Shown in pieces: positions 1-64,000 of a stretch of 64,000 nucleotides of DNA. The stretch lies in assembly GCF_027359925.1 (NCBI RefSeq), contig NZ_CP114767.1, positions 558,001 to 622,000 of the forward strand, written 5' to 3'. The notes beneath the pieces were generated by a model. That model made no database searches. It saw only the letters and a list, made by a program, of their open reading frames with translations, and was not told the origin of the DNA. Numbering within the stretch: the stretch's first letter is position 1; every line of letters begins with the position of its first letter. Origin of the DNA: Hymenobacter canadensis. Lineage in GTDB: Bacteria; Bacteroidota; Bacteroidia; Cytophagales; Hymenobacteraceae. The position numbers were made by a program, and so were the translations under genes.

Positions 1-136
1 CAGCCAGCACGCTCAGCACGATGGCCACCAGCAGCACAATATCAAACAGCTGCCCCGCCCGCGTATCAGATTCGAAGATGATGCGGTAGGCGTTTTGCTT
101 CCAGGCAGGCGCGTTTTCGCGGGGGCGGATATTCAT
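1..136 (-). CDS. N-terminus of a probable voltage-gated ion channel (cut by window edge)
   Basis: Only the first 45 codons lie in the window; the gene continues beyond base 1. The visible protein begins MNIRPRENAPAWKQNAYRII and continues through a charged FESDTRAGQ stretch into a hydrophobic segment (about residues 31-45, FDIVLLVAIVLSVLA). This layout, a short cytoplasmic leader then 'ESDTRAGQLFDI' then S1, is typical of bacterial ion_trans/Kch-type potassium channel proteins. It would be an inner-membrane cation channel. The pore is not visible, so ion selectivity cannot be judged. The family call rests on memory of the N-terminal motif. Confidence 0.6.
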   Translation of the reverse strand, partial: MNIRPRENAPAWKQNAYRIIFESDTRAGQLFDIVLLVAIVLSVLA

Positions 137-261
137 AGGCGGCAGGAAGGCGGCAGCAGGAGAGAAGAATCTCGTTGCCGACCACCGGGGTAGGTCCTGG
201 CTTACGAAAAATGCCTGAGCCCGGCCGACGCGCTAACGTGCGGAACGGATTGCCAGCGCGG

Positions 262-1218
262 CTACTGGCGCCCGGCCAGCACTTCGTGCACTTGCGTCCA
301 CCGGATTTCGGGGTACCGGTCGTTGTCGAGCGGTTCGGCCAGCTTGGCCTGCCCGCTGAACATATTGTGCAGGTACTGCATGCCCTGCCACGGCGGAAAT
401 ACCTCGTTGCTGGCCGGCATCAGCGCTTTCGTCACCTGTACCACCTTGCCGAAAGCGCCCAGCCCGCCTACCCGAAACAGCTTGTACGGCTGCCCCGTGG
501 CCCGCGTGGCCGCTGCCTGCAGCCCCCGGATGCTCGCCACCTCGCCCGCCACGCGCAGGTAGCGCGGCGTAGTGGGGTCGAGGGCGGCGGCGGCCGTGAA
601 TTCGGCGGTGTTGGTCATGGTCGTGAAGTCCAGCGGCTGGTCGGCGTCGCCCCAGTACACCACGCGCTTCGGGCCCGGCAGCACCACGGGCGCCTGCCCG
701 GTCAGCAGGTCCATAAACATGCCGTTGAGCACCGAGGTGGCCTGAATGGGCGCCTGCTCCAGCCGCCGCTGAAACTCGCGGCGCAGGTCGAAATTGCGGT
801 TCGAACCCTCGGGCAGCCGCGTGAAGTCAGCCGAAAAGTCGGAGGGGATGAAGCGCTGTACGCTGGCCGCCACGGCCGCATCGAGCAGCTGCGTCTGGGC
901 GTCCACAATCACCTCCCGCAGCCCCGAAAGCGCCGATACTACGCACGATGCCCCGGCGCAGGCCGCCGTCAGCGCCGCCGCGTCGGAGTAGTCGGCAGCT
1001 ACTACTTCCACGCCCTGCAGCCGCAGCGAAGTGGCCTCGGCCCCGGCCACGGCACCGGGGCGCACCAGGGCCCGCACGGTGGCCCCGCGCTGGCGCAGGA
1101 AATGAGCAATCAGCAAGCCCAGCTGCCCGGTAGCGCCGGCCAGCACCACAGTGCCGCGCGAGGTGGGAATAGCAGAGGAGGCGGTAGCGGAGCGCGGGGC
1201 TGAGGAAGCAGAATCCAT
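262..1218 (-). CDS. NmrA-like NAD(P)-binding reductase
   Basis: The 318-residue protein has a classical N-terminal dinucleotide-binding loop, GATGQLG (about residues 28-34), after a low-complexity Ser/Ala leader of some 20 residues. The leader suggests that the true start may be slightly downstream. The pattern VRALVRPG, then VVAADYSD, then a conserved RFIPSDFSADF segment fits the NmrA/isoflavone-reductase branch of atypical short-chain dehydrogenases. Members act as NADP-dependent reductases or redox sensors in the cytoplasm; the substrate cannot be read from sequence. It is divergent from the BLUF gene at 1425, with a 206-bp shared upstream region. An antisense reading frame of similar length exists but is a high-GC shadow. 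Confidence 0.8.
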   Translation of the reverse strand: MDSASSAPRSATASSAIPTSRGTVVLAGATGQLGLLIAHFLRQRGATVRALVRPGAVAGAEATSLRLQGVEVVAADYSDAAALTAACAGASCVVSALSGLREVIVDAQTQLLDAAVAASVQRFIPSDFSADFTRLPEGSNRNFDLRREFQRRLEQAPIQATSVLNGMFMDLLTGQAPVVLPGPKRVVYWGDADQPLDFTTMTNTAEFTAAAALDPTTPRYLRVAGEVASIRGLQAAATRATGQPYKLFRVGGLGAFGKVVQVTKALMPASNEVFPPWQGMQYLHNMFSGQAKLAEPLDNDRYPEIRWTQVHEVLAGRQ

Positions 1219-1424
1219 ACAAAGGAAGTGTCGGCGTGAGGGCGTAATACCCAGATGTGCCCCCGAAGGTTATGCAGAGCAACTGCCAGTCGTTGCTTGA
1301 ACATATTGCCACCCAGGTACCCCGCGGTAGCTTGCTTTGCCGGCTTAAAATCGGTATTTTCATCTATTGTGGCAGGCCGTAGATCTGGTCTGGAGTTGCT
1401 TTTTGCTGCCGCAAGGTTTGGCGT

Positions 1425-1853
1425 ATGCACCATATCGTCTATCAAAGCACCGCCGTAGGGCATCCTACCACTGCCGCTCTCCGGCAGTTGCTCCGGCAGG
1501 CGCGCAGCAGCAACCGGCAACTGGGAATCACGGGCTTGCTGCTGTTCAGCAACGATAGTTTCCTGCAGGTACTGGAAGGCGAGCAGTCCGCCACGGAAGC
1601 CCTTTACAGCCGCATTACCGCCGACTACCGCCACACCTGTATCCTCCGGCTTTCCAACGGTTTCATTCCGCAGCGTATCTTCCCCGACTGGTCTATGGGC
1701 TTTCAGTCGCTCTCCGGCGAGGATTTCGGGCGCCTGACCGGCTACATAAACCCTTACCGCTCCGACTTCCTCGACAGGCACCTACCCGAAATGGATGAAG
1801 GCATGCTTTGTCTGCTCCGGTCGTTTGTGGTGGAAGACGGCTGGCAGCTCTGA
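1425..1853 (+). CDS. BLUF-domain blue-light sensor (copy 1)
   Basis: A 142-residue stand-alone BLUF protein that should bind FAD non-covalently and change conformation in blue light. The photocycle residues are all present: Tyr6 (IVYQS), Asn30, Gln48 (FLQVLEGE) and Trp89 (FPDWSMGF). The flavin-pocket GITG is at residues 34-37 and the RH pair at 69-70. Beyond the core domain (about 1-93) there are 50 residues, the usual capping helices, and no output domain, so it must signal by protein contact. A close relative with the same numbering lies at 9031. Neighbours give no obvious partner; NmrA is divergent and the cold-shock gene lies downstream. Confidence 0.92.
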   Translation: MHHIVYQSTAVGHPTTAALRQLLRQARSSNRQLGITGLLLFSNDSFLQVLEGEQSATEALYSRITADYRHTCILRLSNGFIPQRIFPDWSMGFQSLSGEDFGRLTGYINPYRSDFLDRHLPEMDEGMLCLLRSFVVEDGWQL

Positions 1854-2235
1854 CGCCTTCTGAACGCGGGCCCGTCAAAGCCGGGCAGCACACAAAACCA
1901 GTTGATTTGCTCCGCGCCAGTAGACTGCGTGGCCGAAGCCGGATACTATTTCCACGAATAGCGGCCAAAGTGAATAAAATCTTAAAAGTGCCGTTTATCG
2001 TCGTTTTAAGCAGCTTTTTCACCTGAAAAACCAGTCAAAACCAAGCCGCATAGTGCCGCCAAAGCGCTGGTGTTGCCGCTAAGAAGTCGTCAGCGTCCGG
2101 CGAAATAAAAATAAGCCCTATATTTACAGTGTTAAAGGCAAATAGCCTCGTGCCGCTACCATTGATTCGCTATGCTGAATTATTGTAGAGTTTCGTTGCC
2201 AGTTGCTTTAATTTCCTTCCAATTTCCTAAGCATC
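1854..2235. other. 382-bp intergenic region, long leader of the cold-shock gene
   Basis: No credible coding sequence is seen. The stretch is more A+T rich than its surroundings, especially 1970-2235. A -7-like TATATTTA occurs at 2119-2126, which would give an untranslated leader of about 100 bases before the ATG at 2236. Long structured leaders are common on cold-shock mRNAs. No convincing -33 element was found, so the promoter is a guess. Confidence 0.35.
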
Positions 2236-2427
2236 ATGTCAACAGGAACAGTAAAATTCTTTAATGAAACCAAAGGCTTTGGTTTCATCAACGACGCAGC
2301 CACCGGCCAAGACGTATTCGTTCACGTAACCGGTCTGATCGACGAAATCCGCGACAACGACAAGGTTGAGTTCGAGGTAGAAGAAGGCCGTAAAGGTCTG
2401 AACGCTGTGAAAGTACGCCGCGCGTAG
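2236..2427 (+). CDS. cspA: cold-shock protein, CspA family
   Basis: The 63-residue protein is a single OB-fold cold-shock domain that binds single-stranded RNA/DNA and melts secondary structure. Both nucleic-acid motifs are intact: RNP1 as KGFGFI (residues 13-18) and RNP2 as VFVHV (about 27-31). The length is typical of Bacteroidota versions. It appears monocistronic, with a long A+T-rich leader and a strong hairpin terminator 20 bp downstream. Other residues (GTVKFFNETKGFGFI at the start, GLNAVKV at the end) are canonical. Confidence 0.96.
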   Translation: MSTGTVKFFNETKGFGFINDAATGQDVFVHVTGLIDEIRDNDKVEFEVEEGRKGLNAVKVRRA

Positions 2428-2446
2428 TTTCCCTCACCGCCTATAG

Positions 2447-2482
2447 GAAAAGGAGCATGCCAGCCGGCATGCTCCTTTTTTT
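2447..2482 (+). terminator. intrinsic terminator after cspA
   Basis: A perfect stem, GGAGCATGCC / GGCATGCTCC, with the four-base loop AGCC is flanked by an A run before and a run of seven T after. This is a textbook rho-independent terminator 20 bp past the cspA stop. Confidence 0.9.
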
Positions 2483-2612
2483 GTGCCTTCTGGCTGCGTG
2501 AACAAACCGCATACGGACGAGCTGAATCGTTTTGCGGAATCTGCCGGCGCACGCTCCAGGCAGGCGAGCACACGGCCGGGCTCGTCAGGGTATTGGTAGC
2601 TGAGCAATTGAT

Positions 2613-2667
2613 AACGCCCGGTGGGGCACCGTCGGGCCGCAGCCACGACGGTGCCCCACCGGGCGTT
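2613..2667. repeat. perfect 22-bp inverted repeat
   Basis: Bases 2613-2634 and 2646-2667 are exact reverse complements (arms begin AACGCCCGGTGGGGCACC) around an 11-base loop. There is no T tract, and the arm sequence is unlike the other repeat families in the window. It lies in the gap between cspA and the truncated minus-strand leader at 2699-2788. Confidence 0.85.
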
Positions 2668-2698
2668 GCCATGATGCCTAACGCCGGCAACTGGCAGC

Positions 2699-2788
2699 TT
2701 ACCCCAGATCTACCCGAAAGGTAAGCTGGCCGGCCTGCGCCCCGGCCAACCCGAAAAGCAGCGAGAAGAGAAGTAGCGCGTATTTCAT
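2699..2788 (-). pseudogene. 29-codon secreted remnant or micro-ORF
   Basis: Reading the minus strand from ATG at 2788 gives 29 residues: a clean signal peptide (MKYALLLFSLLFGLAGAQA), then GQLTFRVDLG and a TAA at 2701-2699. The residues after the cleavage site resemble the first beta-strand (VTFRVDM-like) that begins many secreted Bacteroidota carbohydrate-binding or lipoprotein domains. I infer that it is the 5' stump of a lost secreted gene. A genuine short secreted peptide is the alternative. It is too short for ordinary gene callers. Confidence 0.45.
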
Positions 2789-2929
2789 GGGAGTTTTACA
2801 GAGGCGAATCGTGAAGGTACACCCGCGTGCCGCGCCCTGCCTCATGGCCGGCGGCAATTCCTTAAAATGAGCTAAACGTCTTCTATCAGGCTGGTTTTCC
2901 AGTCTTTTTCAGGCCTGGATAAGCGCCGC

Positions 2930-3334
2930 TTAGTGGTTGCTGGTGAGCCATTCCTGCGCCGCCAGCTCATCCACGAAAAGCTGCACACGAAATGGCAGGT
3001 TGTCGTAGTGAGCAGGCAGGGGCGTGTCGTCCTGGGCTTCAATTTCGGCCAGCAGCATCGGCGTCACCAGGTAGGCCAGGTAAGTGACCTTATCGGGCTG
3101 GTCGCCGGCCTGCGGAAAGAACGTGGTGAGCAGCTCGGGCTGGTAGGAGGTGTGGCGGCGCAGGTCGATGAGCCAATGCTGGCAGCCGTGCTGGTTGGCA
3201 GCATCCAGCATGAGGGCGTAGGCTTCCTGGGCCTCAGTGGGGGCCAGCGGGCGCAGAATCCGGTTGATGATAAAGCAGACATCGTCCCGATAGGTGAGGT
3301 CGAGGAAGTCGCGGGCAGGTAGGGCGTGGTACAT
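2930..3334 (-). CDS. hypothetical protein, possible STAS-like fold
   Basis: This is a 134-residue soluble protein without signal peptide or membrane segment. Alternating strand/helix character (VCFIINRIL, then an amphipathic helix EAQEAYALMLDAANQHG, then HWLIDLRR) recalls the STAS/SpoIIAA-like arrangement, and the DLR turn would sit where STAS proteins carry their regulatory loop. I do not recognise a named family. It diverges from ctlX, with about 110 bp between the starts. Confidence 0.6.
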   Translation of the reverse strand: MYHALPARDFLDLTYRDDVCFIINRILRPLAPTEAQEAYALMLDAANQHGCQHWLIDLRRHTSYQPELLTTFFPQAGDQPDKVTYLAYLVTPMLLAEIEAQDDTPLPAHYDNLPFRVQLFVDELAAQEWLTSNH

Positions 3335-3442
3335 GCAGGAAGGGCGTGGAATAAATTAGCTCTACGCGGGGCGGGGGGCATGGTTGAGCCGGTCTGGGCC
3401 CGGCGCTGCATATTTGTGGACTTCCCGCCCTGTTTCTTCGCT

Positions 3443-4366
3443 ATGCAGTCTGCTTCCACAGTTTTTATGGTTCGCCCGGCCGCGTTCGGCTTCAACGCCG
3501 AAACTGCCTTTTCCAACTCGTTTCAGCAGCCCATAGCGGAGCAAACGCCGGGGGCGCTGCAAGCACGGGCCCTGGCCGAATTCGACGGGGCAGTGGCGCA
3601 GCTGCGGGCCCACGGTGTGCGGGTGCTGGTGTTCGAGGATGCGCCCGAGCCGGTTCGGCCCGACGCCGTATTTCCCAACAACTGGCTCACGCTGCACGCC
3701 GACGGCCGGGTGCTGCTCTACCCTATGTGCGCGCCCAACCGCCGCCTGGAGCGCCGCCCCGACATCGTGGCCGCGCTGGCGCAGGACTTCCTGGTGACGG
3801 AAGTAGTGGATTTCGCCGCGTGGGAGCAGCAGCAGGTGTTTCTGGAAGGCACCGGCAGCCTCATCTTCGACCACGAGCACCGGGTGGCGTACGCTGGCTT
3901 GTCGCCCCGCACGGATGCGGCGCTGCTGGCCGAAGTGTGCGCGCAGCTGGGCTACCGGCCGGTGTCGTTTCGGGCGCAGGACGCGCAGGGGCAGGAAATC
4001 TACCACACCAACGTGCTGCTGAGCATCGGGCCGGGGTTTGCGGTAGTATGCCTGGAAAGCATCCGGGACGCTGCCGAGCGCGCCGCTGTGGTGGTGTCGT
4101 TGCAGGAAACCGACCACGAAATCGTGGATATCTCGCTGGCGCAGGTGGCGTGCTTTGCCGGCAACATGCTGATCCTGCAGCCCGCCGCCGGTCCGGCGCT
4201 GCTGGCCCTTTCCCAGACCGCCCACGAGGCGCTTACGCCCGCTCAACGCCAGACGCTGAGCGCCTACGCCACGTTGTTGCCGCTGCCCATCCCCACCATC
4301 GAAACCATAGGCGGCGGGAGTGTGCGGTGCATGCTGGCCGAGGTATTTCTGCCAGAGCGGGCGTAA
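3443..4366 (+). CDS. ctlX: citrulline/arginine-type guanidino-hydrolase CtlX family
   Basis: A 307-residue protein of the amidinotransferase/dimethylarginine dimethylaminohydrolase superfamily. It begins MQSASTVFMVRPAAFGFN, the typical N-terminus of CtlX (citrulline utilization hydrolase), with the substrate-site DAVFPNNW motif (about residues 71-78), FLEGTGSLIFD (about 134-144) and a C-terminal GGGSVRCMLAE carrying the presumed catalytic Cys. The fold hydrolyses guanidino or ureido groups in the cytoplasm. The ATG at 3443 was chosen because the 39 upstream codons are unlike the family. No arginine or citrulline genes lie nearby. Confidence 0.85.
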   Translation: MQSASTVFMVRPAAFGFNAETAFSNSFQQPIAEQTPGALQARALAEFDGAVAQLRAHGVRVLVFEDAPEPVRPDAVFPNNWLTLHADGRVLLYPMCAPNRRLERRPDIVAALAQDFLVTEVVDFAAWEQQQVFLEGTGSLIFDHEHRVAYAGLSPRTDAALLAEVCAQLGYRPVSFRAQDAQGQEIYHTNVLLSIGPGFAVVCLESIRDAAERAAVVVSLQETDHEIVDISLAQVACFAGNMLILQPAAGPALLALSQTAHEALTPAQRQTLSAYATLLPLPIPTIETIGGGSVRCMLAEVFLPERA

Positions 4367-4428
4367 GTAGATGGGGTGGAGTTGGGAAAGGCAAAACCGA
4401 AGGTCATAACGCAGAACGTCATAATACA

Positions 4429-4557
4429 GAACGTCATTCCGAGCGGAGCGAGGAATCTCGCGTGCTGACATTGGGATTACTATTACAACATCAGCACGCA
4501 GAACGTCCTTTAACTTCAGACCGTCATTCCTCGCGCTGCTCGGAATGACGGTCTGAA
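4429..4557. repeat. intergenic inverted repeat, type B (TCC/GGA)
   Basis: This lies between convergent ctlX and mqo. The left arm has GTCATTCC...GGAATCTCGCGTGCTGA (4437-4468). The right part holds a compact hairpin, CTTCAGACCGTCATTCC / GGAATGACGGTCTGAAG, which probably acts as a terminator for both genes. It belongs to the family described in the findings. Confidence 0.8.
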
Positions 4558-4558
4558 G

Positions 4559-6091
4559 TTACCTGCCAGCCTGCTGCGAGGCGGGCTCTACCAACCCCAG
4601 CACTTTGCTGGTACGGGCCCGCACTTCGGCTACCAGTTCCGGCTTGGTGGCCAACGACTGCCCGAAAGACGGCAGCATGTCGTGAAACTTCTGCTGCCAC
4701 TCCGGCGAGGCCGCCTGCTGCGGAAAGCACTTCTGCACCAGCTGCACCATGATGCTGACGGCCGTGGACGCACCGGGCGAAGCGCCCAGCAGTGCCGCAA
4801 TAGAGCCGTCGGCGCTGGTGACTACCTCGGTGCCGAATTCCAGCACGCCGCCCTGCTTTTCGTCTTTCTTGATAACCTGCACGCGCTGGCCGGCCACGGC
4901 CAGCTCCCAGTCTTCGGGCCGGGCTTCGGGCAGGTACTCGCGCAGAGCCGCCACCCGGTCCTGCGGCGACTGGCGCACCTGCTGGATGAGGTATTTGGTG
5001 AGCGGCAGGTTTTTCAGGCCCGCCATGATCATCGGGCGCAGGTTGCTGAGCTGGATGGAGCCGGGCAGGTCGAGGTAAGAGCCGGTTTTGAGGAACTTGG
5101 TGCTGAAGCCGGCGTAGGGGCCGAACAGCAGCTCCTTGCGGCCGTCAATCATGCGCGAATCGAGGTGGGGCACCGACATGGGCGGCGAGCCCACGCTGGC
5201 TTTGCCGTAGACCTTGGCGTCGTGGCGGGCAATAACGGCGGGGTTGGTGCACTTCAGCCACTGCCCGCTCACCGGGAAGCCCCCGAAGCCATCGGCCTCC
5301 GGAATGCCCGACTTTTCGAGCAGCGGTAACGAGCCACCACCGGCCCCGATGAATACGAACCGGGCCCGCACTTTCAGCGTCTGGCCGGTGGTGCGGTCTT
5401 CGGCCTTCACGCTCCAGGTGCCGTCGTCTTTGCGGCGCAGCTTCTGCACGTCGTGGTGGAAGTGCATGGTCACGCCGGGCTTCTCCTGCAGCAGATAGAA
5501 CATGCCACGCGTGAGCGAGCCGAAGTTGACATCAGTGCCCAGGTCCATGCGGGTGGCGGCTATGGGCTGCTGCGGGTCGCGGCCATCCATCACCAGCGGC
5601 ATCCAGGCGCGCAGCTCGGCGGGGTCGGTGCTGAATTCCATGCCCTCGAACAGGGCCGACTGCGTGAGGGCCGCGTGGCGCTTGCGCAGATATTCCACGT
5701 TTTCCTCATCCCACACAAAGCTGATGTGCGGAATATGGTTGATGAAGCGCTGGATTTCCTTCACGCTGTACTGCTCCGTGAGGTAGGCCCAGAACTGCTT
5801 GCTTTCCTCGAACTGCTCGGCAATCTTGAGGGCCTTGCTGATGTCGATGGTGCCGTCGGGCTTTTCGGGCGTGTAGTTCAGCTCGCAGAACGCCGAGTGG
5901 CCGGTGCCGGCGTTGTTCCAGGCGTCGGAGCTTTCGGCGGCGGCCACGTCGAGGCGCTCCAGGATGGTGATGGTCAGGCTGGGGTCCAGCTCCTTGAGCA
6001 TCAAACCCAGCGTGGCGCTCATGATGCCGGCCCCAATCAGGACGACATCCGTGGTAGTAGTAGTGGTAGGGTCGAAGGCAGGTGTGCTCAT
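4559..6091 (-). CDS. mqo: malate:quinone oxidoreductase
   Basis: The 510-residue FAD enzyme oxidises malate to oxaloacetate at the inner face of the cytoplasmic membrane and passes electrons to quinone. After a short Thr-rich leader, the FAD loop is GAGIMSATLG, followed by ERLDVAAAESSDAWNNAGTGHSA, a hallmark of Mqo. The segment ending GASPGASTAVSIM near the C-terminus closes the flavin site. Length equals the family norm. The ATG at 6091 (MSTPAFD) is preferred over an ATG 39 bases upstream, which adds only RLRRAAVSV-type residues. The gene is convergent with ctlX, the two being separated by a repeat hairpin. Confidence 0.96.
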   Translation of the reverse strand: MSTPAFDPTTTTTTDVVLIGAGIMSATLGLMLKELDPSLTITILERLDVAAAESSDAWNNAGTGHSAFCELNYTPEKPDGTIDISKALKIAEQFEESKQFWAYLTEQYSVKEIQRFINHIPHISFVWDEENVEYLRKRHAALTQSALFEGMEFSTDPAELRAWMPLVMDGRDPQQPIAATRMDLGTDVNFGSLTRGMFYLLQEKPGVTMHFHHDVQKLRRKDDGTWSVKAEDRTTGQTLKVRARFVFIGAGGGSLPLLEKSGIPEADGFGGFPVSGQWLKCTNPAVIARHDAKVYGKASVGSPPMSVPHLDSRMIDGRKELLFGPYAGFSTKFLKTGSYLDLPGSIQLSNLRPMIMAGLKNLPLTKYLIQQVRQSPQDRVAALREYLPEARPEDWELAVAGQRVQVIKKDEKQGGVLEFGTEVVTSADGSIAALLGASPGASTAVSIMVQLVQKCFPQQAASPEWQQKFHDMLPSFGQSLATKPELVAEVRARTSKVLGLVEPASQQAGR

Positions 6092-6202
6092 GGGGAGAGA
6101 GACGGAAACAGCCGCCCGGCGCAGACGCAACAGTGCGCTGCCGCCCGAACGGCCCGGATACGGTACGTGAGGAGGCCGGAAAAAGGTACTGCCGGGTTGG
6201 AG

Positions 6203-6739
6203 TTAGCCGTGCAGGGCGCGCCACTCGTGGTCGAGCATGCTCATCTCAATCAGGCTCCAATATTCGCCCTCGTAGCGCAGAATGTCGCGAGAGAGGCCTT
6301 CCTGCTGCATGCCGGCCTTCTCGTAGCAGCGGATGGCGGCCGTGTTGAAATCGTACACGCCCAGGTCGATGCGGTGCAGGCCCAGGTCTTCGAAGCCGAT
6401 GCGCAGGATGGCCTGCATCATGCCCTGGCAGATGCCGCGCCGCCGCGCCGTGCTGTTGCCCACCAGCACCCGGCTGATGCGGGCGGCGCTGTTTTTGCGG
6501 CTGATGCCGCCCAGCGAAATATGGCCCACCACCTCGCCGGTCTTGGTTTCGATGGCCTTGTACACCAGCGCGTCGGAGGTGGCGGGGTCGTTGGTATCGG
6601 CCAGGTACCAGGCCAGCTTGTCTTCGGTGAGGGGGAAGCTGAACAACGAGCCCGACCAGTTCATGAGCAGCTTAGGATCGGTTATCCAGTCGATGAGCTG
6701 CGGAAAGTCGGCCGGGGTGAAGTATTCGAGTCGGATCAT
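6203..6739 (-). CDS. GNAT family N-acetyltransferase
   Basis: A 178-residue protein with the GNAT core: VVGHISLGGI, then ARISRVLVGNSTARRRGICQGMM, the acetyl-CoA pyrophosphate loop in a RimJ-like form, then LHRIDLGVYDFNTAAIRCYEKAGMQQEG, the classical end of RimJ/RimL-type acetyltransferases. It would acetylate an amino group (protein N-terminus or small molecule) in the cytoplasm. The start at 6739 (MIRLEYFT) is much more plausible than the longer frame, whose first 60 residues are compositionally odd. It lies 111 bp upstream of mqo on the same strand. Confidence 0.88.
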   Translation of the reverse strand: MIRLEYFTPADFPQLIDWITDPKLLMNWSGSLFSFPLTEDKLAWYLADTNDPATSDALVYKAIETKTGEVVGHISLGGISRKNSAARISRVLVGNSTARRRGICQGMMQAILRIGFEDLGLHRIDLGVYDFNTAAIRCYEKAGMQQEGLSRDILRYEGEYWSLIEMSMLDHEWRALHG

Positions 6740-6972
6740 AAAATAAGCAGGGGAAAAAGGGCCGTTTTGCGGGGACGGCAGGGCAGTTGCCACGCCGTCC
6801 CTACGAAGGTAAGGCGGCCAGCGGGCGGATTGTTCGGCCTCTGCCTCCGCAGACAGATTATTATGCAAGGCAGCAGCATAAGCCGGCCTTGAGTCAAAAG
6901 CTATATTATGATAGTGCAATAAAATGATGCGGCTACGTTATTTTGCCAATCTTCCTCCCCCTCATTTTCGAT

Positions 6973-7710
6973 ATGCTCCCGAAATACCTGCCGTTGCTGC
7001 TGGCCCTGCTGACCGGTGCCTGCCATGCTGAGGCGCCGGCGGCCGGGTCGGGGCCCACCGAAACGCGCCCCGACCCGGCGGCAGCGGCCGAATACAAGCC
7101 GCGCGTGACCCGGCTGGCGGCCCGGCGCACGGCCCTGGCGGCGCGCTACCGGCAGGCCCGCACAGCCACGCAGAAAGCGGCCGCGCTGCAACAGGCCCGG
7201 CAACTGCTCGTGGCCAGCCTCGATACGGTTATCTGGCCCGCGTGGTATGGCACGCCCTGGGCGTTCTACGGCACCACCCAGCAGCCCCGGCAAGATTCCA
7301 TTGCCTGCGGCTACTTCGTGACGACCACCCTGCGCGACGCCGGCCTGCGCCTCGACCGGGTGGCGCTGGCTAAAACCACTTCGGAAAAGCTGATCCAGAA
7401 CCTCACCGACGAAGCCCACATCCGGCGCTACCGTCTCGTGCCGCAGGCCCGTTTCGTGCAGCAGGTGCAGCAGCTCGGCGACGGCCTCTACATCGTGGGG
7501 CTGGACTTTCACGTGGGTTTTCTGCGCGTGCGGCAGGGGCAGGTGCGCTTCATCCATTCCACGTACCTGGGCGAAGGGCAGGTGGTGAACGAGGATGCGG
7601 CTACCTCCGCCGCCCTGCGCTCCAAGTACCGCGTAGTGGGCCGCATTTCGGCCGATGCGCGCCTGCTGGAAAGCTGGCTGCGGCAGCGGCGGTTTGTGTT
7701 TGGTGGCTGA
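6973..7710 (+). CDS. lipoprotein, possible papain/NlpC-like cysteine hydrolase
   Basis: A 245-residue protein with a lipoprotein leader (MLPKYLPLLLALLTGAC, lipobox LTGAC), so it is probably anchored in the outer membrane or periplasm. An Ala/Arg-rich helical stretch follows. The region WYGTPWAFYGTTQQP, then DSIACGYFVTTTLRDAG, then FHVGFLRVRQGQVRFIH has the order of a catalytic Cys at the head of a helix followed by a His on a strand, as in NlpC/P60 and CHAP cell-wall hydrolases. I infer that fold only from pattern; no family name is certain. It is convergent with the MscS gene, with 9 bp between stops. Confidence 0.6.
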   Translation: MLPKYLPLLLALLTGACHAEAPAAGSGPTETRPDPAAAAEYKPRVTRLAARRTALAARYRQARTATQKAAALQQARQLLVASLDTVIWPAWYGTPWAFYGTTQQPRQDSIACGYFVTTTLRDAGLRLDRVALAKTTSEKLIQNLTDEAHIRRYRLVPQARFVQQVQQLGDGLYIVGLDFHVGFLRVRQGQVRFIHSTYLGEGQVVNEDAATSAALRSKYRVVGRISADARLLESWLRQRRFVFGG

Positions 7711-7719
7711 AGGCGGCCG

Positions 7720-8823
7720 TTAGTCTTCCACGATGCCGGGCGTGAAGGGCTGGTCGGTGGGTTCGGTGAGGGTGCGGGTTTTGGGCAGGCACTGCGGGTA
7801 GCGCTGCTGAATGAAGGCAATCATCTGCTCCCGCACCGCGCACCGCAGGTCAAACGCCTGGCTGGAATTGGCGGCACTCACCAGGCAGCGCAGCTCGATG
7901 GTACGCTCCTTGGAATCCGTCACCTGCAGCACGCACACGCGCTGGTCCCAGAGCGGATGCGCGGCCACCACGCGCTGCAGCTCGGCACGCACGGCCTCCA
8001 CCGGAATCGTGTAGTCGGTGTACAGAAATACGGTGCCCAGCAGCTGCGAGGCAGTGCGGGTCCAGTTCTGGAAGGGCTTCTCGATGAAATAGTTGAGCGG
8101 CAGCACCAGCCGCCGCTCGTCCCAGATGCGCAGTACCACGTACGTAAACGTAATTTCCTCCACCCGGCCCCACTCGCCTTCCACCACCAGCACGTCGTCG
8201 AGGCGGATGGGCTGGGTGAAGGCAATCTGGAAGCCGGCCAGCAGGTTGCCGATGGAGCGCTGGGCGGCAAATCCCACAATTACGCTGGCAATGCCCGCCG
8301 ACGTGAGCAGGCCCGTCCCGATTTTGCGCACCGTGGCGAAGCTCATCAGAATGAGGGCCACGGCCACGAAGATGATGAGCGACACGGTGAGCTTTTTCAC
8401 GAACTGCAGCTGCGTGAACAGCTTGCGCACCCGCAGGTTGTCGTCATCCGCGAGGCGATAGTGCTGCTGCACCAGGTCCTGAATAACGTCCACGGTTTTC
8501 ACCAAACCCCAGGCGAAGGTGGTGAGCAGCGCCGTTTCCACCAGCCGCCGCGCTACTTCCAGGCTGCGGTCTTGGAGGGAGGTAAGCGGCAGCACAAACG
8601 AGACCACCAGCACCGGGAAAAACCACGCGCTGGGCTGGCGCAGGTGGCGTAGCACCGAGCTGGCCAGCAGCGTAGCCGGCTCGCGCCGGACGTAGGCGGC
8701 CAGCGCCCCGAATACCACCACTTTCAGCAGCCACCCTGCCAGCACGCTGCCGGCCACAATGGCCAGCGTGCGCAGCAGGGTTTCTACTTGGTCGGGCAGC
8801 AGGTCGGGAAGTTGGAAGGGCAT
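7720..8823 (-). CDS. MscS-family mechanosensitive channel
   Basis: A 367-residue inner-membrane protein with four predicted transmembrane segments in its first 200 residues and the MscS pore helix and beta domain: TGLLTSAGIASVIVGFAAQRSIGNLLAGFQIAFTQP, followed by IRLDDVLVVEGEWGRVEEITFTYVVLRIWDERRLVLPLNYF. These channels open under membrane tension and release solutes during osmotic downshock. Two ATG starts are possible (8823 and 8871); neither has a clear Shine-Dalgarno. I chose the shorter because the extra 16 residues are not family-like. Confidence 0.92.
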   Translation of the reverse strand: MPFQLPDLLPDQVETLLRTLAIVAGSVLAGWLLKVVVFGALAAYVRREPATLLASSVLRHLRQPSAWFFPVLVVSFVLPLTSLQDRSLEVARRLVETALLTTFAWGLVKTVDVIQDLVQQHYRLADDDNLRVRKLFTQLQFVKKLTVSLIIFVAVALILMSFATVRKIGTGLLTSAGIASVIVGFAAQRSIGNLLAGFQIAFTQPIRLDDVLVVEGEWGRVEEITFTYVVLRIWDERRLVLPLNYFIEKPFQNWTRTASQLLGTVFLYTDYTIPVEAVRAELQRVVAAHPLWDQRVCVLQVTDSKERTIELRCLVSAANSSQAFDLRCAVREQMIAFIQQRYPQCLPKTRTLTEPTDQPFTPGIVED

Positions 8824-9030
8824 GGGAAGGAGGGCAAGTAGCCGCCGCAAACCGACGGGCAGTGCTGCCATGTACCCGCGGCATCAGCCAAAGGTTGTAG
8901 TCCGGGCAGGCTTCAGGGGCTGGCAGCAGCCGGCTCAGACTGAGCAGTTGCCCCCGAAAATTTCGCTTATTAGCATGTAATTCAACCAAACGATCGGCAG
9001 GAGCAAAAAAAATTAGTCTATTATTACTAT

Positions 9031-9459
9031 ATGCATCGGATTGTATACCTCAGCTCCGCAACAGGCGAATTGGACGAGCATCAGCTAAAGGAGCTGTTGC
9101 TGCACTCGCGGCGCAAAAACCAAGCGCGCGCCATCACCGGTCTGCTGCTGGTGAGCGAAGGCGAGATTCTGCAGGTGCTGGAAGGCGAGCAGTCTGCCGT
9201 GGAGCAGCTCTACGACATCATTGCCCAGGACATTCGCCACACCCACCTCTACAAGCTGGCCGACGGCCCCATTCCTGAGCGGGCTTTCCCCGACTGGTCC
9301 ATGGGCTTTGCCACGGCCGCGCCTGATACGTTCGTGCAGCTGGCCGGCTACCGCAACCTCGATAACACTGGTTTTTTAGCGGTCCGCCCGCAGAGCATGG
9401 ACCGTCCTTTCTTTGAAGTACTGCGCGAGTTTGCCGCTGTGCATACCGCCAACGCCTGA
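9031..9459 (+). CDS. BLUF-domain blue-light sensor (copy 2)
   Basis: A second 142-residue stand-alone BLUF protein, the same length as the copy at 1425 and with identical numbering of the key residues: Tyr6, Asn30, Gln48, Trp89, with RH at 69-70. One difference in the pocket is AITG instead of GITG (Ala34 for Gly34). The C-terminal cap differs more than the core, which suggests different partners. It is followed after 6 bp by a methyltransferase gene with a GTG start, so the two are likely co-transcribed and coupled. An A+T-rich stretch (9005-9030) directly precedes the ATG. Confidence 0.92.
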   Translation: MHRIVYLSSATGELDEHQLKELLLHSRRKNQARAITGLLLVSEGEILQVLEGEQSAVEQLYDIIAQDIRHTHLYKLADGPIPERAFPDWSMGFATAAPDTFVQLAGYRNLDNTGFLAVRPQSMDRPFFEVLREFAAVHTANA

Positions 9460-9465
9460 CCGCCC

Positions 9466-10269
9466 GTGCCCGACTACCCCGCCAACTATGCCGAGATAAA
9501 CCGCACGCTCTGGAACACGAAAACCGTGCACCATGTGGCCTCGGATTTCTACAACGTACCTGCTTTCCTGGCCGGAGAGTCGTCGCTGAACGCCATTGAG
9601 CTGGGTTTGCTGGGAGAAGTGGTGGGGCAGCGCGTGCTGCATCTTCAGTGCCATTTCGGGCAGGACTCGTTGTCGCTGAGCCGGCTGGGCGCGCAGGTTA
9701 CGGGCGTAGACCTGTCGGACCAGGCCATTGCCAAAGCTCGCGAGCTGAACGCCCAGTTGGGGCTGAATGCAGAGTTCATCTGCGCCGATGTGTATGCGCT
9801 GCCGCAGCAGCTGCACCAGCAGTTTGATATGGTGTTCACCACGTACGGCGTGCTGGGCTGGCTGCCCGACATGGACCGCTGGGCCGCCGTGGTGGCGCAC
9901 TCCCTGAAGCCCGGCGGCCGCCTGGTGCTGGTGGAGTTTCACCCGGTGGTCTGGATGTTCGACAACAATTTCACCCGCTTCGACTACTCCTACTTCAACC
10001 GCGAAACCATCACGGAGCTGGAAACTGGCACCTACGCCGACCGCGCCGCGCCCATCGAAACCACGTCCGTTTCCTGGAACCACAGCCTGAGCGAGGTGCT
10101 GGGCGCCCTGCTCGGTCAGGGCCTGGAAATCCGCCACTTCGACGAGTATGACTACTCGCCCTACAACTGCTTCGCCGGCCTGGAAGACGCAGGCGAGCGG
10201 TGCTACCAGTTCCCGCACCTACGCGGCAAGCTGCCGATGGTCTACTCGGTGGTAGCCCAAAAGAAGTAG
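9466..10269 (+). CDS. class I SAM-dependent methyltransferase
   Basis: A 267-residue cytoplasmic methyltransferase. The SAM motif I is VLHLQCHFGQDSLSL (about residues 47-61), the acidic end of strand 2 is GVDLS, and motif III/IV is FDMVFTTYGVLGWL. The N-terminal half (NYAEINRTLWNTKTVHHVASDFYNVPAFL) is typical of a small-molecule methyltransferase subgroup. GTG at 9466 is the likely start, 6 bp after the BLUF stop; no better ATG exists upstream. The substrate is unknown. The tight arrangement with the photoreceptor raises the possibility of light-controlled methylation, which is inference. Confidence 0.85.
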   Translation: MPDYPANYAEINRTLWNTKTVHHVASDFYNVPAFLAGESSLNAIELGLLGEVVGQRVLHLQCHFGQDSLSLSRLGAQVTGVDLSDQAIAKARELNAQLGLNAEFICADVYALPQQLHQQFDMVFTTYGVLGWLPDMDRWAAVVAHSLKPGGRLVLVEFHPVVWMFDNNFTRFDYSYFNRETITELETGTYADRAAPIETTSVSWNHSLSEVLGALLGQGLEIRHFDEYDYSPYNCFAGLEDAGERCYQFPHLRGKLPMVYSVVAQKK

Positions 10270-10303
10270 GCTCTCATTCCGACCGTAGGTAGGAATGAGA
10301 GCC
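10269..10303 (+). terminator. hairpin after the methyltransferase
   Basis: GGCTCTCATTCC pairs perfectly with GGAATGAGAGCC across an 11-base loop directly at the stop codon. No T tract follows, so termination may be weak. Confidence 0.55.
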
Positions 10304-10329
10304 CGGGCTAACAGTGTATTTGGGGAAGA

Positions 10330-10434
10330 CCGTCATGCTGAACTTGTCGAAGCATCTCTACCGCTTTGTTGTGTTGGCATTGATTAGCCAGAGGTAGAGA
10401 TGCTTCGGCAAGCTCAGCATGACGGGCAACGAGG
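10330..10434. repeat. intergenic inverted repeat, type A (GCT/AGC)
   Basis: The left arm is CGTCATGCTGAACTTGTCGA then AGCATCTCTACC; the right arm is GGTAGAGATGCTTCGGCA then AGCTCAGCATGACGG. It lies between convergent methyltransferase and pncA. Confidence 0.85.
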
Positions 10435-10442
10435 TGCAAGCG

Positions 10443-10482
10443 GCGCTTGTAGCGCGAACTACAAAGTTCGCGCTACAAGCGC
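10443..10482. repeat. 18-bp perfect hairpin, GCGCGAAC type (type E)
   Basis: GCGCTTGTAGCGCGAACT (10443-10460) and its exact complement (10465-10482) enclose ACAA. The right arm touches the last base of the pncA stop codon, so it can terminate pncA or its convergent neighbour. It is related to hairpins at 11100-11300 and 16190. Confidence 0.75.
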
Positions 10483-11090
10483 TAGAACACCTCATTCGCC
10501 GCTACAAACCGGGCGCCGCGCTGCTCGAGGTCGGCGCGGGCCTGCTGGTAGCCTTCGACGCTGATGGCGCGGGTGGCTTCTTCAATGAAAAACACCTCGA
10601 ACCCTTCCTGCAGGGCATCTTTGGCGGAGAAGTACACGCAATAGTCGGCGGCGAGGCCGGCCAGGTAAACTTGCGTGACGCCGCGCCCGCGCAGATAGTC
10701 GGCTAGGCCGGTGCTCTTGCGGTGGCCGTTGTCGAAGAAGCCGCTGTAGGAGTCGAGGTCGGGGTTGGTGCCTTTGCGGAAGATGGCCTCGATGCGGTGC
10801 TGGTTGAGGGCGGGGTGGAAGTCGGCGCCGGGCGTGCCCTGCACGCAGTGGTCGGGCCAGAGCGTCTGGGGCAGGCCGTGCAGGTCGGTCTGCTCGAACG
10901 GCTGCCGGCCAGGGTGGCTGCTGGCGAAGCTGCCGTGGCCGGCCGGGTGCCAGTCCTGGGTGGCTACCACCAGCTCGAATCGGGGCTGCAACGCATTGGC
11001 CAGCGGAATTACGGCGTCGCCGCCAGGCACGGCCAGCGCGCCGCCGGGCACGAAATCATTTTGAATATCAATCAGCAGGAGAGCTTTCAT
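10482..11090 (-). CDS. pncA: nicotinamidase/pyrazinamidase
   Basis: The 202-residue isochorismatase-fold enzyme hydrolyses nicotinamide to nicotinate in the NAD salvage pathway. The catalytic triad is visible as Asp8 (LLIDIQNDF), Lys106 (RKGTNPDLDSYSGF) and Cys151 (GLAADYCVYFSA). The metal-site residues are in TQDWHPAGH (Asp46, His48, His52), and the WPDHCVQGT signature (78-86) is exact. Length and start are standard. The gene appears to be alone, bounded by hairpins at its 3' end and a 530-bp gap at its 5' end. Confidence 0.96.
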   Translation of the reverse strand: MKALLLIDIQNDFVPGGALAVPGGDAVIPLANALQPRFELVVATQDWHPAGHGSFASSHPGRQPFEQTDLHGLPQTLWPDHCVQGTPGADFHPALNQHRIEAIFRKGTNPDLDSYSGFFDNGHRKSTGLADYLRGRGVTQVYLAGLAADYCVYFSAKDALQEGFEVFFIEEATRAISVEGYQQARADLEQRGARFVAANEVF

Positions 11091-11449
11091 TCGGGAAGGT
11101 TAGTAGCGCGACGCTTCGGCTTCGCGGATAGGTGAGAAAACGGCAGAAATGTAACGCGAAGTTTCACTTCGTGGCTGCTAAAGGCGTCAGGGGAATGCTT
11201 GAACGCCGGACGTTCCGGTGCTCCGCGCAGTAGAGCTTCGCGTTACGTGCTTCCGGCTTTATCAACGATACGCGAAGCCAAAGCGTCGCGCTACAGTCGC
11301 GCAACAAGGTATTGGGCTCAGCCGGCCGGTACAGCACGTTGGAGGAGGTAAAATGCAATTCCAGGCAACGGAGTGAGCAAGGGCGAATTGCACAAAGTGA
11401 GGCGCGCGGCAGCTTGTGCAACCGGCTGGTGACTATGGCAGTGCGCGTT
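11091..11449. other. repeat-rich intergenic region
   Basis: No gene is seen. The region carries several decayed copies of the type E element: GTAGCGCGACGCTTCGGCTT near 11104, AACGCGAAG near 11154 with its partner CTTCGCGTTAC near 11235, and ATACGCGAAGCC...GCGTCGCGCTACAGTCG near 11270-11300. Open frames here consist of repeat sequence. Confidence 0.6.
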
Positions 11450-11531
11450 GGCAACGTTCCCGATAACGATTGCGCAAAAAATAGGGGAGGTAGGTGCTGC
11501 CGGGCCCAACTATTCCAGTAACCTTATTGAC
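11450..11531 (+). promoter_or_regulatory. shared operator/promoter module, copy 1
   Basis: GGCAACGTTCCCGATAACGA at 11450-11469 continues with TTGCGC, and TAACCTTATTGAC lies at 11519-11531. Both blocks recur before kduD with the same 68-bp spacing. The first resembles a LacI-family operator (an imperfect palindrome of CAACGTT and AACGATTG halves). The second could be a -7 region. The ATG of the fusion esterase is about 90 bp downstream. Confidence 0.6.
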
Positions 11532-11622
11532 AAGTCCACTGCTCTGACCGGCGGCGGCATCCCGGGAAACTGCTTTTCCGCCGGTTGCCACGTCGCTTCG
11601 CCTGCCTCCATTCCCGCCCGAT

Positions 11623-13962
11623 ATGAAACACCTGTGCCTTGCTTTGCTGGCCGTGCTGCTGCTGGCCTTCCGCCCGGCCGCCGACGAGCGGAACCCCACC
11701 ATTTTCCTCGTCGGCGACTCCACCATGTCGGACAAGCCGCTGGACAAGGCCGAGCGGGGCTGGGGCATGTACTTCCGCCAGTATTTTGATGGTAACGTGC
11801 GCGTGCAGAACCACGCCATGAACGGGCGCAGCACCCGCAACTTCCGGCACGAGGGCCGCTGGGCCAAGGTGCTGGAGCAGCTCAAGCCCGGCGACTGGGT
11901 GTTCATCCAGTTCGGCCACAACGACAGCAAGCAGGAGGACACCGCCCGCTACGCCGTCCCCCAGACCACCTACCGCCAGAACCTGACCCGCTACGTGCAG
12001 GAAGCCCGCGCCAAGGGCGCCAACCCGGTGCTGCTCACGCCCGTAGGTCGGCGCTACTTTGATGAGGCCGGCAAGCGCAAGGACGACCACGGCGAATACC
12101 CCGGCGTGGTGCGCGCCGTAGCCAAAGCCCAGAAAGTACCGCTGATTGACGCCCACGAAGCCACCTGGGCCCTATACACCCAGCTCGGCGACGCCGGCAC
12201 CAAGCCGCTGTTCTGGAGCTACCAGAACGGGGCCAACGCCCCCAAGCTCGATAACACCCACTTCTCGGCCTACGGCGCCGAACGGGTAGCCCAGCTAGTT
12301 GCCCAGGAAGTGAAAAAACAGAATCTCGGCATTGCCGCGCACCTCAAGCCGCTGGCCTTCGCCGGTAAGTATGCCTACGAGCTGCCCATCGTGCTGCAGC
12401 CCACTTTCCGCAAGGATACTTTCAACATCACCAAGTACGGCGCGGTGGCTGATGGGCAGACGCTCAACACCGAGGCCTTCCGCAAAGCCATTGACGCCTG
12501 CAGCCAGCAGGGCGGGGTGGTGTTGGTACCGCGCGGCTTGTGGCTCACCGGCCCCATTCAACTGAAAAGCAACGTGAACCTGCACGTGGCCCAAGGCGCG
12601 CTGGTGCAGTTCAGCAGCCGGCTGTCTGATTTTCAGCTGGTGAAAACCAACTGGGAAGGCGAGGACGCCGTGCGCAACCAGTCACCCATTTCCGGCTTCG
12701 ACCTCGAAAACATTGCCATTACCGGTCCGGGCACCTTCGACGGGGCCGGCGACGCCTGGCGCATGGTGAAGAAGGAAAAGCTCAACCCCGGCCAGTGGCA
12801 GAAGCTGGTGAAGTCGGGCGGGGTGGTGGATGAGAAGGGCACGACCTGGTACCCCTCGGCCGGCTCGCTGCAAGGCTCCACCCTCAACAAGCCCTGGACG
12901 CTGACCGCCGGCCAGGAGCCCGACTTCAGCAAGTTCGCCGAGTTCAAGGATTTCCTGCGGCCCAACATGCTCAGTCTGCAGCGCTGCAAGCAGATTCTGC
13001 TCGAAGACTTCACCATTCAGAACTCCCCGGCCTGGACCATTCATCCGTTGCTCTGCGACAATATCACGCTGCGCAACGTGACGGCCCGCAACCCTTGGTA
13101 CGGCCAGAACACCGACGCTCTCGACCTGGAATCCTGCCGCAACGGGGTGGTGGAAGGCTGCACGTTTGACGTGGGCGACGACGGCATCTGCATTAAATCG
13201 GGCCGCGACGCGGAAGGCCGCCGGCGCGGCGTTCCTACCGAGAACTTTATCATCCGCGACACGAAAGTATACCACGCCCACGGCGGCTTCGTGATTGGCT
13301 CGGAGATGTCGGGCGGGGCGCGCAACCTGTACGTGAGCAACTGCACCTTCATGGGCACCGACGTGGGTTTGCGCTTCAAAACGGCCCGGGGCCGCGGCGG
13401 TGTGGTGGAGAACATCTTCGTAGACGGCGTAGACATGACCGACATTGCCGGCGAGGCCATCCTGTTCGACATGTACTACGCCGCCAAAGACCCTGTGCAG
13501 GTGAACGGCGAGGCCTACGGCATCCCCGAAATCAAGGCCGAGCCGCTGAACGAGGGCACCCCGCAGTTCCGCAACTTCCGCATCACCAACGTCACCTGCA
13601 AGGGCGCCAACACCGGCATTCTGGTGCGCGGTCTGCCCGAAATGGCGGTCCAGAACATCGAAATCGAAAATACGGTGCTGGAGTGCAACAAAGGAATGGT
13701 GTGCCAGGAAGCCGACGGCATCCGCCTCAAAAACGTGACCCTGCTTTCTAAGGAAACCAAGCCGGTGCTGGAAGTCCAGAACAGCCGCAACGTCAGCTTC
13801 GACAACCTGCGCTACACCCCCGGCGCCGAGCTGCTGCTGCGCGTGACGGGCGCCCGCAGCAAAGCCGTCACCCTGCGCAACACCGACACCAAACCCGCCA
13901 AAAAAGGCGTGGAAATGGGGGAGAAGGTGGCCAGGAAAACGGTGACGGTGAGCAAGCTGTAA
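11623..13962 (+). CDS. secreted fusion: rhamnogalacturonan acetylesterase (CE12-like) + GH28 polygalacturonase
   Basis: The 779-residue protein carries a signal peptide (about 1-20) and two catalytic domains. Residues 24-240 are an SGNH/GDSL esterase like rhamnogalacturonan acetylesterase: Ser33 in GDSTM, Asn100 in GHND, Asp210 and His213 in DNTH. Residues 265 to about 740 are a right-handed beta-helix GH28: NTDALD (496-501), GDDGICIKSG (518-527), HAHGGF (551-556) and RFKTARG, the usual catalytic and substrate motifs. It should remove acetyl groups and cut alpha-galacturonide bonds in homogalacturonan or rhamnogalacturonan outside the cytoplasm. It is the first gene of the pectin locus, behind the shared module at 11450. 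Confidence 0.9.
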   Translation: MKHLCLALLAVLLLAFRPAADERNPTIFLVGDSTMSDKPLDKAERGWGMYFRQYFDGNVRVQNHAMNGRSTRNFRHEGRWAKVLEQLKPGDWVFIQFGHNDSKQEDTARYAVPQTTYRQNLTRYVQEARAKGANPVLLTPVGRRYFDEAGKRKDDHGEYPGVVRAVAKAQKVPLIDAHEATWALYTQLGDAGTKPLFWSYQNGANAPKLDNTHFSAYGAERVAQLVAQEVKKQNLGIAAHLKPLAFAGKYAYELPIVLQPTFRKDTFNITKYGAVADGQTLNTEAFRKAIDACSQQGGVVLVPRGLWLTGPIQLKSNVNLHVAQGALVQFSSRLSDFQLVKTNWEGEDAVRNQSPISGFDLENIAITGPGTFDGAGDAWRMVKKEKLNPGQWQKLVKSGGVVDEKGTTWYPSAGSLQGSTLNKPWTLTAGQEPDFSKFAEFKDFLRPNMLSLQRCKQILLEDFTIQNSPAWTIHPLLCDNITLRNVTARNPWYGQNTDALDLESCRNGVVEGCTFDVGDDGICIKSGRDAEGRRRGVPTENFIIRDTKVYHAHGGFVIGSEMSGGARNLYVSNCTFMGTDVGLRFKTARGRGGVVENIFVDGVDMTDIAGEAILFDMYYAAKDPVQVNGEAYGIPEIKAEPLNEGTPQFRNFRITNVTCKGANTGILVRGLPEMAVQNIEIENTVLECNKGMVCQEADGIRLKNVTLLSKETKPVLEVQNSRNVSFDNLRYTPGAELLLRVTGARSKAVTLRNTDTKPAKKGVEMGEKVARKTVTVSKL

Positions 13963-13971
13963 CGAACAAAA

Positions 13972-14228
13972 AGAACGTCATTCCGAGCCTGCGAGGAATC
14001 TCGCGTGCTGACGTTGCCAAACTAATCGTCATGCTTCATCTGGCGTCCGCTTGCCGAAGCATTTCTACCGCTCCACCTTAACGATTCACTAGCCCAGGGT
14101 TTAAACCCTGGGCTACGGAGCGGCTGCCATTCCAAACATCAGCACGCGAGATTCCTCGCAGGCTCGGAATGACGTTCTGGCGAAGCCGTAGAGATGCTTC
14201 GGCAAGCGGACGCCAGATGAAGCATGAC
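13972..14228. repeat. composite repeat: interleaved type B and type A arms around a central palindrome
   Basis: Order of parts: B arm (13974-14013), A arm (14028-14071), the palindrome AGCCCAGGGTTTAAACCCTGGGCT (24 bp, 14091-14114; written here in full only as halves AGCCCAGGGTTT and AAACCCTGGGCT), the complementary B arm (14137-14177) and the complementary A arm (14188-14228). B pairs with B and A with A, so the two stems interleave and cannot form together as a simple nested fold. Both A arms carry the same extra 15 bases in the loop (TCATCTGGCGTCCGC and its complement). Confidence 0.8.
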
Positions 14229-14254
14229 GTTCAAGAGACTATAAAATCCCATCC

Positions 14255-16183
14255 ATGTCCTTCCGTCCTTTCCTGTTGGCCGGCCTACTCACGGCCTGCC
14301 TACCCACCCAGGCCCAGACCACGCCCGCGGCGCGGCCCATGTCGCAGCGCATGGCTGATGCGTTTATCAGCTGGCACCCCGATTCCATCCTCATCGGCAG
14401 CCGCAAAACCGCCCGCTGGGACTACGAGCAGGGCCTGATGCTGAAGGCGCTGGAACGCGTGTGGCAGCGCACCGGCGACGCCCGCTACTTCACCTACATC
14501 CAGAAAGACCTCGACCAGTTCGTGGGCCCCGACGGCAGCATCCGTACCTACAAGCTGGAGGACTATAACCTCGACAACCTGACCACCGGCCACGCTTTGC
14601 TCACGCTGGGGCAGATGTCGGTGCCCCAGGTGGAGAAGTACCGGCTGGCGGCTCAGCAGCTGCGTAAGCAGCTGGATGGGCAGCCGCGCACCAAGGCCGG
14701 CGGCTTCTGGCACAAGAAAATCTACACCAACCAGATGTGGCTGGATGGCCTCTACATGGCCGAGCCGTTCTACGCCGAGTACAGCCAGGCCTTCAACCAG
14801 CCCGCCGGTTTCGACGACATCGCCAAGCAGTTTGCGCTAATTGAAAAGAACCTCACGGACCCCAAAACCGGCCTGATGTACCACGGCTACGACGAAAGCC
14901 GGGAGCAGCAGTGGGCCAATAAAACCACCGGTCAGTCGCCCAATTTCTGGGACCGGGGCCTGGGCTGGTACGCCATGGCGCTGGTGGATGTGCTCGATTA
15001 TTTCCCTCAGAACCACCCGCAGCGTCAGCAGCTCATCCAGAACGTGCAGCGCCTCGCGCCGGTGCTGGTGAAGTACCAGGATGCCACCGCCGGTACCTGG
15101 GCGCTGGTGATGGACCAGGCGGCCCGCAAGGGCAACTATCAGGAGGCTTCGGGCAGCAGCATGTTCGTGTATTTCCTGCAGAAGGGTGTGCGCATGGGCT
15201 ACCTCGATAAGAAGTATGCCGCCGCCGCCCGCCGCGGCTATGACGGCCTGCTGAAGCAATTCGTGGCCGAGGAAAACGGCGCGCTGGCCTTCAACGGTAC
15301 CGTGAGCGTGGGCGGCCTCGGCGGCAAGCCCTACCGCGACGGCAGCTTCGAGTACTACCTCACCGAGCCGCTGCGCAAGAACGATCTGAAAGGTGTGGGC
15401 CCGTTCATCTTGGCCAGCGTGGAGATGGAAGCCGCCGCCAGCGCCGTGGGAACTAGCAAAACCGTGGCCGTGGACAATTACTTCAACCACGAGCTGCGCA
15501 AAAACGCGCTGAGCGGCCAGCCGGAAACCTGGCACTACACCTGGGACGACCGCACGCACGGCGGCTTCTACTTCTGGGGCCAGCAATTCCGCGACCTGGG
15601 CGCGCAAACCGCCACCATCCGCACCGCGCCCACCGCTGCCGCGCTCAAAGGCGTGGACGTATTCATCATCGTGGACCCCGATACCAAAAAGGAAACCCCG
15701 CAGCCCAACTTCGTGCGCCCTGCCGACGTGCAGGCTCTCACCAAATGGTTGAAGGACGGCGGCACACTGGTGCTGATGGCCAACGACACCAGCAACTGCG
15801 AAATCCCGCGCTTCAACACCCTGGCCCGGGCCTTTGGCCTAGAGTTTCTGCCCCTGAACCTGAACATGGTGAAAGGCAGCGAATTTGAGCAGGGCCGGGT
15901 GAATATCCCAGCCGGTAACGCCGTCTTCAAAACCGCCAAATCGGCCTACATCAAGGAGCTGGCTCCGCTGAAAGTGCAGGCCCCGGCCACGCCGCTCGTC
16001 AAGATGGGCGAGCACGCCATAATTGCCACCGCCAAGATTGGCAAAGGCACCGTGCTGGCCGTCGGTGACCCGTGGCTGTACAACGAGTACGTGGACGGCC
16101 GCAAGATTCCCGCCTCGTTCGAGAACTACAACGCCGCCCGCGACCTGGCAACCTGGCTGCTGCAACAGTCCGGCCGCAAGTAG
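14255..16183 (+). CDS. unsaturated rhamnogalacturonyl hydrolase (GH105) with C-terminal amidotransferase-like domain
   Basis: The 642-residue protein has a signal peptide (MSFRPFLLAGLLTACLPTQAQ); the LLTAC could also act as a lipobox. Residues 25-400 form an (alpha/alpha)6 barrel of the YteR/YesR type: RWDYEQGLMLKALERVW, YNLDNLTTGHALL, WLDGLYMAEPFYAEY, FWDRGLGWYAMALVDVLDY and ASGSSMFVYFLQKG. It removes the unsaturated uronyl residue from lyase products. From about residue 430 a second domain (WDDRTHGGFYFWG, DVFIIVDPDTKKE, LKDGGTLVLMANDTSN, VLAVGDPWLYNEY) resembles the DUF4350 glutamine-amidotransferase-like fold often attached to such hydrolases. It is periplasmic by inference. Confidence 0.9.
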   Translation: MSFRPFLLAGLLTACLPTQAQTTPAARPMSQRMADAFISWHPDSILIGSRKTARWDYEQGLMLKALERVWQRTGDARYFTYIQKDLDQFVGPDGSIRTYKLEDYNLDNLTTGHALLTLGQMSVPQVEKYRLAAQQLRKQLDGQPRTKAGGFWHKKIYTNQMWLDGLYMAEPFYAEYSQAFNQPAGFDDIAKQFALIEKNLTDPKTGLMYHGYDESREQQWANKTTGQSPNFWDRGLGWYAMALVDVLDYFPQNHPQRQQLIQNVQRLAPVLVKYQDATAGTWALVMDQAARKGNYQEASGSSMFVYFLQKGVRMGYLDKKYAAAARRGYDGLLKQFVAEENGALAFNGTVSVGGLGGKPYRDGSFEYYLTEPLRKNDLKGVGPFILASVEMEAAASAVGTSKTVAVDNYFNHELRKNALSGQPETWHYTWDDRTHGGFYFWGQQFRDLGAQTATIRTAPTAAALKGVDVFIIVDPDTKKETPQPNFVRPADVQALTKWLKDGGTLVLMANDTSNCEIPRFNTLARAFGLEFLPLNLNMVKGSEFEQGRVNIPAGNAVFKTAKSAYIKELAPLKVQAPATPLVKMGEHAIIATAKIGKGTVLAVGDPWLYNEYVDGRKIPASFENYNAARDLATWLLQQSGRK

Positions 16184-16189
16184 TGCGGT

Positions 16190-16217
16190 GTAGCGCGAAG
16201 CTTTTGCTTCGCGCTAC
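16190..16217. terminator. perfect hairpin between convergent genes
   Basis: GTAGCGCGAAGC and GCTTCGCGCTAC flank a TTTT loop, directly after the GH105 stop and before the convergent LacI gene. It belongs to the type E repeat family and is followed by CAGTCGT, as is the copy near 11300. Confidence 0.6.
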
Positions 16218-16256
16218 AGTCGTTCAAAGCCATTACAGTTTAGTGCTTAGCCGGTA

Positions 16257-17285
16257 CTACAGCTTCACGGCCTCCAGCCGGGTGGAGCTGCGCACCACCA
16301 GCTCTGTAGGGATTTTGACGGTTTCGATGGGGAGGGCGCGGAGTTTGCGCTCAATCTGGTCGATGAGGCGTTCGGCGGCTATCTGGCCGATTTCCTGGGC
16401 GGGCTGCACCACCGTGCTCAGCGGCGGGTCCAGCAGGTCGGCTACGTTGAGGTTGGTGAAGCCGATCAGCGACACGTCCTCCGGAATGTGCAGGTTGCGC
16501 TGGCGCAGGGCCTGCAGGCAGCCCACAGCCAGCCGGTCGGAGGCCGTGAAAAAGGCGTCGGGTGGCGAGTCCAGGTGCATCAGGCCATCAATCATGGGTC
16601 CTACTTCGTCGGCGCCAAAATTGCCGTAGCGCACCAGATTTTCGTCGTACTCGAGGCCGTACTGCTCCAGGGCGGCGCGGTAGCCGGCCAGCCGCTCCTG
16701 CGTGATGCTGAGCCAAGGCTGAATGGTGAGGTGGGCAATGCGCCGCCGCCCGCTTTGCAGCAGGTGCTCGGTGGCGGCAAACGCGCCCCCGAAGTTGTCG
16801 GCCACTACTTTGGTTACGTTCAGCTCGCTTGAAACCCGGTCGAACAGAACCAGCGGCACGTTTTTGTCGAGCACGTCCTGCAGGTGCGTCACGTCGGAGG
16901 TTTCGCTGGACAGCGACATCAGCAAACCGTCTACCTTGCGCGACATGGCCTGCTGCACGTTGGCCATTTCCCGCTCGTAGCTTTCCTGGCTCTGGAAGAT
17001 GATGACGTGGTAGCCCCGGTTGTAGGCAATGGCCTCGATGCCGTTGATGGCCTGCGAGAAAAAGTAGTTGGCAATCTGGGGCAGAATCACGCCGATGGCG
17101 CGGCTGGCGCTGCCTTTCAGGCTGAGTGCAATGGGGTTGGGGCGGTAGTTGAGCCGCTCGGCGCACTCCATCACCAGCCGCTTGGTTTCGGGGTTGATTT
17201 CGTAGCTGCCCCGCAAGGCCCGCGACACTGTGGAAGTGGAAAGCCCCAGCTCCCGGGCAATGTCTTTGATGGTGTAGGTTTCCAA
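16257..17285 (-). CDS. LacI-family transcriptional regulator of the pectin locus
   Basis: With a TTG start at 17285 the protein is 343 residues, the usual size. The helix-turn-helix is at its very N-terminus (YTIKDIARELGLSTSTVSRAL), followed by the hinge helix INPETKRLVMECAERLNYRPNPIALSLKG and a periplasmic-binding-protein-like sensor domain. The longer ATG frame adds 36 unrelated residues. It is divergent from kduD. Two near-identical DNA modules before the esterase and kduD genes are obvious candidate operators. The effector is probably a uronate or a KDG-pathway intermediate (inference). Confidence 0.9.
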   Translation of the reverse strand: METYTIKDIARELGLSTSTVSRALRGSYEINPETKRLVMECAERLNYRPNPIALSLKGSASRAIGVILPQIANYFFSQAINGIEAIAYNRGYHVIIFQSQESYEREMANVQQAMSRKVDGLLMSLSSETSDVTHLQDVLDKNVPLVLFDRVSSELNVTKVVADNFGGAFAATEHLLQSGRRRIAHLTIQPWLSITQERLAGYRAALEQYGLEYDENLVRYGNFGADEVGPMIDGLMHLDSPPDAFFTASDRLAVGCLQALRQRNLHIPEDVSLIGFTNLNVADLLDPPLSTVVQPAQEIGQIAAERLIDQIERKLRALPIETVKIPTELVVRSSTRLEAVKL

Positions 17286-17439
17286 CGTATTAAAGGAAAA
17301 AGAAGCGGTGGAAATGGTGCGGCTGTCTAAAGTACAACACCGCACCGCAATCAGGCAAGGCCGCTTGCTAGGCTGAAAGTAGTGACCCCTCACTGATTAA
17401 CAACAGCGGAGCCTGGCTAGAGGTGCCAAACCGGAGGGT

Positions 17440-17521
17440 GGCAACGTTCCCGACAACGATTGCGCGAATAAACATCCGCATATTTTTCCGTTTGGCGCAA
17501 GCAAGCACTAACCTTATTGAC
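17440..17521 (+). promoter_or_regulatory. shared operator/promoter module, copy 2
   Basis: GGCAACGTTCCCGACAACGA, then TTGCGC, lies at 17440-17465 and TAACCTTATTGAC at 17509-17521, spaced exactly as in copy 1 at 11450. A TTTG at 17490-17493 stands about 16 bp before the TAACCTTA block and could serve as -33. It sits between the divergent LacI gene and kduD. Confidence 0.6.
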
Positions 17522-17592
17522 GGCCAAACACCCTCTGGGAGTTATTTGCCGGCCGCTCTTCTTCAAATAGTCTACAAACCCCGCCTCCCGCC

Positions 17593-18363
17593 ATGTCATT
17601 TGCTTCCGCCTTCGATTTAACGGGTAAAGTGGCTCTGGTTACGGGCTGCAACCGGGGCATCGGGCAGGGTATGGCGCTGGGCCTGGCCGAAGCCGGCGCC
17701 GACATCATCGGGGTGTCGGCCACGCTGGCGCTGGAGGGCTCCGACACGGCGCGGCAGGTGCAGGCCCTGGGCCGGCAGTTCACGGCCTACCAAGCCGACT
17801 TCAGCCAGCGTGCTGAGGTAGACGCCTTCCTGCAGCAGGTGCAGCAGGACTTTCCGCGCATCGACATTCTGATCAACAACGCCGGCACTATCCGGCGCGC
17901 TCCCGCCGCCGAGCACTCCGACGCTGACTGGGACAACGTGCTGGCCATTAACCTCGACGCGCCGTTCCGGTTGGCGCGTGCCATTGGCGGCCGGATGCTG
18001 GCGCAGGGCAGCGGCAAAATTATCTTCACAGCCTCGCTGCTTACGTTTCAGGGCGGTATCAACGTGCCGGGCTACGCGGCCAGCAAGGGCGCCATTGGCT
18101 CGTTGGTGAAGGCGCTGGCCAACGAGTGGGCCGGCCGCGGCGTGAACGTGAATGCCATTGCCCCGGGCTACATTGCCACCGACAACACCGAGGCCCTGCG
18201 CCAGGACCCCGAGCGCAGCAGCAGCATCCTGGGCCGCATTCCGGCCGGCCGCTGGGGCACCCCCGCCGACTTCAAAGGCCCCACCGTTTTCCTCGCCTCA
18301 GCCGCCGCCGACTACATCCACGGCACCATCCTCACCGTGGATGGCGGCTGGATGGGACGTTGA
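17593..18363 (+). CDS. kduD: 2-deoxy-D-gluconate 3-dehydrogenase (2,5-diketo-3-deoxygluconate reductase)
   Basis: A 256-residue short-chain dehydrogenase. The cofactor loop is TGCNRGIG (17-24), NNAG follows strand 4, and the catalytic residues are Ser148, Tyr161 and Lys165 (YAASKGA). The C-terminal GGWMGR is the KduD ending. It reduces 3-deoxy-D-glycero-2,5-hexodiulosonate to 2-keto-3-deoxygluconate, the last step of the unsaturated-uronate branch. It sits next to kduI and behind the shared module, so uronate-responsive control is likely. Confidence 0.94.
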   Translation: MSFASAFDLTGKVALVTGCNRGIGQGMALGLAEAGADIIGVSATLALEGSDTARQVQALGRQFTAYQADFSQRAEVDAFLQQVQQDFPRIDILINNAGTIRRAPAAEHSDADWDNVLAINLDAPFRLARAIGGRMLAQGSGKIIFTASLLTFQGGINVPGYAASKGAIGSLVKALANEWAGRGVNVNAIAPGYIATDNTEALRQDPERSSSILGRIPAGRWGTPADFKGPTVFLASAAADYIHGTILTVDGGWMGR

Positions 18364-18520
18364 GAGTAGCTGAGTAGGCTGAGTAACTGAGTAATCGTTC
18401 TGCTGCCTATTCTGGCTCTACTCTGCTTTCAACACGCTTTTGACATACTTGTCACCGCCCAATACCACCCGCTGAGCGCCCACCCTTACTCAGCTGCTCA
18501 CTTACTCATTTACTCCAAAC
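18364..18520. repeat. GAGTAACT-type arrays flanking a spacer (type G)
   Basis: Degenerate 8-9-mers around GAGTA(G/A)CT fill 18364-18397, and complementary TTACTCA/GCTGCTCA units fill 18485-18516. The phrase GAGTAACTGAGTAA then CGTTCTG recurs at 53450. The two sides can pair across about 90 bases between kduD and kduI. Confidence 0.65.
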
Positions 18521-19351
18521 ATGCGTCAGTATTACGCCATCGGCCCGCGCGAAACAGCGGCAATGAACACTGCCGAGCTGCGGGAGAATTTTCTGCTCGA
18601 AAACCTGTTTGTGGCCGGTGATATTCAATTGGTATACACGCACTACGACCGGATGCTAGTGGGTGGCGTGGTGCCTACGGCAGAGCCGATTGAGCTGCCA
18701 AACCCCGCCAACCTGAAAGCTGATTTCTTCCTGCAACGCCGCGAGCTGGGCATCCTTAACACCGGCGCCGCCGGCACCGTGACCGTGGACGGCACCGCCT
18801 ATGAGCTGGGTCGCCAGGACTGCCTCTACGTGGGCAAGGACGCCCGGGAAGTGGTTTTCGCCAGCGCCGACGCGGCCGAACCGGCTAAGTTCTACCTGCT
18901 CTCCACGCCGGCCCACGCCAGCCACCCCACTACCCGCCTCACGCAGGCCGAGGCCACGCCCGTGACCATGGGCGCGTTGGAAACCGCCAATCAGCGCACC
19001 ATCTACAAGTACATCTACGCCGACGGCATCCAAAGCTGCCAGCTAGTGATGGGTCTCACGCAGCTGCACGCCGGCAGCGTCTGGAACACCATGCCCGCCC
19101 ACACCCACGACCGGCGCATGGAAGCCTACCTCTACTTCGACTTGGCCGAGGGCCAGCGCGTGCTGCACCTCATGGGCCAGCCCCAGGAAACCCGCCATCT
19201 GTGGGTGGGAGAGGGGCAGGCCATTCTCTCGCCGCCGTGGTCGGTACACTCGGGCTGCGGCACGGCCGGCTACACCTTCATCTGGGGGATGGGCGGCGAA
19301 AACCAGGAATACACCGACATGGACCCCGTGGCCATTCCGGACTTGCGCTAG
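18521..19351 (+). CDS. kduI: 5-dehydro-4-deoxy-D-glucuronate isomerase
   Basis: A 276-residue bicupin isomerase converting 4-deoxy-L-threo-5-hexosulose uronate to 3-deoxy-D-glycero-2,5-hexodiulosonate. Metal ligands are visible in MPAHTHDRRMEAYLYF (His194, His196, Glu201) and in WSVHSG (His243), matching the spacing in the E. coli enzyme. The N-terminus RQYYAIGPRE and the end WGMGGENQEYTDMD are diagnostic. It lies between kduD and susC. Its product is the substrate of KduD. Confidence 0.95.
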   Translation: MRQYYAIGPRETAAMNTAELRENFLLENLFVAGDIQLVYTHYDRMLVGGVVPTAEPIELPNPANLKADFFLQRRELGILNTGAAGTVTVDGTAYELGRQDCLYVGKDAREVVFASADAAEPAKFYLLSTPAHASHPTTRLTQAEATPVTMGALETANQRTIYKYIYADGIQSCQLVMGLTQLHAGSVWNTMPAHTHDRRMEAYLYFDLAEGQRVLHLMGQPQETRHLWVGEGQAILSPPWSVHSGCGTAGYTFIWGMGGENQEYTDMDPVAIPDLR

Positions 19352-19400
19352 CCTTCCCGGCCGGCTTTGCTCTTACATCCAATCACCAAATTCCCACACC

Positions 19401-22400
19401 ATGAAAAGAAATTTACTGTTGCTCGCACCGCTGCTGGTGTGCGCAGCGGCTCCCGCCTGGGCGCAGCAGCGCCGGGTGCAGGGGGTTGTGAAATCCGATA
19501 AAGGCGAAGGCCTGCCGGGCGTGACAGTAGTGGTGAAAGGCACCACCAACGGCGCTTCCACCGACGGCGACGGCCGCTTCTCTCTGGCGTTGCCGGCCGG
19601 CGGCAACCCTGCCCTCAGCATCAGCTACATCGGTTACGTGGCGCAGGAAGTGGTGGTGGGCGACCGGACGGACGTGAACATCACGCTGCGCGAAGACAGC
19701 AAGGTGCTGGAGGATGTGGTGGTGATTGGCTACCAGGAAGTGCAGCGCCGCGACGTGACGGGCGCCGTGTCGTCGGTGGGCGCGCAGCAGATCAAGGACG
19801 TGCCGGTGAACTCCGCCGCCGAGGCCCTGACGGGCCGCCTGGCCGGCGTGCAGCTCACCTCCGCCGAAGGCACGCCCGGCAATGCCAACGTGCAGATCCG
19901 GGTGCGCGGTGGCGGCTCCATCACCCAGGATAACTCGCCACTGTACGTGGTGGACGGAATTCAGGTGGAAAACGCGCTGAGCGTGATTTCGCCCCAGGAT
20001 ATTGCCTCCGTCGATGTGCTCAAGGATGCTTCGGCCACGGCCATCTACGGCGCCCGGGGCGCCAACGGCGTCGTGATTATCACCACCAAAAAAGGCCGCG
20101 AAGGCAAGGTGGTGGTGACCTACAACGGCTTTGCCGGCTTCCGCCGTTTGGCCAACAAGCTCGACCTGATGAAGCCCGCCGATTACGTGGACTACCAGTT
20201 CGAGCGCGCGCAGTCCATCGGCACGGCCGCTGGCGGCATCAATACCTTTAAAACGGCGTTCGGCAGCAAGAACTTCCTGTCGGATACGCTCAACGCCAGC
20301 CGCAGTGCGCCGTTCCTCGATTGGCAGGACCAGGTGTTCGGGCGCGACGCGTTTCAGCAGACTCACAACGTTTCGGTGGCGGGCGGCGCCAAGGGTACCA
20401 CGTACTCGCTGAGCCTCACCGACAACCAGGAAGAAGGCATCCAGAAGGGCTCCGACTACGACCGGAAGCTGGTGAATTTCCGCTTCGATACCAAAGCCAC
20501 CGAGAAGCTCACCATCGGGCTGAACGTGCGCTTCAACAACCAGAAAATCAACGGCTCGGGTACGTCCAGCTCGCTGTCTACGGTTACGTCGCGGCTGCGC
20601 AACGCGGTGCAGTTTCAGCCGCTGGCCGTGCCGCTGGCGGGTGCCATTGATCCTAACCAGTTCGATGAGGACTTCTTCCAGCAGTCGAGCCTGGTGAACC
20701 CCATCATTGCCATCGACAACGAGTACCGCTTGGACCGCCGCCGCACCACCAACATCAGCGGCAACGTGGGCCTGACGATTCTGCCCAACCTGATTTTCCG
20801 GTCGACGGCCGGTTTCGACATCACCGATTCCAAGCTCGAAACCTTCAACGGCCGCTACTCGCCCACCATCCGGCAGCAGGCCGGCAACTACGCCGCGCTG
20901 CCGTTTGCCTCGGTGAGCTCGGGCGTGCTGACCACCATCAACAACTCCAACGTGCTGAGCTACTCCTTCTCGAAGGGTGTGCACAGCGTGGACGCGCTGG
21001 TGGGGCAGGAAATCTACCAGCAGAACAGCACCACCCAGTACATCCAGACCAACTTCCTGCCGCTGGATATCACCTCCAACCAGGCGCTGGCCAATATCAA
21101 CCAGGGCGTGCTGCCGGCCGGTACCGTGGCCCAGCCGATTCTGCCCACCACCAGCGTGCCCATCAACTCGCGCCTGCTCTCGGGCTTCAGCCGCCTCAAC
21201 TACACCTTCGCCGACAAGTACCTGTTCACGGCCACGTTCCGCGCCGACGGCTCATCGAAGTACGCCGCGGGCAACCGGGTGGGCTACTTCCCGGCCGCCT
21301 CGTTGGCCTGGCGCGTGTCGCAGGAGAATTTCCTGAAGTCGATTACGTCTATTTCGGATCTGAAGCTGCGCGTGAGCTACGGCCTGGCCGGCAACAACCG
21401 CATCAACGACTTCGCGTTCCGGCAGCTGTTTTCGGGCGGCGCCGGCGAGTACTGGCTGAACCACATCCGGGTGGGCGGCGCGGCCGTGCCGTTCCTGGCC
21501 AACGAAAATCTGAAGTGGGAAACCACGGTGTCGCGCAACCTGGGCATGGACCTGGCCCTGTTCAGCAACCGGGTGCAGTTCACGGCCGACGCCTACTACA
21601 ACACCACCCGCGACCTGCTCGTGAACGTGCCGATTCCGGTGGTGGTAGGCTACAGCTCGCAGCTGCAGAACATCGGCTCGACCAGCAACCGCGGCCTGGA
21701 GCTGCAGTTGAGCGGCACGGTGCTCCAGACGCCGGACTTCACCTGGACCGCTAACGTGAATACGTCCTTCAACCGGGGCCGGATTGAGAGCCTGGGCGGC
21801 GCGCCCAACATTCCGGGCGTGTACTCGGGCTGGGCCAGCACGGCCATCTCGCAGGACTTCGTGGCCCGCGTCGGCGACCCTATCGGGTTGATGTACGGTT
21901 ACGTGACGGACGGTTTCTACACCCCCGACGACTTCGAGAGCTATAATGCCATCACCCGCACGGGCACGCTGAAAGCCGGCATTGCCTCCAACGCCGGGGT
22001 GCAGGGCCAGCCGGTGATGCCGGGCATCATCAAGCTGAAGGACCTGAACGGCGACGGCGTGGTGAATGACCTCGACCGCACGGTTATCGGCAATGCCAAC
22101 CCCAAGCTCACGGGCGGCTTCAACCAGCAGTTTGCTTACAAGGGCTTCGATGCCAGTGTGTTCCTCAACTTCGTGTACGGCAACGATATCTACAATGCCA
22201 ACAAGATTGAGTTCACCTCGGCCGTGAATCCGCTCAGCAACATGCTGGACATCACCTCCGACCGGTACCGCACCATCGACGCCAACGGCGCCCCGATTAC
22301 CACCCTCGACGGCTTCCGCCAGGCCAACCCCGACGCCAAGCTCTGGCAGCCCACGCGCCAGCTGTTCACGCACTCCTGGGCCATCGAAGACGGCTCGTTC

Positions 22401-22637
22401 CTGCGCGTCAACAACGTGACGCTGGGCTACTCGCTGCCGAAAGAGCTCATCAGCCGGGCCAAGTTCACGCAGGTGCGCTTCTACGTGACGGGCAACAACC
22501 TCTACACGTTCACGAAATACACCGGCTACGACCCCGAGGCCAACACGCGCCGCGCCACCGGCCTCACGCCGGGCGTCGATTATGCCGCCTACCCGCGCAG
22601 CCGCGCCCTGCTGTTCGGCGTGAACCTGGGCCTGTAA
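19401..22637 (+). CDS. SusC/RagA-type TonB-dependent outer-membrane transporter
   Basis: The 1078-residue protein has a signal peptide (about 1-21), a carboxypeptidase-like regulatory domain (about 25-105: VQGVVKSDKGEGLPGVTVVVKG), a plug domain (about 115-225: DVTGAVSSV, PLYVVDGIQV, DVLKDASATAIYGARGANGVVIITTK) and a 22-strand barrel ending in SRALLFGVNLGL. The motif VLKDASATAIYG is a SusC signature. It forms the import pore for pectic oligosaccharides, closed by the SusD lid encoded downstream, and is energised by TonB. The gene is preceded directly by kduI, with a 49-bp gap. Confidence 0.96.
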   Translation: MKRNLLLLAPLLVCAAAPAWAQQRRVQGVVKSDKGEGLPGVTVVVKGTTNGASTDGDGRFSLALPAGGNPALSISYIGYVAQEVVVGDRTDVNITLREDSKVLEDVVVIGYQEVQRRDVTGAVSSVGAQQIKDVPVNSAAEALTGRLAGVQLTSAEGTPGNANVQIRVRGGGSITQDNSPLYVVDGIQVENALSVISPQDIASVDVLKDASATAIYGARGANGVVIITTKKGREGKVVVTYNGFAGFRRLANKLDLMKPADYVDYQFERAQSIGTAAGGINTFKTAFGSKNFLSDTLNASRSAPFLDWQDQVFGRDAFQQTHNVSVAGGAKGTTYSLSLTDNQEEGIQKGSDYDRKLVNFRFDTKATEKLTIGLNVRFNNQKINGSGTSSSLSTVTSRLRNAVQFQPLAVPLAGAIDPNQFDEDFFQQSSLVNPIIAIDNEYRLDRRRTTNISGNVGLTILPNLIFRSTAGFDITDSKLETFNGRYSPTIRQQAGNYAALPFASVSSGVLTTINNSNVLSYSFSKGVHSVDALVGQEIYQQNSTTQYIQTNFLPLDITSNQALANINQGVLPAGTVAQPILPTTSVPINSRLLSGFSRLNYTFADKYLFTATFRADGSSKYAAGNRVGYFPAASLAWRVSQENFLKSITSISDLKLRVSYGLAGNNRINDFAFRQLFSGGAGEYWLNHIRVGGAAVPFLANENLKWETTVSRNLGMDLALFSNRVQFTADAYYNTTRDLLVNVPIPVVVGYSSQLQNIGSTSNRGLELQLSGTVLQTPDFTWTANVNTSFNRGRIESLGGAPNIPGVYSGWASTAISQDFVARVGDPIGLMYGYVTDGFYTPDDFESYNAITRTGTLKAGIASNAGVQGQPVMPGIIKLKDLNGDGVVNDLDRTVIGNANPKLTGGFNQQFAYKGFDASVFLNFVYGNDIYNANKIEFTSAVNPLSNMLDITSDRYRTIDANGAPITTLDGFRQANPDAKLWQPTRQLFTHSWAIEDGSFLRVNNVTLGYSLPKELISRAKFTQVRFYVTGNNLYTFTKYTGYDPEANTRRATGLTPGVDYAAYPRSRALLFGVNLGL

Positions 22638-22656
22638 ATTTTAGTGAGTAGGAAAT

Positions 22657-22716
22657 GGGGCTTAGGGCTTGGGTCGTTTCAGCGGCAAAGCAACAACAAC
22701 CTAAGCCCTAAGCCCC
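22657..22716. repeat. TAGGGCTT-type hairpin between susC and susD (type H)
   Basis: GGGGCTTAGGGCTT at 22657-22670 pairs with AAGCCCTAAGCCCC at 22703-22716 across a loop of about 30 bases. There is no T tract. The unit also occurs at 57336-57457 and 63915. Confidence 0.7.
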
Positions 22717-22753
22717 AGGCCCTGATCACCAAACCCTACCTACTGAAATCCCC

Positions 22754-24550
22754 ATGAAACCTACCTTCTTTCGTTCTACCCTCAGTGCCGCGGCCCTGAC
22801 CCTGCTCCTCGGGATAGGAGGCTGCAAAGACTACCTGGAAGCTGATCCGGACGCGTACTACACGACGGAGCAGATTTTTAGCTCGGTGAGCGGCGCCACT
22901 ACGGCCGTCATCACGGCCTACGACCTGCTGTCCGGCGACCGGACCTACGGCACCCGCCTCAACCTGTACTACCCCTACGATACCGACGAGCTGATTGGCG
23001 CGCCCGGCGCCGCCAACGCCGGCAACCGCGGCCTCGCGCGCTACAAGGCCCAGCCCACCAACCCCGAGATTGTGAACCCCTGGGGTGACCTGTACTCGGG
23101 CGTGGAAAAGGCCAACATCTGCATCAAGAACATCCCGCAGATGGCGCTCTACCGCACCGGTACCGCCGCCGACACCGCCGCCCTGCACCGCCTGCACGGC
23201 GAGGCCCTGACGTTGCGGGCCCAGTATCTGTATGAGCTGATCCGCAACTGGGGCGACGTTCCGGCTCCGCTCACGCCCACCGATCCGTCGCAGAGCTTCC
23301 AGCTGCCTTCCGTTGACCGCAACGTGACCTTGGATACGCTGATTGCCAACCTCGGCAAAGCCCAGAAGCTGGTGCCGTGGCGTTCCAAAGCCGGGGCCGT
23401 GAATGAGCGCATCACCAAGGGCGCCGTGAAAGCCCTGCGTGCCCGCCTGGCGCTGCAGCGCGGCGGCTACTCCACCAGCGCCACCACCGGCCAGATTTCG
23501 CGCCCCGCCGACTACCTCACGTACTACCGCATTGCCCAGGTGGAATGCGCCGAGCTGATGCGTAACCGCGGCGAGCACACGCTCAATACCAGCTTCTACG
23601 ACCTGTTCAAGAGCTTCAACGAGCAGCGTAAGGAAAGCGCTAACGAGGTGATTTTTGAAGTAGCCATGGGCGGCAGCAGCGCCACCGCCGATAGCAAGCT
23701 GGGCTACTACGACGGTCCGCGCCTGAATACGTCGCCGGTTTTCGGCTCGACGCAGGGCTCCATCGTGGCCGTGCCGACGTACTTCTACGCCTTCGACTCG
23801 ACGGACGTTCGCCGCGACATCACGCTCACGCCGTACCAGATCAACAGCAGCAACAACCAGGTAGCTACCACCCTGGCCATCGTGACCACCGGCAAGTTTC
23901 GCCGCGACTGGCGCGTGCCAACCCTCACGGGCGCCGGCAACTACCTCGGCTACAACTGGCCCCTCATCCGCTTTGCCGACGTGCTGCTGATGTTTGCCGA
24001 GGCTGAAAACGAGCTGAACGGGCCTACTTCGGCGGCCCGTACGGCGCTGCTGGAAGTGCGCACCCGGGGCTTCGGCGGCAACGCCACCCGCGCCGCCGCC
24101 GGCCTCAATCTGACTTCCAAGGAGGCTTTCTTCACTGTTTTGAAGAAGGAGCGCCTGCTGGAATTTGGCGGCGAAGGTATCCGCAAGTACGACCTGTTGC
24201 GCTGGGGCCAGCTGGCTTCTCAGCTCGCTGAAACCAAGGCTGAGCTGGCCAAAATGCAGTTGGCCCAGGCGCCTTACAACACGGTGCCGCAATACATGTA
24301 CTACCGCGTGGTGAACACCCAGCTGCAGTGGGCCCGCTCGTTTTACCGCCCTTCGCCGGCCGCTACGCCATCGGGCACCACCCGCGTCGACTGGCGCCAG
24401 GCCATTACGGCCGCCTACATCACCAACACCCGCCCCGGCGGCACCGGTTTGGCTGCTGACTTCGAGCCTGCCAAAGGCAAGGAGCTGATGCCGATTCCGC
24501 AGAGCACGCTCGACACCAATCCTAACGTGAAGCAGAATTTCGGCTACTAA
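22754..24550 (+). CDS. SusD/RagB-type glycan-binding lipoprotein
   Basis: A 598-residue outer-membrane lipoprotein with lipobox IGGC (Cys24) followed by KDYLEADPDAYYTTEQIFSS, the usual SusD N-terminus. TPR-like helices carry LRAQYLYELIRNWGDVPAPL, NWPLIRFADVLLMFAEAENELNGP and FGGEGIRKYDLLRWGQL, all family hallmarks. It captures oligosaccharides at the cell surface and seals the SusC pore. The ending IPQSTLDTNPNVKQNFGY is typical. It pairs with the SusC gene upstream and is followed after 13 bp by kdgF. Confidence 0.96.
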   Translation: MKPTFFRSTLSAAALTLLLGIGGCKDYLEADPDAYYTTEQIFSSVSGATTAVITAYDLLSGDRTYGTRLNLYYPYDTDELIGAPGAANAGNRGLARYKAQPTNPEIVNPWGDLYSGVEKANICIKNIPQMALYRTGTAADTAALHRLHGEALTLRAQYLYELIRNWGDVPAPLTPTDPSQSFQLPSVDRNVTLDTLIANLGKAQKLVPWRSKAGAVNERITKGAVKALRARLALQRGGYSTSATTGQISRPADYLTYYRIAQVECAELMRNRGEHTLNTSFYDLFKSFNEQRKESANEVIFEVAMGGSSATADSKLGYYDGPRLNTSPVFGSTQGSIVAVPTYFYAFDSTDVRRDITLTPYQINSSNNQVATTLAIVTTGKFRRDWRVPTLTGAGNYLGYNWPLIRFADVLLMFAEAENELNGPTSAARTALLEVRTRGFGGNATRAAAGLNLTSKEAFFTVLKKERLLEFGGEGIRKYDLLRWGQLASQLAETKAELAKMQLAQAPYNTVPQYMYYRVVNTQLQWARSFYRPSPAATPSGTTRVDWRQAITAAYITNTRPGGTGLAADFEPAKGKELMPIPQSTLDTNPNVKQNFGY

Positions 24551-24563
24551 CCGCGCGGCCTCT

Positions 24564-24902
24564 ATGCTTCTCGCCGACGATTTTTTTCTGGAAGACAGCG
24601 CCCGGCCCTGGGAAACCGTGGGCATGGGGGTACGCCGGAAAGTGCTGACCTACGACCCGCAGCTGATGCTGGTACGGGTGGAGTTTGCGGCGGGAAGCAT
24701 TGGGGCGCCGCACCACCACGTGCACACCCAGATGACTCACGTGGTTAGTGGCGTGTTCGAGGCCACCGTGGGCGGCCGGATGCAGGTGCTGCGGGCCGGC
24801 GACACGTTTTATGCGCCGTCGGAGGTGGTGCATGGGGTGGTGTGCGTGGCAGCCGGTGAGCTGCTTGATGCCTTCAGCCCCATGCGCGAGGACTTTGTGT
24901 AG
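24564..24902 (+). CDS. kdgF: KdgF-like cupin, linearises unsaturated galacturonate
   Basis: A 112-residue single-domain cupin. The metal-binding cluster PHHHVHTQMTH (49-59) is followed by VSGVFEATVGG, and the second cupin motif contains GDTFYAPSEVVHG with His90. In pectin degraders KdgF turns 4,5-unsaturated galacturonate into the linear 5-keto-4-deoxyuronate used by KduI. Location between susD and a lyase fusion supports this role. It has no signal peptide, so it is cytoplasmic. It overlaps nothing and sits 13 bp after susD, in the same operon. Confidence 0.85.
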   Translation: MLLADDFFLEDSARPWETVGMGVRRKVLTYDPQLMLVRVEFAAGSIGAPHHHVHTQMTHVVSGVFEATVGGRMQVLRAGDTFYAPSEVVHGVVCVAAGELLDAFSPMREDFV

Positions 24903-24928
24903 GCTTGCGGGCGCTGCCAGACCAACTT

Positions 24929-27070
24929 ATGAAACTACTGAAAACACTACTGCTTCTGCTGACTGGAATAGGGGGGATGGGGATCTTAACTTCCCAGGCC
25001 CAGCAGATTACGGTGGCGGCGGATGGTTCGGGCCAGTTCCGGACCATCCAGGCCGCTCTCAACAGCCTGCCCGACCAGGCCAGCCGGCCGCGCACGGTGT
25101 ACATCAAAAACGGCACCTACAAGGAGAAAGTACGGCTCGACAACAAGCAGTACATCATCCTGAAGGGGCAGAGCGAAAAAGGCGTGGTGCTCACCTACGC
25201 CCAGTCGCGCGATGCGTGGCGCTGCGACCCGGTGGGCGGTGCTGACGACTGGGGCGTGGCGACGCTCAACATGCGCAACTCGCCCGACGTCACGCTCGAG
25301 AACCTGACCGTCATCAACTCCTACGGCTTCGACCACCGTGGGGAGGCCGACGTGGTGCTGCCCTGCCCCGCGGACCCCAGCGGCCAGAAGAAAATCAGTG
25401 CCACCGGCCATCAGATGGCACTTCGCACCATGCCCGGCACCACCCGCCTGACCGTGTTGCACTGCACGTTCCGCTCGCTGAACGGCGACACCGTGAGCCC
25501 CTGGGACGTGGACGCCGGCCTCTACTATTTCAAGGACTGCACCATGGAAGGCGGCGTGGATTTCTACTGCCCTCGCGGCTGGGCCTACGCCGAAAACTGC
25601 CGCTTCATCTGCCACAATATGTCGGCCGCCATCTGGCACGACGGTTCGGGCAATCAGGAGTCGAAAACGGTGCTCAAGAACTGTGTGTTCGAGGGCGACG
25701 ACAACTTCAAGCTCGGGCGCTACCACCGCGAGGCGCAGTTCTACCTGATCAACTGCAAGTTCCCCAAGAACATGGCCGATGCCGACATCTACTGGGCCCA
25801 ATCAGGGCCCGGGACCAAGCAGTGGGGGCGGCGCGTGTACTACCAGAACTGCCACCGCAATGGCGGCGACTACGCCTGGCACAAAGACAACCTGAGCACG
25901 GCCGCCGGCGCCCCCAAACCCGCGCAGATTACCGCCGACTGGACCTTTGGCGGGCGCTGGTATCCGGTTTCGGGCAAAGCGGCCACGGTAACCGTGCCCG
26001 TCTACGACCCTACGGCCAAGGACCGGTACTCGACGGTTTCCACTTCGAAGCCGGCCGTAGCGCCTGCCGCTACCGCGCCCGCCGTCGATTCGGTGGCGGA
26101 GCGGATGCTGGTGTATCAGCGGGCGGAAGGCGGCTGGCCCAAGGCCATAGGGGAGGTGAAGGTGAACTACGACCACCCGCTGACGGCTGCCGAGCGCACC
26201 GCCGCCCGCGCCGCTACTGCCCGGCCCGATGCTACCATCGACAATGATGCCACCACCCGCGAAATCCGCTATCTGGCCGGCGCCTACGCTACCACCCGCA
26301 ACCCGGCCTACAAAGCCGCCGCCGAACGGGGCGTGCGCTACCTGCTGCAGATGCAGTACCCCAACGGCGGCTTCCCGCAGTACTACCCCGACCTGAGCAG
26401 CTACCGCCACCAGATTACCTACAACGACAACGCCATGGTGAAGGCGCTGCAGGTGCTGCGCGACGTGAGCCGCCGCACCCACGGCCTCGACGTGCTGGAT
26501 GCCAGCCTCGCGGAGCCCGCCACCCAGGCCGTGACCCGCGGCATCGACTGCATCCTGAAAACCCAGTACGTGCAGCGCGGCAAGCTTACGGCCTGGTGCG
26601 CCCAGCACGACGAAAAAACGCTGCAACCGGCCAAGGCCCGCGCCTTCGAGCTGGCCTCGCTCAGCGGGATGGAAACCGTGGGCATCGTACAGTTTCTGCT
26701 GGACACCAACAACCCCACGCCCGCCATCCGGCAGGCTGTGGAAGCCGCGGTGGCGTGGCTGCGGGCCGTGCAGCTGACCGGCTACGCCGTGCAGGATCAA
26801 CCCGACCCGAAACAGCCCAAGGGCTACGATCGGGTGCTGGTGCCGCAGGCCGGCGCCGTCATCTGGGCCCGCTTCTATGACCTGACTACCAACCAGCCCA
26901 TCTACGTAGGGCGCGACTCCAAGCCGCGCGCCAAGCTGGCCGAAATCGAATACGAGCGGCGCACGGGCTATGCCTACGCCGGCACCTGGCCCGAAAAGCT
27001 GCTCAGCCGCGACTATCCGCGCTGGCAGCAGAAATGGAATGCTAATGCCCCGCAGGGCAGCACAAAATAA
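24929..27070 (+). CDS. secreted fusion: pectin methylesterase (CE8) + pectate lyase (PL10)
   Basis: The 713-residue protein starts with a signal peptide (MKLLKTLLLLLTGIGGMGIL, then TSQAQ). Residues 25-345 are a CE8 beta-helix: ITVAADGSGQFRTIQAAL, YKEKV, the acidic pair in WDVDAG (Asp193/Asp195) and Asp211 in GGVDFYCPRG. A linker rich in Ala/Pro/Ser/Thr precedes a PL10 domain from about residue 385: MLVYQRAEGGWPKA, TIDNDATTREIRYLAG, YPNGGFPQYYP, ITYNDNAM and the C-terminal RDSKPRAKLAEIEYERRTGYAYAG. The methylesterase would expose the galacturonan that the lyase cuts. The ATG at 24929 was chosen because the signal peptide begins there. Confidence 0.92.
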   Translation: MKLLKTLLLLLTGIGGMGILTSQAQQITVAADGSGQFRTIQAALNSLPDQASRPRTVYIKNGTYKEKVRLDNKQYIILKGQSEKGVVLTYAQSRDAWRCDPVGGADDWGVATLNMRNSPDVTLENLTVINSYGFDHRGEADVVLPCPADPSGQKKISATGHQMALRTMPGTTRLTVLHCTFRSLNGDTVSPWDVDAGLYYFKDCTMEGGVDFYCPRGWAYAENCRFICHNMSAAIWHDGSGNQESKTVLKNCVFEGDDNFKLGRYHREAQFYLINCKFPKNMADADIYWAQSGPGTKQWGRRVYYQNCHRNGGDYAWHKDNLSTAAGAPKPAQITADWTFGGRWYPVSGKAATVTVPVYDPTAKDRYSTVSTSKPAVAPAATAPAVDSVAERMLVYQRAEGGWPKAIGEVKVNYDHPLTAAERTAARAATARPDATIDNDATTREIRYLAGAYATTRNPAYKAAAERGVRYLLQMQYPNGGFPQYYPDLSSYRHQITYNDNAMVKALQVLRDVSRRTHGLDVLDASLAEPATQAVTRGIDCILKTQYVQRGKLTAWCAQHDEKTLQPAKARAFELASLSGMETVGIVQFLLDTNNPTPAIRQAVEAAVAWLRAVQLTGYAVQDQPDPKQPKGYDRVLVPQAGAVIWARFYDLTTNQPIYVGRDSKPRAKLAEIEYERRTGYAYAGTWPEKLLSRDYPRWQQKWNANAPQGSTK

Positions 27071-27081
27071 CGGTCTTCATC

Positions 27082-28608
27082 ATGCCGCACTTATCCGCTA
27101 ATCTTCTTGCCCAGCTGCCTGCCACTCCGGCCGTAGCCCTGCCCACCGCCGACCTGCTGGCCCTGCCTGAAAAGGTGCTGCAATTCGGGACCGGCGTGCT
27201 GCTGCGCGGCCTGCCCGACTACCTCATCGACAAAGCCAACCGCCAGGGAATCTTCAACGGCCGCATTGTGGTGGTGAAGTCCACCGACGGCGGCGACATC
27301 GACGCCTTCCGCCGCCAGGACGGCCTCTACACGCTCGGCATCCGCGGTATCGACGACGGGCAGGAAATCGAGGAAAACGTGGTCTGCGCCGCTATCAGCC
27401 GGGTGCTGTTGGCCAAAAGCCAGTGGGCCGACATCCTGGCCTGCGCCGCCAACCCCGACCTGACAGTGGTGCTGTCCAACACCACCGAAGTCGGCATTCA
27501 GCTGGTGTCGGATGATATCCGGCAGAGCCCGCCGGTGTCGTTTCCGGGCAAGCTGCTGGCGTTTCTGCATGCCCGCTACCAGGCGTTCGGCGGCGCCAAA
27601 GACAAAGGCCTCGTGATAGTGCCCACCGAGCTGATTCCGGACAACGGCACCAAGCTGGAAGGCATCCTGCTGGAGCAGGCTCACCGCAATAACCTCGATG
27701 CGGAGTTTATCGACTGGCTGGAAACCGCCAATCAGGTCTGCAACTCGCTCGTGGACCGTATCGTGCCCGGCCGCCCCGACGCCGCCACCCAGACTGCGCT
27801 GGCCACCCAGCTCGGCTACCACGACGATTTGCTGACCATGTCGGAGGTGTACACGCTCTGGGCCATTGAGGGCGACGAGCACGTGAAGCGGGTGCTGAGC
27901 TTCGAGCAGGCCGATGCCGGCGTGGTGGTGCAGCCCAACATTAACCTGTTTCGGGAGCTTAAGCTGCGCCTGCTCAACGGCACGCACACGCTTAGCTGCG
28001 GCCTGGCGTTTCTGGCCGGCTTTCCCACGGTGCGCGACGCCATGCAGGACGACGCCGTGGCCGGCTTCATCCACAACCTGATGCTGGGCGACCTGCTGCC
28101 CGGTATTCCCTACAACGTCGACGAAAAAGTGGGCCAGCGCTTCGGAATGCAGGTGCTGGACCGGTTCCGCAACCCCGCCATCGAGCACCGCTGGCTGTCG
28201 ATTTCGATGAACTACACGGCCAAGCTGCAGATGCGCAACGTGCCCACGCTGCTGCACTACTACCAGAAGCTGCAGGCCGTGCCGCACTACATGGCGCTGG
28301 GCTTTGCGGCCTACCTGCTGTTTATGCGCGCCACCCACCAGAAAGACCAGGTGTGGTACGGCGAGCTGGACGGCCAGGAATACCCGATTCAGGACGACAA
28401 GGCCGGCTACTTTGCCGAGCTCTGGAGCCGTCTGGAGCCCGCCGAACTCACCCACGCCGTGCTGCACAACCAAACCCTGTGGGGCCACGACCTGGCCGCG
28501 CTGCCCGGCTTCTCGGACTGCGTGAGCCGCTACCTGCACCAGCTGCTGGAGCAGGGCGCCCACGCCACCGTAGCCCATGCCCTCAACCGGAAGCCAGTGG
28601 CCGTGTAG
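27082..28608 (+). CDS. uxaB: tagaturonate reductase (altronate oxidoreductase)
   Basis: A 508-residue cytoplasmic enzyme of the mannitol dehydrogenase family. The nucleotide loop is KVLQFGTGVLLRG (about 31-43), followed by VVVKSTDGGDIDAFRRQDGLYT, GLVIVPTELIPDNGTKLEGI and NGTHTLSCGLAFLAG, the pattern of UxaB. It reduces D-tagaturonate to D-altronate with NADH, the second step of the saturated galacturonate branch. It starts 11 bp after the CE8-PL10 fusion. UxaA and UxaC follow on the same strand. Confidence 0.95.
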   Translation: MPHLSANLLAQLPATPAVALPTADLLALPEKVLQFGTGVLLRGLPDYLIDKANRQGIFNGRIVVVKSTDGGDIDAFRRQDGLYTLGIRGIDDGQEIEENVVCAAISRVLLAKSQWADILACAANPDLTVVLSNTTEVGIQLVSDDIRQSPPVSFPGKLLAFLHARYQAFGGAKDKGLVIVPTELIPDNGTKLEGILLEQAHRNNLDAEFIDWLETANQVCNSLVDRIVPGRPDAATQTALATQLGYHDDLLTMSEVYTLWAIEGDEHVKRVLSFEQADAGVVVQPNINLFRELKLRLLNGTHTLSCGLAFLAGFPTVRDAMQDDAVAGFIHNLMLGDLLPGIPYNVDEKVGQRFGMQVLDRFRNPAIEHRWLSISMNYTAKLQMRNVPTLLHYYQKLQAVPHYMALGFAAYLLFMRATHQKDQVWYGELDGQEYPIQDDKAGYFAELWSRLEPAELTHAVLHNQTLWGHDLAALPGFSDCVSRYLHQLLEQGAHATVAHALNRKPVAV

Positions 28609-28626
28609 AGACGATGGCTCAAAAAG

Positions 28627-28764
28627 ACCGTCATGCTGAGCATGTGGCGAATTGAGCCAGGGTGCGCAGCCGCAGTCGAAGCATCTCTACCGCTTCGTCT
28701 GCACGACTGCGTTAGCCAGAAGTAGAGATGCTTCGACTCCGCTCTGCTTCGCTCAGCATGACGC
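28627..28764. repeat. intergenic inverted repeat, type A with enlarged loop
   Basis: The left arm is GACCGTCATGCTGAG...GTCGAAGCATCTCTACCGCTTCG; the right arm is AGTAGAGATGCTTCGACTCC...CTCAGCATGACG. The left loop contains about 25 extra bases absent from other copies. Confidence 0.8.
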
Positions 28765-28805
28765 GGTTTTTCCTCAAAGCCAAGAGCTGATAGTTCCGAT
28801 AAAAA

Positions 28806-30461
28806 ATGAAACACCTGGTAGCCAAAATCCACCCTGCTGATAACGTGCTGGTTGCCCTCCAGGACCTGCCCGTGGGCACGCCCGTAACTTGGGACGGCAC
28901 CATCGTCACGACCACCGAAAAGATACCCGCCAAGCACAAGCTGGCAATGCAGTTTCTAGCTCCCGGCGACCCGGTACACATGTACGGCGTGCTGGTAGGC
29001 AAAGCCGCCCAGGCCATTGGCGTCGGCGGCCTGCTCACCACGGCCAACATGCGCCACGCCACCGACGGCTACGACGAGCACCAGCAAAGCCGTCCAGAAT
29101 GGACCGCGCCCGACGTGAGTGAGTGGGCCGGCCGCACCTTCCAGGGCTTCCACCGCCCCGATGGCCGCGTGGGTACCGCCAACTATTGGCTGGTGATTCC
29201 GCTGGTCTTCTGCGAAAACCGCAACATTCAGGTGCTGGAAGAAGCCCTGGTGAACAACCTCGGCTACGCCCGCCGCAAAAGCTACCAGCCCCAGACCCAG
29301 GAGTTGATTTCGCTGATGCAAGCCGGCAAAACCGTGGAAGAAATCCTGGCCACTGACCTGCATTCCGCCGAAGACGGCCACCAGAAGCCGCGGCTGTTTC
29401 CGAACGTCGACGGCATCCGGTTTTTGCAGCACGAAGGCGGTTGCGGCGGCATCCGGCAGGATGCCCAGACGCTGTGCGGGCTGCTGGCTGGCTATATCAC
29501 GCACCCCAATGTGGCGGGCGCCACCGTGCTCAGCCTGGGCTGCCAGAACGCGCAGGTGAGCATGCTGCAGGACGAAATCGACAAGCGCAGCCCTGGCGGC
29601 CTGCAAAAGCCGCTCTACATCCTGGAGCAGCAGAAAATCGGGACCGAAGAGGCGCTCATCAGCGCGGCGTTGCGCCAGACGTTTGCCGGCCTGATGGTGG
29701 CCAACCAGCAGACGCGCCAGCCCGCGCCCATCAGCCAGCTGTGCATCGGGCTGGAGTGCGGCGGCTCCGACGGCTTCTCCGGCATCTCGGCCAACCCCGC
29801 CGTGGGCCACGTTTCCGACCTGCTGGTAGCGGCCGGCGGCTCCGTGATTCTGGCCGAGTTTCCGGAGCTGTGCGGCGTCGAGCAGGAGCTCGTAGACCGT
29901 AGCGTGGACACCGCCACGGCCGAGCGGTTCAGCTCCCTGATGAAAGCCTACGGCGACTCCGCCATTGCCGTCGGCTCGGGCTTCGATATGAATCCTTCGC
30001 CGGGTAATATCCGAGACGGGCTGATTACGGACGCCATGAAATCGGCCGGCGCAGCCCGTAAAGGCGGTTCTTCGCCGGTAGTAGCCGTGCTCGACTACCC
30101 TGAGCCCGTGACGCTGCCCGGCCTCAACCTACTCTGCACGCCCGGCAACGACGTGGAAAGCACCACCGCCGAAGTAGGGTCGGGGGCCAACATTGTGCTG
30201 TTCACTACCGGCCTCGGCACGCCTACCGGCAACCCCATTGCGCCGGTCGTGAAAATCAGCTCCAACACGGCCCTGGCCCGCCGCATGCCCGATATCATCG
30301 ACGTGAACACCGGCACCGTCATCGACGGCGAAGAAACCATCGAACAAGCCGCCGAGCGGATTCTGGATTACGTCATCCGGGTGGCCAGCGGGGAGGAAGT
30401 GGCCGCCGTGCGCCACGGCCAAACCGACTTCATTCCTTGGAAACGCGGCGTGAGTCTGTAG
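28806..30461 (+). CDS. uxaA: altronate dehydratase
   Basis: A 551-residue protein with an N-terminal SAF domain (about 1-95: VHPADNVLVALQDLPVGTPV-like) and a large dehydratase domain. FQGFHRPDGRVGTANYWLVI, HEGGCGGIRQDAQTLCGLL and GLECGGSDGFSGISANPAVG hold the conserved Cys/Gly clusters of the altronate/galactarate dehydratase family. It dehydrates D-altronate to 2-keto-3-deoxygluconate using iron or another divalent metal in the cytoplasm. A type A repeat separates it from uxaB, so it may have its own start or depend on read-through. Confidence 0.95.
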   Translation: MKHLVAKIHPADNVLVALQDLPVGTPVTWDGTIVTTTEKIPAKHKLAMQFLAPGDPVHMYGVLVGKAAQAIGVGGLLTTANMRHATDGYDEHQQSRPEWTAPDVSEWAGRTFQGFHRPDGRVGTANYWLVIPLVFCENRNIQVLEEALVNNLGYARRKSYQPQTQELISLMQAGKTVEEILATDLHSAEDGHQKPRLFPNVDGIRFLQHEGGCGGIRQDAQTLCGLLAGYITHPNVAGATVLSLGCQNAQVSMLQDEIDKRSPGGLQKPLYILEQQKIGTEEALISAALRQTFAGLMVANQQTRQPAPISQLCIGLECGGSDGFSGISANPAVGHVSDLLVAAGGSVILAEFPELCGVEQELVDRSVDTATAERFSSLMKAYGDSAIAVGSGFDMNPSPGNIRDGLITDAMKSAGAARKGGSSPVVAVLDYPEPVTLPGLNLLCTPGNDVESTTAEVGSGANIVLFTTGLGTPTGNPIAPVVKISSNTALARRMPDIIDVNTGTVIDGEETIEQAAERILDYVIRVASGEEVAAVRHGQTDFIPWKRGVSL

Positions 30462-30483
30462 CGCAGAACGAGAGAGAATAAGA

Positions 30484-30662
30484 ACGTCATGCAGAGGTAA
30501 CAAGAACGTCTTGCAGAGGCGCAGCCGAAGCATCTCGCCAGAAGCTAATGTCATGCAAATAAGACCGTCATGCTGAGCTTGCCGAAGCATCTCTCCCGCT
30601 TCGCTTCAATGCTGATCAAACGAAGCGGTAGAGATGCTTCGGCAGGCTCAGCATGACGGTCG
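30484..30662. repeat. tandem type A repeats, degenerate then intact
   Basis: Decayed arms CGTCATGCAGAGG (30485) and GAAGCATCTCGCC (30529) come before an intact pair: GACCGTCATGCTGAGCTT (30566) then GAAGCATCTC, and GTAGAGATGCTTCGGC then AGCATGACGGTC (ending 30662). It lies between uxaA and uxaC. Confidence 0.8.
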
Positions 30663-30684
30663 TACCTCACTGGCCAACCTCAGT

Positions 30685-30700
30685 TTCCGGGAACGTTTGC
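30685..30700 (-). promoter_or_regulatory. candidate operator core before uxaC
   Basis: TTCCGGGAACGTTTGC contains CGGGAACGTT, the reverse complement of the AACGTTCCCG core shared by the modules at 11450 and 17440. A -7-like TATCTTTA stands at 30757-30764, about 50 bp before the uxaC ATG. Confidence 0.45.
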
Positions 30701-30816
30701 GTAGATAAATACGCGTTTCGCTGCCCAAAACGGGCAAAACCGGGCGTTGAACCCGGTATCTTTAAATCCGCCCGTCCTCCTTGCCCACCTGCGGCTCCCA
30801 CCCATCATAATTCCGT

Positions 30817-32259
30817 TTGATTATGAAGCCCTTCCTCAACGCCGACTTTCTGCTGCAAACGCCCACCGCCCGCACGCTCTACCATGAGTATGCCGCGGCC
30901 ATGCCCATCATCGATTACCACAACCACCTGCTGCCCGACCAGATTGCCGAAGACCGGCAGTTCGACAACATCACGCAGGTGTGGCTCTACGGCGACCATT
31001 ACAAGTGGCGCGCCATGCGTACCAACGGCGTGCCCGAGCGCTACATCACCGGCGACGCCTCCGACTGGGAGAAGTTCGAGAAGTGGGCCGAAACCGTGCC
31101 TCAGACCGTGCGCAACCCGCTCTACCACTGGACGCACCTGGAGCTGCAGCGCTACTTCGGCATCACGGAGCTGCTGAACGCCGCCAGCGCCCGCCGCATC
31201 TACGACCAGTGCAATGAGAAGCTGCGCACGCCTGAGTATTCGGTGCGCAATCTGCTGCGCAGAATGGGCGTCGAAACGCTCTGCACCACCGACGACCCCG
31301 CCGACTCGCTGGAGCACCACCGCGCCCTGCAAAGCAGCAGCTTCGAGGTAAGCGTGCTGCCCACCTTCCGGCCCGATAAGGCCATGGCCGTAGACGATGC
31401 CGCCAGCTACAACCAGTACCTCGACAAGCTGGGCGAAGCCGCCGCCGTGGAAATCCGCACGTTCTTCGACCTGCAAACCGCCCTGCGTCTGCGCCACGAC
31501 TACTTCGCAGCCCTCGGCTGCCGCCTCTCCGACCACGGCCTGGAGCAGATGTACGCCGCCGACTATACCGAGTCGGAGTGCAACGAAATCTTCCTGAAAA
31601 TCCGCAGTGGCGAAGAGTTGGCGGCCGAGGAGGTGCTGCGCTTCAAGTCGGCGATGCTGGTGCTGCTGGCGGAGATGGACTGTGAGAAAGGCTGGACTCA
31701 GCAATTCCACCTCGGCGCGCTGCGCAACAACAACGCCCGCATGCTGCGCCAGCTTGGGCCCGACACCGGCTGGGACTCCATCGGTGACTTCTCGCAGGGC
31801 CGTGCCCTCTCGAAGTTCCTCAACCGCCTCGACGAGCAGGACAAGCTCACCAAAACCATCCTCTACAACCTCAATCCCGCCGACAACGAGCTGATGGCCA
31901 CGATGATCGGCAACTTCAACGACGGCTCGGTGGCGGGCAAGGTGCAGTTCGGCTCGGGCTGGTGGTTCCTGGATCAGAAGGACGGCATGGAAAAGCAGAT
32001 CAACGCCCTGAGCAACATGGGCTTGCTGAGCCGCTTCGTAGGCATGCTCACTGATTCTCGTAGCTTCCTCTCGTACCCGCGCCACGAGTATTTCCGCCGC
32101 GTGCTGTGCAACCTCTTTGGCCAGGACGTGGAAAACGGCGAGCTGCCCGACGATCTGGAAGGCCTGGGCGGTATCATCCGCAACATCTGCTACGGCAACG
32201 CCAAGGCGTATTTCGGCTTCGAAACCGTGGCCAGCCCCGCTGAAGCTGCCACGGTGTAA
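30817..32259 (+). CDS. uxaC: uronate isomerase
   Basis: A 480-residue amidohydrolase-superfamily enzyme (TIM barrel) that isomerises D-galacturonate to D-tagaturonate or D-glucuronate to D-fructuronate. The metal site at the end of strand 1 is PIIDYHNHLLPDQIAEDRQFDNI; VETLCTTDDPADSLEHH and GSGWWFLDQKDGMEKQI follow, both specific to UxaC. It is the first step of the saturated galacturonate branch. It is preceded by a repeat-rich gap with a candidate operator, which suggests a separate promoter from uxaA. Confidence 0.95.
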   Translation: MIMKPFLNADFLLQTPTARTLYHEYAAAMPIIDYHNHLLPDQIAEDRQFDNITQVWLYGDHYKWRAMRTNGVPERYITGDASDWEKFEKWAETVPQTVRNPLYHWTHLELQRYFGITELLNAASARRIYDQCNEKLRTPEYSVRNLLRRMGVETLCTTDDPADSLEHHRALQSSSFEVSVLPTFRPDKAMAVDDAASYNQYLDKLGEAAAVEIRTFFDLQTALRLRHDYFAALGCRLSDHGLEQMYAADYTESECNEIFLKIRSGEELAAEEVLRFKSAMLVLLAEMDCEKGWTQQFHLGALRNNNARMLRQLGPDTGWDSIGDFSQGRALSKFLNRLDEQDKLTKTILYNLNPADNELMATMIGNFNDGSVAGKVQFGSGWWFLDQKDGMEKQINALSNMGLLSRFVGMLTDSRSFLSYPRHEYFRRVLCNLFGQDVENGELPDDLEGLGGIIRNICYGNAKAYFGFETVASPAEAATV

Positions 32260-32268
32260 GTGAAAATG

Positions 32269-32414
32269 AACGTCATGCAGATGCGCAGCCGAAGCATCTC
32301 TAACATCTCGCCTGAACGTCATTCCGAGCTTGCGAGGAATCTCGCGTGGTGAGGTTGCCATGGTAATCCTACGTCAGCACGCGAGATTCCTCGCAAGCTC
32401 GGAATGACGTTCTA
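32269..32414. repeat. type A fragment followed by intact type B repeat
   Basis: ACGTCATGCAGATGCGCAGC then GAAGCATCTC is a lone type A arm at 32269-32302. An intact B pair follows: GTCATTCCGAGCTTGCGA then GGAATCTCGCGTGGTGA (32319-32353), and its complement CAGCACGCGAGATTCC through GGAATGACGTTCT (32377-32413). Confidence 0.8.
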
Positions 32415-32433
32415 AAACTCCCAAGTCCCCAAC

Positions 32434-33444
32434 ATGAAGCAAGTCGTCACCTTTGGTGAAATCATGATGCGGCTTTCGCCGCCGCTCAACTACCGGCTGC
32501 CCCAGGCCAGCACCCTGGAAGTAACCTACGGCGGCGGTGACGCCAACGTGGGCGCTGCGCTGGTGCACCTGGGCATGCCGGCTGCACACGTCGGCTGCTT
32601 CCCCGACAACGCCGTGGGCCAGGCAGCGGCGCAGGCGTTTCGGGCGCATGGCGTGGATATGCAGCATTGCGTGTTCCGAGGCGAGCGGTTGGGGCTGTAT
32701 TTCCTGGAAGTGGGTGCTTCGTTGCGCGGCAGCCGCATTGTGTACGACCGCTACAACTCGGCCTTCGCCAACCTGCAGCCGGAGTGGTTCAACTGGGACG
32801 AAATTCTTGAAAACGCGCACTGGCTGCACTGGACCGGCATCACGCCGGCCATTTCGGCCGCAGCGGCCCAGGCCACCCGCGACGCCATCCGGGCGGCCCG
32901 CCGGCTGGGTATTACGGTTTCGGCCGACGTGAACTACCGCCGCAACCTGTGGCAGTATGGCCAGCAGGCCCAGGACGTAATGCCGGAACTAGTGGCTGGC
33001 TGTGACGTGGTGGTGTGCACCGAAGGCGACGCCGACGACCTGTTCGGCATAAAGCCCGAAGTCGGTGCTGAAAACAGCTTCGTGTCGATGAGCGAGCAGT
33101 TGATAGCGCAGTTTCCGCAGATCAAGCAGGTGATTGCCACGCGCCGCAAAACCCGGAGCGCCTCGCACGAGCGAATCCGGGGCATGGCTTACGTGGACGG
33201 TACCTACCACCAAACCAGCTACTTCGACATCAACCCCGTCGTGGACCGCATCGGCGGCGGCGACTCGTTCATTTCGGGCTACATCTACGGCCAGCAGCAC
33301 TACGCCACCACCGACGAGGCCCTGACGTTTGCCACGGCCGCCTCAGCCCTCAAGCACACCATCCACGGCGACGTCAACCTCGTGACGGCCGCCGAAGTCG
33401 AGCACATCATGGCTGGCAACCTCACCGGTCGTTTGCTACGGTAG
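32434..33444 (+). CDS. kdgK: 2-keto-3-deoxygluconate kinase (PfkB family)
   Basis: A 336-residue ribokinase-fold sugar kinase that phosphorylates KDG to KDPG. The N-terminal signature is TFGEIMMRLSPP, the substrate lid region is TYGGGDANVGAALVHLG, VSADVNYRRNLW follows, and the ATP/anion-hole motif is DRIGGGDSFISGYIYG with catalytic Asp277. Length is standard. It stands between uxaC and kdgA, each separated by repeat elements, and both pectin branches converge on its substrate. Confidence 0.95.
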   Translation: MKQVVTFGEIMMRLSPPLNYRLPQASTLEVTYGGGDANVGAALVHLGMPAAHVGCFPDNAVGQAAAQAFRAHGVDMQHCVFRGERLGLYFLEVGASLRGSRIVYDRYNSAFANLQPEWFNWDEILENAHWLHWTGITPAISAAAAQATRDAIRAARRLGITVSADVNYRRNLWQYGQQAQDVMPELVAGCDVVVCTEGDADDLFGIKPEVGAENSFVSMSEQLIAQFPQIKQVIATRRKTRSASHERIRGMAYVDGTYHQTSYFDINPVVDRIGGGDSFISGYIYGQQHYATTDEALTFATAASALKHTIHGDVNLVTAAEVEHIMAGNLTGRLLR

Positions 33445-33460
33445 GGTTGGCCATAAAGAC

Positions 33461-33565
33461 CGTCATGCTGAGCGAAGCGGAGCGTAGTCGAAGCATCTCT
33501 ACCGCTTCGTTGCAATGCCATTGATTAGTCAGAAGTAGAGATGCTTCGACGAGCTCAGCATGACA
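33461..33565. repeat. intergenic inverted repeat, type A
   Basis: The left arm is GACCGTCATGCTGAGCGAAG then GTCGAAGCATCTCTACC; the right arm is AGTAGAGATGCTTCGACGAG then CTCAGCATGAC. The right arm ends 27 bp before the kdgA ATG. Confidence 0.85.
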
Positions 33566-33591
33566 AATACCAAAAACTGACAACTCTCCAC

Positions 33592-34236
33592 ATGCCCCGT
33601 TTTTCCGCTGCTCATATCCTCGAAACTGTGCTGGCCACGCCCATCGTGCCGGTGTTTTACCACGCCGATGCAGCGTACGCCCAGCGTATCGTGCAGGCCT
33701 GCTACGAGGGTGGGCTGCGCGTGTTTGAGTTCACCAACCGCGGGTCGCAGGCGTTTGAGGTGTTCGGGCAGCTGATGGCCTTCGTGCAGCAGAACTGCCC
33801 GGAAATGCTGCTCGGCATCGGCACGATTTACACCGCCGCTGACGCCGATCGATTCATTGCCGCCGGTGCCGACTTCGTGGTGCAGCCCTGCATTACGGCG
33901 GAGGTGGCGGAAGTGTGCCGCCAGCATGGCACGCCCTGGCTACCCGGCACCATGACCGTGCGCGAGGTGTACGAAGCCACGCAGCTGGGCGCGGCCATTG
34001 TGAAGGTGTTCCCCGGCAACGTGGTCGGGCCGGGCTTTATCAAGAGTTTGCGCGGCCCCATGCCAAGCGTGCCGCTGATGGTAACCGGCGGCGTGGAGCC
34101 CACCCGCGAGAGTCTGCGCGAGTGGTTTGGGGCCGGCGTAAATGTGGTGGGTATGGGCTCCCAGCTGTTCAAAAACGACGACCCCGCCGCCCTGAAAACC
34201 CTGCTCCGCGACCTGCTGGACTCTTTGTCATCCTGA
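33592..34236 (+). CDS. kdgA: KDPG (2-keto-3-deoxy-6-phosphogluconate) aldolase
   Basis: A 214-residue TIM-barrel aldolase that splits KDPG into pyruvate and glyceraldehyde-3-phosphate. The catalytic Glu46 is in RVFEFTNRG and the Schiff-base Lys138 in AAIVKVFPGN; GIGTIYTAADADRFIAAGADFVVQP lies between them. The ATG at 33592 is preferred because the upstream in-frame codons are repeat sequence. The final codons TCA TCC TGA are supplied by the type C repeat that begins inside the gene end, so the stop codon itself belongs to the repeat. Confidence 0.94.
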   Translation: MPRFSAAHILETVLATPIVPVFYHADAAYAQRIVQACYEGGLRVFEFTNRGSQAFEVFGQLMAFVQQNCPEMLLGIGTIYTAADADRFIAAGADFVVQPCITAEVAEVCRQHGTPWLPGTMTVREVYEATQLGAAIVKVFPGNVVGPGFIKSLRGPMPSVPLMVTGGVEPTRESLREWFGAGVNVVGMGSQLFKNDDPAALKTLLRDLLDSLSS

Positions 34237-34354
34237 GCTTGCGAAGGATCTTATTACGCTTAAACGACTAACGCTAGAACCGTTCTGCGAACCTCTGCGG
34301 AAGCCGCCTCAAAAACTGCAAGCCTGATAAGGTCCTTCGCAAGCTTAGGATGAT
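34226..34354. repeat. intergenic inverted repeat, type C (CCT/AGG), overlapping the kdgA stop
   Basis: The left arm is TTGTCATCCTGAGCTTGCGA then AGGATCTTATTACGC; the right arm is ATAAGGTCCTTCGCAAGCTT then AGGATGATAA. The TGA in the left arm is the stop codon of kdgA. Confidence 0.85.
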
Positions 34355-34410
34355 AAATGGTTGCTTGCCACCCTTGTGCTATCTGCTCATTCCTTTCCCA
34401 CCCGCCTCCG

Positions 34411-35766
34411 ATGATACAAGCTGCCCCTGCTACTTCGGCCCCTGTCACCGATGTGATTGGCAAATACCGCTGGACCATCTGTGGTCTGGTGTTCTTTGCC
34501 ACCACCGTCAACTACCTCGACCGGGCCGTTATTTCCCTGCTCAAGCCCTACCTGGAAACCGAGTTCCGGTGGAACTCCGGCGACTACGCCAACATCGAAA
34601 TTGCCTTCAAGCTGGCGTATTCGCTGGGGATGCTAGGCGTGGGGCGCATCATCGATAAGCTGGGCACCAAGATGGGCTACGCGCTGTCCACGTTTCTGTG
34701 GAGTTTGGCCGCCATCGGGCACGCGTTTGTGAGTAGCACGCTGGGCTTTTCGGTGGCGCGGGCGTTTCTGGGCGTCACGGAGGCCGGCAACTTCCCGGCC
34801 GCCATCAAAACCACTGCCGAGTGGTTTCCGCAGAAGGAGCGGGCCCTGGCTACCGGTATTTTCAACTCCGGCTCCAACGTGGGGGCCATTATTGCGCCGC
34901 TCACGGTGCCGCTCATTGCCGAATCTATTGGTTGGAAATGGGCCTTTGTGATTACCGGCGCGCTGGGCTTTGTGTGGCTGCTGCTGTGGTTCGTCTACTA
35001 CGAAGTGCCGGCCCGCCACGCCCGGCTCACCAAAGCCGAGTTCGACTACATCCACAGCGACGTGGACGATCTGGCCGCCGTGGCCATCACCACCCAGCCC
35101 AAGGTGTCGTGGTTTAAGCTGCTCACGTTTCGCCAGACCTGGGCCTTCGTGGTAGGTAAGTTCCTGACGGACCCGATCTGGTGGTTCTACCTGTTTTGGT
35201 TGCCCGACTTCCTCAACAAGCAATACGGCCTCAAGGGCACCGAGGTAGCCCTGCCGGTAGCGGCCGTGTACGTGCTGTCGAGCATTGGCAGCGTGGGCGG
35301 CGGCTGGGTGCCGCTCAACTTCATGCGCAACGGCATGCCGGCCTTCCGGGCCCGCAAGCTGTCCATGCTGCTGATTGCCTGCTGCGTGTTCCCGATTGTG
35401 TTTGCGCAGTACCTGGGGCAGCTGAATATGTGGCTGGCAGTACTCGTGATTGGCATTGCGGCGGCGGCCCACCAGGCTTGGAGCGCCAACATCTTCACCA
35501 CCGTGTCGGATATGTTCCCGAAGCGGGCCGTGGCCTCCGTGACCGGCATCGGCGGCATGGCCGGCGGGCTGGGTGGCATCCTGCTGTCGGCGCTGGTGCA
35601 GAAGCGCATGTTTGTGTACTACGAAAGCATCGGGGAGTTGCAGACGGCCTATTTCATCATGTTCTGGATTTGTGGCGGCGCCTACCTGCTGGCCTGGGTG
35701 CTGATGCACTTCCTGGCCCCGAAAATGAAGCAAATCGACCTCGACGCCGAACCCGCCACCCGTTAA
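34411..35766 (+). CDS. exuT: hexuronate transporter, MFS (ExuT-like)
   Basis: A 451-residue inner-membrane protein with about 12 transmembrane segments. GKYRWTICGLVFFATTVNYLDRAVISLLKPYLETEF is the anion:cation symporter (ACS/ExuT-GudP) N-terminus, and FLGVTEAGNFPAAIKTTAEWFPQKERALATGIFNSGSNVGAIIAPL is the diagnostic loop. It imports galacturonate/glucuronate with protons. The ATG at 34411 gives the family start; the 18 extra upstream codons belong to the repeat border. A small secreted protein gene follows after 9 bp. Confidence 0.93.
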   Translation: MIQAAPATSAPVTDVIGKYRWTICGLVFFATTVNYLDRAVISLLKPYLETEFRWNSGDYANIEIAFKLAYSLGMLGVGRIIDKLGTKMGYALSTFLWSLAAIGHAFVSSTLGFSVARAFLGVTEAGNFPAAIKTTAEWFPQKERALATGIFNSGSNVGAIIAPLTVPLIAESIGWKWAFVITGALGFVWLLLWFVYYEVPARHARLTKAEFDYIHSDVDDLAAVAITTQPKVSWFKLLTFRQTWAFVVGKFLTDPIWWFYLFWLPDFLNKQYGLKGTEVALPVAAVYVLSSIGSVGGGWVPLNFMRNGMPAFRARKLSMLLIACCVFPIVFAQYLGQLNMWLAVLVIGIAAAAHQAWSANIFTTVSDMFPKRAVASVTGIGGMAGGLGGILLSALVQKRMFVYYESIGELQTAYFIMFWICGGAYLLAWVLMHFLAPKMKQIDLDAEPATR

Positions 35767-35775
35767 TTCTTCTTC

Positions 35776-36240
35776 ATGAAAAAGCTCCTGTTACTGCTGG
35801 CGCTGCTGCTGCCGGTGCTCACCTTTGCCCAAAGCAAGAAAGACCAAGCCGCCACCAAAGAAGTGGAAGTGCTGGAACGCCAGCGGTTCGAGGCCCAGGT
35901 GAAAAAGGACTACGCCGTGCTGGAAAAAGTCTTTGCCGACGACCTGGTGTACACCCACTCCAACGGCAAGCAGAACAACAAAACCGAGTACATCCAGAGC
36001 ATCCGCGAGGGAAAAAGCCAGTACGATAAAATCGAGGTGGAAGCCTTGAACGTGCGCGCCTACAACGACGGCAAAGCCGCCGTGGTGAACGGTACTATCA
36101 CCATCACGCTACCCAACAAGCCCGACGGCACGCCCAACCTGGCCCACCTCAAGTACGTGGTGGTGCAGGTGAAAGACCCGAAGAAAGGCTGGCAGGTGGT
36201 GCTCTGGCAAAGCCAGAAGCAGCCCGACGCCAAGAGCTAG
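35776..36240 (+). CDS. secreted SnoaL/NTF2-like protein (DUF4440 type)
   Basis: A 154-residue protein with a clear signal peptide (MKKLLLLLALLLPVLTFAQ) and an NTF2-like cone fold: VEVLERQRFEAQVKKDYAVLEKVFADDLVYTHSNGKQNNKTEYIQSI is the typical DUF4440 opening, and the end GWQVVLWQSQKQP fits. Such proteins are common in Bacteroidota; most have no known role. Being 9 bp after exuT it is probably the last gene of the galacturonate operon, so a periplasmic role in uronate handling is possible but unproven. Confidence 0.8.
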   Translation: MKKLLLLLALLLPVLTFAQSKKDQAATKEVEVLERQRFEAQVKKDYAVLEKVFADDLVYTHSNGKQNNKTEYIQSIREGKSQYDKIEVEALNVRAYNDGKAAVVNGTITITLPNKPDGTPNLAHLKYVVVQVKDPKKGWQVVLWQSQKQPDAKS

Positions 36241-36385
36241 CGCCACGGCTGCACAGTAATAGCGCACAACATTTTCCGACCAGCAAAGAAAGTGCGGCGG
36301 CTGAACGGGTAAGCAGCCAGAGGCTGCAATGCATCCGGCAGGCTGCCGCCCCCTTACTGCGTCCTTTTTGTATCCAGTTTCTGTC

Positions 36386-37405
36386 ATGAGTATTACGTCT
36401 GAAAACGCTATTGCCCAGCCGGTGGGCACCACGCTGGAGCGCTACATCATGCGCAAGCAGGCCGAGTTTCCGTTTGCCACCGGCGAGCTGAGCCAGCTGC
36501 TGCGCGACATTGCGCTGGCCGGCAAAATCGTAAACCGCGAAGTGAACCGGGCCGGCCTGACCAGCATCATCGGGGCCATGGGCCAGCAGAACGTGCAGGG
36601 CGAGGCGCAGCAGAAGCTGGACGTGGAAGCCAACATCCGCTTCATCCGGGCCCTCACCAACGGGGGCGAGGCCTGCGCCGTGCTCAGCGAGGAAGAAGAC
36701 GACATCATCCATACCGGCAACTGCCAGGGTAAGTACGTGGTGGCCATCGACCCGCTCGACGGCTCCAGCAACATCGACGTCAATATCAGCATCGGCACCA
36801 TCTTCAGCATCTACCGGCGCGTGACGCCGGTGGGGCAGGAGGCCACCGCCGACGACTTTCTGCAGGGCGGCCGCCGGCAGGTGGCGGCCGGCTACATCCT
36901 GTATGGCTCCAGCACCATGCTCGTGTACACCACCGGGCACGGCGTGGTGGGCTTCACCTACGAAAACTCGCTGGGCGAATTCTTCCTCTCGCACCCCAGC
37001 ATCCGGATTCCGGCGGGCGGCACCACCTTCTCCTGCAATGAAGGCCACTGGTTCGACTACCCGCAGTACGTGCGCGACTACCTGCTGGCCTGCAAGCAGC
37101 AGCGCCTGAGCGGCCGCTATGTGGGCTCGTTGGTGGCTGATTACCACCGCAACCTGTTCACGGGCGGCATCTACCTCTACCCGCCCACGACCAAAAACCG
37201 CCACGGCAAGCTGCGGCTGCTCTACGAGGGCTACCCGCTGGCCTTCGTGATTGAGCAGGCTGGCGGCCGGGCAGAAACCGGCACCGGCCCGGTGCTGGAC
37301 GTGGTGCCCACTGAGTTTCACCAGCGCGCTCCGCTGTTTGTAGGCTCCGCCGACATGGTGCACCGCCTCGCAGGCTTGGCGGCCCTGGAAGCCCCAGCTG
37401 TATAG
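36386..37405 (+). CDS. fbp: fructose-1,6-bisphosphatase class I
   Basis: The 339-residue enzyme removes the 1-phosphate of fructose-1,6-bisphosphate in gluconeogenesis. The metal-site motif DPLDGSSNIDVN, preceded by SEEEDD, and the C-terminal GKLRLLYEGYPLAFVIEQAGG are exact for class I. Growth on uronates yields pyruvate and triose phosphate, so hexose phosphate must be rebuilt by this enzyme; that makes its place next to the pectin locus sensible. The ATG at 36386 was chosen; the 19 extra upstream codons are not conserved-looking. Confidence 0.96.
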   Translation: MSITSENAIAQPVGTTLERYIMRKQAEFPFATGELSQLLRDIALAGKIVNREVNRAGLTSIIGAMGQQNVQGEAQQKLDVEANIRFIRALTNGGEACAVLSEEEDDIIHTGNCQGKYVVAIDPLDGSSNIDVNISIGTIFSIYRRVTPVGQEATADDFLQGGRRQVAAGYILYGSSTMLVYTTGHGVVGFTYENSLGEFFLSHPSIRIPAGGTTFSCNEGHWFDYPQYVRDYLLACKQQRLSGRYVGSLVADYHRNLFTGGIYLYPPTTKNRHGKLRLLYEGYPLAFVIEQAGGRAETGTGPVLDVVPTEFHQRAPLFVGSADMVHRLAGLAALEAPAV

Positions 37406-37551
37406 CAAGGCCTTTGGCCTTACGCCGTTGCGGCAGGTGGCCGTGAAAGCCTGAGGCCCGACTGGCCGGCCTCAAAAACAAATTACCCCGAACCAACTTC
37501 TGAGAGCATCGTTCTGTCAGCACACAACCACTTAGCTGCTCTCCCTGTCCT

Positions 37552-39093
37552 ATGCCAAAGATCATTTCGCCCCAAGTGGAATTCAGCAGCCTGCTGAACC
37601 AGATGAAAGCCGTGACGCCCGAAGTTTTCACGGCCGACGGCAACGGATTCCTCAATCTGATGGAAGGCCGCTGGCAGGAGCCGGGCCAACCCCGCGAGTT
37701 TATTTCGCCCGTGGATGGCACCCAGCTGGGCTGGCTGCCCATGCTCGGCCACGATACGGCCCTGCGCGCCGTGCAGGCTGCCAAAAAGGAAGCCGCCGAC
37801 TGGGCCCGCGTCGACCTGGACGAGCGCAAGCGCAAAGTGCAGGACTGCCTCGACCAGCTGCGCCAGCACGTCGAGCTCACCGGCAAGCTCATCATGTGGG
37901 AAATCGGCAAAACCTACAAGCTGGGCTTCACCGACATTGACCGCGCCATCGAGGGCGTGCAGTGGTACGTCGATAACATCGAAGGCATGCTGGGCTCGCG
38001 CAAGCCGCTGGGCCTCGTCAGCAACATTGCCTCCTGGAACTACCCGATGTCGGTGCTGCTGCACGCGGTGCTGGTGCAGGTGCTGTGCGGCAACTCCGTC
38101 ATTGCCAAAACGCCTACCGATGGCGGCTTCATTTCGCTGAGCCTGACCTTCGCCATTGCCCGCCGCTGCGGCCTGCCCGTGTCGCTGGTGAGCGGCTCGG
38201 GCGGCGAGCTGAGCGACGTGCTGGTGAAAAACGACGCCGTAGACTGCCTCAGCTTCGTGGGTGGGCGCTACAACGGCCGCAACATCGCCGACGCCCTCAG
38301 CTCGGAGCACAAGCGCTACATGCTGGAAATGGAAGGCGTGAACACTTACGGCATCTGGAACTTCTCCGACTGGGACGGCCTCGCCGACCAGCTCAAGAAG
38401 GGCTACGACTACGGCAAGCAGCGCTGCACCGCCTACGTGCGCTTCGTGGTGGAGCGCCGCCTGTTTCCGCAGTTCGTGGAAACCTACTGGAACACCATCA
38501 AGGGCCTGAAAGTAGGCAACCCCACGCTGGTAGACTCGGCCGACGACAAGCTGCCGGACTTGGCCTTCGGCCCGGTTATCAACCGCGCCCAGGCCGAAGA
38601 CCTGGACCGCCTCTACGCCGACGCCCTCAAAACCGGCGCCACCCCCATCTACGAGGGCAAGCTGGATGAAAGCCTGTTCCTGCCCGGCCAGGATATGAGC
38701 TCCTACCGCGCCCCTCGCGCCCTGGTGAACCTGCCGCGCCAGAGCGAGCTGTATTTCAAGGAGCCCTTCGGCCCCATCGACAGCATCGTGCTGGTAGACC
38801 GTGTAGAAGAGCTGGTAGGCGAGATGAACATCAGCAACGGCGCCCTAGTCGGCGCCCTGGCCTCCGACGACGAGAAGTGGGCCCAGCGCACCGCCAAGGA
38901 GGTCCGCGCCTTCAAAATGGGCATCAACAAGCTCCGCTCGCGCGGCGACCGGGAAGAAGTATTCGGCGGCCTAGGCGAATCTTGGAAAGGGGCCTTCGTG
39001 GGCGGCGCGCTGCTGGTAGAAGCCGTAACGGAAGGCGACAAGCCGATTCTGGGCAACTTCGAGGAGGCCACGCTGCTGCCAGAGAAAATCTAG
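37552..39093 (+). CDS. aldehyde dehydrogenase superfamily protein
   Basis: A 513-residue cytoplasmic NAD(P)-dependent dehydrogenase. Recognisable elements are SNIASWNYPMSVLLHAVLVQVLCGNSVIAKTPTD (cofactor site), the catalytic Glu259 in MLEMEGVN and the nucleophile Cys292 in GKQRCTAYVRFVV. Two core motifs are unusual: FVGGRYNGR replaces the common FTGS...G, and EMEGVN replaces ELGGKN. So it is a divergent subfamily whose substrate I cannot name. It lies alone between fbp and a bidirectional terminator. Confidence 0.85.
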   Translation: MPKIISPQVEFSSLLNQMKAVTPEVFTADGNGFLNLMEGRWQEPGQPREFISPVDGTQLGWLPMLGHDTALRAVQAAKKEAADWARVDLDERKRKVQDCLDQLRQHVELTGKLIMWEIGKTYKLGFTDIDRAIEGVQWYVDNIEGMLGSRKPLGLVSNIASWNYPMSVLLHAVLVQVLCGNSVIAKTPTDGGFISLSLTFAIARRCGLPVSLVSGSGGELSDVLVKNDAVDCLSFVGGRYNGRNIADALSSEHKRYMLEMEGVNTYGIWNFSDWDGLADQLKKGYDYGKQRCTAYVRFVVERRLFPQFVETYWNTIKGLKVGNPTLVDSADDKLPDLAFGPVINRAQAEDLDRLYADALKTGATPIYEGKLDESLFLPGQDMSSYRAPRALVNLPRQSELYFKEPFGPIDSIVLVDRVEELVGEMNISNGALVGALASDDEKWAQRTAKEVRAFKMGINKLRSRGDREEVFGGLGESWKGAFVGGALLVEAVTEGDKPILGNFEEATLLPEKI

Positions 39094-39115
39094 GCTGCCA
39101 TAAAACCAATAAATG

Positions 39116-39154
39116 CAGAAAGGGCGCGCAGCTTCAAGCTATGCGCCCTTTCTG
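39116..39154. terminator. bidirectional terminator
   Basis: CAGAAAGGGCGC and GCGCCCTTTCTG are perfectly complementary across a 15-base loop between the convergent aldehyde dehydrogenase and RNA-ligase-like genes. An A+T-rich stretch occurs on the left side only. Confidence 0.75.
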
Positions 39155-39173
39155 TATTCAGCGGTATTGTGTT

Positions 39174-39695
39174 CTAGGCGGTGGCTTTGAAGGCAAACGT
39201 CTGCAGCGCCTCCCAGGGGCCGCCGCGGTAGGCCCACAGCTGCAAGCCGGTGCCGGTGGCTTCAAACGGCTGGAAATCGGCGGCCAGCTCTTGGTGCAGG
39301 CTGCGCGCCACCGCCGGGTCCACCTTGTTCTGCACCGTCACGTGGGGCTTGAGCTTTTGCTGGTCCTGCGGGGTGAGGCTGGGCTGCCAGCGGGTCTGCA
39401 GGTGCTGGTGCAGCGCCTGCAGCCGGCTGTTTTCCAGCGAGTACGCCACGCCCCGGCCCAGAAACCGCACCCCGGTAACGCTGAGCATCAGCGGTGCTTC
39501 GGCCGAGGTCAGTTCGGTCAGCGTCTGGCAGATGGGGGCGTAATCGGAGCCGGGCAGGTGGTGAAACAGCGTCAGGTGCGCCTGCAGAAAGTTGCGCTCG
39601 GGTGGGAAGTGCTGCTGCCGGAGCGCATCGAAGAAACGTTGGCTGTCAGCATCAAGCGCCAGCGTAAGGATGAGCGGGGCAATAGGTTCAGGCAT
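39174..39695 (-). CDS. 2'-5' RNA ligase / phosphoesterase (2H family)
   Basis: A 173-residue 2H phosphoesterase. The two catalytic motifs are HLTLFHH (His40) and HVTVQN (His118), as expected for the LigT/ThpR group, which acts on 2'-5' or cyclic phosphate bonds in RNA or nucleotides. The ATG at 39695 (MPEPIAPLILTLAL) is preferred to the longer frame. There is no membrane segment or signal peptide. Confidence 0.87.
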   Translation of the reverse strand: MPEPIAPLILTLALDADSQRFFDALRQQHFPPERNFLQAHLTLFHHLPGSDYAPICQTLTELTSAEAPLMLSVTGVRFLGRGVAYSLENSRLQALHQHLQTRWQPSLTPQDQQKLKPHVTVQNKVDPAVARSLHQELAADFQPFEATGTGLQLWAYRGGPWEALQTFAFKATA

Positions 39696-39808
39696 GTATA
39701 GTCTAACCTCCGCCAGCCACATTAGGTTGGCTTCGGAGGTAAACAAGCTGAACAATAGTGCTGGATGGGATGCTTTTGGGCTGATGATTTTAAGCCGAAA
39801 GCTGCCAG

Positions 39809-41392
39809 TTATAGCCCCTTGTGCGTCAGGGCTATGGGCACGGTGCTCGTCTGACCGGCCTGCCGCACGCGCAAGTAGTAGAGGCCGCCGGGCAACGTGT
39901 GCGCATCCAGCTGAATGGTGGTGAGGCCCGCGGCTGGCTGCAGGCGGCGTACCATCTGGCCCGTGGCGCTGAGCAACTCCAGCGTGGTTTCGGCGGTGCT
40001 GGGCTCAGTTAGCAGCACGTTCAGATGGCCGTCGGGAGAGGGGTTGGGGTAGGTTTGCAGGGCAAGCTTGCCGGTCATCTTCACGACCTGTACCGGCGAG
40101 TAGGCGAGCGTGCCATCCGTGTCGCGCATGGCCAGGCGGTAGTAGAGCGGCCCCTTCAGCGGCGCGGTGTCCAGGGTGGTGTAGCGCTGGCCTTTGGGCT
40201 GGTTGCCGGCCCGCACCGTCTGGATGGTCTGCCAGGCGGACCCCTCGTGGCGGCGCTCCACCAGAAACGCCTCGGCGTTCTGCTCGCTGGCGGTGGCCCA
40301 GGTCAGGCGCACGGCCCGGCCGCTGGCTTCGGCCCGGAATTCGGTGAGCGTAACGGGCAGCGGTAGCGCGCCCGGCAGGCTCACGGCATCGCCGCGGGAG
40401 CAGCCAAAAGCCGCCCCGTACGACTGGCCCGAGTAGTTGCCGGTCAGCCGGTCGAGCTTGTAGATAGTGCCGCCATCGGCATCTACCGCGTAAATGTTGC
40501 CGTCGCGGTCCGTAAACATCGAGCCGATATCCTGCTGGGTAGGAATGGGCGTGGTGGGCTGGGTGGTGACGCCCACCGGCCCGGCCCCTGGCGTGCTGAT
40601 GGTGATAAATTTATCATCCTGGCCGAGGTAGCTCACCAGATTGCCGGTGCGCACGTCAAACACCCAGTCCTGGATGCCGCCCTGCGGGACCGGGGCCGTG
40701 CCGTTGCTGTTCAAATAGGTCTGCACCTCAGCCTGGTAGCTGGCAATGACGGCCGCCGTGGCTGGGTCGGAGGCGTCGAGGCGGCGCCACACCGGCGGCG
40801 TGGCCGGGAAGGTGGGAAGCGCCACCACGCCCACGTGCAGCCGCAGGTCCGACACGCGCACCGGCCGCAGTATAGTGGGGAAGGTGAGGTCGAACACGTA
40901 GAACACCCGGAACGTGGCGCCGGCCACGTAGTAGTTGGAGCTGGCGTCGCCGTCACCAATGAAGTTGAGCGTGATTTCCGTATCGATGAAGCCCGACTCG
41001 CCGGCTTGGGGCTGCGTGCTGACATCGGTGGGGCGCGGCGGCGGGGCCACGGCGCCCAGGTTGGTGGCCTCAGCCGTGCTCAGGCTGATGCGGTAGAGGT
41101 TGGGCGGCGTGTTGAAGTTGATGGCCGTGACGGGCTGCACCACATTCATCCCGTAAATCACTGTCCGGTCATTGTCGTCGGAGCCCAGGGCATTGACGAT
41201 GAGGGGTGTCCCGTTGCTGCTGACGGTGCCGATGGGTGTAAGCGAGCCATCGGTATTCACCTGCTGCAGCACCGACGGGTTGCCGGCATTGGCCGGGCAG
41301 GCCGACGTCACGGCGAAGCTGCTGGTAGGTAGCTGCGCCAGTAGATTATGACTCCCAACAAGCAGTAGAAGAGCGAGTAGGTTCTTTTTCAT
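39809..41392 (-). CDS. secreted protein with type IX secretion C-terminal sorting domain
   Basis: A 527-residue protein with a signal peptide (MKKNLLALLLLVGSHNLLAQ). The middle has beta-rich repeats (SVLQQVNTDGSLTPIGTV, NLYRISLSTAEATNLGAV, GSMFTDRDGNIYAVDADGGTIYKLDRLTGN) of the type seen in DUF6923/DUF4394-like beta-propellers. A fibronectin-like piece (LTEFRAEASGRAVRLTWATASEQNAEAFLVERR) follows. The last 80 residues (LQTYPNPSPDGHLNVLL...GLYYLRVRQ) form the type A T9SS sorting domain. It is therefore exported to the cell surface or medium. Function is unknown. Confidence 0.85.
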   Translation of the reverse strand: MKKNLLALLLLVGSHNLLAQLPTSSFAVTSACPANAGNPSVLQQVNTDGSLTPIGTVSSNGTPLIVNALGSDDNDRTVIYGMNVVQPVTAINFNTPPNLYRISLSTAEATNLGAVAPPPRPTDVSTQPQAGESGFIDTEITLNFIGDGDASSNYYVAGATFRVFYVFDLTFPTILRPVRVSDLRLHVGVVALPTFPATPPVWRRLDASDPATAAVIASYQAEVQTYLNSNGTAPVPQGGIQDWVFDVRTGNLVSYLGQDDKFITISTPGAGPVGVTTQPTTPIPTQQDIGSMFTDRDGNIYAVDADGGTIYKLDRLTGNYSGQSYGAAFGCSRGDAVSLPGALPLPVTLTEFRAEASGRAVRLTWATASEQNAEAFLVERRHEGSAWQTIQTVRAGNQPKGQRYTTLDTAPLKGPLYYRLAMRDTDGTLAYSPVQVVKMTGKLALQTYPNPSPDGHLNVLLTEPSTAETTLELLSATGQMVRRLQPAAGLTTIQLDAHTLPGGLYYLRVRQAGQTSTVPIALTHKGL

Positions 41393-41599
41393 ATTGGGAA
41401 GCAGTGAGGAGCTGAGTGACGGCTTGGGTATGCTAATGAGGCATAAGGTACAGATAAATGCATTTTTAGGAATGTGCTGACTGAACATGGCTCTATCCCA
41501 AATAGATACAAGCGGTAGTGCCATATGTCTAATTTTATATAGATAAAAGTTAATTTACGAGGATTTCGTGGGACTGTCAAGGCCGGTGGCGGCAGGCTG

Positions 41600-42384
41600 G
41601 CGGTTGAAGGGAAGTGTGCATATCTGCGGCTGGTTCGGGTGGCGCAAGAAGCCGGCCGCAGCTAGCCGGTGCGGGTGGTGCCCACGTTTATGGGCGCCCA
41701 TATGCCCAGCCCCGAGTACCACGGCCGCCCCGCCGACTACCTGCAGATGCTGGTGCGCGAAGTGCTACCGCAGCTAAGCCCCGCCGACGTGCCGTTCGTG
41801 GATGTTTTCTGCGAGCAAGGGGCCTTCTCGGTGCCCGAGGCCCGGCAGTATCTGATGCAGGCCCGGGCGCTGGGATTCGGGCTGAAAATCCATGCCGAGC
41901 AGCTGCACTACCTGGGCAGCTGCGAAATGGCCGCCGCGCTGGGGGCCGTCAGCATCGACCATGCCGACTACCTAGCGCCGGAAGCCGCCGCCCACATTGC
42001 CACCCAAAGCCAGGGCCGCACGGTGGCGGCGCTGCTGCCGCTGTTTTTGCGCCAAGAGCAGTACGCGCCCGGCCGGGCGTTCATTGAGGCCGGCCTGCCG
42101 GTAGCCGTCAGCACCGACTTCAACTCCGGTTTGTGCCCGGCAAAAACCTGTGACTGGCCCTTTCGATGGCGTGCCTGAAAATGGGCCTCACGCCCCACGA
42201 AGCCCTGGCCGCCGTCACCATCAACGCGGCCTGGGCCATTGGCCAGCAGCAGCACTGCGGCAGCCTGGAGCCCGGCAAGCGCGCCGATCTGCTGGTGCTG
42301 GACGTGCGCAACTACGAGGAAATCCCGCACTGGCTTGGCGAAAAACCCGTGCGCAGCGTGGTGCTGAGCGGGCAACTGCAATAG
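41600..42384 (+). pseudogene. hutI: decayed imidazolonepropionase
   Basis: The C-terminal half of HutI (histidine degradation amidohydrolase) is recognisable: RVVPTFMGAHMPSPEYHGR, GLKIHAEQLHYLGS, ISIDHADYLAPE-like, AVSTDFNSGLCPAK, then MACLKMGLTPHEALAAVTINAAWAIG and SLEPGKRADLLVLD. Lesions seen: the N-terminal half is missing; an in-frame TAG at 41663-41665 interrupts VAQEAGRS*PVRVVPTF; a one-base loss near the A run at 42142-42146 shifts the frame; and a TGA at 42151-42153 follows in the new frame. No other hut gene is in the window. It cannot make an active enzyme. Confidence 0.88.
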
Positions 42385-42400
42385 GGCTGGCCTTGAAATG

Positions 42401-42433
42401 CGAGAGGCGCCGCCTATGTGGCGACGCCTCTCG
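42401..42433. terminator. hairpin between hutI remnant and convergent lipoprotein gene
   Basis: CGAGAGGCG (42401-42409) pairs with CGCCTCTCG (42425-42433), and an inner CGCC/GGCG extends it. No T tract follows directly, so its efficiency is uncertain. Confidence 0.5.
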
Positions 42434-42529
42434 TGGAGTATGATAAAAAATAGCGAATAGATTCTGAAATTCAGGTAGTTGAGGCTGTATTATGCTTTGA
42501 AATAGGTAGCTATAGTGGATGTGTAGAAG

Positions 42530-43513
42530 CTATAAAGCGCGGATTTCGGCTACCATTTCGGCTTCCGTCACAGCCCGCAGGGTTGGAGCAAAAGCCTGGT
42601 TGGCCGCTACTGTAGCGGTCTGTTTGCCGAAGTACAACTGCGTACCGTCCATGTGCATCACCACCGCCGTTACGGAATAGCCCTGCGGCACCTGGCCTGC
42701 CAGGAACGTATCGGCTGGCGACGCATTGGAGTAGGCCCGGAGCGCGGAGTTCAAATTGTTGAATACCAGATAAACGATGGAATTGGCGCTGGTGGCGCCG
42801 GGGCGGGTGGCGCGTACCTGCACCGTAGTAAGCGGATTGGCCGTCACAAACCGGTCGCAGTTGATCCAGCTCAGGCGGTTGGCACTGGCGTTATAAAGCC
42901 CAGCGCTCAACGATACCTGAAACCCGGTAGCAGTGCCCGAGGCAGGAAAGGGCGTGATGCTGCCGGGCTGCAACGGAAACCAGGAGCCGATCAGTGCAGA
43001 GTCAGCAGGGCTGCTAAGGGCTGAAAACAGACCCATGCCGGAAGTGCTGCTCAGGGCAGGCGGCAGCACGGTGGTAACATCAAGGCTGGCATTCGGAGCC
43101 AGCACAACCTGCTGCCCATCCTGCGAAAGTCTGATGCTGAACATGCCGGCCGACTCCAGCAGCTTCCCGTCCGAAATCGTAGGCGCGTGCGAGAAGATCA
43201 TTTCGCTGCGTTTGGTAATCTCGCGCACCCGCACTTGCACCAAGCTGCCGGACATGGGCTGCCCATAAATCCGGCGCAGGCCGGCCGGTATGCGGATGCG
43301 GTAAGCGTTGGCCGTGCGGAGCGTGGTGTCTAGGCCCGGGCGGACATAAAACTGCTGCTCAGGTACGGCATATCTGGCCAGCGTACTTTTAATGGGGCCA
43401 TCAATTACTGGTACTGGTAGGTCGCAGTCTGGCACCTGCACCAGGTCGGCATCTTTCTTACAGCTGCCCAGCAGCAAAATTATGGCCATGAGGCCCATCA
43501 ACCGAATTTTCAT
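42530..43513 (-). CDS. hypothetical lipoprotein
   Basis: A 327-residue protein with a lipoprotein leader (MKIRLMGLMAIILLLGSC, Cys18) followed by KKDAD, the usual Bacteroidota outer-membrane retention context. The mature part is beta-rich and Ser/Ala/Thr rich, without a family I can name. The region TANAYRIRIPAGLRRIYGQPMSGSLVQVRVREI, with SGMGLFSALSSPADSALIGSWFPLQPG later, looks like repeated immunoglobulin-like sheets. It follows the sigma factor/barrel pair on the same strand after 71 bp, so it may be co-transcribed with them. Confidence 0.65.
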   Translation of the reverse strand: MKIRLMGLMAIILLLGSCKKDADLVQVPDCDLPVPVIDGPIKSTLARYAVPEQQFYVRPGLDTTLRTANAYRIRIPAGLRRIYGQPMSGSLVQVRVREITKRSEMIFSHAPTISDGKLLESAGMFSIRLSQDGQQVVLAPNASLDVTTVLPPALSSTSGMGLFSALSSPADSALIGSWFPLQPGSITPFPASGTATGFQVSLSAGLYNASANRLSWINCDRFVTANPLTTVQVRATRPGATSANSIVYLVFNNLNSALRAYSNASPADTFLAGQVPQGYSVTAVVMHMDGTQLYFGKQTATVAANQAFAPTLRAVTEAEMVAEIRAL

Positions 43514-43584
43514 AGGTCAGGAACAATGAAATAGTGGGGAGATAAAACCTGGCAGCAGCCGGCCCGGTGGCCAGTCGGGTGGCC

Positions 43585-45363
43585 TTAGCGCAGGTCGAAA
43601 GAGAAGCCCGTGAGCAAGCCGGCCGCAAACGGGTGGCGGGCTGGAAGGGTAGTAGGAGGAAGAGGATTGCCGCCCGGTGGCGGAATCGGCGAAGGCGCGG
43701 TAGTGCCAGGCGCCACAATAGAAACTAGCCCGTAGCGGCCGGTAGGCTGCAGCAGCAGATGCAGGCGGGGTGTGAGGGCGTAGCGCACATCCAGGCCCGC
43801 CGTCAGGCTCACGCCCAGTCGCCGGTACGGGCTGTTCGTGGCCGACCAGGTCTGTTGCTGGCTGCAGGTGCAGGCGGTGCTGCCGCTGGTACGGCCGCCG
43901 GCGTACATTTCCAGGGCCGCCCCGGCGGTCAGGCCGTAGCGGAGCCGCGTCTGGCCGCCCAGCCGGTACTGCGCCTGCAGCGGCAGCGTGAAGTAGCGGT
44001 AGGTGTCGCGCTGCTGTAGAGGTTGCGCGGGCCGGAGGGCACTGCTTGTATCGCGCGGGGGCTGGAGCAGCAGGTTCAGGCGGGTGCCGTAGGTGGCATA
44101 GCCCAGGCCCGCACTCACACTCAGGCGGGGCGTGAGGGTGTAGCGCACCTGCATCTGGCCGGCAAAGGTGAGGGCCGGCCGCTCCAGTGTGCTGAGGCTG
44201 GCAGAGTCCGAGGCTTCCAGGCGCCGGTAGCTGATAGCCGGGCCCGCCAGCAGCTCCACTGCCCAGCGGCTGGCCGGGCGCGGCACCTGCGGCGCTACCG
44301 CCACCGGCTGCACGGCCGGCAACGCGGCGGCGAATGGCAGCACCTGCGCCGCCCGTGGTAGCAGGTTGCCAACGGGAAACAGCAACGCCAGATGCAAATC
44401 AGTGGCTGGCTGCCGAATACCAGCGCTCCCCTGTGATGCGGGTATCGTGGAGCGAAGACTGCCGGCAACGGCTTGCTGCCCTTCATCTGTTTGTAGGCGG
44501 CGGTTTTCAGCGGAATCAGGCTGCATCCGGGCCGTAGCGGTGGCGGGTTGCGGCGCATTGGCCGCCGCAGTCAGCAACCGGGCTGCTTCCGCCGACGAAA
44601 TACTGGAGTCGGGTAGCAGAGCAGCCGCCAGTGAGCGAGCAGCAACCCCGGAGGAGCTGGTGGGCGCTGGTTGGCCGGCATGGCGGGCGGGTTGCTGCCC
44701 CGGTGCATCGCTGGCGCTGCCGATGGCCGGCTGCAATGGCTGCGTATTGCGGAGCAGCTGCGAATCAAAGCGGCTACCGGTGCGCTGTCGCCGCGGGGCA
44801 GCCGCCGTAACGGTGCCGGCCAAGGCCGCGGGCTGCGGGCGGCCCGCAGCCGGCCATTGCGAAGCTGCCGCCGTCGCCGCAGAGGCCGCCGCAACGGAGC
44901 CAGAAGAAGCCTCTGGCATTGCGGGAGCAGCGGATTTTGCCTCGGCTGCGTCAAAGCGGCCGTTGGCAGCAGCATCGGCGGGAGAGGCCAATTGGCTGGT
45001 TGAGGAGGTGTGTGTATCTGGTTGCGGAGTAGCAGCCGGCTGGGAAGCATCAGCCGCAGTTGCCAAGCGGCCAAGCACATCCTTTTCATTATGAGCAGCT
45101 GGAAGAGTGGCTACTTCAGGACGGGAAGCCGGCCGAATGGCCAGCACGCCCACTACCACCACTACGCCTATAAGCAGCAGCAATGCCAGCGCCCAGCGCC
45201 GCCGCAAAGCCGGGCGGGGCAGTGGCTGGGCAGGCCCTTTCGGCGCGCCCGGAGGCAGCTGCCGCTGGATGGCCGCCCACATGTCGGGCGGGGGCGTGCT
45301 GCCGTAGCCCTCCAGCTTGCGCCGCAGTTCCTCGTACAACTCTTCTGATTCGCGCTCCGTCAT
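43585..45363 (-). CDS. membrane-anchored protein with C-terminal outer-membrane barrel-like domain; putative partner of the ECF sigma factor
   Basis: A 592-residue protein with three parts. Residues 1-52 are cytoplasmic, beginning MTERESEELYEELRRKLEGY and including PPPDMWAAIQRQL. Residues about 53-75 form one transmembrane helix (WALALLLLIGVVVVVGVLAI). A long Ala/Pro/Gln/Ser-rich linker (about 80-360) leads to a region of alternating amphipathic strands (WAVELLAGPAISYRRLEAS, LSVSAGLGYATYGTRL, LRYGLTAGAALEMYAGG, LLTGFSFDLR) typical of outer-membrane beta-barrel proteins. The start overlaps the sigma-factor stop by 4 bp, the standard arrangement of an anti-sigma factor. I infer that the N-terminus restrains the sigma factor. 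Confidence 0.7.
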   Translation of the reverse strand: MTERESEELYEELRRKLEGYGSTPPPDMWAAIQRQLPPGAPKGPAQPLPRPALRRRWALALLLLIGVVVVVGVLAIRPASRPEVATLPAAHNEKDVLGRLATAADASQPAATPQPDTHTSSTSQLASPADAAANGRFDAAEAKSAAPAMPEASSGSVAAASAATAAASQWPAAGRPQPAALAGTVTAAAPRRQRTGSRFDSQLLRNTQPLQPAIGSASDAPGQQPARHAGQPAPTSSSGVAARSLAAALLPDSSISSAEAARLLTAAANAPQPATATARMQPDSAENRRLQTDEGQQAVAGSLRSTIPASQGSAGIRQPATDLHLALLFPVGNLLPRAAQVLPFAAALPAVQPVAVAPQVPRPASRWAVELLAGPAISYRRLEASDSASLSTLERPALTFAGQMQVRYTLTPRLSVSAGLGYATYGTRLNLLLQPPRDTSSALRPAQPLQQRDTYRYFTLPLQAQYRLGGQTRLRYGLTAGAALEMYAGGRTSGSTACTCSQQQTWSATNSPYRRLGVSLTAGLDVRYALTPRLHLLLQPTGRYGLVSIVAPGTTAPSPIPPPGGNPLPPTTLPARHPFAAGLLTGFSFDLR

Positions 45364-45908
45364 GACAATGTGAAGTTGTTGTTGGCCAGTAGGCGTTCTT
45401 CCAGCAGCCGCCGCGCCCGCGACAATTGCGACTTGCTAGTACCCTCCGAAATCCCCAGCAGCTCGCCTATTTCCTGGTGTGAGTAGCCTTCGATGGCGTA
45501 GAGGTTGAGCACCGTGCGGTAGCCTGAGGGCAGGGTGTTGATGAGGGCTACCACCTCATCGGCGGAAAGCTGGTCGAGGGCCGTGCCGTCGGGGTGGGGC
45601 ATGTTGGCGGCGGCCTCGTAGTCTACCTGCGGGGCCCGCTGGCGGTGCTGCTGGTAGGCATTTAGCGAGGTATTGACCGCAATCCGGCGTGCCCAGGCCT
45701 CAAAAGGCCCTTGCTCCCGGTATTGGTCGAGGCGGGTGAAAATTTTGATGAACGTGAGCTGCAGGGCATCCTCCGCCTCGGCTTGGCTGGGGCAGTAGCG
45801 CAAACACACCCCCATCAGCTGGTAGGCCAGCCGCTCGTAGAGCGCCCGCTGAGCCGCGGGGCTCCCGCGCCGGCAGTCGGCCAGTATATCAGTAAGGGGC
45901 TGCGGCAT
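45360..45908 (-). CDS. ECF-type RNA polymerase sigma factor
   Basis: A 182-residue sigma-70 family protein. Region 2 is ALYERLAYQLMGVCLRYCPSQAEAEDALQLTFIKIFTRLDQYREQGPFEAWARRIAVNTSLNAY; region 4 is LPSGYRTVLNLYAIEGYSHQEIGELLGISEGTSKSQLSRARRLL. The ATG at 45908 gives the usual length; the longer frame adds 20 residues. It overlaps the barrel-protein gene at its stop (ATGA). It would direct transcription of its own regulon in response to an envelope signal, with the neighbour as likely regulator. Confidence 0.93.
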   Translation of the reverse strand: MPQPLTDILADCRRGSPAAQRALYERLAYQLMGVCLRYCPSQAEAEDALQLTFIKIFTRLDQYREQGPFEAWARRIAVNTSLNAYQQHRQRAPQVDYEAAANMPHPDGTALDQLSADEVVALINTLPSGYRTVLNLYAIEGYSHQEIGELLGISEGTSKSQLSRARRLLEERLLANNNFTLS

Positions 45909-46037
45909 GCGCGGGGTAGGCGGAGAAATAGCGAATAAACAATCAGCGTAACCGGTTTCTGCCCCCATGACCGGCTGCCGCTAGCAAGGGTTGCGTGCGC
46001 CCCAAAAAAAGCGGCATAAACTGCTACATTCGCCTCC

Positions 46038-46829
46038 ATGACGCTGCCCATCTACCAAGTTGATGCCTTCTCTGACCGGCCCTTTGCCGGCAACCCCGCC
46101 GCCGTGTGCCCGCTGCAAAGCTGGCTGCCCGCCGAAACCATGCAGGCCATAGCCGCCGAAAACAACCTGGCCGAAACAGCCTTCTTCGTGCCGAAACCCG
46201 ATGGCGAGTTCGAAATCCGCTGGTTTACGCCGGCCGTGGAGGTAGAGCTGTGCGGCCACGCCACCCTGGCTTCGGCCCACGTGCTGTACCGGCACCTGGG
46301 CTTTACAGGCGCGGAAATCGTGTTTCACTCGAAAAGCGGTCCGCTGCGCGTGAGTCAGGCCGAAGCCGGCATGCTCACCCTCGACTTTCCGGCCCGGCCG
46401 CCGCACCCCATCAGCCAGCACCCCGACGGCCTGCTCGATGGCCTGCGCGCCACGCCGCTGCAGCTGCTGGCCGGTCCCGACCTGGTGTGCGTATTCGCCA
46501 CCGAGGCCGAAGTGCGGGCCCTGAAGCCTGACATGGCACACCTCATTAAAGTGGAGTACCGGGCCGTTATTGCCACCGCCCCCGGCTCCGATGGGGCGGA
46601 TTTCGTGTCGCGCTTTTTCGGGCCTCGGGTGGGCGTGCCCGAAGATCCGGTGACCGGCTCAGCCCACACTACGTTGGTGCCCTATTGGGCCGAGCGCCTG
46701 GGTAAGCTGCACCTGCACGCCCGCCAGGTATCAGCCCGCAGCGGCGACCTATGGTGCGAGCTGCGCGGCGAGCGGGTGCTGATGAGCGGCCACGCCGTTA
46801 CGTATCTGCGGGGCGAGATTGAGCTGTAA
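46038..46829 (+). CDS. PhzF-family isomerase
   Basis: A 263-residue protein of the PhzF/YddE fold (two diaminopimelate-epimerase-like halves). The opening PIYQVDAFSDRPFAGNPAAVCPL, catalytic Glu46 in ENNLAETAFF and RWFTPAVEVELCGHATLASAHVL are characteristic, as is EDPVTGSAHTTLVPYWAERLG. Only a few members make phenazines; most are orphan isomerases, as probably here because no phenazine genes are near. It is divergent from the sigma-factor gene. A -7-like TACATTCG lies only 6 bp before the ATG, so the mRNA could be nearly leaderless. Confidence 0.93.
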   Translation: MTLPIYQVDAFSDRPFAGNPAAVCPLQSWLPAETMQAIAAENNLAETAFFVPKPDGEFEIRWFTPAVEVELCGHATLASAHVLYRHLGFTGAEIVFHSKSGPLRVSQAEAGMLTLDFPARPPHPISQHPDGLLDGLRATPLQLLAGPDLVCVFATEAEVRALKPDMAHLIKVEYRAVIATAPGSDGADFVSRFFGPRVGVPEDPVTGSAHTTLVPYWAERLGKLHLHARQVSARSGDLWCELRGERVLMSGHAVTYLRGEIEL

Positions 46830-46893
46830 TAGAGCTGTCGACTGCCGGCAGTATGCCTTTAGATGATAATTTCCACCATGTCATTTTTGCAGT

Positions 46894-47970
46894 ATGTCTA
46901 ACCGATATGCCCGTTCATTGCTGACCCTGGGGCTCAGCCTGTCTGTTCAATTTGCATCAGCCCAGACCCCTGCCAGCCAGGAGCTGGTGAAACAGGGCGT
47001 GGCGCTCCACGACCAAGGTAAGTACGACGAAGCCGTGTTGCGCTACAAAGAAGCGCTGAAGCAGGATCCGGCCAACACCACCGCCCGCTACGAGCTGGCC
47101 ATGACCTACAATACCCAGGACCGCAACGCGGAAGCCGTAGCGCTGTGCAAGGAAATCCTGAAGCAGGAGCCCAAGCCCGATGCCTCGTTCTACAGTACCT
47201 ACGGCAACGCCCTCGACGGCCTCAAAAAGCCCAAAGACGCCGCCAAAGTATACCAGGAAGGCCTTAAGAAATACCCCAACGACGGCCCGCTTTATTTCAA
47301 CCTGGGCATCACGCAGGCCAAGGGGCTAGATCAGCCGGCCGAGGCCATTGCCAGCATGCAGCAGTCGGTGCGGTGCCGGCCGGAGCACGCCAATTCCCAT
47401 TCTATTCTGGCGACGCTGACGGCCATACAAGGCAACCGCGTGGCGTCTTTGCTGGAAACTCTGCGGCTGTTGCAGCTGGAGCCCGAAGGCCCGCGCGCCG
47501 TTGCCAGCCTCGCCCGCCTCGACCGGCTGGTAGGGCAAGGCGTCAAGCAAACCGGCGACAACAGCATCAGCATCAATATGTCGGCGGATGTGCTGAAACA
47601 GGTGAACAGCAAGAAAAGCCAGCCCGACAACTTCGGCCAGGCCGATATGCTGCTCACCATGGCTACGGCGCTGGACTACGACGAGAAAAACAAGAGCAAG
47701 GCGCCAACCGAACGGCTTATTGAAAAGCTCAGCTCCCTATGCAAGGGGTTAGCAGAGGGCAAGCCCGAGCAGCAGGAAGGCTTCGTGTGGCAATACTACG
47801 TGCCGTATTTCGTGGCTATGGAAAAGCAGGGCCATCTGCCGGCACTAGCCTATACCGTGCAGGCGTCGCGCGCCGAGGCTACGCCGGACGTGAAAGCCTG
47901 GCTCAGCGCCCATCCCACGCAGGTGCAGGCGCTGCAGGAATGGTCGCGCACCTACATCTGGCCAAAGTAG
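46894..47970 (+). CDS. secreted TPR-repeat protein
   Basis: A 358-residue protein with a signal peptide (MSNRYARSLLTLGLSLSVQFASAQ). Residues 25-200 hold about five tetratricopeptide repeats (VKQGVALHDQGKYDEAVLRYKEALKQDPANTTARYELAMTYNTQD is one and a half units). The C-terminal half is helical without a recognised domain. TPR proteins scaffold protein complexes, here in the periplasm. It lies 64 bp after PhzF and convergent with a KTSC gene; no partner is evident. Confidence 0.82.
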   Translation: MSNRYARSLLTLGLSLSVQFASAQTPASQELVKQGVALHDQGKYDEAVLRYKEALKQDPANTTARYELAMTYNTQDRNAEAVALCKEILKQEPKPDASFYSTYGNALDGLKKPKDAAKVYQEGLKKYPNDGPLYFNLGITQAKGLDQPAEAIASMQQSVRCRPEHANSHSILATLTAIQGNRVASLLETLRLLQLEPEGPRAVASLARLDRLVGQGVKQTGDNSISINMSADVLKQVNSKKSQPDNFGQADMLLTMATALDYDEKNKSKAPTERLIEKLSSLCKGLAEGKPEQQEGFVWQYYVPYFVAMEKQGHLPALAYTVQASRAEATPDVKAWLSAHPTQVQALQEWSRTYIWPK

Positions 47971-47973
47971 CCG

Positions 47974-48192
47974 CTACCCGCGCAGCTGCTCGCGCCCGTA
48001 GTCGTTGCGGTCCAGCACCTGCTCCACGAACAGCGCCTTGTTGGGTAGCTGCAGCAGCGCCGCGTGAACGGCGGGCGGCACGCCGGTGTAGCGCACCAGC
48101 CCGCCGTGGCGGTACTCAATTTCCAGCGTCTGCGTGGCGGCGTCGTAGCCCACGGCTTTCAGGGAAGTAGAACGGACAGGGCGGCGCTGCAT
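47974..48192 (-). CDS. KTSC-domain protein
   Basis: A 72-residue protein that is one KTSC domain: SLKAVGYDAATQTLEIEYRHGG, then VRYTGVPPAVHAALLQLPNKALFVEQVLDRNDYG. The domain is found in phage and bacterial proteins and its function is not established. The ATG at 48192 (MQRRPVRST) begins directly before the domain; a longer frame to 48267 adds 25 residues without family support. It follows ruvC on the same strand. Confidence 0.78.
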   Translation of the reverse strand: MQRRPVRSTSLKAVGYDAATQTLEIEYRHGGLVRYTGVPPAVHAALLQLPNKALFVEQVLDRNDYGREQLRG

Positions 48193-48269
48193 AAGGACGT
48201 TTGGTTGTTCGTTGTCAGCTCTATAATTATCAAAAAACTCAACAGATACCATATTACTGACAACCAAAC

Positions 48270-48869
48270 TTAAGCCGCGGGCTTCTTGCGAACCGGCTTT
48301 TTAATAGTCGTGGTGGCCGCCATCTTGTCGGGGTTGTCGGCCAGGAACTTGCCCCAGCTTTTGTTGCCGGCCTTCACGTTGTTGCCCTTCTGGTAGTGGT
48401 GGCACATGGCCACGGCCAGCGCGTCGGTGGCATCCAGGAACTTGGGGGCTTCCTCGATAGGCGGCAGCTTCAGGGTCTGGCGGAGCATGTGGGCCACCTG
48501 CTCCTTGCTGGCGTTGCCCGAGCCGGTTACGGCCTGCTTGACCTTGGTGGGCGCGTATTCCACGTACGGAATCTGGCGGGCCAGGCAGGCGGCAATAGCC
48601 ACGCCCTGCGCCCGGCCCAGCTTGAGCATGCTCTGCACATTCACCCCAAAAAACGGCGCTTCGATGGCCAGCTCGTCGGGCAGGTGCTCGTCGATGAGCT
48701 CGGTCATGCGCTCAAAGATGCGCTTGAGCTTGAGGGCGTGGTTGGTGCCCAGCTTGCGCATATCAATGACGTCGTACTCCAGCATGCGCACCCGTTGGCC
48801 CTGCACCTCAATCACGGCGTAACCCATCAGGTTGGTGCCGGGGTCGACGCCCATGATAATCTTGGGCAT
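48270..48869 (-). CDS. ruvC: Holliday junction endonuclease RuvC
   Basis: A 199-residue resolvase of the RNase H fold. The four catalytic acidic residues are Asp9 (IMGVDPGT), Glu70 (ELAIEAPFF), Asp146 and Asp149 ([11 protein letters not shown]). It cuts four-way junctions made by RecA with RuvAB. A basic, Lys/Ala-rich tail ([12 protein letters not shown]) extends beyond the usual end. The ATG at 48869 is chosen over 48899. It is divergent from the flippase-like membrane protein gene. Confidence 0.96.
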
Positions 48870-48994
48870 GAGGTCGGTAGGAGCGAGGGGCAGGATCATG
48901 GGCGAGGCAAACGGGGCGCAGAAACAGGAGGTAGAAAGCCTGGCGTTGATTTTCGTCGGTAACTTGCCGCTCTCAACCGAAAACGTCCCGCCTC

Positions 48995-50056
48995 TTGCCC
49001 CAGCATCTGCAAAACTACGCCCAAAAGCCGGAAAAAAAGCCGGTAGCTGCCGCCCGCCGGGGGCAGGGGCTGGTGGTGGCGGGCAAGCTGCTTATCACGG
49101 CCCTCACCCTGGGTTTGCTCTACCACTCCGTATTTGCCGACGGCGCCACGGCAGCGGCCTGGCGCGCGCTGCTGGCGGCCACCTTCACGGGGGCCGGGCG
49201 CGGGCCGGTGCTGCTGGCGCTGGCGCTGGTGCCCGTGAACTGGGGCGTGGAGGCCTGGAAATGGTGGCGCCTGGCTAGGCACCTGGAGCCGGTATCGTTC
49301 CGTCGCAGCTTCCGGGCCGTGCTGGTGGGTCTCACGCTGGGCTTCGTCACGCCCAACCGCGTCGGCGACTACGCCGGCCGCATCATCGAGCTCAAAAGCC
49401 GCCGCCTCGATGCGCTGGGGGCCGTGTTTCTGGGCCGTTATGCCCAGCTGGTGGTCACGGTGCTGGCCGGTTCGGTGGGCCTGCTGTACTTTCTGCTGAG
49501 GTTTTACCTGCATGATTATCCGGCCAGCGAACTGGGGGCGGTGGTGGCGGCTGTGCTGCTGAACGCGGCCGTGCTGCTGCCGCTTTACCGCTCCCGGCTG
49601 CTGCTGGCCGTGCTGATGGCGGTGCGGCCGTTGCGGCGGTTCCGGCGGTTTCTGGCCGTGATGCCCACCTACAGGGCGCCGGCCATTCACGCGGTGCTGG
49701 CGTTATCGGGGCTGCGGTACGCGGTGTTCTGCGCGCAGTTTGGGCTGCTGCTGAAGGCCTACGGAGCCCAGGCGGCGCTGGGGCCGGGCGCGGCGGCGGT
49801 GGCAGGCACGTTCCTGCTCAAGTCGCTGGTGCCCTCCCTCAACGCCCTGGCCGACGTAGGCGTGCGCGAGCTGTCGGCCACCCACCTGTTTGGGCTGCTG
49901 GGCGAGCCGGCCTTGCCCGTGCTCAGCGCCAGCCTCAGCCTCTGGATTCTCAATATTGCCCTGCCCAGCGCCACCGGACTGCTGTTTGTGCTGCGCCTGA
50001 AAGTGCTGCGCAAGCGCCGCAAAGCCGATTCTGTTCCAACGCCGCCGGCCGTATGA
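48995..50056 (+). CDS. lysylphosphatidylglycerol synthase-like/flippase-like membrane protein
   Basis: A 353-residue integral membrane protein with about 8 transmembrane segments, of the UPF0104/LPG_synthase_TM family: [42 protein letters not shown] and a [23 protein letters not shown] loop. Members move or modify lipid-linked molecules at the inner membrane; the exact activity is unknown here because the soluble transferase domain is absent. TTG at 48995 is the probable start. It overlaps the next glycosyltransferase by ATGA, so the two are translationally coupled and probably act on the same lipid. Confidence 0.8.
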
Positions 50057-51261
50057 GCACACTCTCCGGGATTCTGCTGCTAGCCGCGCCGCTGCTCTAC
50101 GCGCTGCGGATGCTCGGCTTCCGCCGGGCCTGGCAGCAGCTGCCGGTCAGGGACCTGGGGGTTTGGGGGCTTGGGAGCTTGGATAGGGGAGGCCCGTTGC
50201 CGGAACAGGCTGCGGCTGCGGAAAACAGCCGGCAGGCCGCGCCGCTGCGCTTCTCAGTGCTGATTGCGGCCCGCAACGAAGCCGCCAACCTGCCGCACCT
50301 GCTGCATCAGTTGGCTGGGCAAACGGTGCCGGCCGAAACCTTTGAAGTGCTGGTTGTCGATGACCATTCCACCGACAACACGGCGGCAGTGGTGGCCGAT
50401 TTTGCCGCGCCCTACGAGCTGCGCCTTATCCGGCTAGCTGCCGTGCCCGGGGCCGGAGTGGGGAAGAAAGCCGCCATTCAGGTAGCGCTGGCGCAGGCGC
50501 GCGCCCCGTGGGTGGTCTGCACCGATGCCGACTGCCGCGTGGGTCACGACTGGCTCCGTAGCTACGCCGCCCTGCTGGCAGAGGCCGGCCCCGAGGTGCG
50601 CTTCGTGAGCGGGCCGGTGCTGCTGACGGGCGCTGATACGTGGCTGCAGCAGCTGTCGGGGCTGGAGTTTGCCGGGCTGGTGGGCACCGGAGCCGCGGGC
50701 ATTGCGGCCGGCACGCCCACCATGTGCAACGGCGCCAACCTGGCCTACCGCCCCGATGCCTTTGCGGCCGTGCAGGGCTTCGCCGGCAACGAGCACCTGC
50801 CCAGCGGCGACGACGAATTCCTGCTGCACAAGCTCCACGCGGCCTTTCCGGGCAGCATCTGGTTTCTGAAGCACCCGGCCGCCATTGTGCGCACCGCCGG
50901 GCCGGCCACGCTGGCGGCGCTGCTGCAGCAGCGGGTGCGCTGGGCCAGCAAGTGGCGGCACTACCGGCACGCACCGTCGCAGCGGCTGGCGGTGCTGGTG
51001 CTGCTGGCCAATGTGGCGCTGGCCGCCGGCCTGTTGGCGCTGGGCTGGCAACCGGCGTTGGCGCCCTGGGTGGTCGCCGCCTGGGCCCTCAAGCTGGGCG
51101 CCGACTTCTGGTTTCTGGCGCCGGTGCTGCAGTTTCTGGGGCAGCGGCGCTGGCTGCGCTGGGTGCCGGTGCTGCAGCTGCTCTACGCGCCGTACGCGCT
51201 GCTGGTGGGGCTGGCCGGCCTACGCGGCGGCTACGTCTGGAAAGGTCGCCCGGTGAAATAA
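50053..51261 (+). CDS. glycosyltransferase family 2, membrane-associated
   Basis: A 402-residue enzyme with an N-terminal helix (about 5-20), a GT-A domain (SVLIAARNEAANLPHLLHQL, VLVVDDHSTDNTAAVV, VCTDADCRVGHDW with the DxD-type DAD, CNGANLAYR, GDDEFLLHKL, QRVRWASKW) and three C-terminal membrane helices. It transfers sugar to a lipid or polymer at the cytoplasmic face. Residues 34-48 (DLGVWGLGSLDRGGP) are absent from the fold's needs and their DNA (about 50150-50192) is G+T rich like the type H intergenic repeats. The start overlaps the upstream stop. Confidence 0.88.
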   Translation: MSTLSGILLLAAPLLYALRMLGFRRAWQQLPVRDLGVWGLGSLDRGGPLPEQAAAAENSRQAAPLRFSVLIAARNEAANLPHLLHQLAGQTVPAETFEVLVVDDHSTDNTAAVVADFAAPYELRLIRLAAVPGAGVGKKAAIQVALAQARAPWVVCTDADCRVGHDWLRSYAALLAEAGPEVRFVSGPVLLTGADTWLQQLSGLEFAGLVGTGAAGIAAGTPTMCNGANLAYRPDAFAAVQGFAGNEHLPSGDDEFLLHKLHAAFPGSIWFLKHPAAIVRTAGPATLAALLQQRVRWASKWRHYRHAPSQRLAVLVLLANVALAAGLLALGWQPALAPWVVAAWALKLGADFWFLAPVLQFLGQRRWLRWVPVLQLLYAPYALLVGLAGLRGGYVWKGRPVK

Positions 51262-51396
51262 AGGCCGGAATTAGGTTGGGTTTGTGGCCGCCGGGAGCGT
51301 ACTTCAACAGGGCGGCCGATGGTGCGCTGCCTGCGTCGCGCGTGCCGGGTTTTCTGGCGGCAAAGCGGCGGTTACCTGTTCTATTTCATTATATCG

Positions 51397-51921
51397 ATGA
51401 ACCGAAACTGGTTGGAGCTAGTGTTCCCAGCGGCCCTGGGGCTGCTCGTTGTCACGATTGGGGTATTTCTGATGAGCATGACGGGGTTGTTGCATGAGGA
51501 GCCACTGAGCCTGGAGAATGACGTAGTAGAGCTGGCCGGCGACTCCTTACGTGCGGCCCCGCGCCCGGCCACTATACCGCTGCCACCCGGCACCGACCCG
51601 GCCGCCGTTGCTGCCGGCGACGCCCTATTCAAAGGCAACTGCGCCCAGTGCCACGCCATCAACGACGTGGTAGTGGGCCCGGCGCTGGCGGGACTCGCCA
51701 AACGCCGCTCCGAAAGCTGGCTGATTCCCTGGGTCAAAAACTCCAGTAAAGTGGTGGCCAGCGGCGACGAGTACGCCGTGAAAATCTACAACCAATATCA
51801 GAAGCAGCAGATGCCCAGCTTCCAGCTCAGCGACGACGAAATCCGCCAGATCCTGCTTTACGTTCGTTCGCAGGAGGGTGCTGCCTCGGCGGCTGGCCCG
51901 GGTCTGGTGGTGGTCGACTGA
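51397..51921 (+). CDS. membrane-anchored monohaem cytochrome c
   Basis: A 174-residue protein with one N-terminal membrane anchor (about 8-30) and a periplasmic class I cytochrome c domain: the haem site CAQCH (82-86), GPALAG, and Met139 in KQQMPSF as the probable sixth ligand, ending in IRQILLYVRS. It should carry electrons in respiration. The ATG at 51397 was chosen because the frame upstream carries no conserved features. It stands alone behind the glycosyltransferase gene. Confidence 0.9.
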   Translation: MNRNWLELVFPAALGLLVVTIGVFLMSMTGLLHEEPLSLENDVVELAGDSLRAAPRPATIPLPPGTDPAAVAAGDALFKGNCAQCHAINDVVVGPALAGLAKRRSESWLIPWVKNSSKVVASGDEYAVKIYNQYQKQQMPSFQLSDDEIRQILLYVRSQEGAASAAGPGLVVVD

Positions 51922-51952
51922 CAAAAACCGCCGAAAAGCCACCCCGCTCCGC

Positions 51953-51960
51953 TACATTTG
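51953..51960 (+). promoter_or_regulatory. putative -7 element TACATTTG
   Basis: TACATTTG fits the Bacteroidota -7 consensus TAnnTTTG and stands 26 bp before the GTG at 51986, giving a leader of roughly 20 bases. No clear -33 is seen. Confidence 0.5.
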
Positions 51961-51985
51961 CCCTTCCCACAGCTAGCTCTTCCCC

Positions 51986-52243
51986 GTGACTGACCCCGAA
52001 TTTGATATTCTCGACGAACTGTATTTCGTCACGCCTTTTGCCACGCTACTCCAGAAAACCGGGTTGCCGGCCGCCGAGCTGACCCAAAACCTGCGCGTGC
52101 TGCTGGAACAGGGCCTTATCCGCAGCTACTGGCCCGACCCCGACACCGAGCTGGCCTACGAGGAAAGCTCGTTTGGGGCGCTCAGCCAGGATTGCCTGTT
52201 TCTGGCTTCCAAAGAAGGTCTGCTGCAGCACAACACCCGATAG
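51986..52243 (+). CDS. small acidic protein upstream of ABC permease
   Basis: An 85-residue acidic protein (start GTG, MTDPEFDILDELYFVTPF) with a helix-turn-helix-like pattern, FATLLQKTGLPAAELTQNLRVLLEQGLIRSYWP, suggesting a winged-helix-like fold, followed by ELAYEESSFGALSQDCLFLASKEGLLQH. I do not recognise a family. The permease gene follows after 2 bp, so the two are coupled. It may regulate or assist the transporter, which is inference. Confidence 0.7.
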   Translation: MTDPEFDILDELYFVTPFATLLQKTGLPAAELTQNLRVLLEQGLIRSYWPDPDTELAYEESSFGALSQDCLFLASKEGLLQHNTR

Positions 52244-52245
52244 CC

Positions 52246-53436
52246 GTGGCCGGCTCCACGCTCACGCAAGCCGCCACGGCTGCCGCCGCAGCCCGGTCGC
52301 CGGGCTACTACGTGCGCCAGCGGCTGCTCGGCAACCGCCCGGCCATGGCCGGGCTGGGCTTTATCGTGCTTTGTGCCCTTATTGCGGTGCTGGGCTACTG
52401 GGTGCTGCCCGACAACTCGCCCAACGCCAACAACAGCCTCGTGCAACTGCAGAAAGAACCGCCCGGCTTCCGGGCCACGGTGCTGCGCCTGCCCATCCGG
52501 GACTCCATCCGCACGGCTTCCGACAACATTTTCCGGACCTGGGCTTCGGGCCGGGCCCCGCGCTACCAGGAGGTGCCCATCGGCGGCTACCGTTTCCAGG
52601 GCGACTCCATGTTCATCGAGCCCTACCAAAACCACTCAGCCCTGGCTGACAAGGCCCGCCGCTATTCGTTGGCCGAAGTGGCGGGGCAACCCGGCACCCG
52701 CGCCGAGCTGCAGCAGCTGGTGGCGCAGGAACGCATCGGGCCGCGCACCTACTGGCTGGGTACCGACAAATCGGGCCGTGACGAGCTGAGCCGGCTGCTG
52801 CTGGGTACCCGCGTCAGCCTCGGGATTGGGCTGGTAGCGGTGCTGATTTCGGTGGTGCTGGGCATGGCCGTGGGCGCCGTAGCTGGCTACGTGGGCGGCT
52901 GGCTGGACTCGCTGCTGCTGGGCGTGATGACCGTGGTGTGGAGCATTCCGGGCATCATGCTGGTCATCGCCATTTCGCTGGCCCTCGACAGCAAGGGCGT
53001 CTGGACCTCGTTTGTGGCCGTGGGCCTGACTATGTGGGTGGACGTGGCCCGCGTGGTACGCGGCCAGATGCTGAGTTTGCGCGAAAAAACTTTTGTAGAA
53101 GCCGGCCGTGTGCTGGGCTTGCCGCAAAGCCGCCTTATCATCCGGCACCTGCTGCCCAACATGACCGGGCCGCTGATTGTCATTGCAACCAGTAATTTCG
53201 CGGCAGCCATTCTGCTCGAAGCCGGCCTTAGCTTCCTGGGGCTGGGCGTGCAGCCGCCGGCCCCGTCGTGGGGCCTGATGGTGAACGAAGGCTTCCAACT
53301 CTTGGGCACCGAAGCTGGCCTCTGGCTGACGTTGCTGCCGGGCTTAGCCATCAGCCTGCTGGTGCTCAGCTTCAATCTGCTCGGCAACGGCCTGCGCGAC
53401 GCCTACGACCCCAAAACCCCTCTGGGGAGTAGTTGA
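52246..53436 (+). CDS. ABC transporter permease, DppC/OppC type
   Basis: A 396-residue inner-membrane permease. After the first transmembrane segment (about 37-55) there is a long periplasmic insertion of some 120 residues, then TYWLGTDKSGRDELSRLLLGTRVSLGIG, the DppC signature, five more transmembrane segments and the EAA loop (EAGRVLGLPQSRLIIRHLLPNMTGPL). It imports peptides or nickel-type ligands with partners DppABDF, none of which is in the window. GTG at 52246 follows the upstream stop by 2 bp; longer frames overlap that gene. Confidence 0.9.
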   Translation: MAGSTLTQAATAAAAARSPGYYVRQRLLGNRPAMAGLGFIVLCALIAVLGYWVLPDNSPNANNSLVQLQKEPPGFRATVLRLPIRDSIRTASDNIFRTWASGRAPRYQEVPIGGYRFQGDSMFIEPYQNHSALADKARRYSLAEVAGQPGTRAELQQLVAQERIGPRTYWLGTDKSGRDELSRLLLGTRVSLGIGLVAVLISVVLGMAVGAVAGYVGGWLDSLLLGVMTVVWSIPGIMLVIAISLALDSKGVWTSFVAVGLTMWVDVARVVRGQMLSLREKTFVEAGRVLGLPQSRLIIRHLLPNMTGPLIVIATSNFAAAILLEAGLSFLGLGVQPPAPSWGLMVNEGFQLLGTEAGLWLTLLPGLAISLLVLSFNLLGNGLRDAYDPKTPLGSS

Positions 53437-53565
53437 GCAGAGTAACTGAGTAGTGGAGTAGCTGAGTAAACCGTTCTGCCAGAGAATCTTTATTCAGTTA
53501 CTCTACTACTCAGTTACTCTGCTCAACTACTCTCTACTCAGTTACTCCATTACTCAGCTACTCTG
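53426..53565. repeat. GAGTAACT-type arrays (type G)
   Basis: GAGTA-based 8-9-mers on the plus strand (53428-53472) end with AACCGTTCTGCCAGAG. Complementary TTACTC/CTACTC units fill 53495-53561. The left array begins inside the last codons of the permease and the right array ends directly at the ATG of the phosphatase, so the repeat fills the whole gap. Confidence 0.75.
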
Positions 53566-54801
53566 ATGCCCAACTCTACGCTTACGCCTGAAAAGCGCCT
53601 TTTCCTGAAAGACCGGGAGCTGGGAGCCTTGCTGGAAATCACGCAGGCCATCAACCAAGACCACAGCGAGGGTGCGCTCTACAAAATATTCCAGTTTACG
53701 CTACTTGGCCAGCTCAATATCCGGCGGCTGGTGCTCTACGTGAAGGAAGAAGGCCAGTGGCAATGCGTGGTGTCGTTTGGGGCCATGCTGCCCGATTTCC
53801 GGCGCATTCTGTTGCCCGAGGAGGTGCTGCGTGGCGCCATGGGGCAGCCGGCGGCCGTGGCCGGCCTGGGCCTGGGGGCCGAGTGGAATCTGCTGGAAAC
53901 GGCCATTCCGGTGGTGCGCAACGACGAGGTGGTGGCCTACGTGTTCATCGGTAACGTGCACGAAGACTACGCCAGCGGCGAAGCGGCTAAGTTCCTGGAA
54001 ACACTCAGCAACATTCTGCTTGGGGCCATCGACAACCGGCGCCTGGGCCGGCAGCGGATTGCGGCGGCAGCCATGCGCAAGGAAATTGAAATTGCGCAGG
54101 AAGTACAGACCATGCTGTTTCCGCGCACGCTACCCAACGACGCCCACGTGGCCGTGGCCGCGTCCTACGTGCCCCACACGGCCGTCGGCGGCGACTACTA
54201 CGACGTGGTGGACATCGACGCCAACCGCTTCCTGTTCTGCGTGGCCGACGTGTCGGGCAAGGGCGTGGCGGCGTCGTTGCTGATGTCGAACTTCCAGGCC
54301 GGGCTGCGCACGCTGCTCCGCCAGCAGGTAGACTTGGCTACCGTCGCGCAGGAACTCAACAACCTAATTTTCCGCAACGCTGGCGGCGACAAGTTCATCA
54401 CCGTGTTCTTCGGCATCTACGACCGCACCACCCGGGTGCTGCAGTACGTGAATGCCGGCCACAACGACCCGTTGCTGGTATCCGACTCGGGGCAGGTGGA
54501 GCGCCTGCGCGAAGGCACCATCATGCTGGGCGTGATGGACGAGCTACCCGGCCTGAAAGTGGGGGAGGTGCACATTCCCGGCCGCGCCCTGCTGCTCAAC
54601 TACACCGATGGCCTGACCGAGGTGTTCGACGCCAACCAGGAAGAGTTCGGCGAAGAAGGAATTCTGGCTCTGCTGGCCCAGAACCGCTACCTGCCCCTCA
54701 AGCGCCTGCACGAAGAGCTGCTGGCCTCTATCAAGGCCTACAACGTCAACGGCAGCCAGTTCGCCGACGACGTGACGATTCTGAGCTGCCGGTTTAAGTA
54801 G
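53566..54801 (+). CDS. PP2C-type SpoIIE/RsbU phosphatase with GAF-like domain
   Basis: A 411-residue cytoplasmic regulator. Residues about 15-170 are a GAF-like sensory domain; residues 175-410 are the SpoIIE phosphatase: IAQEVQTMLFPRTLP, AVGGDYYDVVDID, FCVADVSGKGVAASLLMSN, TVFFGIYD, YVNAGHNDPLL, LNYTDGLTEVFD and FADDVTILSCRFK. The metal-binding Asp residues in GGDYYD, ADVSGKG, DGLTE and DD are present. Such phosphatases dephosphorylate STAS anti-anti-sigma factors. No RsbW- or RsbV-like gene is adjacent, so the partner is elsewhere. Confidence 0.93.
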   Translation: MPNSTLTPEKRLFLKDRELGALLEITQAINQDHSEGALYKIFQFTLLGQLNIRRLVLYVKEEGQWQCVVSFGAMLPDFRRILLPEEVLRGAMGQPAAVAGLGLGAEWNLLETAIPVVRNDEVVAYVFIGNVHEDYASGEAAKFLETLSNILLGAIDNRRLGRQRIAAAAMRKEIEIAQEVQTMLFPRTLPNDAHVAVAASYVPHTAVGGDYYDVVDIDANRFLFCVADVSGKGVAASLLMSNFQAGLRTLLRQQVDLATVAQELNNLIFRNAGGDKFITVFFGIYDRTTRVLQYVNAGHNDPLLVSDSGQVERLREGTIMLGVMDELPGLKVGEVHIPGRALLLNYTDGLTEVFDANQEEFGEEGILALLAQNRYLPLKRLHEELLASIKAYNVNGSQFADDVTILSCRFK

Positions 54802-54813
54802 AGAAATAGCCCG

Positions 54814-54896
54814 TCATGCAGAGCGGAGCGAAGCATCTCGCCAGTGTGGTAGAATTACTACACTGGCGAGATGCTTCGCTCCGCTCTGTATGACGG
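54814..54896. repeat. compact type A hairpin
   Basis: CCGTCATGCAGAGCGGAGCG then AAGCATCTCGCCAGTGT pairs almost fully with the ACACTGGCGAGATGCTTCGC side ending GTATGACGG. The copy is short (loop of about 15 bases) and lies between the convergent phosphatase and methyltransferase genes. Confidence 0.85.
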
Positions 54897-54923
54897 CCTG
54901 TGGGGCCTTACTCCTAGGGGGCC

Positions 54924-55739
54924 TTACTTCGCCTTCCCGGCCACGAAATTCAGGCCGAAGAACAGGTTTTCCTTGAGCAGTGAGTTGCTGCGCCAGAGGC
55001 GGCCTTCGCGGGCCATGAGCTGTTGGGAGTTGCCGTTTTTGAACATGAATGGCGGAAACAGCCGGATGTACTGCACGTCGGCGGGGTAGATGTGCAGGTG
55101 CTGCTTGGCCAGCTCGCGGCGCCAGGTGGCCAGGTCGCGGATGTTCTCGTTGCCGAGCAGGATGTTCTTCTGCAGCTGCTCGTCGTAGATTTCGATGATG
55201 CGCTTGTTGCCGCGGCGCAGATACAGCTTCAGGTTCTGCACCACGTTGCCGCCGTTTTCCTCCACGATAATCAGGTTGCCGGCCGGCTTCAGGGCCGAGT
55301 GGAAGATGCGCAGCGCATCCTGCAACGGCTCCAGGTGGTGCAGGGTATCCTGGATGATGACGTGGTCGTAGGAGGCCGGCGCCGGGGGCGAGTCGAACAG
55401 GTTCTCGTAGCTGTAGGTGAAGCCCGACACGTCGCCGAACTGCGACCAGTACTGCAGGCGCTCCGGAATGTGCTTGAAGTAGAACTCCAAGGTGGTGCCG
55501 TGCACTTTGTAGCCATTGAGGGCTAGGAAAATAGCGGTGGTGCCGTAGCCGCAGCCACAGTCCCAGATGGCGGCCTCGGTGCTGGGCAGGTGGTCGAGGA
55601 TGTAGTGCAGGCGCTGCGTGACGTAGGACTTGCGGAACTCGAAGCTGGCCGGATTTTCTAGAAACTTATAGTAGCTGGTCAGGTGCTGATTGCTGCGTAG
55701 TTCGTCCAGAAACAGCTCAAAGAATTCGTTAACCGTCAT
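54924..55739 (-). CDS. class I SAM-dependent methyltransferase
   Basis: A 271-residue cytoplasmic methyltransferase. SAM motif I is AIWDCGCGYGTTAIFLALNG, post-I GTTLEF, and the segment SYDHVIIQDTLHHLEPLQDALRIFHSALKPAGNLIIVEENGG is the motif IV-VI region. It opens a group of envelope polysaccharide genes, so sugar or lipid-carrier methylation is plausible, but the substrate is not shown by sequence. The ATG at 55739 is preferred over 55751 (four more residues). It is convergent with the SpoIIE phosphatase. Confidence 0.85.
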   Translation of the reverse strand: MTVNEFFELFLDELRSNQHLTSYYKFLENPASFEFRKSYVTQRLHYILDHLPSTEAAIWDCGCGYGTTAIFLALNGYKVHGTTLEFYFKHIPERLQYWSQFGDVSGFTYSYENLFDSPPAPASYDHVIIQDTLHHLEPLQDALRIFHSALKPAGNLIIVEENGGNVVQNLKLYLRRGNKRIIEIYDEQLQKNILLGNENIRDLATWRRELAKQHLHIYPADVQYIRLFPPFMFKNGNSQQLMAREGRLWRSNSLLKENLFFGLNFVAGKAK

Positions 55740-55868
55740 TGTCAGTCGCAAAAGAAAGGAAATAGTTTCAGGCCTTGCCGGCCCGGCGAAGGTACATGCT
55801 AAACGACAACTGCCGCTATACTCAGGCCCGGCATGTACAGAATAAGGGCGTAGGAGTCGGCCAGGCTG

Positions 55869-57335
55869 CTAGAGCTGCGCCGGTGCCGTTTGGGCCTGCT
55901 CGTCGTCTTCCATCCAGAGCTGCACCCGGATCAGGATGGCTAGGGAGATGTAGTAGAAGGAGCCGATTTTATCGACTTCTACCAGCTCATTGAGCAGCAG
56001 GTGAAAAACGGTGATGACCAACGACAGGCCGGCGGCCATGATCAGGCGGCGGTGCTGGGCGGTCCGGGCTCGGTGATAGAGGCGCTCCACGAGCAGCAAC
56101 GCCGTGAACACCAGCGCCACAAACAACAGAAAGCCCGGCACGCCCTGCTCGGCCAGCTGCAGCAGGAAGTAGTTGTGGGTGGTCGACTTTTCCGGGTTGT
56201 CGCTCACGTAGGTGCGGAAGCCGCGCACGGTGTAGCGCTTGTACTCGGGGTAGAACGTGGACGGGCCGCTGCCGGTCAAGGGCTTCTCGGCAATCATGTG
56301 GGCCGCCGCCACCCAGCGGTACACCCGCTCCATGCCCGACACGTCCTGCAGCTTGTAGGTGGCCTCCAGGTGTTTCTCGAAGTTACCGCCGTTGAAGATG
56401 GTTTTCTCGAACTCCGGCGCGTACAGCATGTAGGTGTTGTCGCGCACGAAGTAGGCCGTGGTGAGCAGCGTGCCCACGCTGGCCACGATCAGTACCACCC
56501 GCGTCAGGCGCAGCCGGATGATGCCGTAGTACAGCCCGGCCACCACCAACGACAGCATGGAGGCGCGGGTGTAGGAGAGCAGCACGCCGCCCACCGCCAC
56601 CAGCACCACCGCGTACCAGAGCCAGCGCGCGCCGCGGGAAGTGGCGTCGCGGGCGGCGTAGAAGGCCAGCGGCACCAGCAGCGCCGCCGTGGCTGCGTAC
56701 AGCACATGGTTGTGGTAGAAGGGCTGAATGGCCCAGTTGATGGAGTCGAAGCCGAAGCCCTTGGCGGCGTGGCGCAGCATGGTGTACACCACGGTGGCGC
56801 ATACGCCCGCCGCAAACAGGGCCACTAGCCGCCAGATGTCCTGGGGGCGGCGCACCACGGCCAGCGTCACGAACACGAAGGGCACGATGTACCACGTCTT
56901 GGCCAGTAGGTACTTCACCGACTTGAGCGTGTTCACGGAAAAGGCCGTGCTCACCACCGACCACAGCAGCGCCAGCCCCATCAGCACCACCAGCGGGTGC
57001 GTCCAGACGCGGGCCGGTACCTGGCTGCCACCCAGCAGCACGCTCACCACAAAGCACACCAGCAGCACCAGCAGCAGCGGCTCCGAGGGCACGTCCATGC
57101 TCAGGCCACCGGGCAGCGCCACCTCCACCGAAAAGGCCAGCGTCGCGAGCAGGATGTAGTACACCCAGCGCCAGTCCACGAGCAGCACGGCCACGCCCAG
57201 CGCCGCTACCGGCAGCGCCAGCCATCCCGACGAGCGCAGCATCGCCGCGGCTCCACAGCTCAGCAACAGCCCCACAAACGCCATAAACAGGCGCTGGTCG
57301 GTGAATTGCGGCCGCAGGGAGGACAGGGATTTCAT
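55869..57335 (-). CDS. O-antigen ligase/polymerase-like membrane protein (Wzy/WaaL type)
   Basis: A 488-residue protein with about 12 transmembrane segments. The large periplasmic loop contains MERVYRWVAAAHMIAEKPLTGSGPSTFYPEYKRYT, then TTHNYFLLQLAEQGVPGFLLFVALV, the conserved H-N-x-(F/Y)-L and G-x-(G/S) pattern of the O-antigen ligase superfamily. It polymerises or transfers lipid-linked glycans at the periplasmic face. The chain-length regulator gene is upstream on the same strand, so the two likely work together. The gap between them is filled with type H repeats. Confidence 0.88.
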   Translation of the reverse strand: MKSLSSLRPQFTDQRLFMAFVGLLLSCGAAAMLRSSGWLALPVAALGVAVLLVDWRWVYYILLATLAFSVEVALPGGLSMDVPSEPLLLVLLVCFVVSVLLGGSQVPARVWTHPLVVLMGLALLWSVVSTAFSVNTLKSVKYLLAKTWYIVPFVFVTLAVVRRPQDIWRLVALFAAGVCATVVYTMLRHAAKGFGFDSINWAIQPFYHNHVLYAATAALLVPLAFYAARDATSRGARWLWYAVVLVAVGGVLLSYTRASMLSLVVAGLYYGIIRLRLTRVVLIVASVGTLLTTAYFVRDNTYMLYAPEFEKTIFNGGNFEKHLEATYKLQDVSGMERVYRWVAAAHMIAEKPLTGSGPSTFYPEYKRYTVRGFRTYVSDNPEKSTTHNYFLLQLAEQGVPGFLLFVALVFTALLLVERLYHRARTAQHRRLIMAAGLSLVITVFHLLLNELVEVDKIGSFYYISLAILIRVQLWMEDDEQAQTAPAQL

Positions 57336-57457
57336 TTAGGGCTTAGGGAATAGGGCTTGGGGCTTAGGAAATAGGGAATAGGGCTTGGTGATTGGAGGTT
57401 AAGCTGATGAATAACCTAAGCCCTAGGCCCTATTCCCTAAGTCCTAATCCCTAACAA
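57336..57457. repeat. TAGGGCTT-type arrays (type H)
   Basis: Units of TAGGGCTTAGGGAATAGGGC type fill 57337-57385; CCTAAGCCCTAGGCCCTATT and CCCTAAGTCCTAATCCCTAA fill 57416-57453. The two sides are largely complementary across about 30 bases. Confidence 0.8.
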
Positions 57458-58525
57458 CTAATTCTTAATCGACAGGTTGCCGCGGTAGAGCTCCAGCAGG
57501 GTGATGAAGATGACGGAGAAGGCAAACGTCACGAGCACCGACGACAGCACGATAAACCAGCGTACCGGCGCGGCTTTGCGGGTGGCGGGGTAGGCTTCCT
57601 GCACCACGTAGATGCTGGAAATCTTGCCGCTTATACTCACGCTGGCCGATTCGTAGTCGCCGCGGGCCTTGATGAGGCGGGTCTGGATGTCGTTGAAGCG
57701 GGCGTAGAGCGTATTCATCTGGTCGTTGCCGGCCGTGTAGCTTTCCAGGTTGAAGATGTTGCCGCCGTCGGCGCGGGTGAGGGCCCGCAGGGCGCGGCGC
57801 AGGCCGGCGGCCTTGTTGCTGTTGCCTTCGCCTTCGGCGCGGCGCAGCGCGTTTTCGGTTTCGATGATTTCCTTGGCCAGGTACCTCGCCTCCATGGTCA
57901 GGCCATACACGCCGTAGCGGCGGCGGCCGGCCAGCAGGCTGTCGTAGGTGCTCCGGTATTCGCGCTCCAGGAAGCTGCGGCGCTGAACATACAAATCCAG
58001 AATCTTGCGGCGGTTGGCAAACGTCAACTGCTGGTTGACGGAGTCGATGCTCTGCACCATGGCATTCACGATGCGGGCGGCCAGCACCTTATCCGTATCC
58101 AGAAAGGTCAGCTCGATGGCGTCCCGGTCGTTGTGAACGATGTTGAGGTTGCTGCTGAATTCGTTGAGCGCGGCATTGTCGGCAATGTCGTCGCCGGCCT
58201 GGCCCACGCCGTAGTGCTCGTGCAGCTTGAAGCGGCGGATGATGCCCTCGGCCACCGGCTGCGACTGCCCGATGGTGATAACCCGGTCCAGGTCTTCGTT
58301 GCGGCCACCCAGCTCCAGCTTGCCGCCTTCCGTCACAATCCGGTCGGGGTCAGTGGTGTTGGGGTTAGTGGGGTAGAAGACCGAGGTAGACTTATATATG
58401 TTGGGCAGCAGCAGGGCCACCACCGCACTGACCACGAATGCCAGCGCCACGGCGCCGAGCACCAGATACTTCCAACGATTGATAACCGGCCACAGGCCCA
58501 GCAGCGAATAAGAGCGGGATGACAT
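57458..58525 (-). CDS. Wzz-like polysaccharide chain-length regulator
   Basis: A 355-residue inner-membrane protein of the Wzz/G-rich family: one N-terminal membrane helix (YLVLGAVALAFVVSAVVALLLPNIYKSTSVFYP, about 19-51), a long periplasmic helical region (FANRRKILDLYVQRRSFLEREYRSTYDSLL) and a second helix near the end (WFIVLSSVLVTFAFSVIFITLLELY). It sets glycan chain length together with the polymerase encoded downstream. The ATG at 58525 (MSSRSYSLLGLWP) was chosen; a longer frame adds 18 residues. Confidence 0.87.
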   Translation of the reverse strand: MSSRSYSLLGLWPVINRWKYLVLGAVALAFVVSAVVALLLPNIYKSTSVFYPTNPNTTDPDRIVTEGGKLELGGRNEDLDRVITIGQSQPVAEGIIRRFKLHEHYGVGQAGDDIADNAALNEFSSNLNIVHNDRDAIELTFLDTDKVLAARIVNAMVQSIDSVNQQLTFANRRKILDLYVQRRSFLEREYRSTYDSLLAGRRRYGVYGLTMEARYLAKEIIETENALRRAEGEGNSNKAAGLRRALRALTRADGGNIFNLESYTAGNDQMNTLYARFNDIQTRLIKARGDYESASVSISGKISSIYVVQEAYPATRKAAPVRWFIVLSSVLVTFAFSVIFITLLELYRGNLSIKN

Positions 58526-58965
58526 AGAGGGACGAAAAGACAAGCTACTGTGGTATTGCCGGCCTTCCGGCCCCACCACAACGCAGCAAAGCTAGTGTAA
58601 TCGGGCAAGAATCAAGAACAGATATCTGCTGGTGATAACTGGCATTGCGAGCAGCACGAAGCAATCTGTCCTCTCGGTCAGACCGGTTTTAGCGCAGTTT
58701 CGGATTGAGTGTACAGCGTGTAAAGACGCGACCCTTGGCGTCTTGGCGTTGAACGGCCGGCATCCCGCAGCCTGCACAACGTCAGCAACGACGAAACGCG
58801 AAGTTCCGCGTCTCTACCAGCGCCCGTGGGCTGTATACTGACCCCAAACCGCTTTTAATAAGCCGAAAGCCCGCCGGCGTTGGATTACTGCTTCCCTGCC
58901 GGAGGGTTGGTCTGTAAGGGAAGTGTCTGCCAAGAGAGAGGAAGGATTGCTTCGCGCTGCTCGCA
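58526..58965. other. 440-bp intergenic region with type D and type F repeats
   Basis: No gene is seen. A type D arm, GGCATTGCGAGCAGCACGAA then GCAATCTGTCC, lies at 58642-58672. Its complement, GGATTGCTTCGCGCTGCTCG then CAATGAC, lies at 58944-58970. Between them a type F pair is visible: GTGTAAAGACGCG at 58719 and CGCGTCTCTAC at 58808. The D complement runs into the first codons of the next frame. Confidence 0.7.
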
Positions 58966-60468
58966 ATGACAACAACTGATGGCGCAAGCGGAGGCCTATG
59001 GTGCATTCCTTGTAATTTCGCGGCCCATCCTTTATTCCCGGCCTGTATCAAACGCTTTTTCGGAAATATCAGCTTCGTGGTGCTGCTCAACCTGCTGGTG
59101 AAGCCTGGCTGGGTGATGGTCGAAAACCTGGTGCAGGACCGGCTGGGGCACGCGGCCTTCGGCACGTTCACGGCTTTGTTCACGCTGGCTACCATTGCGG
59201 CGCAGGTTTCCGACCTGGGTACCACTCAGCTTACCACCAAGCGGGTGGCGGCCAACCCGGACTTCCTCACCGAGTATTTCCCGACGCTGCTGCCCCTGAA
59301 AGGCTGGTTGTCGGGGCTGTTTTTGCTGGTTACGCTGGGCATCGGCTGGCTGCTGGGCTACCGCGGCCACACGCTCACGCTGCTGGGCCTCACGGCGGGC
59401 GGGCTGCTGCTGGCCCAGTTTACGATGTTCCTGCGGGGCGTGCTGCAGGCCCACCAGCGCTTCAATACCGACGCGCTGCTGTCGGTGCTGGAAAAGTTTC
59501 TGCTGCTGGGGCTGGTGCTGCTGCTGGTGCCCATCGGTATTTCCCTGGACCGCTACGTGGGGGCCCGCACGCTGGCCGTGGGCTTCACGTTTGTGGTGCT
59601 CTACGGCATTATTGCGCGGCTCTACGGGCGGGTGCGGTTCCGGCTGCAGGTGGGCCAGGCCCGCACGGTGCTGCGGGCCAGCCTGCCGCTGGCCTTCATC
59701 ACGCTGGTGTATGGCCTGAATGAGCGGATTGACATGCTGATGCTGGAGCGGCTGGTGTCGGCGCAGGAGGCCAGCTACTACGCCGCTTCCTACCGCTGGC
59801 TGGACACCATGATGATGTACCTCTGGACGGTGCTGCCGCTGTTCTTCGTCAAGTTCGCCCACGCCACCGGCCGGCCCCAGGAGCAGAAGGATCTGCTGTG
59901 GTTTGGGCAGCGCGTCGTGACGGTGCCCATGCTGCTGATCTGCGGCTTCGTGCTATTTCGGGGCGAAATCCTGTTCTGGCAATTCACGCACAGCACGCCG
60001 CTGGAAGTGGCCCGTATGGCGCTCTGCCTCAAGATTCTATTCGTGAGTGTGCTGGTGCACGCCTTCTTCGCCATCTACAGCACCCTGCTCACCAGCACCA
60101 ACCACGAGCGGCCGGTGAGCTGGCTGGTGGGCTTGAGCATCGTCCTGAACGTGGGCCTGAACCTGCTACTGCTGCCGCGCCTGGGGGCGGTGGCCGGGGC
60201 CATCAATACGTTGGTGTGCGCCGTGTTTGTGTCGGTGGGCTATTTGTGGCTGGTGCATCGGCGCACGGGCGTGCCGGTGCCGTGGGCGTGGCTGGCCCGG
60301 CTGGCGCTGGCCTTCGGGCTGCTCTGCGCCGTGTGGGCGGGCCTGCAGGCCGGGCTGGGCCTGCACTGGCTACCTGAGTCGGTGCTGGCCGGCACAGCCT
60401 TCGTGGCCATCCTGTTCCTGACCCGTATCGTGCGCGTAGCGGAGCTGCGGCAGTTGCTGGGGAAGTGA
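58966..60468 (+). CDS. polysaccharide flippase (Wzx/MATE-like)
   Basis: A protein of up to 500 residues with about 12-14 transmembrane segments. NISFVVLLNLLVKPGWVMVENLVQDRLGHAAFGTFTALF, then LNERIDMLMLERLVSAQEASYYAASYRWLDTMMMY, fits the lipid-linked oligosaccharide flippase family. It moves glycan-lipids across the inner membrane for the polymerase. The only in-frame ATG (58966) lies inside a type D repeat and gives 27 odd residues; a -7-like TAATTTCG at 59013-59020 suggests that transcription may begin after it. The true start is therefore uncertain, perhaps near the IKRFFGNISF codons around 59046. Confidence 0.85.
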   Translation: MTTTDGASGGLWCIPCNFAAHPLFPACIKRFFGNISFVVLLNLLVKPGWVMVENLVQDRLGHAAFGTFTALFTLATIAAQVSDLGTTQLTTKRVAANPDFLTEYFPTLLPLKGWLSGLFLLVTLGIGWLLGYRGHTLTLLGLTAGGLLLAQFTMFLRGVLQAHQRFNTDALLSVLEKFLLLGLVLLLVPIGISLDRYVGARTLAVGFTFVVLYGIIARLYGRVRFRLQVGQARTVLRASLPLAFITLVYGLNERIDMLMLERLVSAQEASYYAASYRWLDTMMMYLWTVLPLFFVKFAHATGRPQEQKDLLWFGQRVVTVPMLLICGFVLFRGEILFWQFTHSTPLEVARMALCLKILFVSVLVHAFFAIYSTLLTSTNHERPVSWLVGLSIVLNVGLNLLLLPRLGAVAGAINTLVCAVFVSVGYLWLVHRRTGVPVPWAWLARLALAFGLLCAVWAGLQAGLGLHWLPESVLAGTAFVAILFLTRIVRVAELRQLLGK

Positions 60469-60662
60469 TGGGGTGATGAGGTGAGTGGTTGATGTGCTGA
60501 TGTGTGAGGTACTGTCATCCTGAGCAGAGAGAAGGACCTTATCACGCCTGAACGGCAAGCGGTATAACGACTCGTTCTTATCCCACAAGATCCTTCGCTC
60601 TGCTCAGGATGACAGCTACCTTTGTCACCTCATCACCCCACCAACCCACTAAATCATCAACC
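60463..60662. repeat. type C repeat nested inside GGTGATGA-type arrays (type V)
   Basis: Outer arms: GATGGGGTGATGAGGTGAGT (60468-60487) and the CACCTCATCACCCCACCAAC side (60626-60645). Inner arms of type C: CTGTCATCCTGAGCAGAG (60512) then AAGGACC, and AGATCCTTCGC then TGCTCAGGATGACAG (ending 60615). One inverted repeat is thus placed inside another. Confidence 0.8.
60617..60624 (+). promoter_or_regulatory. putative -7 element TACCTTTG at the repeat border
   Basis: TACCTTTG fits the TAnnTTTG consensus and sits 1 bp after the type C arm. The glycosyltransferase TTG start is 46 bp downstream. The same octamer occurs at 62769 in an equivalent place. Confidence 0.5.
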
Positions 60663-60669
60663 CACCACC

Positions 60670-61800
60670 TTGCACATCGCCGTAAACACCCGCTTTCTGT
60701 TGCCCGGCGGCCAGCTGGAGGGTATTGGGCGCTTCACGTTCGAGACGCTGAAGCAGCTGGTGGCGGCGCACCCCGAGCACACGTTTCACCTGCTCTTCGA
60801 CCGCGCTTTTGATGCGCGCTACCTGACGGGCCCCAACGTGGTGCCGCATGTGCTGCTGCCGTCGGCGCGGCATCCGTTTTTGTGGGTGGCGTGGTTTGAG
60901 GGGGCCGTGGCGCTGTGGCTGCGGCGGCACCGGCCGGCCGTATTCCTCAGCCCCGACGGCTATACCACCCTGGCCACCCGCGTGCCCCGCGTCACGGTGT
61001 TTCACGATCTGGCCTTCGAGCATTTTCCCGAGCACATGAGCGGGCTGGAGCACCGGTATTACCAGTTTTTCGCGCCGCGCTTTGCCCGGGCTTCGGCGCA
61101 GCTGGTAGCAGTGTCGGAGGCGACGCGGCAGGACCTGGTGCGCACGTATGGCATCGAGCCCGGCAAAATCCGGGTGGCTGGCAACGCGGCCGATGCGCAC
61201 TTCCAACCCCAGCCACTGGCCGTGCAGACCGCTACGCGGGAGCGGTACGCGGCCGGCAAACCGTATTTCCTGTTTGTGGGCGCCCTGCACCCGCGCAAAA
61301 ACCTGACAAATCTGCTGCGGGCCTTCGACGCGTTCAAGCAGCGCACCGGCGCCACCACCAAGCTGCTCATCGTGGGCCGCACGGCCTGGAAAGCCGGCCC
61401 CATGTTCGATGTGTACCAGCAGCTGCAGTTCCGCCACGACGTGCACCTGACCGGCCGCGTAACGGAAGAAGAGCTGGTACAGCTCTACGCCGCCGCCTAC
61501 GCCACCGTCTATGTGCCACTGCTCGAAGGCTTTGGCATTCCCATCATCGAGGCCCAGGCCTGCGCCTCCCCGGTCCTGACCTCCGACTGCAGCTCCATGC
61601 CCGAAGTGGCCGGCGGCGCGGCCCTGCTCGCCGATCCGCAGGATGCTGGCGCCATCACCGACGCGCTGGTACGCCTGCATCAGGAACCCGCGCTACGTGC
61701 CTCGCTGATAGAAATGGGCCTGCAAAACGTGCAGCGCTATTCCTGGCAGCACAGCGCTGAAGTGCTGTGGGAGGCGGTGCTGGCGGCCGTGAAGAAGTGA
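60670..61800 (+). CDS. glycosyltransferase family 1/4 (GT-B)
   Basis: With TTG at 60670 the protein is 376 residues and opens directly with the first strand of the fold (HIAVNTRFLLPGGQLEGIGRFTFETLKQL). The donor-site half has YFLFVGALHPRKNLTNLLRAFDAF, DVHLTGRVTEEELVQLYAAAYATVYVPLLEGFGIPIIEAQACASPVLTS, the EGFGxPxxE signature of retaining GT4 enzymes. It adds a sugar to the surface polysaccharide in the cytoplasm. The longer ATG frame (60622) encodes Pro/His-rich repeat sequence and is not believed. Confidence 0.9.
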   Translation: MHIAVNTRFLLPGGQLEGIGRFTFETLKQLVAAHPEHTFHLLFDRAFDARYLTGPNVVPHVLLPSARHPFLWVAWFEGAVALWLRRHRPAVFLSPDGYTTLATRVPRVTVFHDLAFEHFPEHMSGLEHRYYQFFAPRFARASAQLVAVSEATRQDLVRTYGIEPGKIRVAGNAADAHFQPQPLAVQTATRERYAAGKPYFLFVGALHPRKNLTNLLRAFDAFKQRTGATTKLLIVGRTAWKAGPMFDVYQQLQFRHDVHLTGRVTEEELVQLYAAAYATVYVPLLEGFGIPIIEAQACASPVLTSDCSSMPEVAGGAALLADPQDAGAITDALVRLHQEPALRASLIEMGLQNVQRYSWQHSAEVLWEAVLAAVKK

Positions 61801-61810
61801 GGAATGAACC

Positions 61811-61943
61811 GTGTAGAGACGCGTATTCGCGTCTCGTCGTTGAACGACGGGGGCTGTGTCGCCTAAGCACCGTAAGCACCGGTCGGGGCTGTGCCGGCCA
61901 AACAACGTCAGCAACGATGAGACGCGAATACGCGTCTCTACAC
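61811..61943. repeat. TAGAGACGCG-type inverted repeat (type F)
   Basis: The 32-base arms 61811-61842 and 61912-61943 are complementary with one mismatch that would be a G:U pair in RNA (arms begin GTGTAGAGACGCGTATTCGC). A related, decayed copy is at 58719-58820. Confidence 0.85.
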
Positions 61944-61984
61944 CGCCCCCAAGCCTACAACGTCACCGTTTCCAATTGAAAACC

Positions 61985-62623
61985 ATGCGTGTCCACCGCC
62001 TCCCCGAAATCATGCAACGCTGGCTGCCGCACACCGAGTGGCGCGGGCCGATGCGGGCGGGGGAGAAGCCGCTCTACCTTACCTTCGACGACGGCCCCGT
62101 GCCCGAGGAAACGCCCTTTGTGCTGGAGCAGCTGGCCCGGCACAACGCCCGCGCCACGTTCTTCTGCGTCGGCGACAACCTGGAAAAGCACCCGGACATT
62201 GCCCGGCAGGTGCTGGCCGCCGGCCACCGGCTCGCCAACCACACATTCCACCACGTGAGTGGCTGGCGCACGCCCTTGCCGCTGTATCTGGCGGAAGTGG
62301 CCCGCTGCCAGCAGGCGCTGGATGCGCTGCTGCCGCAGCCCGAGGCCCGGCCGCTGCTGCGCCCGCCCTACGGCCGCCTCACCCGCGCCCAGGCCACCGC
62401 GCTGCACCCCAGCCACCGCCTCATCATGTGGGATGTGCTCACCTACGACTACGACGCCACCTATCCGCCCGAAACCTGCCTGCGCGCTGCCCTGGCCCAC
62501 ACCCGCCCCGGCGCCATCGTCGTGTTTCACGACAGCCACAAGGCCCGCCAGAACCTGCGCGCCGTGCTGCCCCGCTACCTGGCGGCCTGTGTTGAACAAG
62601 GGTATTCGTTTGAGTTGTTGTAG
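61985..62623 (+). CDS. polysaccharide deacetylase (NodB domain)
   Basis: A 212-residue CE4-type deacetylase. Motif 1 is TFDDGP (33-38), with Asp36 as metal ligand; the metal His pair is in NHTFHH (His86, His90); motif 3 is RPPYGRLTRAQ; the LIMWDVLTYDYD and IVVFHDSHKA segments are motifs 4 and 5. It removes N- or O-acetyl groups from a glycan. No signal peptide is evident, so it may act at the cytoplasmic side or on lipid-linked intermediates. The ATG at 61985 was chosen because upstream codons are type F repeat. Confidence 0.9.
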   Translation: MRVHRLPEIMQRWLPHTEWRGPMRAGEKPLYLTFDDGPVPEETPFVLEQLARHNARATFFCVGDNLEKHPDIARQVLAAGHRLANHTFHHVSGWRTPLPLYLAEVARCQQALDALLPQPEARPLLRPPYGRLTRAQATALHPSHRLIMWDVLTYDYDATYPPETCLRAALAHTRPGAIVVFHDSHKARQNLRAVLPRYLAACVEQGYSFELL

Positions 62624-62643
62624 GAAAGAGGTAGGGTAGATTA

Positions 62644-62806
62644 AGACTGTCATCCTGAGCTTGCGAAGGACCTTGTCACGTCTGAACAGGTCGTGGTGAC
62701 GAAGTTTGCGCGGAGGTTTGCGGAGTCGTTCCAGCGTGATAGGATCCTTCGCAAGCTCAGGATGACAGTACCTTTGTCACCTCATCACCCCATCACCTCA
62801 ACACCA
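62644..62806. repeat. type C repeat followed by a type V arm
   Basis: CTGTCATCCTGAGCTTGCGA then AGGACCTTGTCACG (62647-62680) pairs with AGGATCCTTCGCAAGCTC then AGGATGACAG (62740-62768). The next 22 bases (ACCTTTGTCACCTCATCACC then CC) are identical to those after the type C repeat at 60512. Confidence 0.8.
62769..62776 (+). promoter_or_regulatory. putative -7 element TACCTTTG at the repeat border
   Basis: The same octamer and context as at 60617; the TTG start proposed for the next glycosyltransferase lies 34 bp downstream. Confidence 0.5.
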
Positions 62807-62809
62807 GCT

Positions 62810-63910
62810 TTGCTTTTCCTCACGCTCTTTCTTGCCGGCTGGTTTCTGATTCTGGCCACGTCTACGCTGCTGCTGGCCACGCGGCGCGGTAGTCAGCCGG
62901 GGGCGCTGCCGCAGCCGCTGCCGCGTGTGAGTATTCTGATTGCGGCCCGCAACGAGGCGGCGGCCATTGGGCGCTGCCTGCAGGCCATCCGGCAGCTGGA
63001 GTACCCGGCGCACCTGCTGGAAGTGCTGCTCGGCGACGACGGCTCCACCGACGGCACCGCCGCCGTGGCCACTCAGGCCATGCAGGGCTTTGGCGGCACG
63101 TTTCGGGTGGTGCCCATCCAGGAGACGCTGGGCCTGGCCCGCGGCAAGGCCAACGTGCTGGCCCACCTCACCCGCGCCGCCACCACCGACTTCTTCCTCA
63201 TCACCGACGCCGATATTGCCGTGCCCCGCACCTGGGTTCCGGCGTTGCTGGCGCACGCCCAGCCGGGCATCGGCACCGTGACGGGCCTCACGCTGGTGCA
63301 GGGCCCGCGCCTGTTCGATAAGCTGCAGGGCCTCGACTGGCTGATTTCGCTGGGGCTGGTGCAGGTGGTGTCGGACCTGGGGCGGCCCGTGACGGCCATG
63401 GGCAACAACATGCTGGTGACGCGCGCCGCCTACGAAGCCACCGGCGGCTACGAGGCGCTGCCGTTTTCCGTAACCGAGGACTTCGAGCTGTTCCGCGCCA
63501 CGCTGCGCCACGGCTTCGGCTACCGGATTCTGTTCCGGCCGGAGGTGCTGGCCGAGAGTTTGCCCATGCCTACGTTTGGCGCGTTGCTGCACCAGCGCCG
63601 CCGCTGGAGCCGGGGCGTGGAAAGTTTGCCGTGGTGGCTGAAAGGCGGGTTGCTGTACTACGCGGGCTTCTATCCGGCGCTGCTGGCGCTGGGCTGGCTG
63701 GCGGGGCCGCTGGCCGCCGGGCTGGTGCTGCTGGCCAAAATGCTGCTGCAGGGCCTGCTGGCCGCGCTTTGCTTCCGCCGCGCCGGCCGCCGCGCCCCGC
63801 TGCACCTGCTGCCGCTCTTCGAGCTCTACACGCCCGCCCTCACCGCCGCCCTGGCCGTCTTCCGCTTGCTGCCGCTGTCCTTCGACTGGAAAGGGAGAAG
63901 GTATCGGTGA
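62810..63910 (+). CDS. glycosyltransferase family 2, membrane-associated
   Basis: With TTG at 62810 the protein is 366 residues: an N-terminal membrane helix (LFLTLFLAGWFLILATSTLLLA), a GT-A domain (VSILIAARNEAAAIGRCLQAI, EVLLGDDGSTDGT, FFLITDADIAVPRTWVPAL with DAD, MGNNMLVTRAAYEATGGYE, VTEDFELFRATLRHG, HQRRRWSRGVES with the QxxRW-like motif) and C-terminal helices. The QRRRW motif suggests processive synthesis. It resembles the enzyme at 50053. Longer frames (62693, 62762) start in the type C repeat and encode repeat-derived residues. Confidence 0.88.
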   Translation: MLFLTLFLAGWFLILATSTLLLATRRGSQPGALPQPLPRVSILIAARNEAAAIGRCLQAIRQLEYPAHLLEVLLGDDGSTDGTAAVATQAMQGFGGTFRVVPIQETLGLARGKANVLAHLTRAATTDFFLITDADIAVPRTWVPALLAHAQPGIGTVTGLTLVQGPRLFDKLQGLDWLISLGLVQVVSDLGRPVTAMGNNMLVTRAAYEATGGYEALPFSVTEDFELFRATLRHGFGYRILFRPEVLAESLPMPTFGALLHQRRRWSRGVESLPWWLKGGLLYYAGFYPALLALGWLAGPLAAGLVLLAKMLLQGLLAALCFRRAGRRAPLHLLPLFELYTPALTAALAVFRLLPLSFDWKGRRYR

Positions 63911-64000
63911 GTTTTTAGGGCTTAGAGAATAGGGTATAGTGCTTAGGCTTACTGCGTAGTGCCTTGGGCGTGGATGGGTGTAGTGAGCTGGGCCGGAACT
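63911..64000. other. window end, type H repeat arm
   Basis: TTTAGGGCTTAGAGAATAGG begins at 63915, the same unit as at 57336; its partner would lie beyond the window. No gene is seen in the last 90 bases. Confidence 0.6.

Follow-up and report, generated by a model that had tools for sequence, protein, structure and literature searches.

CGTC-tagged REPs were described in 2013 by Di Nocera, De Gregorio and Rocco (PMC3733652), who listed them from five phyla, reported that they had no dedicated enzyme and left their spread open. According to that paper, they carry an unpaired CGTC or TGTC tag at one end, begin their stem with AT/AT, fall into subsets with complementary stem changes, form predominantly head-to-head dimers, are mostly intergenic and adjoin no transposase. 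All these features were also found in the elements described here, which fit the published class. In the form given there, the stem has 8-9 bp, the loop 4-5 bases and the tail CCA. The Hymenobacter arms, with 5 pairs, GA/AG and 2 pairs, most often 3 loop bases, and a CTC, CTT or CTG tail, probably depart from this form. They also differ from the repeats as published there in having a GIY-YIG gene as partner, and record titles add further phyla to the five listed.

In REPIN/RAYT systems, as here, paired inverted hairpins are present in many copies and an enzyme gene stands amid its own repeats. The enzyme here is a GIY-YIG nuclease and not a Y1 transposase, and the tag is GTCAT (CGTC/TGTC), as opposed to GTAG or GTGG.

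In Neisseria, GIY-YIG single-strand nucleases termed Ssn are said to accompany NTS repeats, the gene reportedly being flanked by its cognate high-copy repeat and single-stranded DNA being cleaved sequence-specifically; the account is attributed to Chenal et al. in Nature Communications in 2025. The Hymenobacter pairs share with that system a small GIY-YIG protein with an intact core, hundreds of copies of the cognate repeat and a flanked gene, and a resemblance to Ssn/NTS would be the best reading of them. They differ in that several parallel pairs, told apart by the stem triplet, occur in one genome.

Results

The window is the whole stretch of DNA analysed, 64,000 nucleotides of Hymenobacter canadensis (GCF_027359925.1, NZ_CP114767.1, positions 558,001-622,000, forward strand). 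A first-pass annotation had listed 12 sites with inverted repeats of the plan GTCAT-xyz-GAG..GA-z'y'x'-AT, and these were present at all 12 (Table 1). A scan of the window gave 19 arms with three complementary xyz pairs, covering 11 of the sites; the twelfth, at 54814, is GCA/AGC with an A.A mismatch at z. A mismatch-tolerant scan gave 22 matches, including two overlapping readings at 30550/30567. The compensated states of the annotated stem types were thus borne out, and their number was not four, the fifth class (GCA/AGC, A.A) having been missed.

Table 1. Repeat sites of the window (window coordinates) and GIY-YIG genes of the H. canadensis genome (C1 coordinates); G119 and G101 are genomes used for comparison.
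Feature	Position	Strand	Remarks
Arm TCC/GGA	4433..4456	+	right arm 4526-4549 (-), same type, without CTC tail (then GACGG)
Head-to-head dimer GCT/AGC	10332..10423	.	arms 10332-10355 (+), 10400-10423 (-); G119 has TCC type here
Head-to-head dimer TCC/GGA	13977..14173	.	13977-13999 (+), 14151-14173 (-); further palindromes inside/overlapping
Head-to-head dimer GCT/AGC	28630..28762	.	long loops: 42 and 22 bases separate paired triplets
Head-to-head dimer GCT/AGC	30567..30657	.	preceded by GCA-type fragments (from 30486)
Lone arm GCA/AGC, A.A at z	32272..32297	+	hybrid dimer in G119 and G101: left GCA-type, right TCC-type
Head-to-head dimer TCC/GGA	32318..32408	.	
Head-to-head dimer GCT/AGC	33462..33564	.	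loops of unequal length
Dimer CCT/AGG	34227..34354	.	degenerate right arm, approximate end; site empty in G119 and G101
Dimer GCA/AGC (fifth type), A.A at z	54813..54894	.	approximate end
Dimer TGC/GCA	58641..58970	.	left tag GGCAT; arms ~280 bases apart
Dimer CCT/AGG	60514..60613	.	GGAC closes left arm
Dimer CCT/AGG	62649..62766	.	GGAC closes left arm; G119 has GCA dimer here
GIY-YIG gene, GCA arms	C1:1655134		arms both sides
GIY-YIG gene, GCT arms	C1:1855065		arms both sides; protein L288
GIY-YIG gene, TCC arms	C1:3804392		arms both sides

A genome-wide scan and a covariation test of the stem had been proposed with the first-pass annotation, and both supported it. The pattern GTCATNNNGAN{2,20}GANNNATCT, in which AT is fixed on both sides and pairing is not required, matched 242 times on the forward and 246 times on the reverse strand (488 in all; reversed control, 0 + 0), and arms were present in 120/120 Hymenobacter genomes. 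For covariation, 227 Hymenobacter arms were collected without requiring pairing and compared with 1000 shuffles. Position x paired in 214 arms (shuffles averaging 124 and reaching at most 142), y in 221 (201, at most 207) and z in 173 (110, at most 125), each above all shuffles. The triplet was fully paired in 161 of the 227 arms, in seven distinct states. A.A accounted for 51 of the 54 failures at z, and GCA/AGC is a common fifth type that keeps this mismatch. On the tag strand, G.T-type mismatches numbered 12 and A.C-type 4, a small sample.

Covariation of xyz was also found outside Hymenobacter, in a set of arms that spans at least 15 phyla by record title. The sample comprised 69 arms from 61 loci, drawn from 80 loci with listed titles; 57 arms were fully paired, 11 had one mismatch and one had three. 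Pattern matches ranged from 14 to 638 per genome in 20 genomes of unrelated phyla, counts that are upper bounds, many matches in G146 and G144 being visibly non-arms, beyond what the reversed control suggests. The proposal of a selected single-arm fold is supported by stem changes that are compensated both inside the genus and between phyla, and the covarying hairpin repeats are confirmed as real and wider than first claimed. Since stems and 3' tails are reshuffled among them, the types within the genome are not unrelated elements.

The stem has 5 pairs, GA/AG and 2 further pairs, with a loop of 3 or more bases and a CTC, CTT or CTG tail. C or T precedes GTC in nearly all listed arms (GGC in one), and some CCT arms close with GGAC instead of AT. 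Among arms with a GC-NNN-GC apex, the loop was GNA in 66/76 from Hymenobacter, 126/152 from all collection loci and 55/69 from outside Hymenobacter, against 1 in 16 for random letters. GNA loops are very stable in DNA. The DNA minihairpin GCGAAGC, which has such a loop, melts at 78 C (PMC4686876).

The REP/REPIN-like plan seen at first pass also held, the elements being REP-like head-to-head dimers. In 945 kb of two genomes, 46 pairings were head-to-head (some sharing an arm), 5 head-to-tail and none tail-to-tail, and dimer spacers had a few preferred lengths. Of 34 same-type dimers, 12 had two identical arms, where shuffling within types gave 6.0 on average and 13 at most; that the two arms of a dimer resemble each other beyond chance is suggestive only.

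The repeats avoid gaps between divergent genes. In stretches of two genomes with home-made gene calls, 2 of 71 gaps with repeats were divergent, against 81 of 444 without (Fisher p 0.0004), and no significant enrichment in convergent gaps was found (p 0.31); 6 of 77 repeat clusters lay in no gap of at least 60 bases.

Small GIY-YIG genes numbered three in H. canadensis, all flanked on two sides, each by its own stem type; their proteins matched PF01541 with E values of 2.2e-17 to 1.7e-16. The nucleases are about 93-119 aa long as read. A genus sample was formed from these three and the best-ranked 70 other Hymenobacter PF01541 loci of 120 genomes, 67 of the 70 being parsed. By the strict pattern, arms stood on two sides at 41 of these, on one side at 17 and on neither at 9; at all 9 the half-motif GTCAT-CCT-GA or GTCAT-TGC-GA adjoined the gene. 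Of the three unparsed loci, L342 had arms on both sides and L350 and L351 had none. For comparison, two-side arms occurred at 0.23% and 0.08% of the 300-bp positions drawn at random from two of these genomes. The stem type was common to both sides in 36 of the 41 two-side loci, and no more than 40 bases separated the nearest arm from the stop in 41/53 genes and from the start in 29/46.

In the family search across phyla, arms stood on both sides of 10, on one side of 4 and on neither side of 18 loci outside the UvrC type (n = 32); none of 7 UvrC-type loci was flanked on two sides. Among order relatives, two-side TGC arms were found at 2 of 11 small-GIY loci examined. Residues Y4, Y15, G17, R25, H29, E64, K65 and N83 were invariant in 71/71 proteins whose genes had arms on one or both sides. 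Six of the 9 parsed armless cross-phylum loci lacked the C-terminal N-x-x-W motif of flanked proteins, which was present or nearly so in the armless L270, L275 and L287; at L382, of the same subfamily, a different palindrome flanks the gene. No cognate nuclease for types CCT and TGC was found in the H. canadensis genome, and the arm-rich genomes G131 (822 arms) and G026 (338) gave no small GIY-YIG match, matches there lying only in frames of at least 504 aa. The names of 120 listed homologues were 'GIY-YIG nuclease family protein', 'putative endonuclease', 'hypothetical protein' or none.

Stem type largely tracks nuclease clade. On a tree of 70 Hymenobacter proteins with 9 flank labels, 'none' being counted as one, 19 label changes were needed, against a shuffled mean of 37.0 and with as few in 0 of 200 shuffles; the cross-phylum tree required 17 against 31.0. 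Discordant cases were L375, which groups with CCT-clade proteins and has GCT arms, L347 (GCA arms), which groups with the GCT clade, L288 (the GCT protein of H. canadensis) and L363, both outside the main GCT clade, and L373 (GTC) among GCC proteins; the GTT label was not clustered apart from GCT.

Sites turned over between species. When 42 clusters of H. canadensis were placed in G119, 13 shared the type, 7 had another type only and 22 were absent. Types differed at the orthologous sites 10332 (GCT here, TCC in G119) and 62649 (CCT here, GCA in G119). No target duplication or insertion footprint was readable in the inspected orthologous gaps of G119 and G101 (87% identity, too diverged).

Discussion

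We propose that the sites are CGTC-tagged REP hairpins in parallel families, each probably cognate to one small GIY-YIG nuclease. Most sites are head-to-head dimers, and each nuclease gene is bracketed by arms of its own type. The GTCAT strand is predicted to fold into a stem of AT-xyz, a tandem GA/AG mismatch and a GC/GC clamp, often with a GNA triloop. The nuclease would recognise its own arm mainly through the stem triplet and would cut or nick it while single-stranded, as in replication, repair or DNA uptake. Repair of the cuts from other copies could then spread the arms, making them mobile, convert sites from one type to another, and maintain each nuclease gene between copies of its target. 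We know of no DNA transposition by GIY-YIG nucleases alone.

The same enzyme and repeat could serve as a tool of the host, the repeats marking the genome, the nuclease trimming incoming or replicating single strands, and spread being a by-product of recombination; in Neisseria, DNA uptake is said to be controlled by Ssn and NTS. Such a role is a real contender, if somewhat short of an even chance. It would suit the nuclease gene adjoining its repeat, the DNA-stable loop and the many copies in unrelated phyla, whereas the fast turnover and type switching among species, the several parallel types per genome and the arm-rich genomes without the enzyme look more selfish.

The arms might instead act as RNA, as 3'-end hairpins ending transcription or protecting mRNA beside incidental nuclease genes. 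Their depletion from divergent gaps agrees with an RNA role, as do the energies of -3.7 to -7.0 kcal/mol obtained for the tag strand of seven model arms folded as RNA. Folding energies of the model arms showed no preference for DNA over RNA, and another fold was predicted for some. An RNA role leaves the match of clade and stem type, the flanking and the GNA loop unexplained, and we regard it as unlikely.

The first-pass annotation had read the repeats as REPINs mobilised by a RAYT (Y1, IS200-like) transposase, as head-to-head dimers with few spacer lengths and the 4 Y1 genes of the H. canadensis genome might suggest. However, arms flanked Y1 on both sides at none of 47 Hymenobacter loci and on one side at one (within 750 bases of the domain). 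By our reading, an inverted repeat of different sequence spanned the gene in 17 of the 19 Y1 loci scanned for repeats, and the flank test was therefore able to reveal repeat-transposase pairing. At E 0.1, no Y1 match was found in 29/120 Hymenobacter genomes, among them G096 with 725 arms. Arm count correlated weakly with Y1 matches (Spearman 0.28; 0.40 with GIY-YIG; neither kinship-corrected), and PMC3733652 likewise reports no transposase at CGTC repeats. The RAYT link for GTCAT arms is thus largely refuted by Y1 loci without flanking arms and genomes without Y1, and mobilisation by RAYT is very improbable. Equally hard to credit is that nuclease genes were merely inserted into repeats acting as hot spots: site content does differ between species at many sites, but arms lie close to stop and start, types match across the gene and largely follow clade, and two-side flanks were found at none of the 7 UvrC-type and 47 Y1 loci.

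Nuclease genes standing amid their own stem type, with that type largely tracking clade, make the question of the enzyme and spread of CGTC repeats directly testable, and the pairs point to the enzyme that had been lacking for a widespread bacterial repeat class. The covarying trinucleotides would be explained as specificity letters and, were cutting confirmed, the pairs would provide a ready collection of small single-strand cutters that differ in target. More speculatively, and in our estimate rather doubtfully, CGTC repeats across bacteria might form the non-autonomous component in a system akin to homing, in which triplet-reading nucleases would cut single-stranded hairpins and spread their own type by repair, parallel lineages competing for intergenic sites.

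In the literature searched, no paper linked repetitive extragenic palindromic elements with GIY-YIG proteins or with Hymenobacter; GCGAAGC with hairpin and REP led to Nunvar 2010, and strings of arm sequence to primer or gene-sequence papers by title, among the matches listed. Unbiased clustering of ORFs near arms gave five more clusters, assigned by eye to receptor/sensor, response regulator, short-chain dehydrogenase, ABC and DnaJ proteins, which were taken as common neighbours.

Repeat arms and covariation of the stem

The window (G000:C1:558001-622000 of the 5.09 Mb genome) was scanned for arms of the plan GTCAT-xyz-GAG...GA-z'y'x'-AT-CT. The first-pass annotation had placed a repeat family of four stem types (A-D) at twelve intergenic sites, and 19 fully paired arms were recovered at 11 of the 12. 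Arms of types A-D were present as described; a fifth type, GCA/AGC with z = A.A, had been missed at 54814. These repeats are the CGTC-tagged REPs, described in the account given by PMC3733652 without a dedicated enzyme. A pairing-free pattern gave 488 matches genome-wide, as against 0 in a reversed control. Arms were found in 120/120 Hymenobacter genomes, own included (median 235, range 2 to 1022 matches), and 22 genomes from the rest of the order held 0 to 5 matches each, with 19 in one. A 94-base stretch with the repeat was found on a Hymenobacter plasmid, and repeat-bearing gaps avoided divergent gene pairs. Within Hymenobacter the stems GCT, GCA and TCC all combine with tail CTCGCGTGCTGA, while CTCTACCGC is a further tail seen on GCT stems; sharing tails, the types are not separate elements in this genus.

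Covariation was scored in 227 arms, collected without a pairing requirement from stretches of eleven Hymenobacter genomes. Pairing was found at x in 214/227, at y in 221/227 and at z in 173/227 arms (shuffled-partner maxima 142, 207 and 125, respectively), so that xyz and its partner change together, as had been proposed, and not independently. Seven fully paired stem states occurred, and 51 of the 54 failures at z were A.A. A collection scan (one genome per species) listed at least 118 loci with arms; among the 80 whose titles were inspected, 61 lay outside Hymenobacter and spanned at least 15 phyla, as read by eye from record titles (largely of metagenome bins). Omnitrophota, Patescibacteria, Chloroflexota, Acidobacteriota, Planctomycetota, Cyanobacteria and Clostridia were among the groups titled, and Legionella, Helicobacter and Silvibacterium among the isolates. 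The arms of these 61 loci were fully paired in 57/69 cases, with one mismatch in 11 and three in 1. A looser pattern gave 14 to 638 matches in each of 20 such genomes, and the reversed control gave 0 to 5; these counts are upper bounds, since the printed lists contain many visibly unrelated matches. Because compensated states recur across unrelated lineages, the fold of the single arm is, judged from the sequences, under selection, as the earlier reading had argued.

Shape of the hairpin

A constant GA/GA stands between stem and loop, followed in its commonest form by GC-NNN-GC. Among arms of that form, NNN was GNA in 66/76 from Hymenobacter, 126/152 from the collection scan (at least 118 loci listed) and 55/69 from outside Hymenobacter; the complementary TNC loop occurred 2, 0 and 0 times, the last count being read off the list. 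GNA loops closed by two G-C pairs form extraordinarily stable DNA minihairpins (PMC4686876). No such stability bonus is known for RNA. The GA/GA and the GNA loop both point to the GTCAT strand as the one that folds. Nearest-neighbour energies neither confirmed nor excluded DNA over RNA. Long loops, as in the window arms at 33462-33496 and 28728-28762 and in genus-wide arms with loops of 18-20 bases, look modular, with GC-GNA units repeated on either side of an apical GNA hairpin.

Genes flanked by arms

A Y1 (RAYT) transposase had been suggested as the mover of the arms. The own genome has four Y1 genes. All 47 Y1 loci retrieved from the genus, the own genome included, were checked: none was flanked by arms on both sides and 1 on one side (within 750 bases of the domain). 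No Y1 match was found at E 0.1 in 29/120 genomes, including one (G096) with 725 arms. Y1 is not supported as the partner. An unrelated inverted repeat, read by eye, spans 17 of the 19 Y1 loci scanned for repeats. Palindromes resembling the repeats that span Y1 genes of the genus lie in the window at 10437-10476 (GTAGCGCGAACT..), about 14090-14120 (TAGCCCAGGG..CCCTGGGCTA) and 61811-61943 (GTGTAGAGACGCG..). Four Y1 proteins encoded between inverted repeats (L001, L002, L026, L032) carry the Y---Q--HH motif. PMC6006769 has this motif in its subclass 1.2, a subclass that it tabulates without REPs.

The ORFs near arms in the 118 collection loci listed were clustered. This brought out a small GIY-YIG protein, whose gene in one case lies between a pair of inverted arms. 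A family search of the own genome found three small GIY-YIG genes, 3/3 between arms, all outside the window.

Small GIY-YIG genes located between arms in the H. canadensis genome
Feature	Position	Basis
Small GIY-YIG gene, GCA arms	C1:1655134	family search and arm scan
Small GIY-YIG gene, GCT arms	C1:1855065	family search and arm scan
Small GIY-YIG gene, TCC arms	C1:3804392	family search and arm scan

This genome has two other GIY-YIG matches, one in a 625-aa and one in a 530-aa frame, and no arm was found near the latter. Among the best 70 ranked Hymenobacter GIY-YIG loci outside the own genome, the strict pattern placed arms on both sides of 41, on one side of 17 and on neither side of 9, with 3 not parsed, one of which has arms on both sides; the 9 armless loci all hold the half-motif GTCAT-CCT-GA or GTCAT-TGC-GA. 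Random positions were flanked on both sides in 0.23% and 0.08% of cases (two genomes). Non-UvrC-type loci of other phyla had arms on both sides in 10/32 cases, on one side in 4 and on neither in 18, and UvrC-type loci were flanked in 0/7. The nearest arm lay at a median of 22 bases past the stop codon (n=53) and 32 upstream of the start (n=46). The GIY-YIG core was invariant in 71/71 proteins whose gene has an arm next to it, and the PDB relatives by sequence were two UPF0213 proteins (E 2e-4 and 3e-3) and SLX1 (E 0.15). Another small GIY-YIG gene (L382), of the same subfamily and from a different family of the order, lies between copies of an unrelated palindrome, TCCCGGATAGTATCCGGGA.

Stem type and nuclease clade

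A tree was built of 70 Hymenobacter proteins (67 parsed and the own three). The nine flank labels required 19 changes, as against 37.0 when shuffled (0/200 as low), or 14 with only arm-bearing rows counted, in a test in which many forks are unresolved and which near-copies inflate. Stem type for the most part follows nuclease clade. TGC rows gather, as do GCC rows (with one GTC); CCT rows gather with eight armless rows, all showing CCT half-motifs, and most GCT rows with GTT. Out of place on the tree are L375 and L347, and so are L288 (the own GCT protein) and L363; the last two stand next to the GCA and GCC rows, where the fork is unresolved. In the TGC class, [GA]G replaces a residue plus W ahead of S/T-R in 7/7 proteins (e.g. 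L330, L338, L360), as against 0 of the other 64 scored; this position is a candidate specificity residue, with descent as a confounder.

Turnover and proposed mechanism

The own clusters were compared with those of G119, a Hymenobacter genome with 87% identity over the aligned part. There, 42/45 could be placed, with the same type at 13, only another type at 7 and none at 22; in the converse direction 24/32 were placed (13, 7 and 4, respectively). To the observed anatomy, type match and turnover may be added a mechanism in which the small nuclease would recognise its own hairpin through the stem triplet and cut it while single-stranded, and repair would copy or convert arms and so spread them, the nuclease gene being kept beside its target. 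Two other genomes (G131 and G026) were REP-rich and gave no small GIY-YIG match; together with the types in the own genome that have no resident nuclease, they fit repeats outliving their enzyme and equally weaken any claim that the enzyme is needed.

Chenal et al. 2025 reportedly described GIY-YIG single-strand nucleases of the Ssn family with NTS repeats in Neisseria, which we take to be the same kind of pair, and the nuclease-repeat link may already have been published in that paper. Beyond it, the present analysis seems to add several parallel pairs in a single genome, which a covarying triplet in the stem distinguishes, and the GNA loop. The window also holds other inverted or degenerate repeats (GGGCTTAGGG-like; GAGTAGTTGAG), at 57336-57468, 22640-22733 and 53427-53532.
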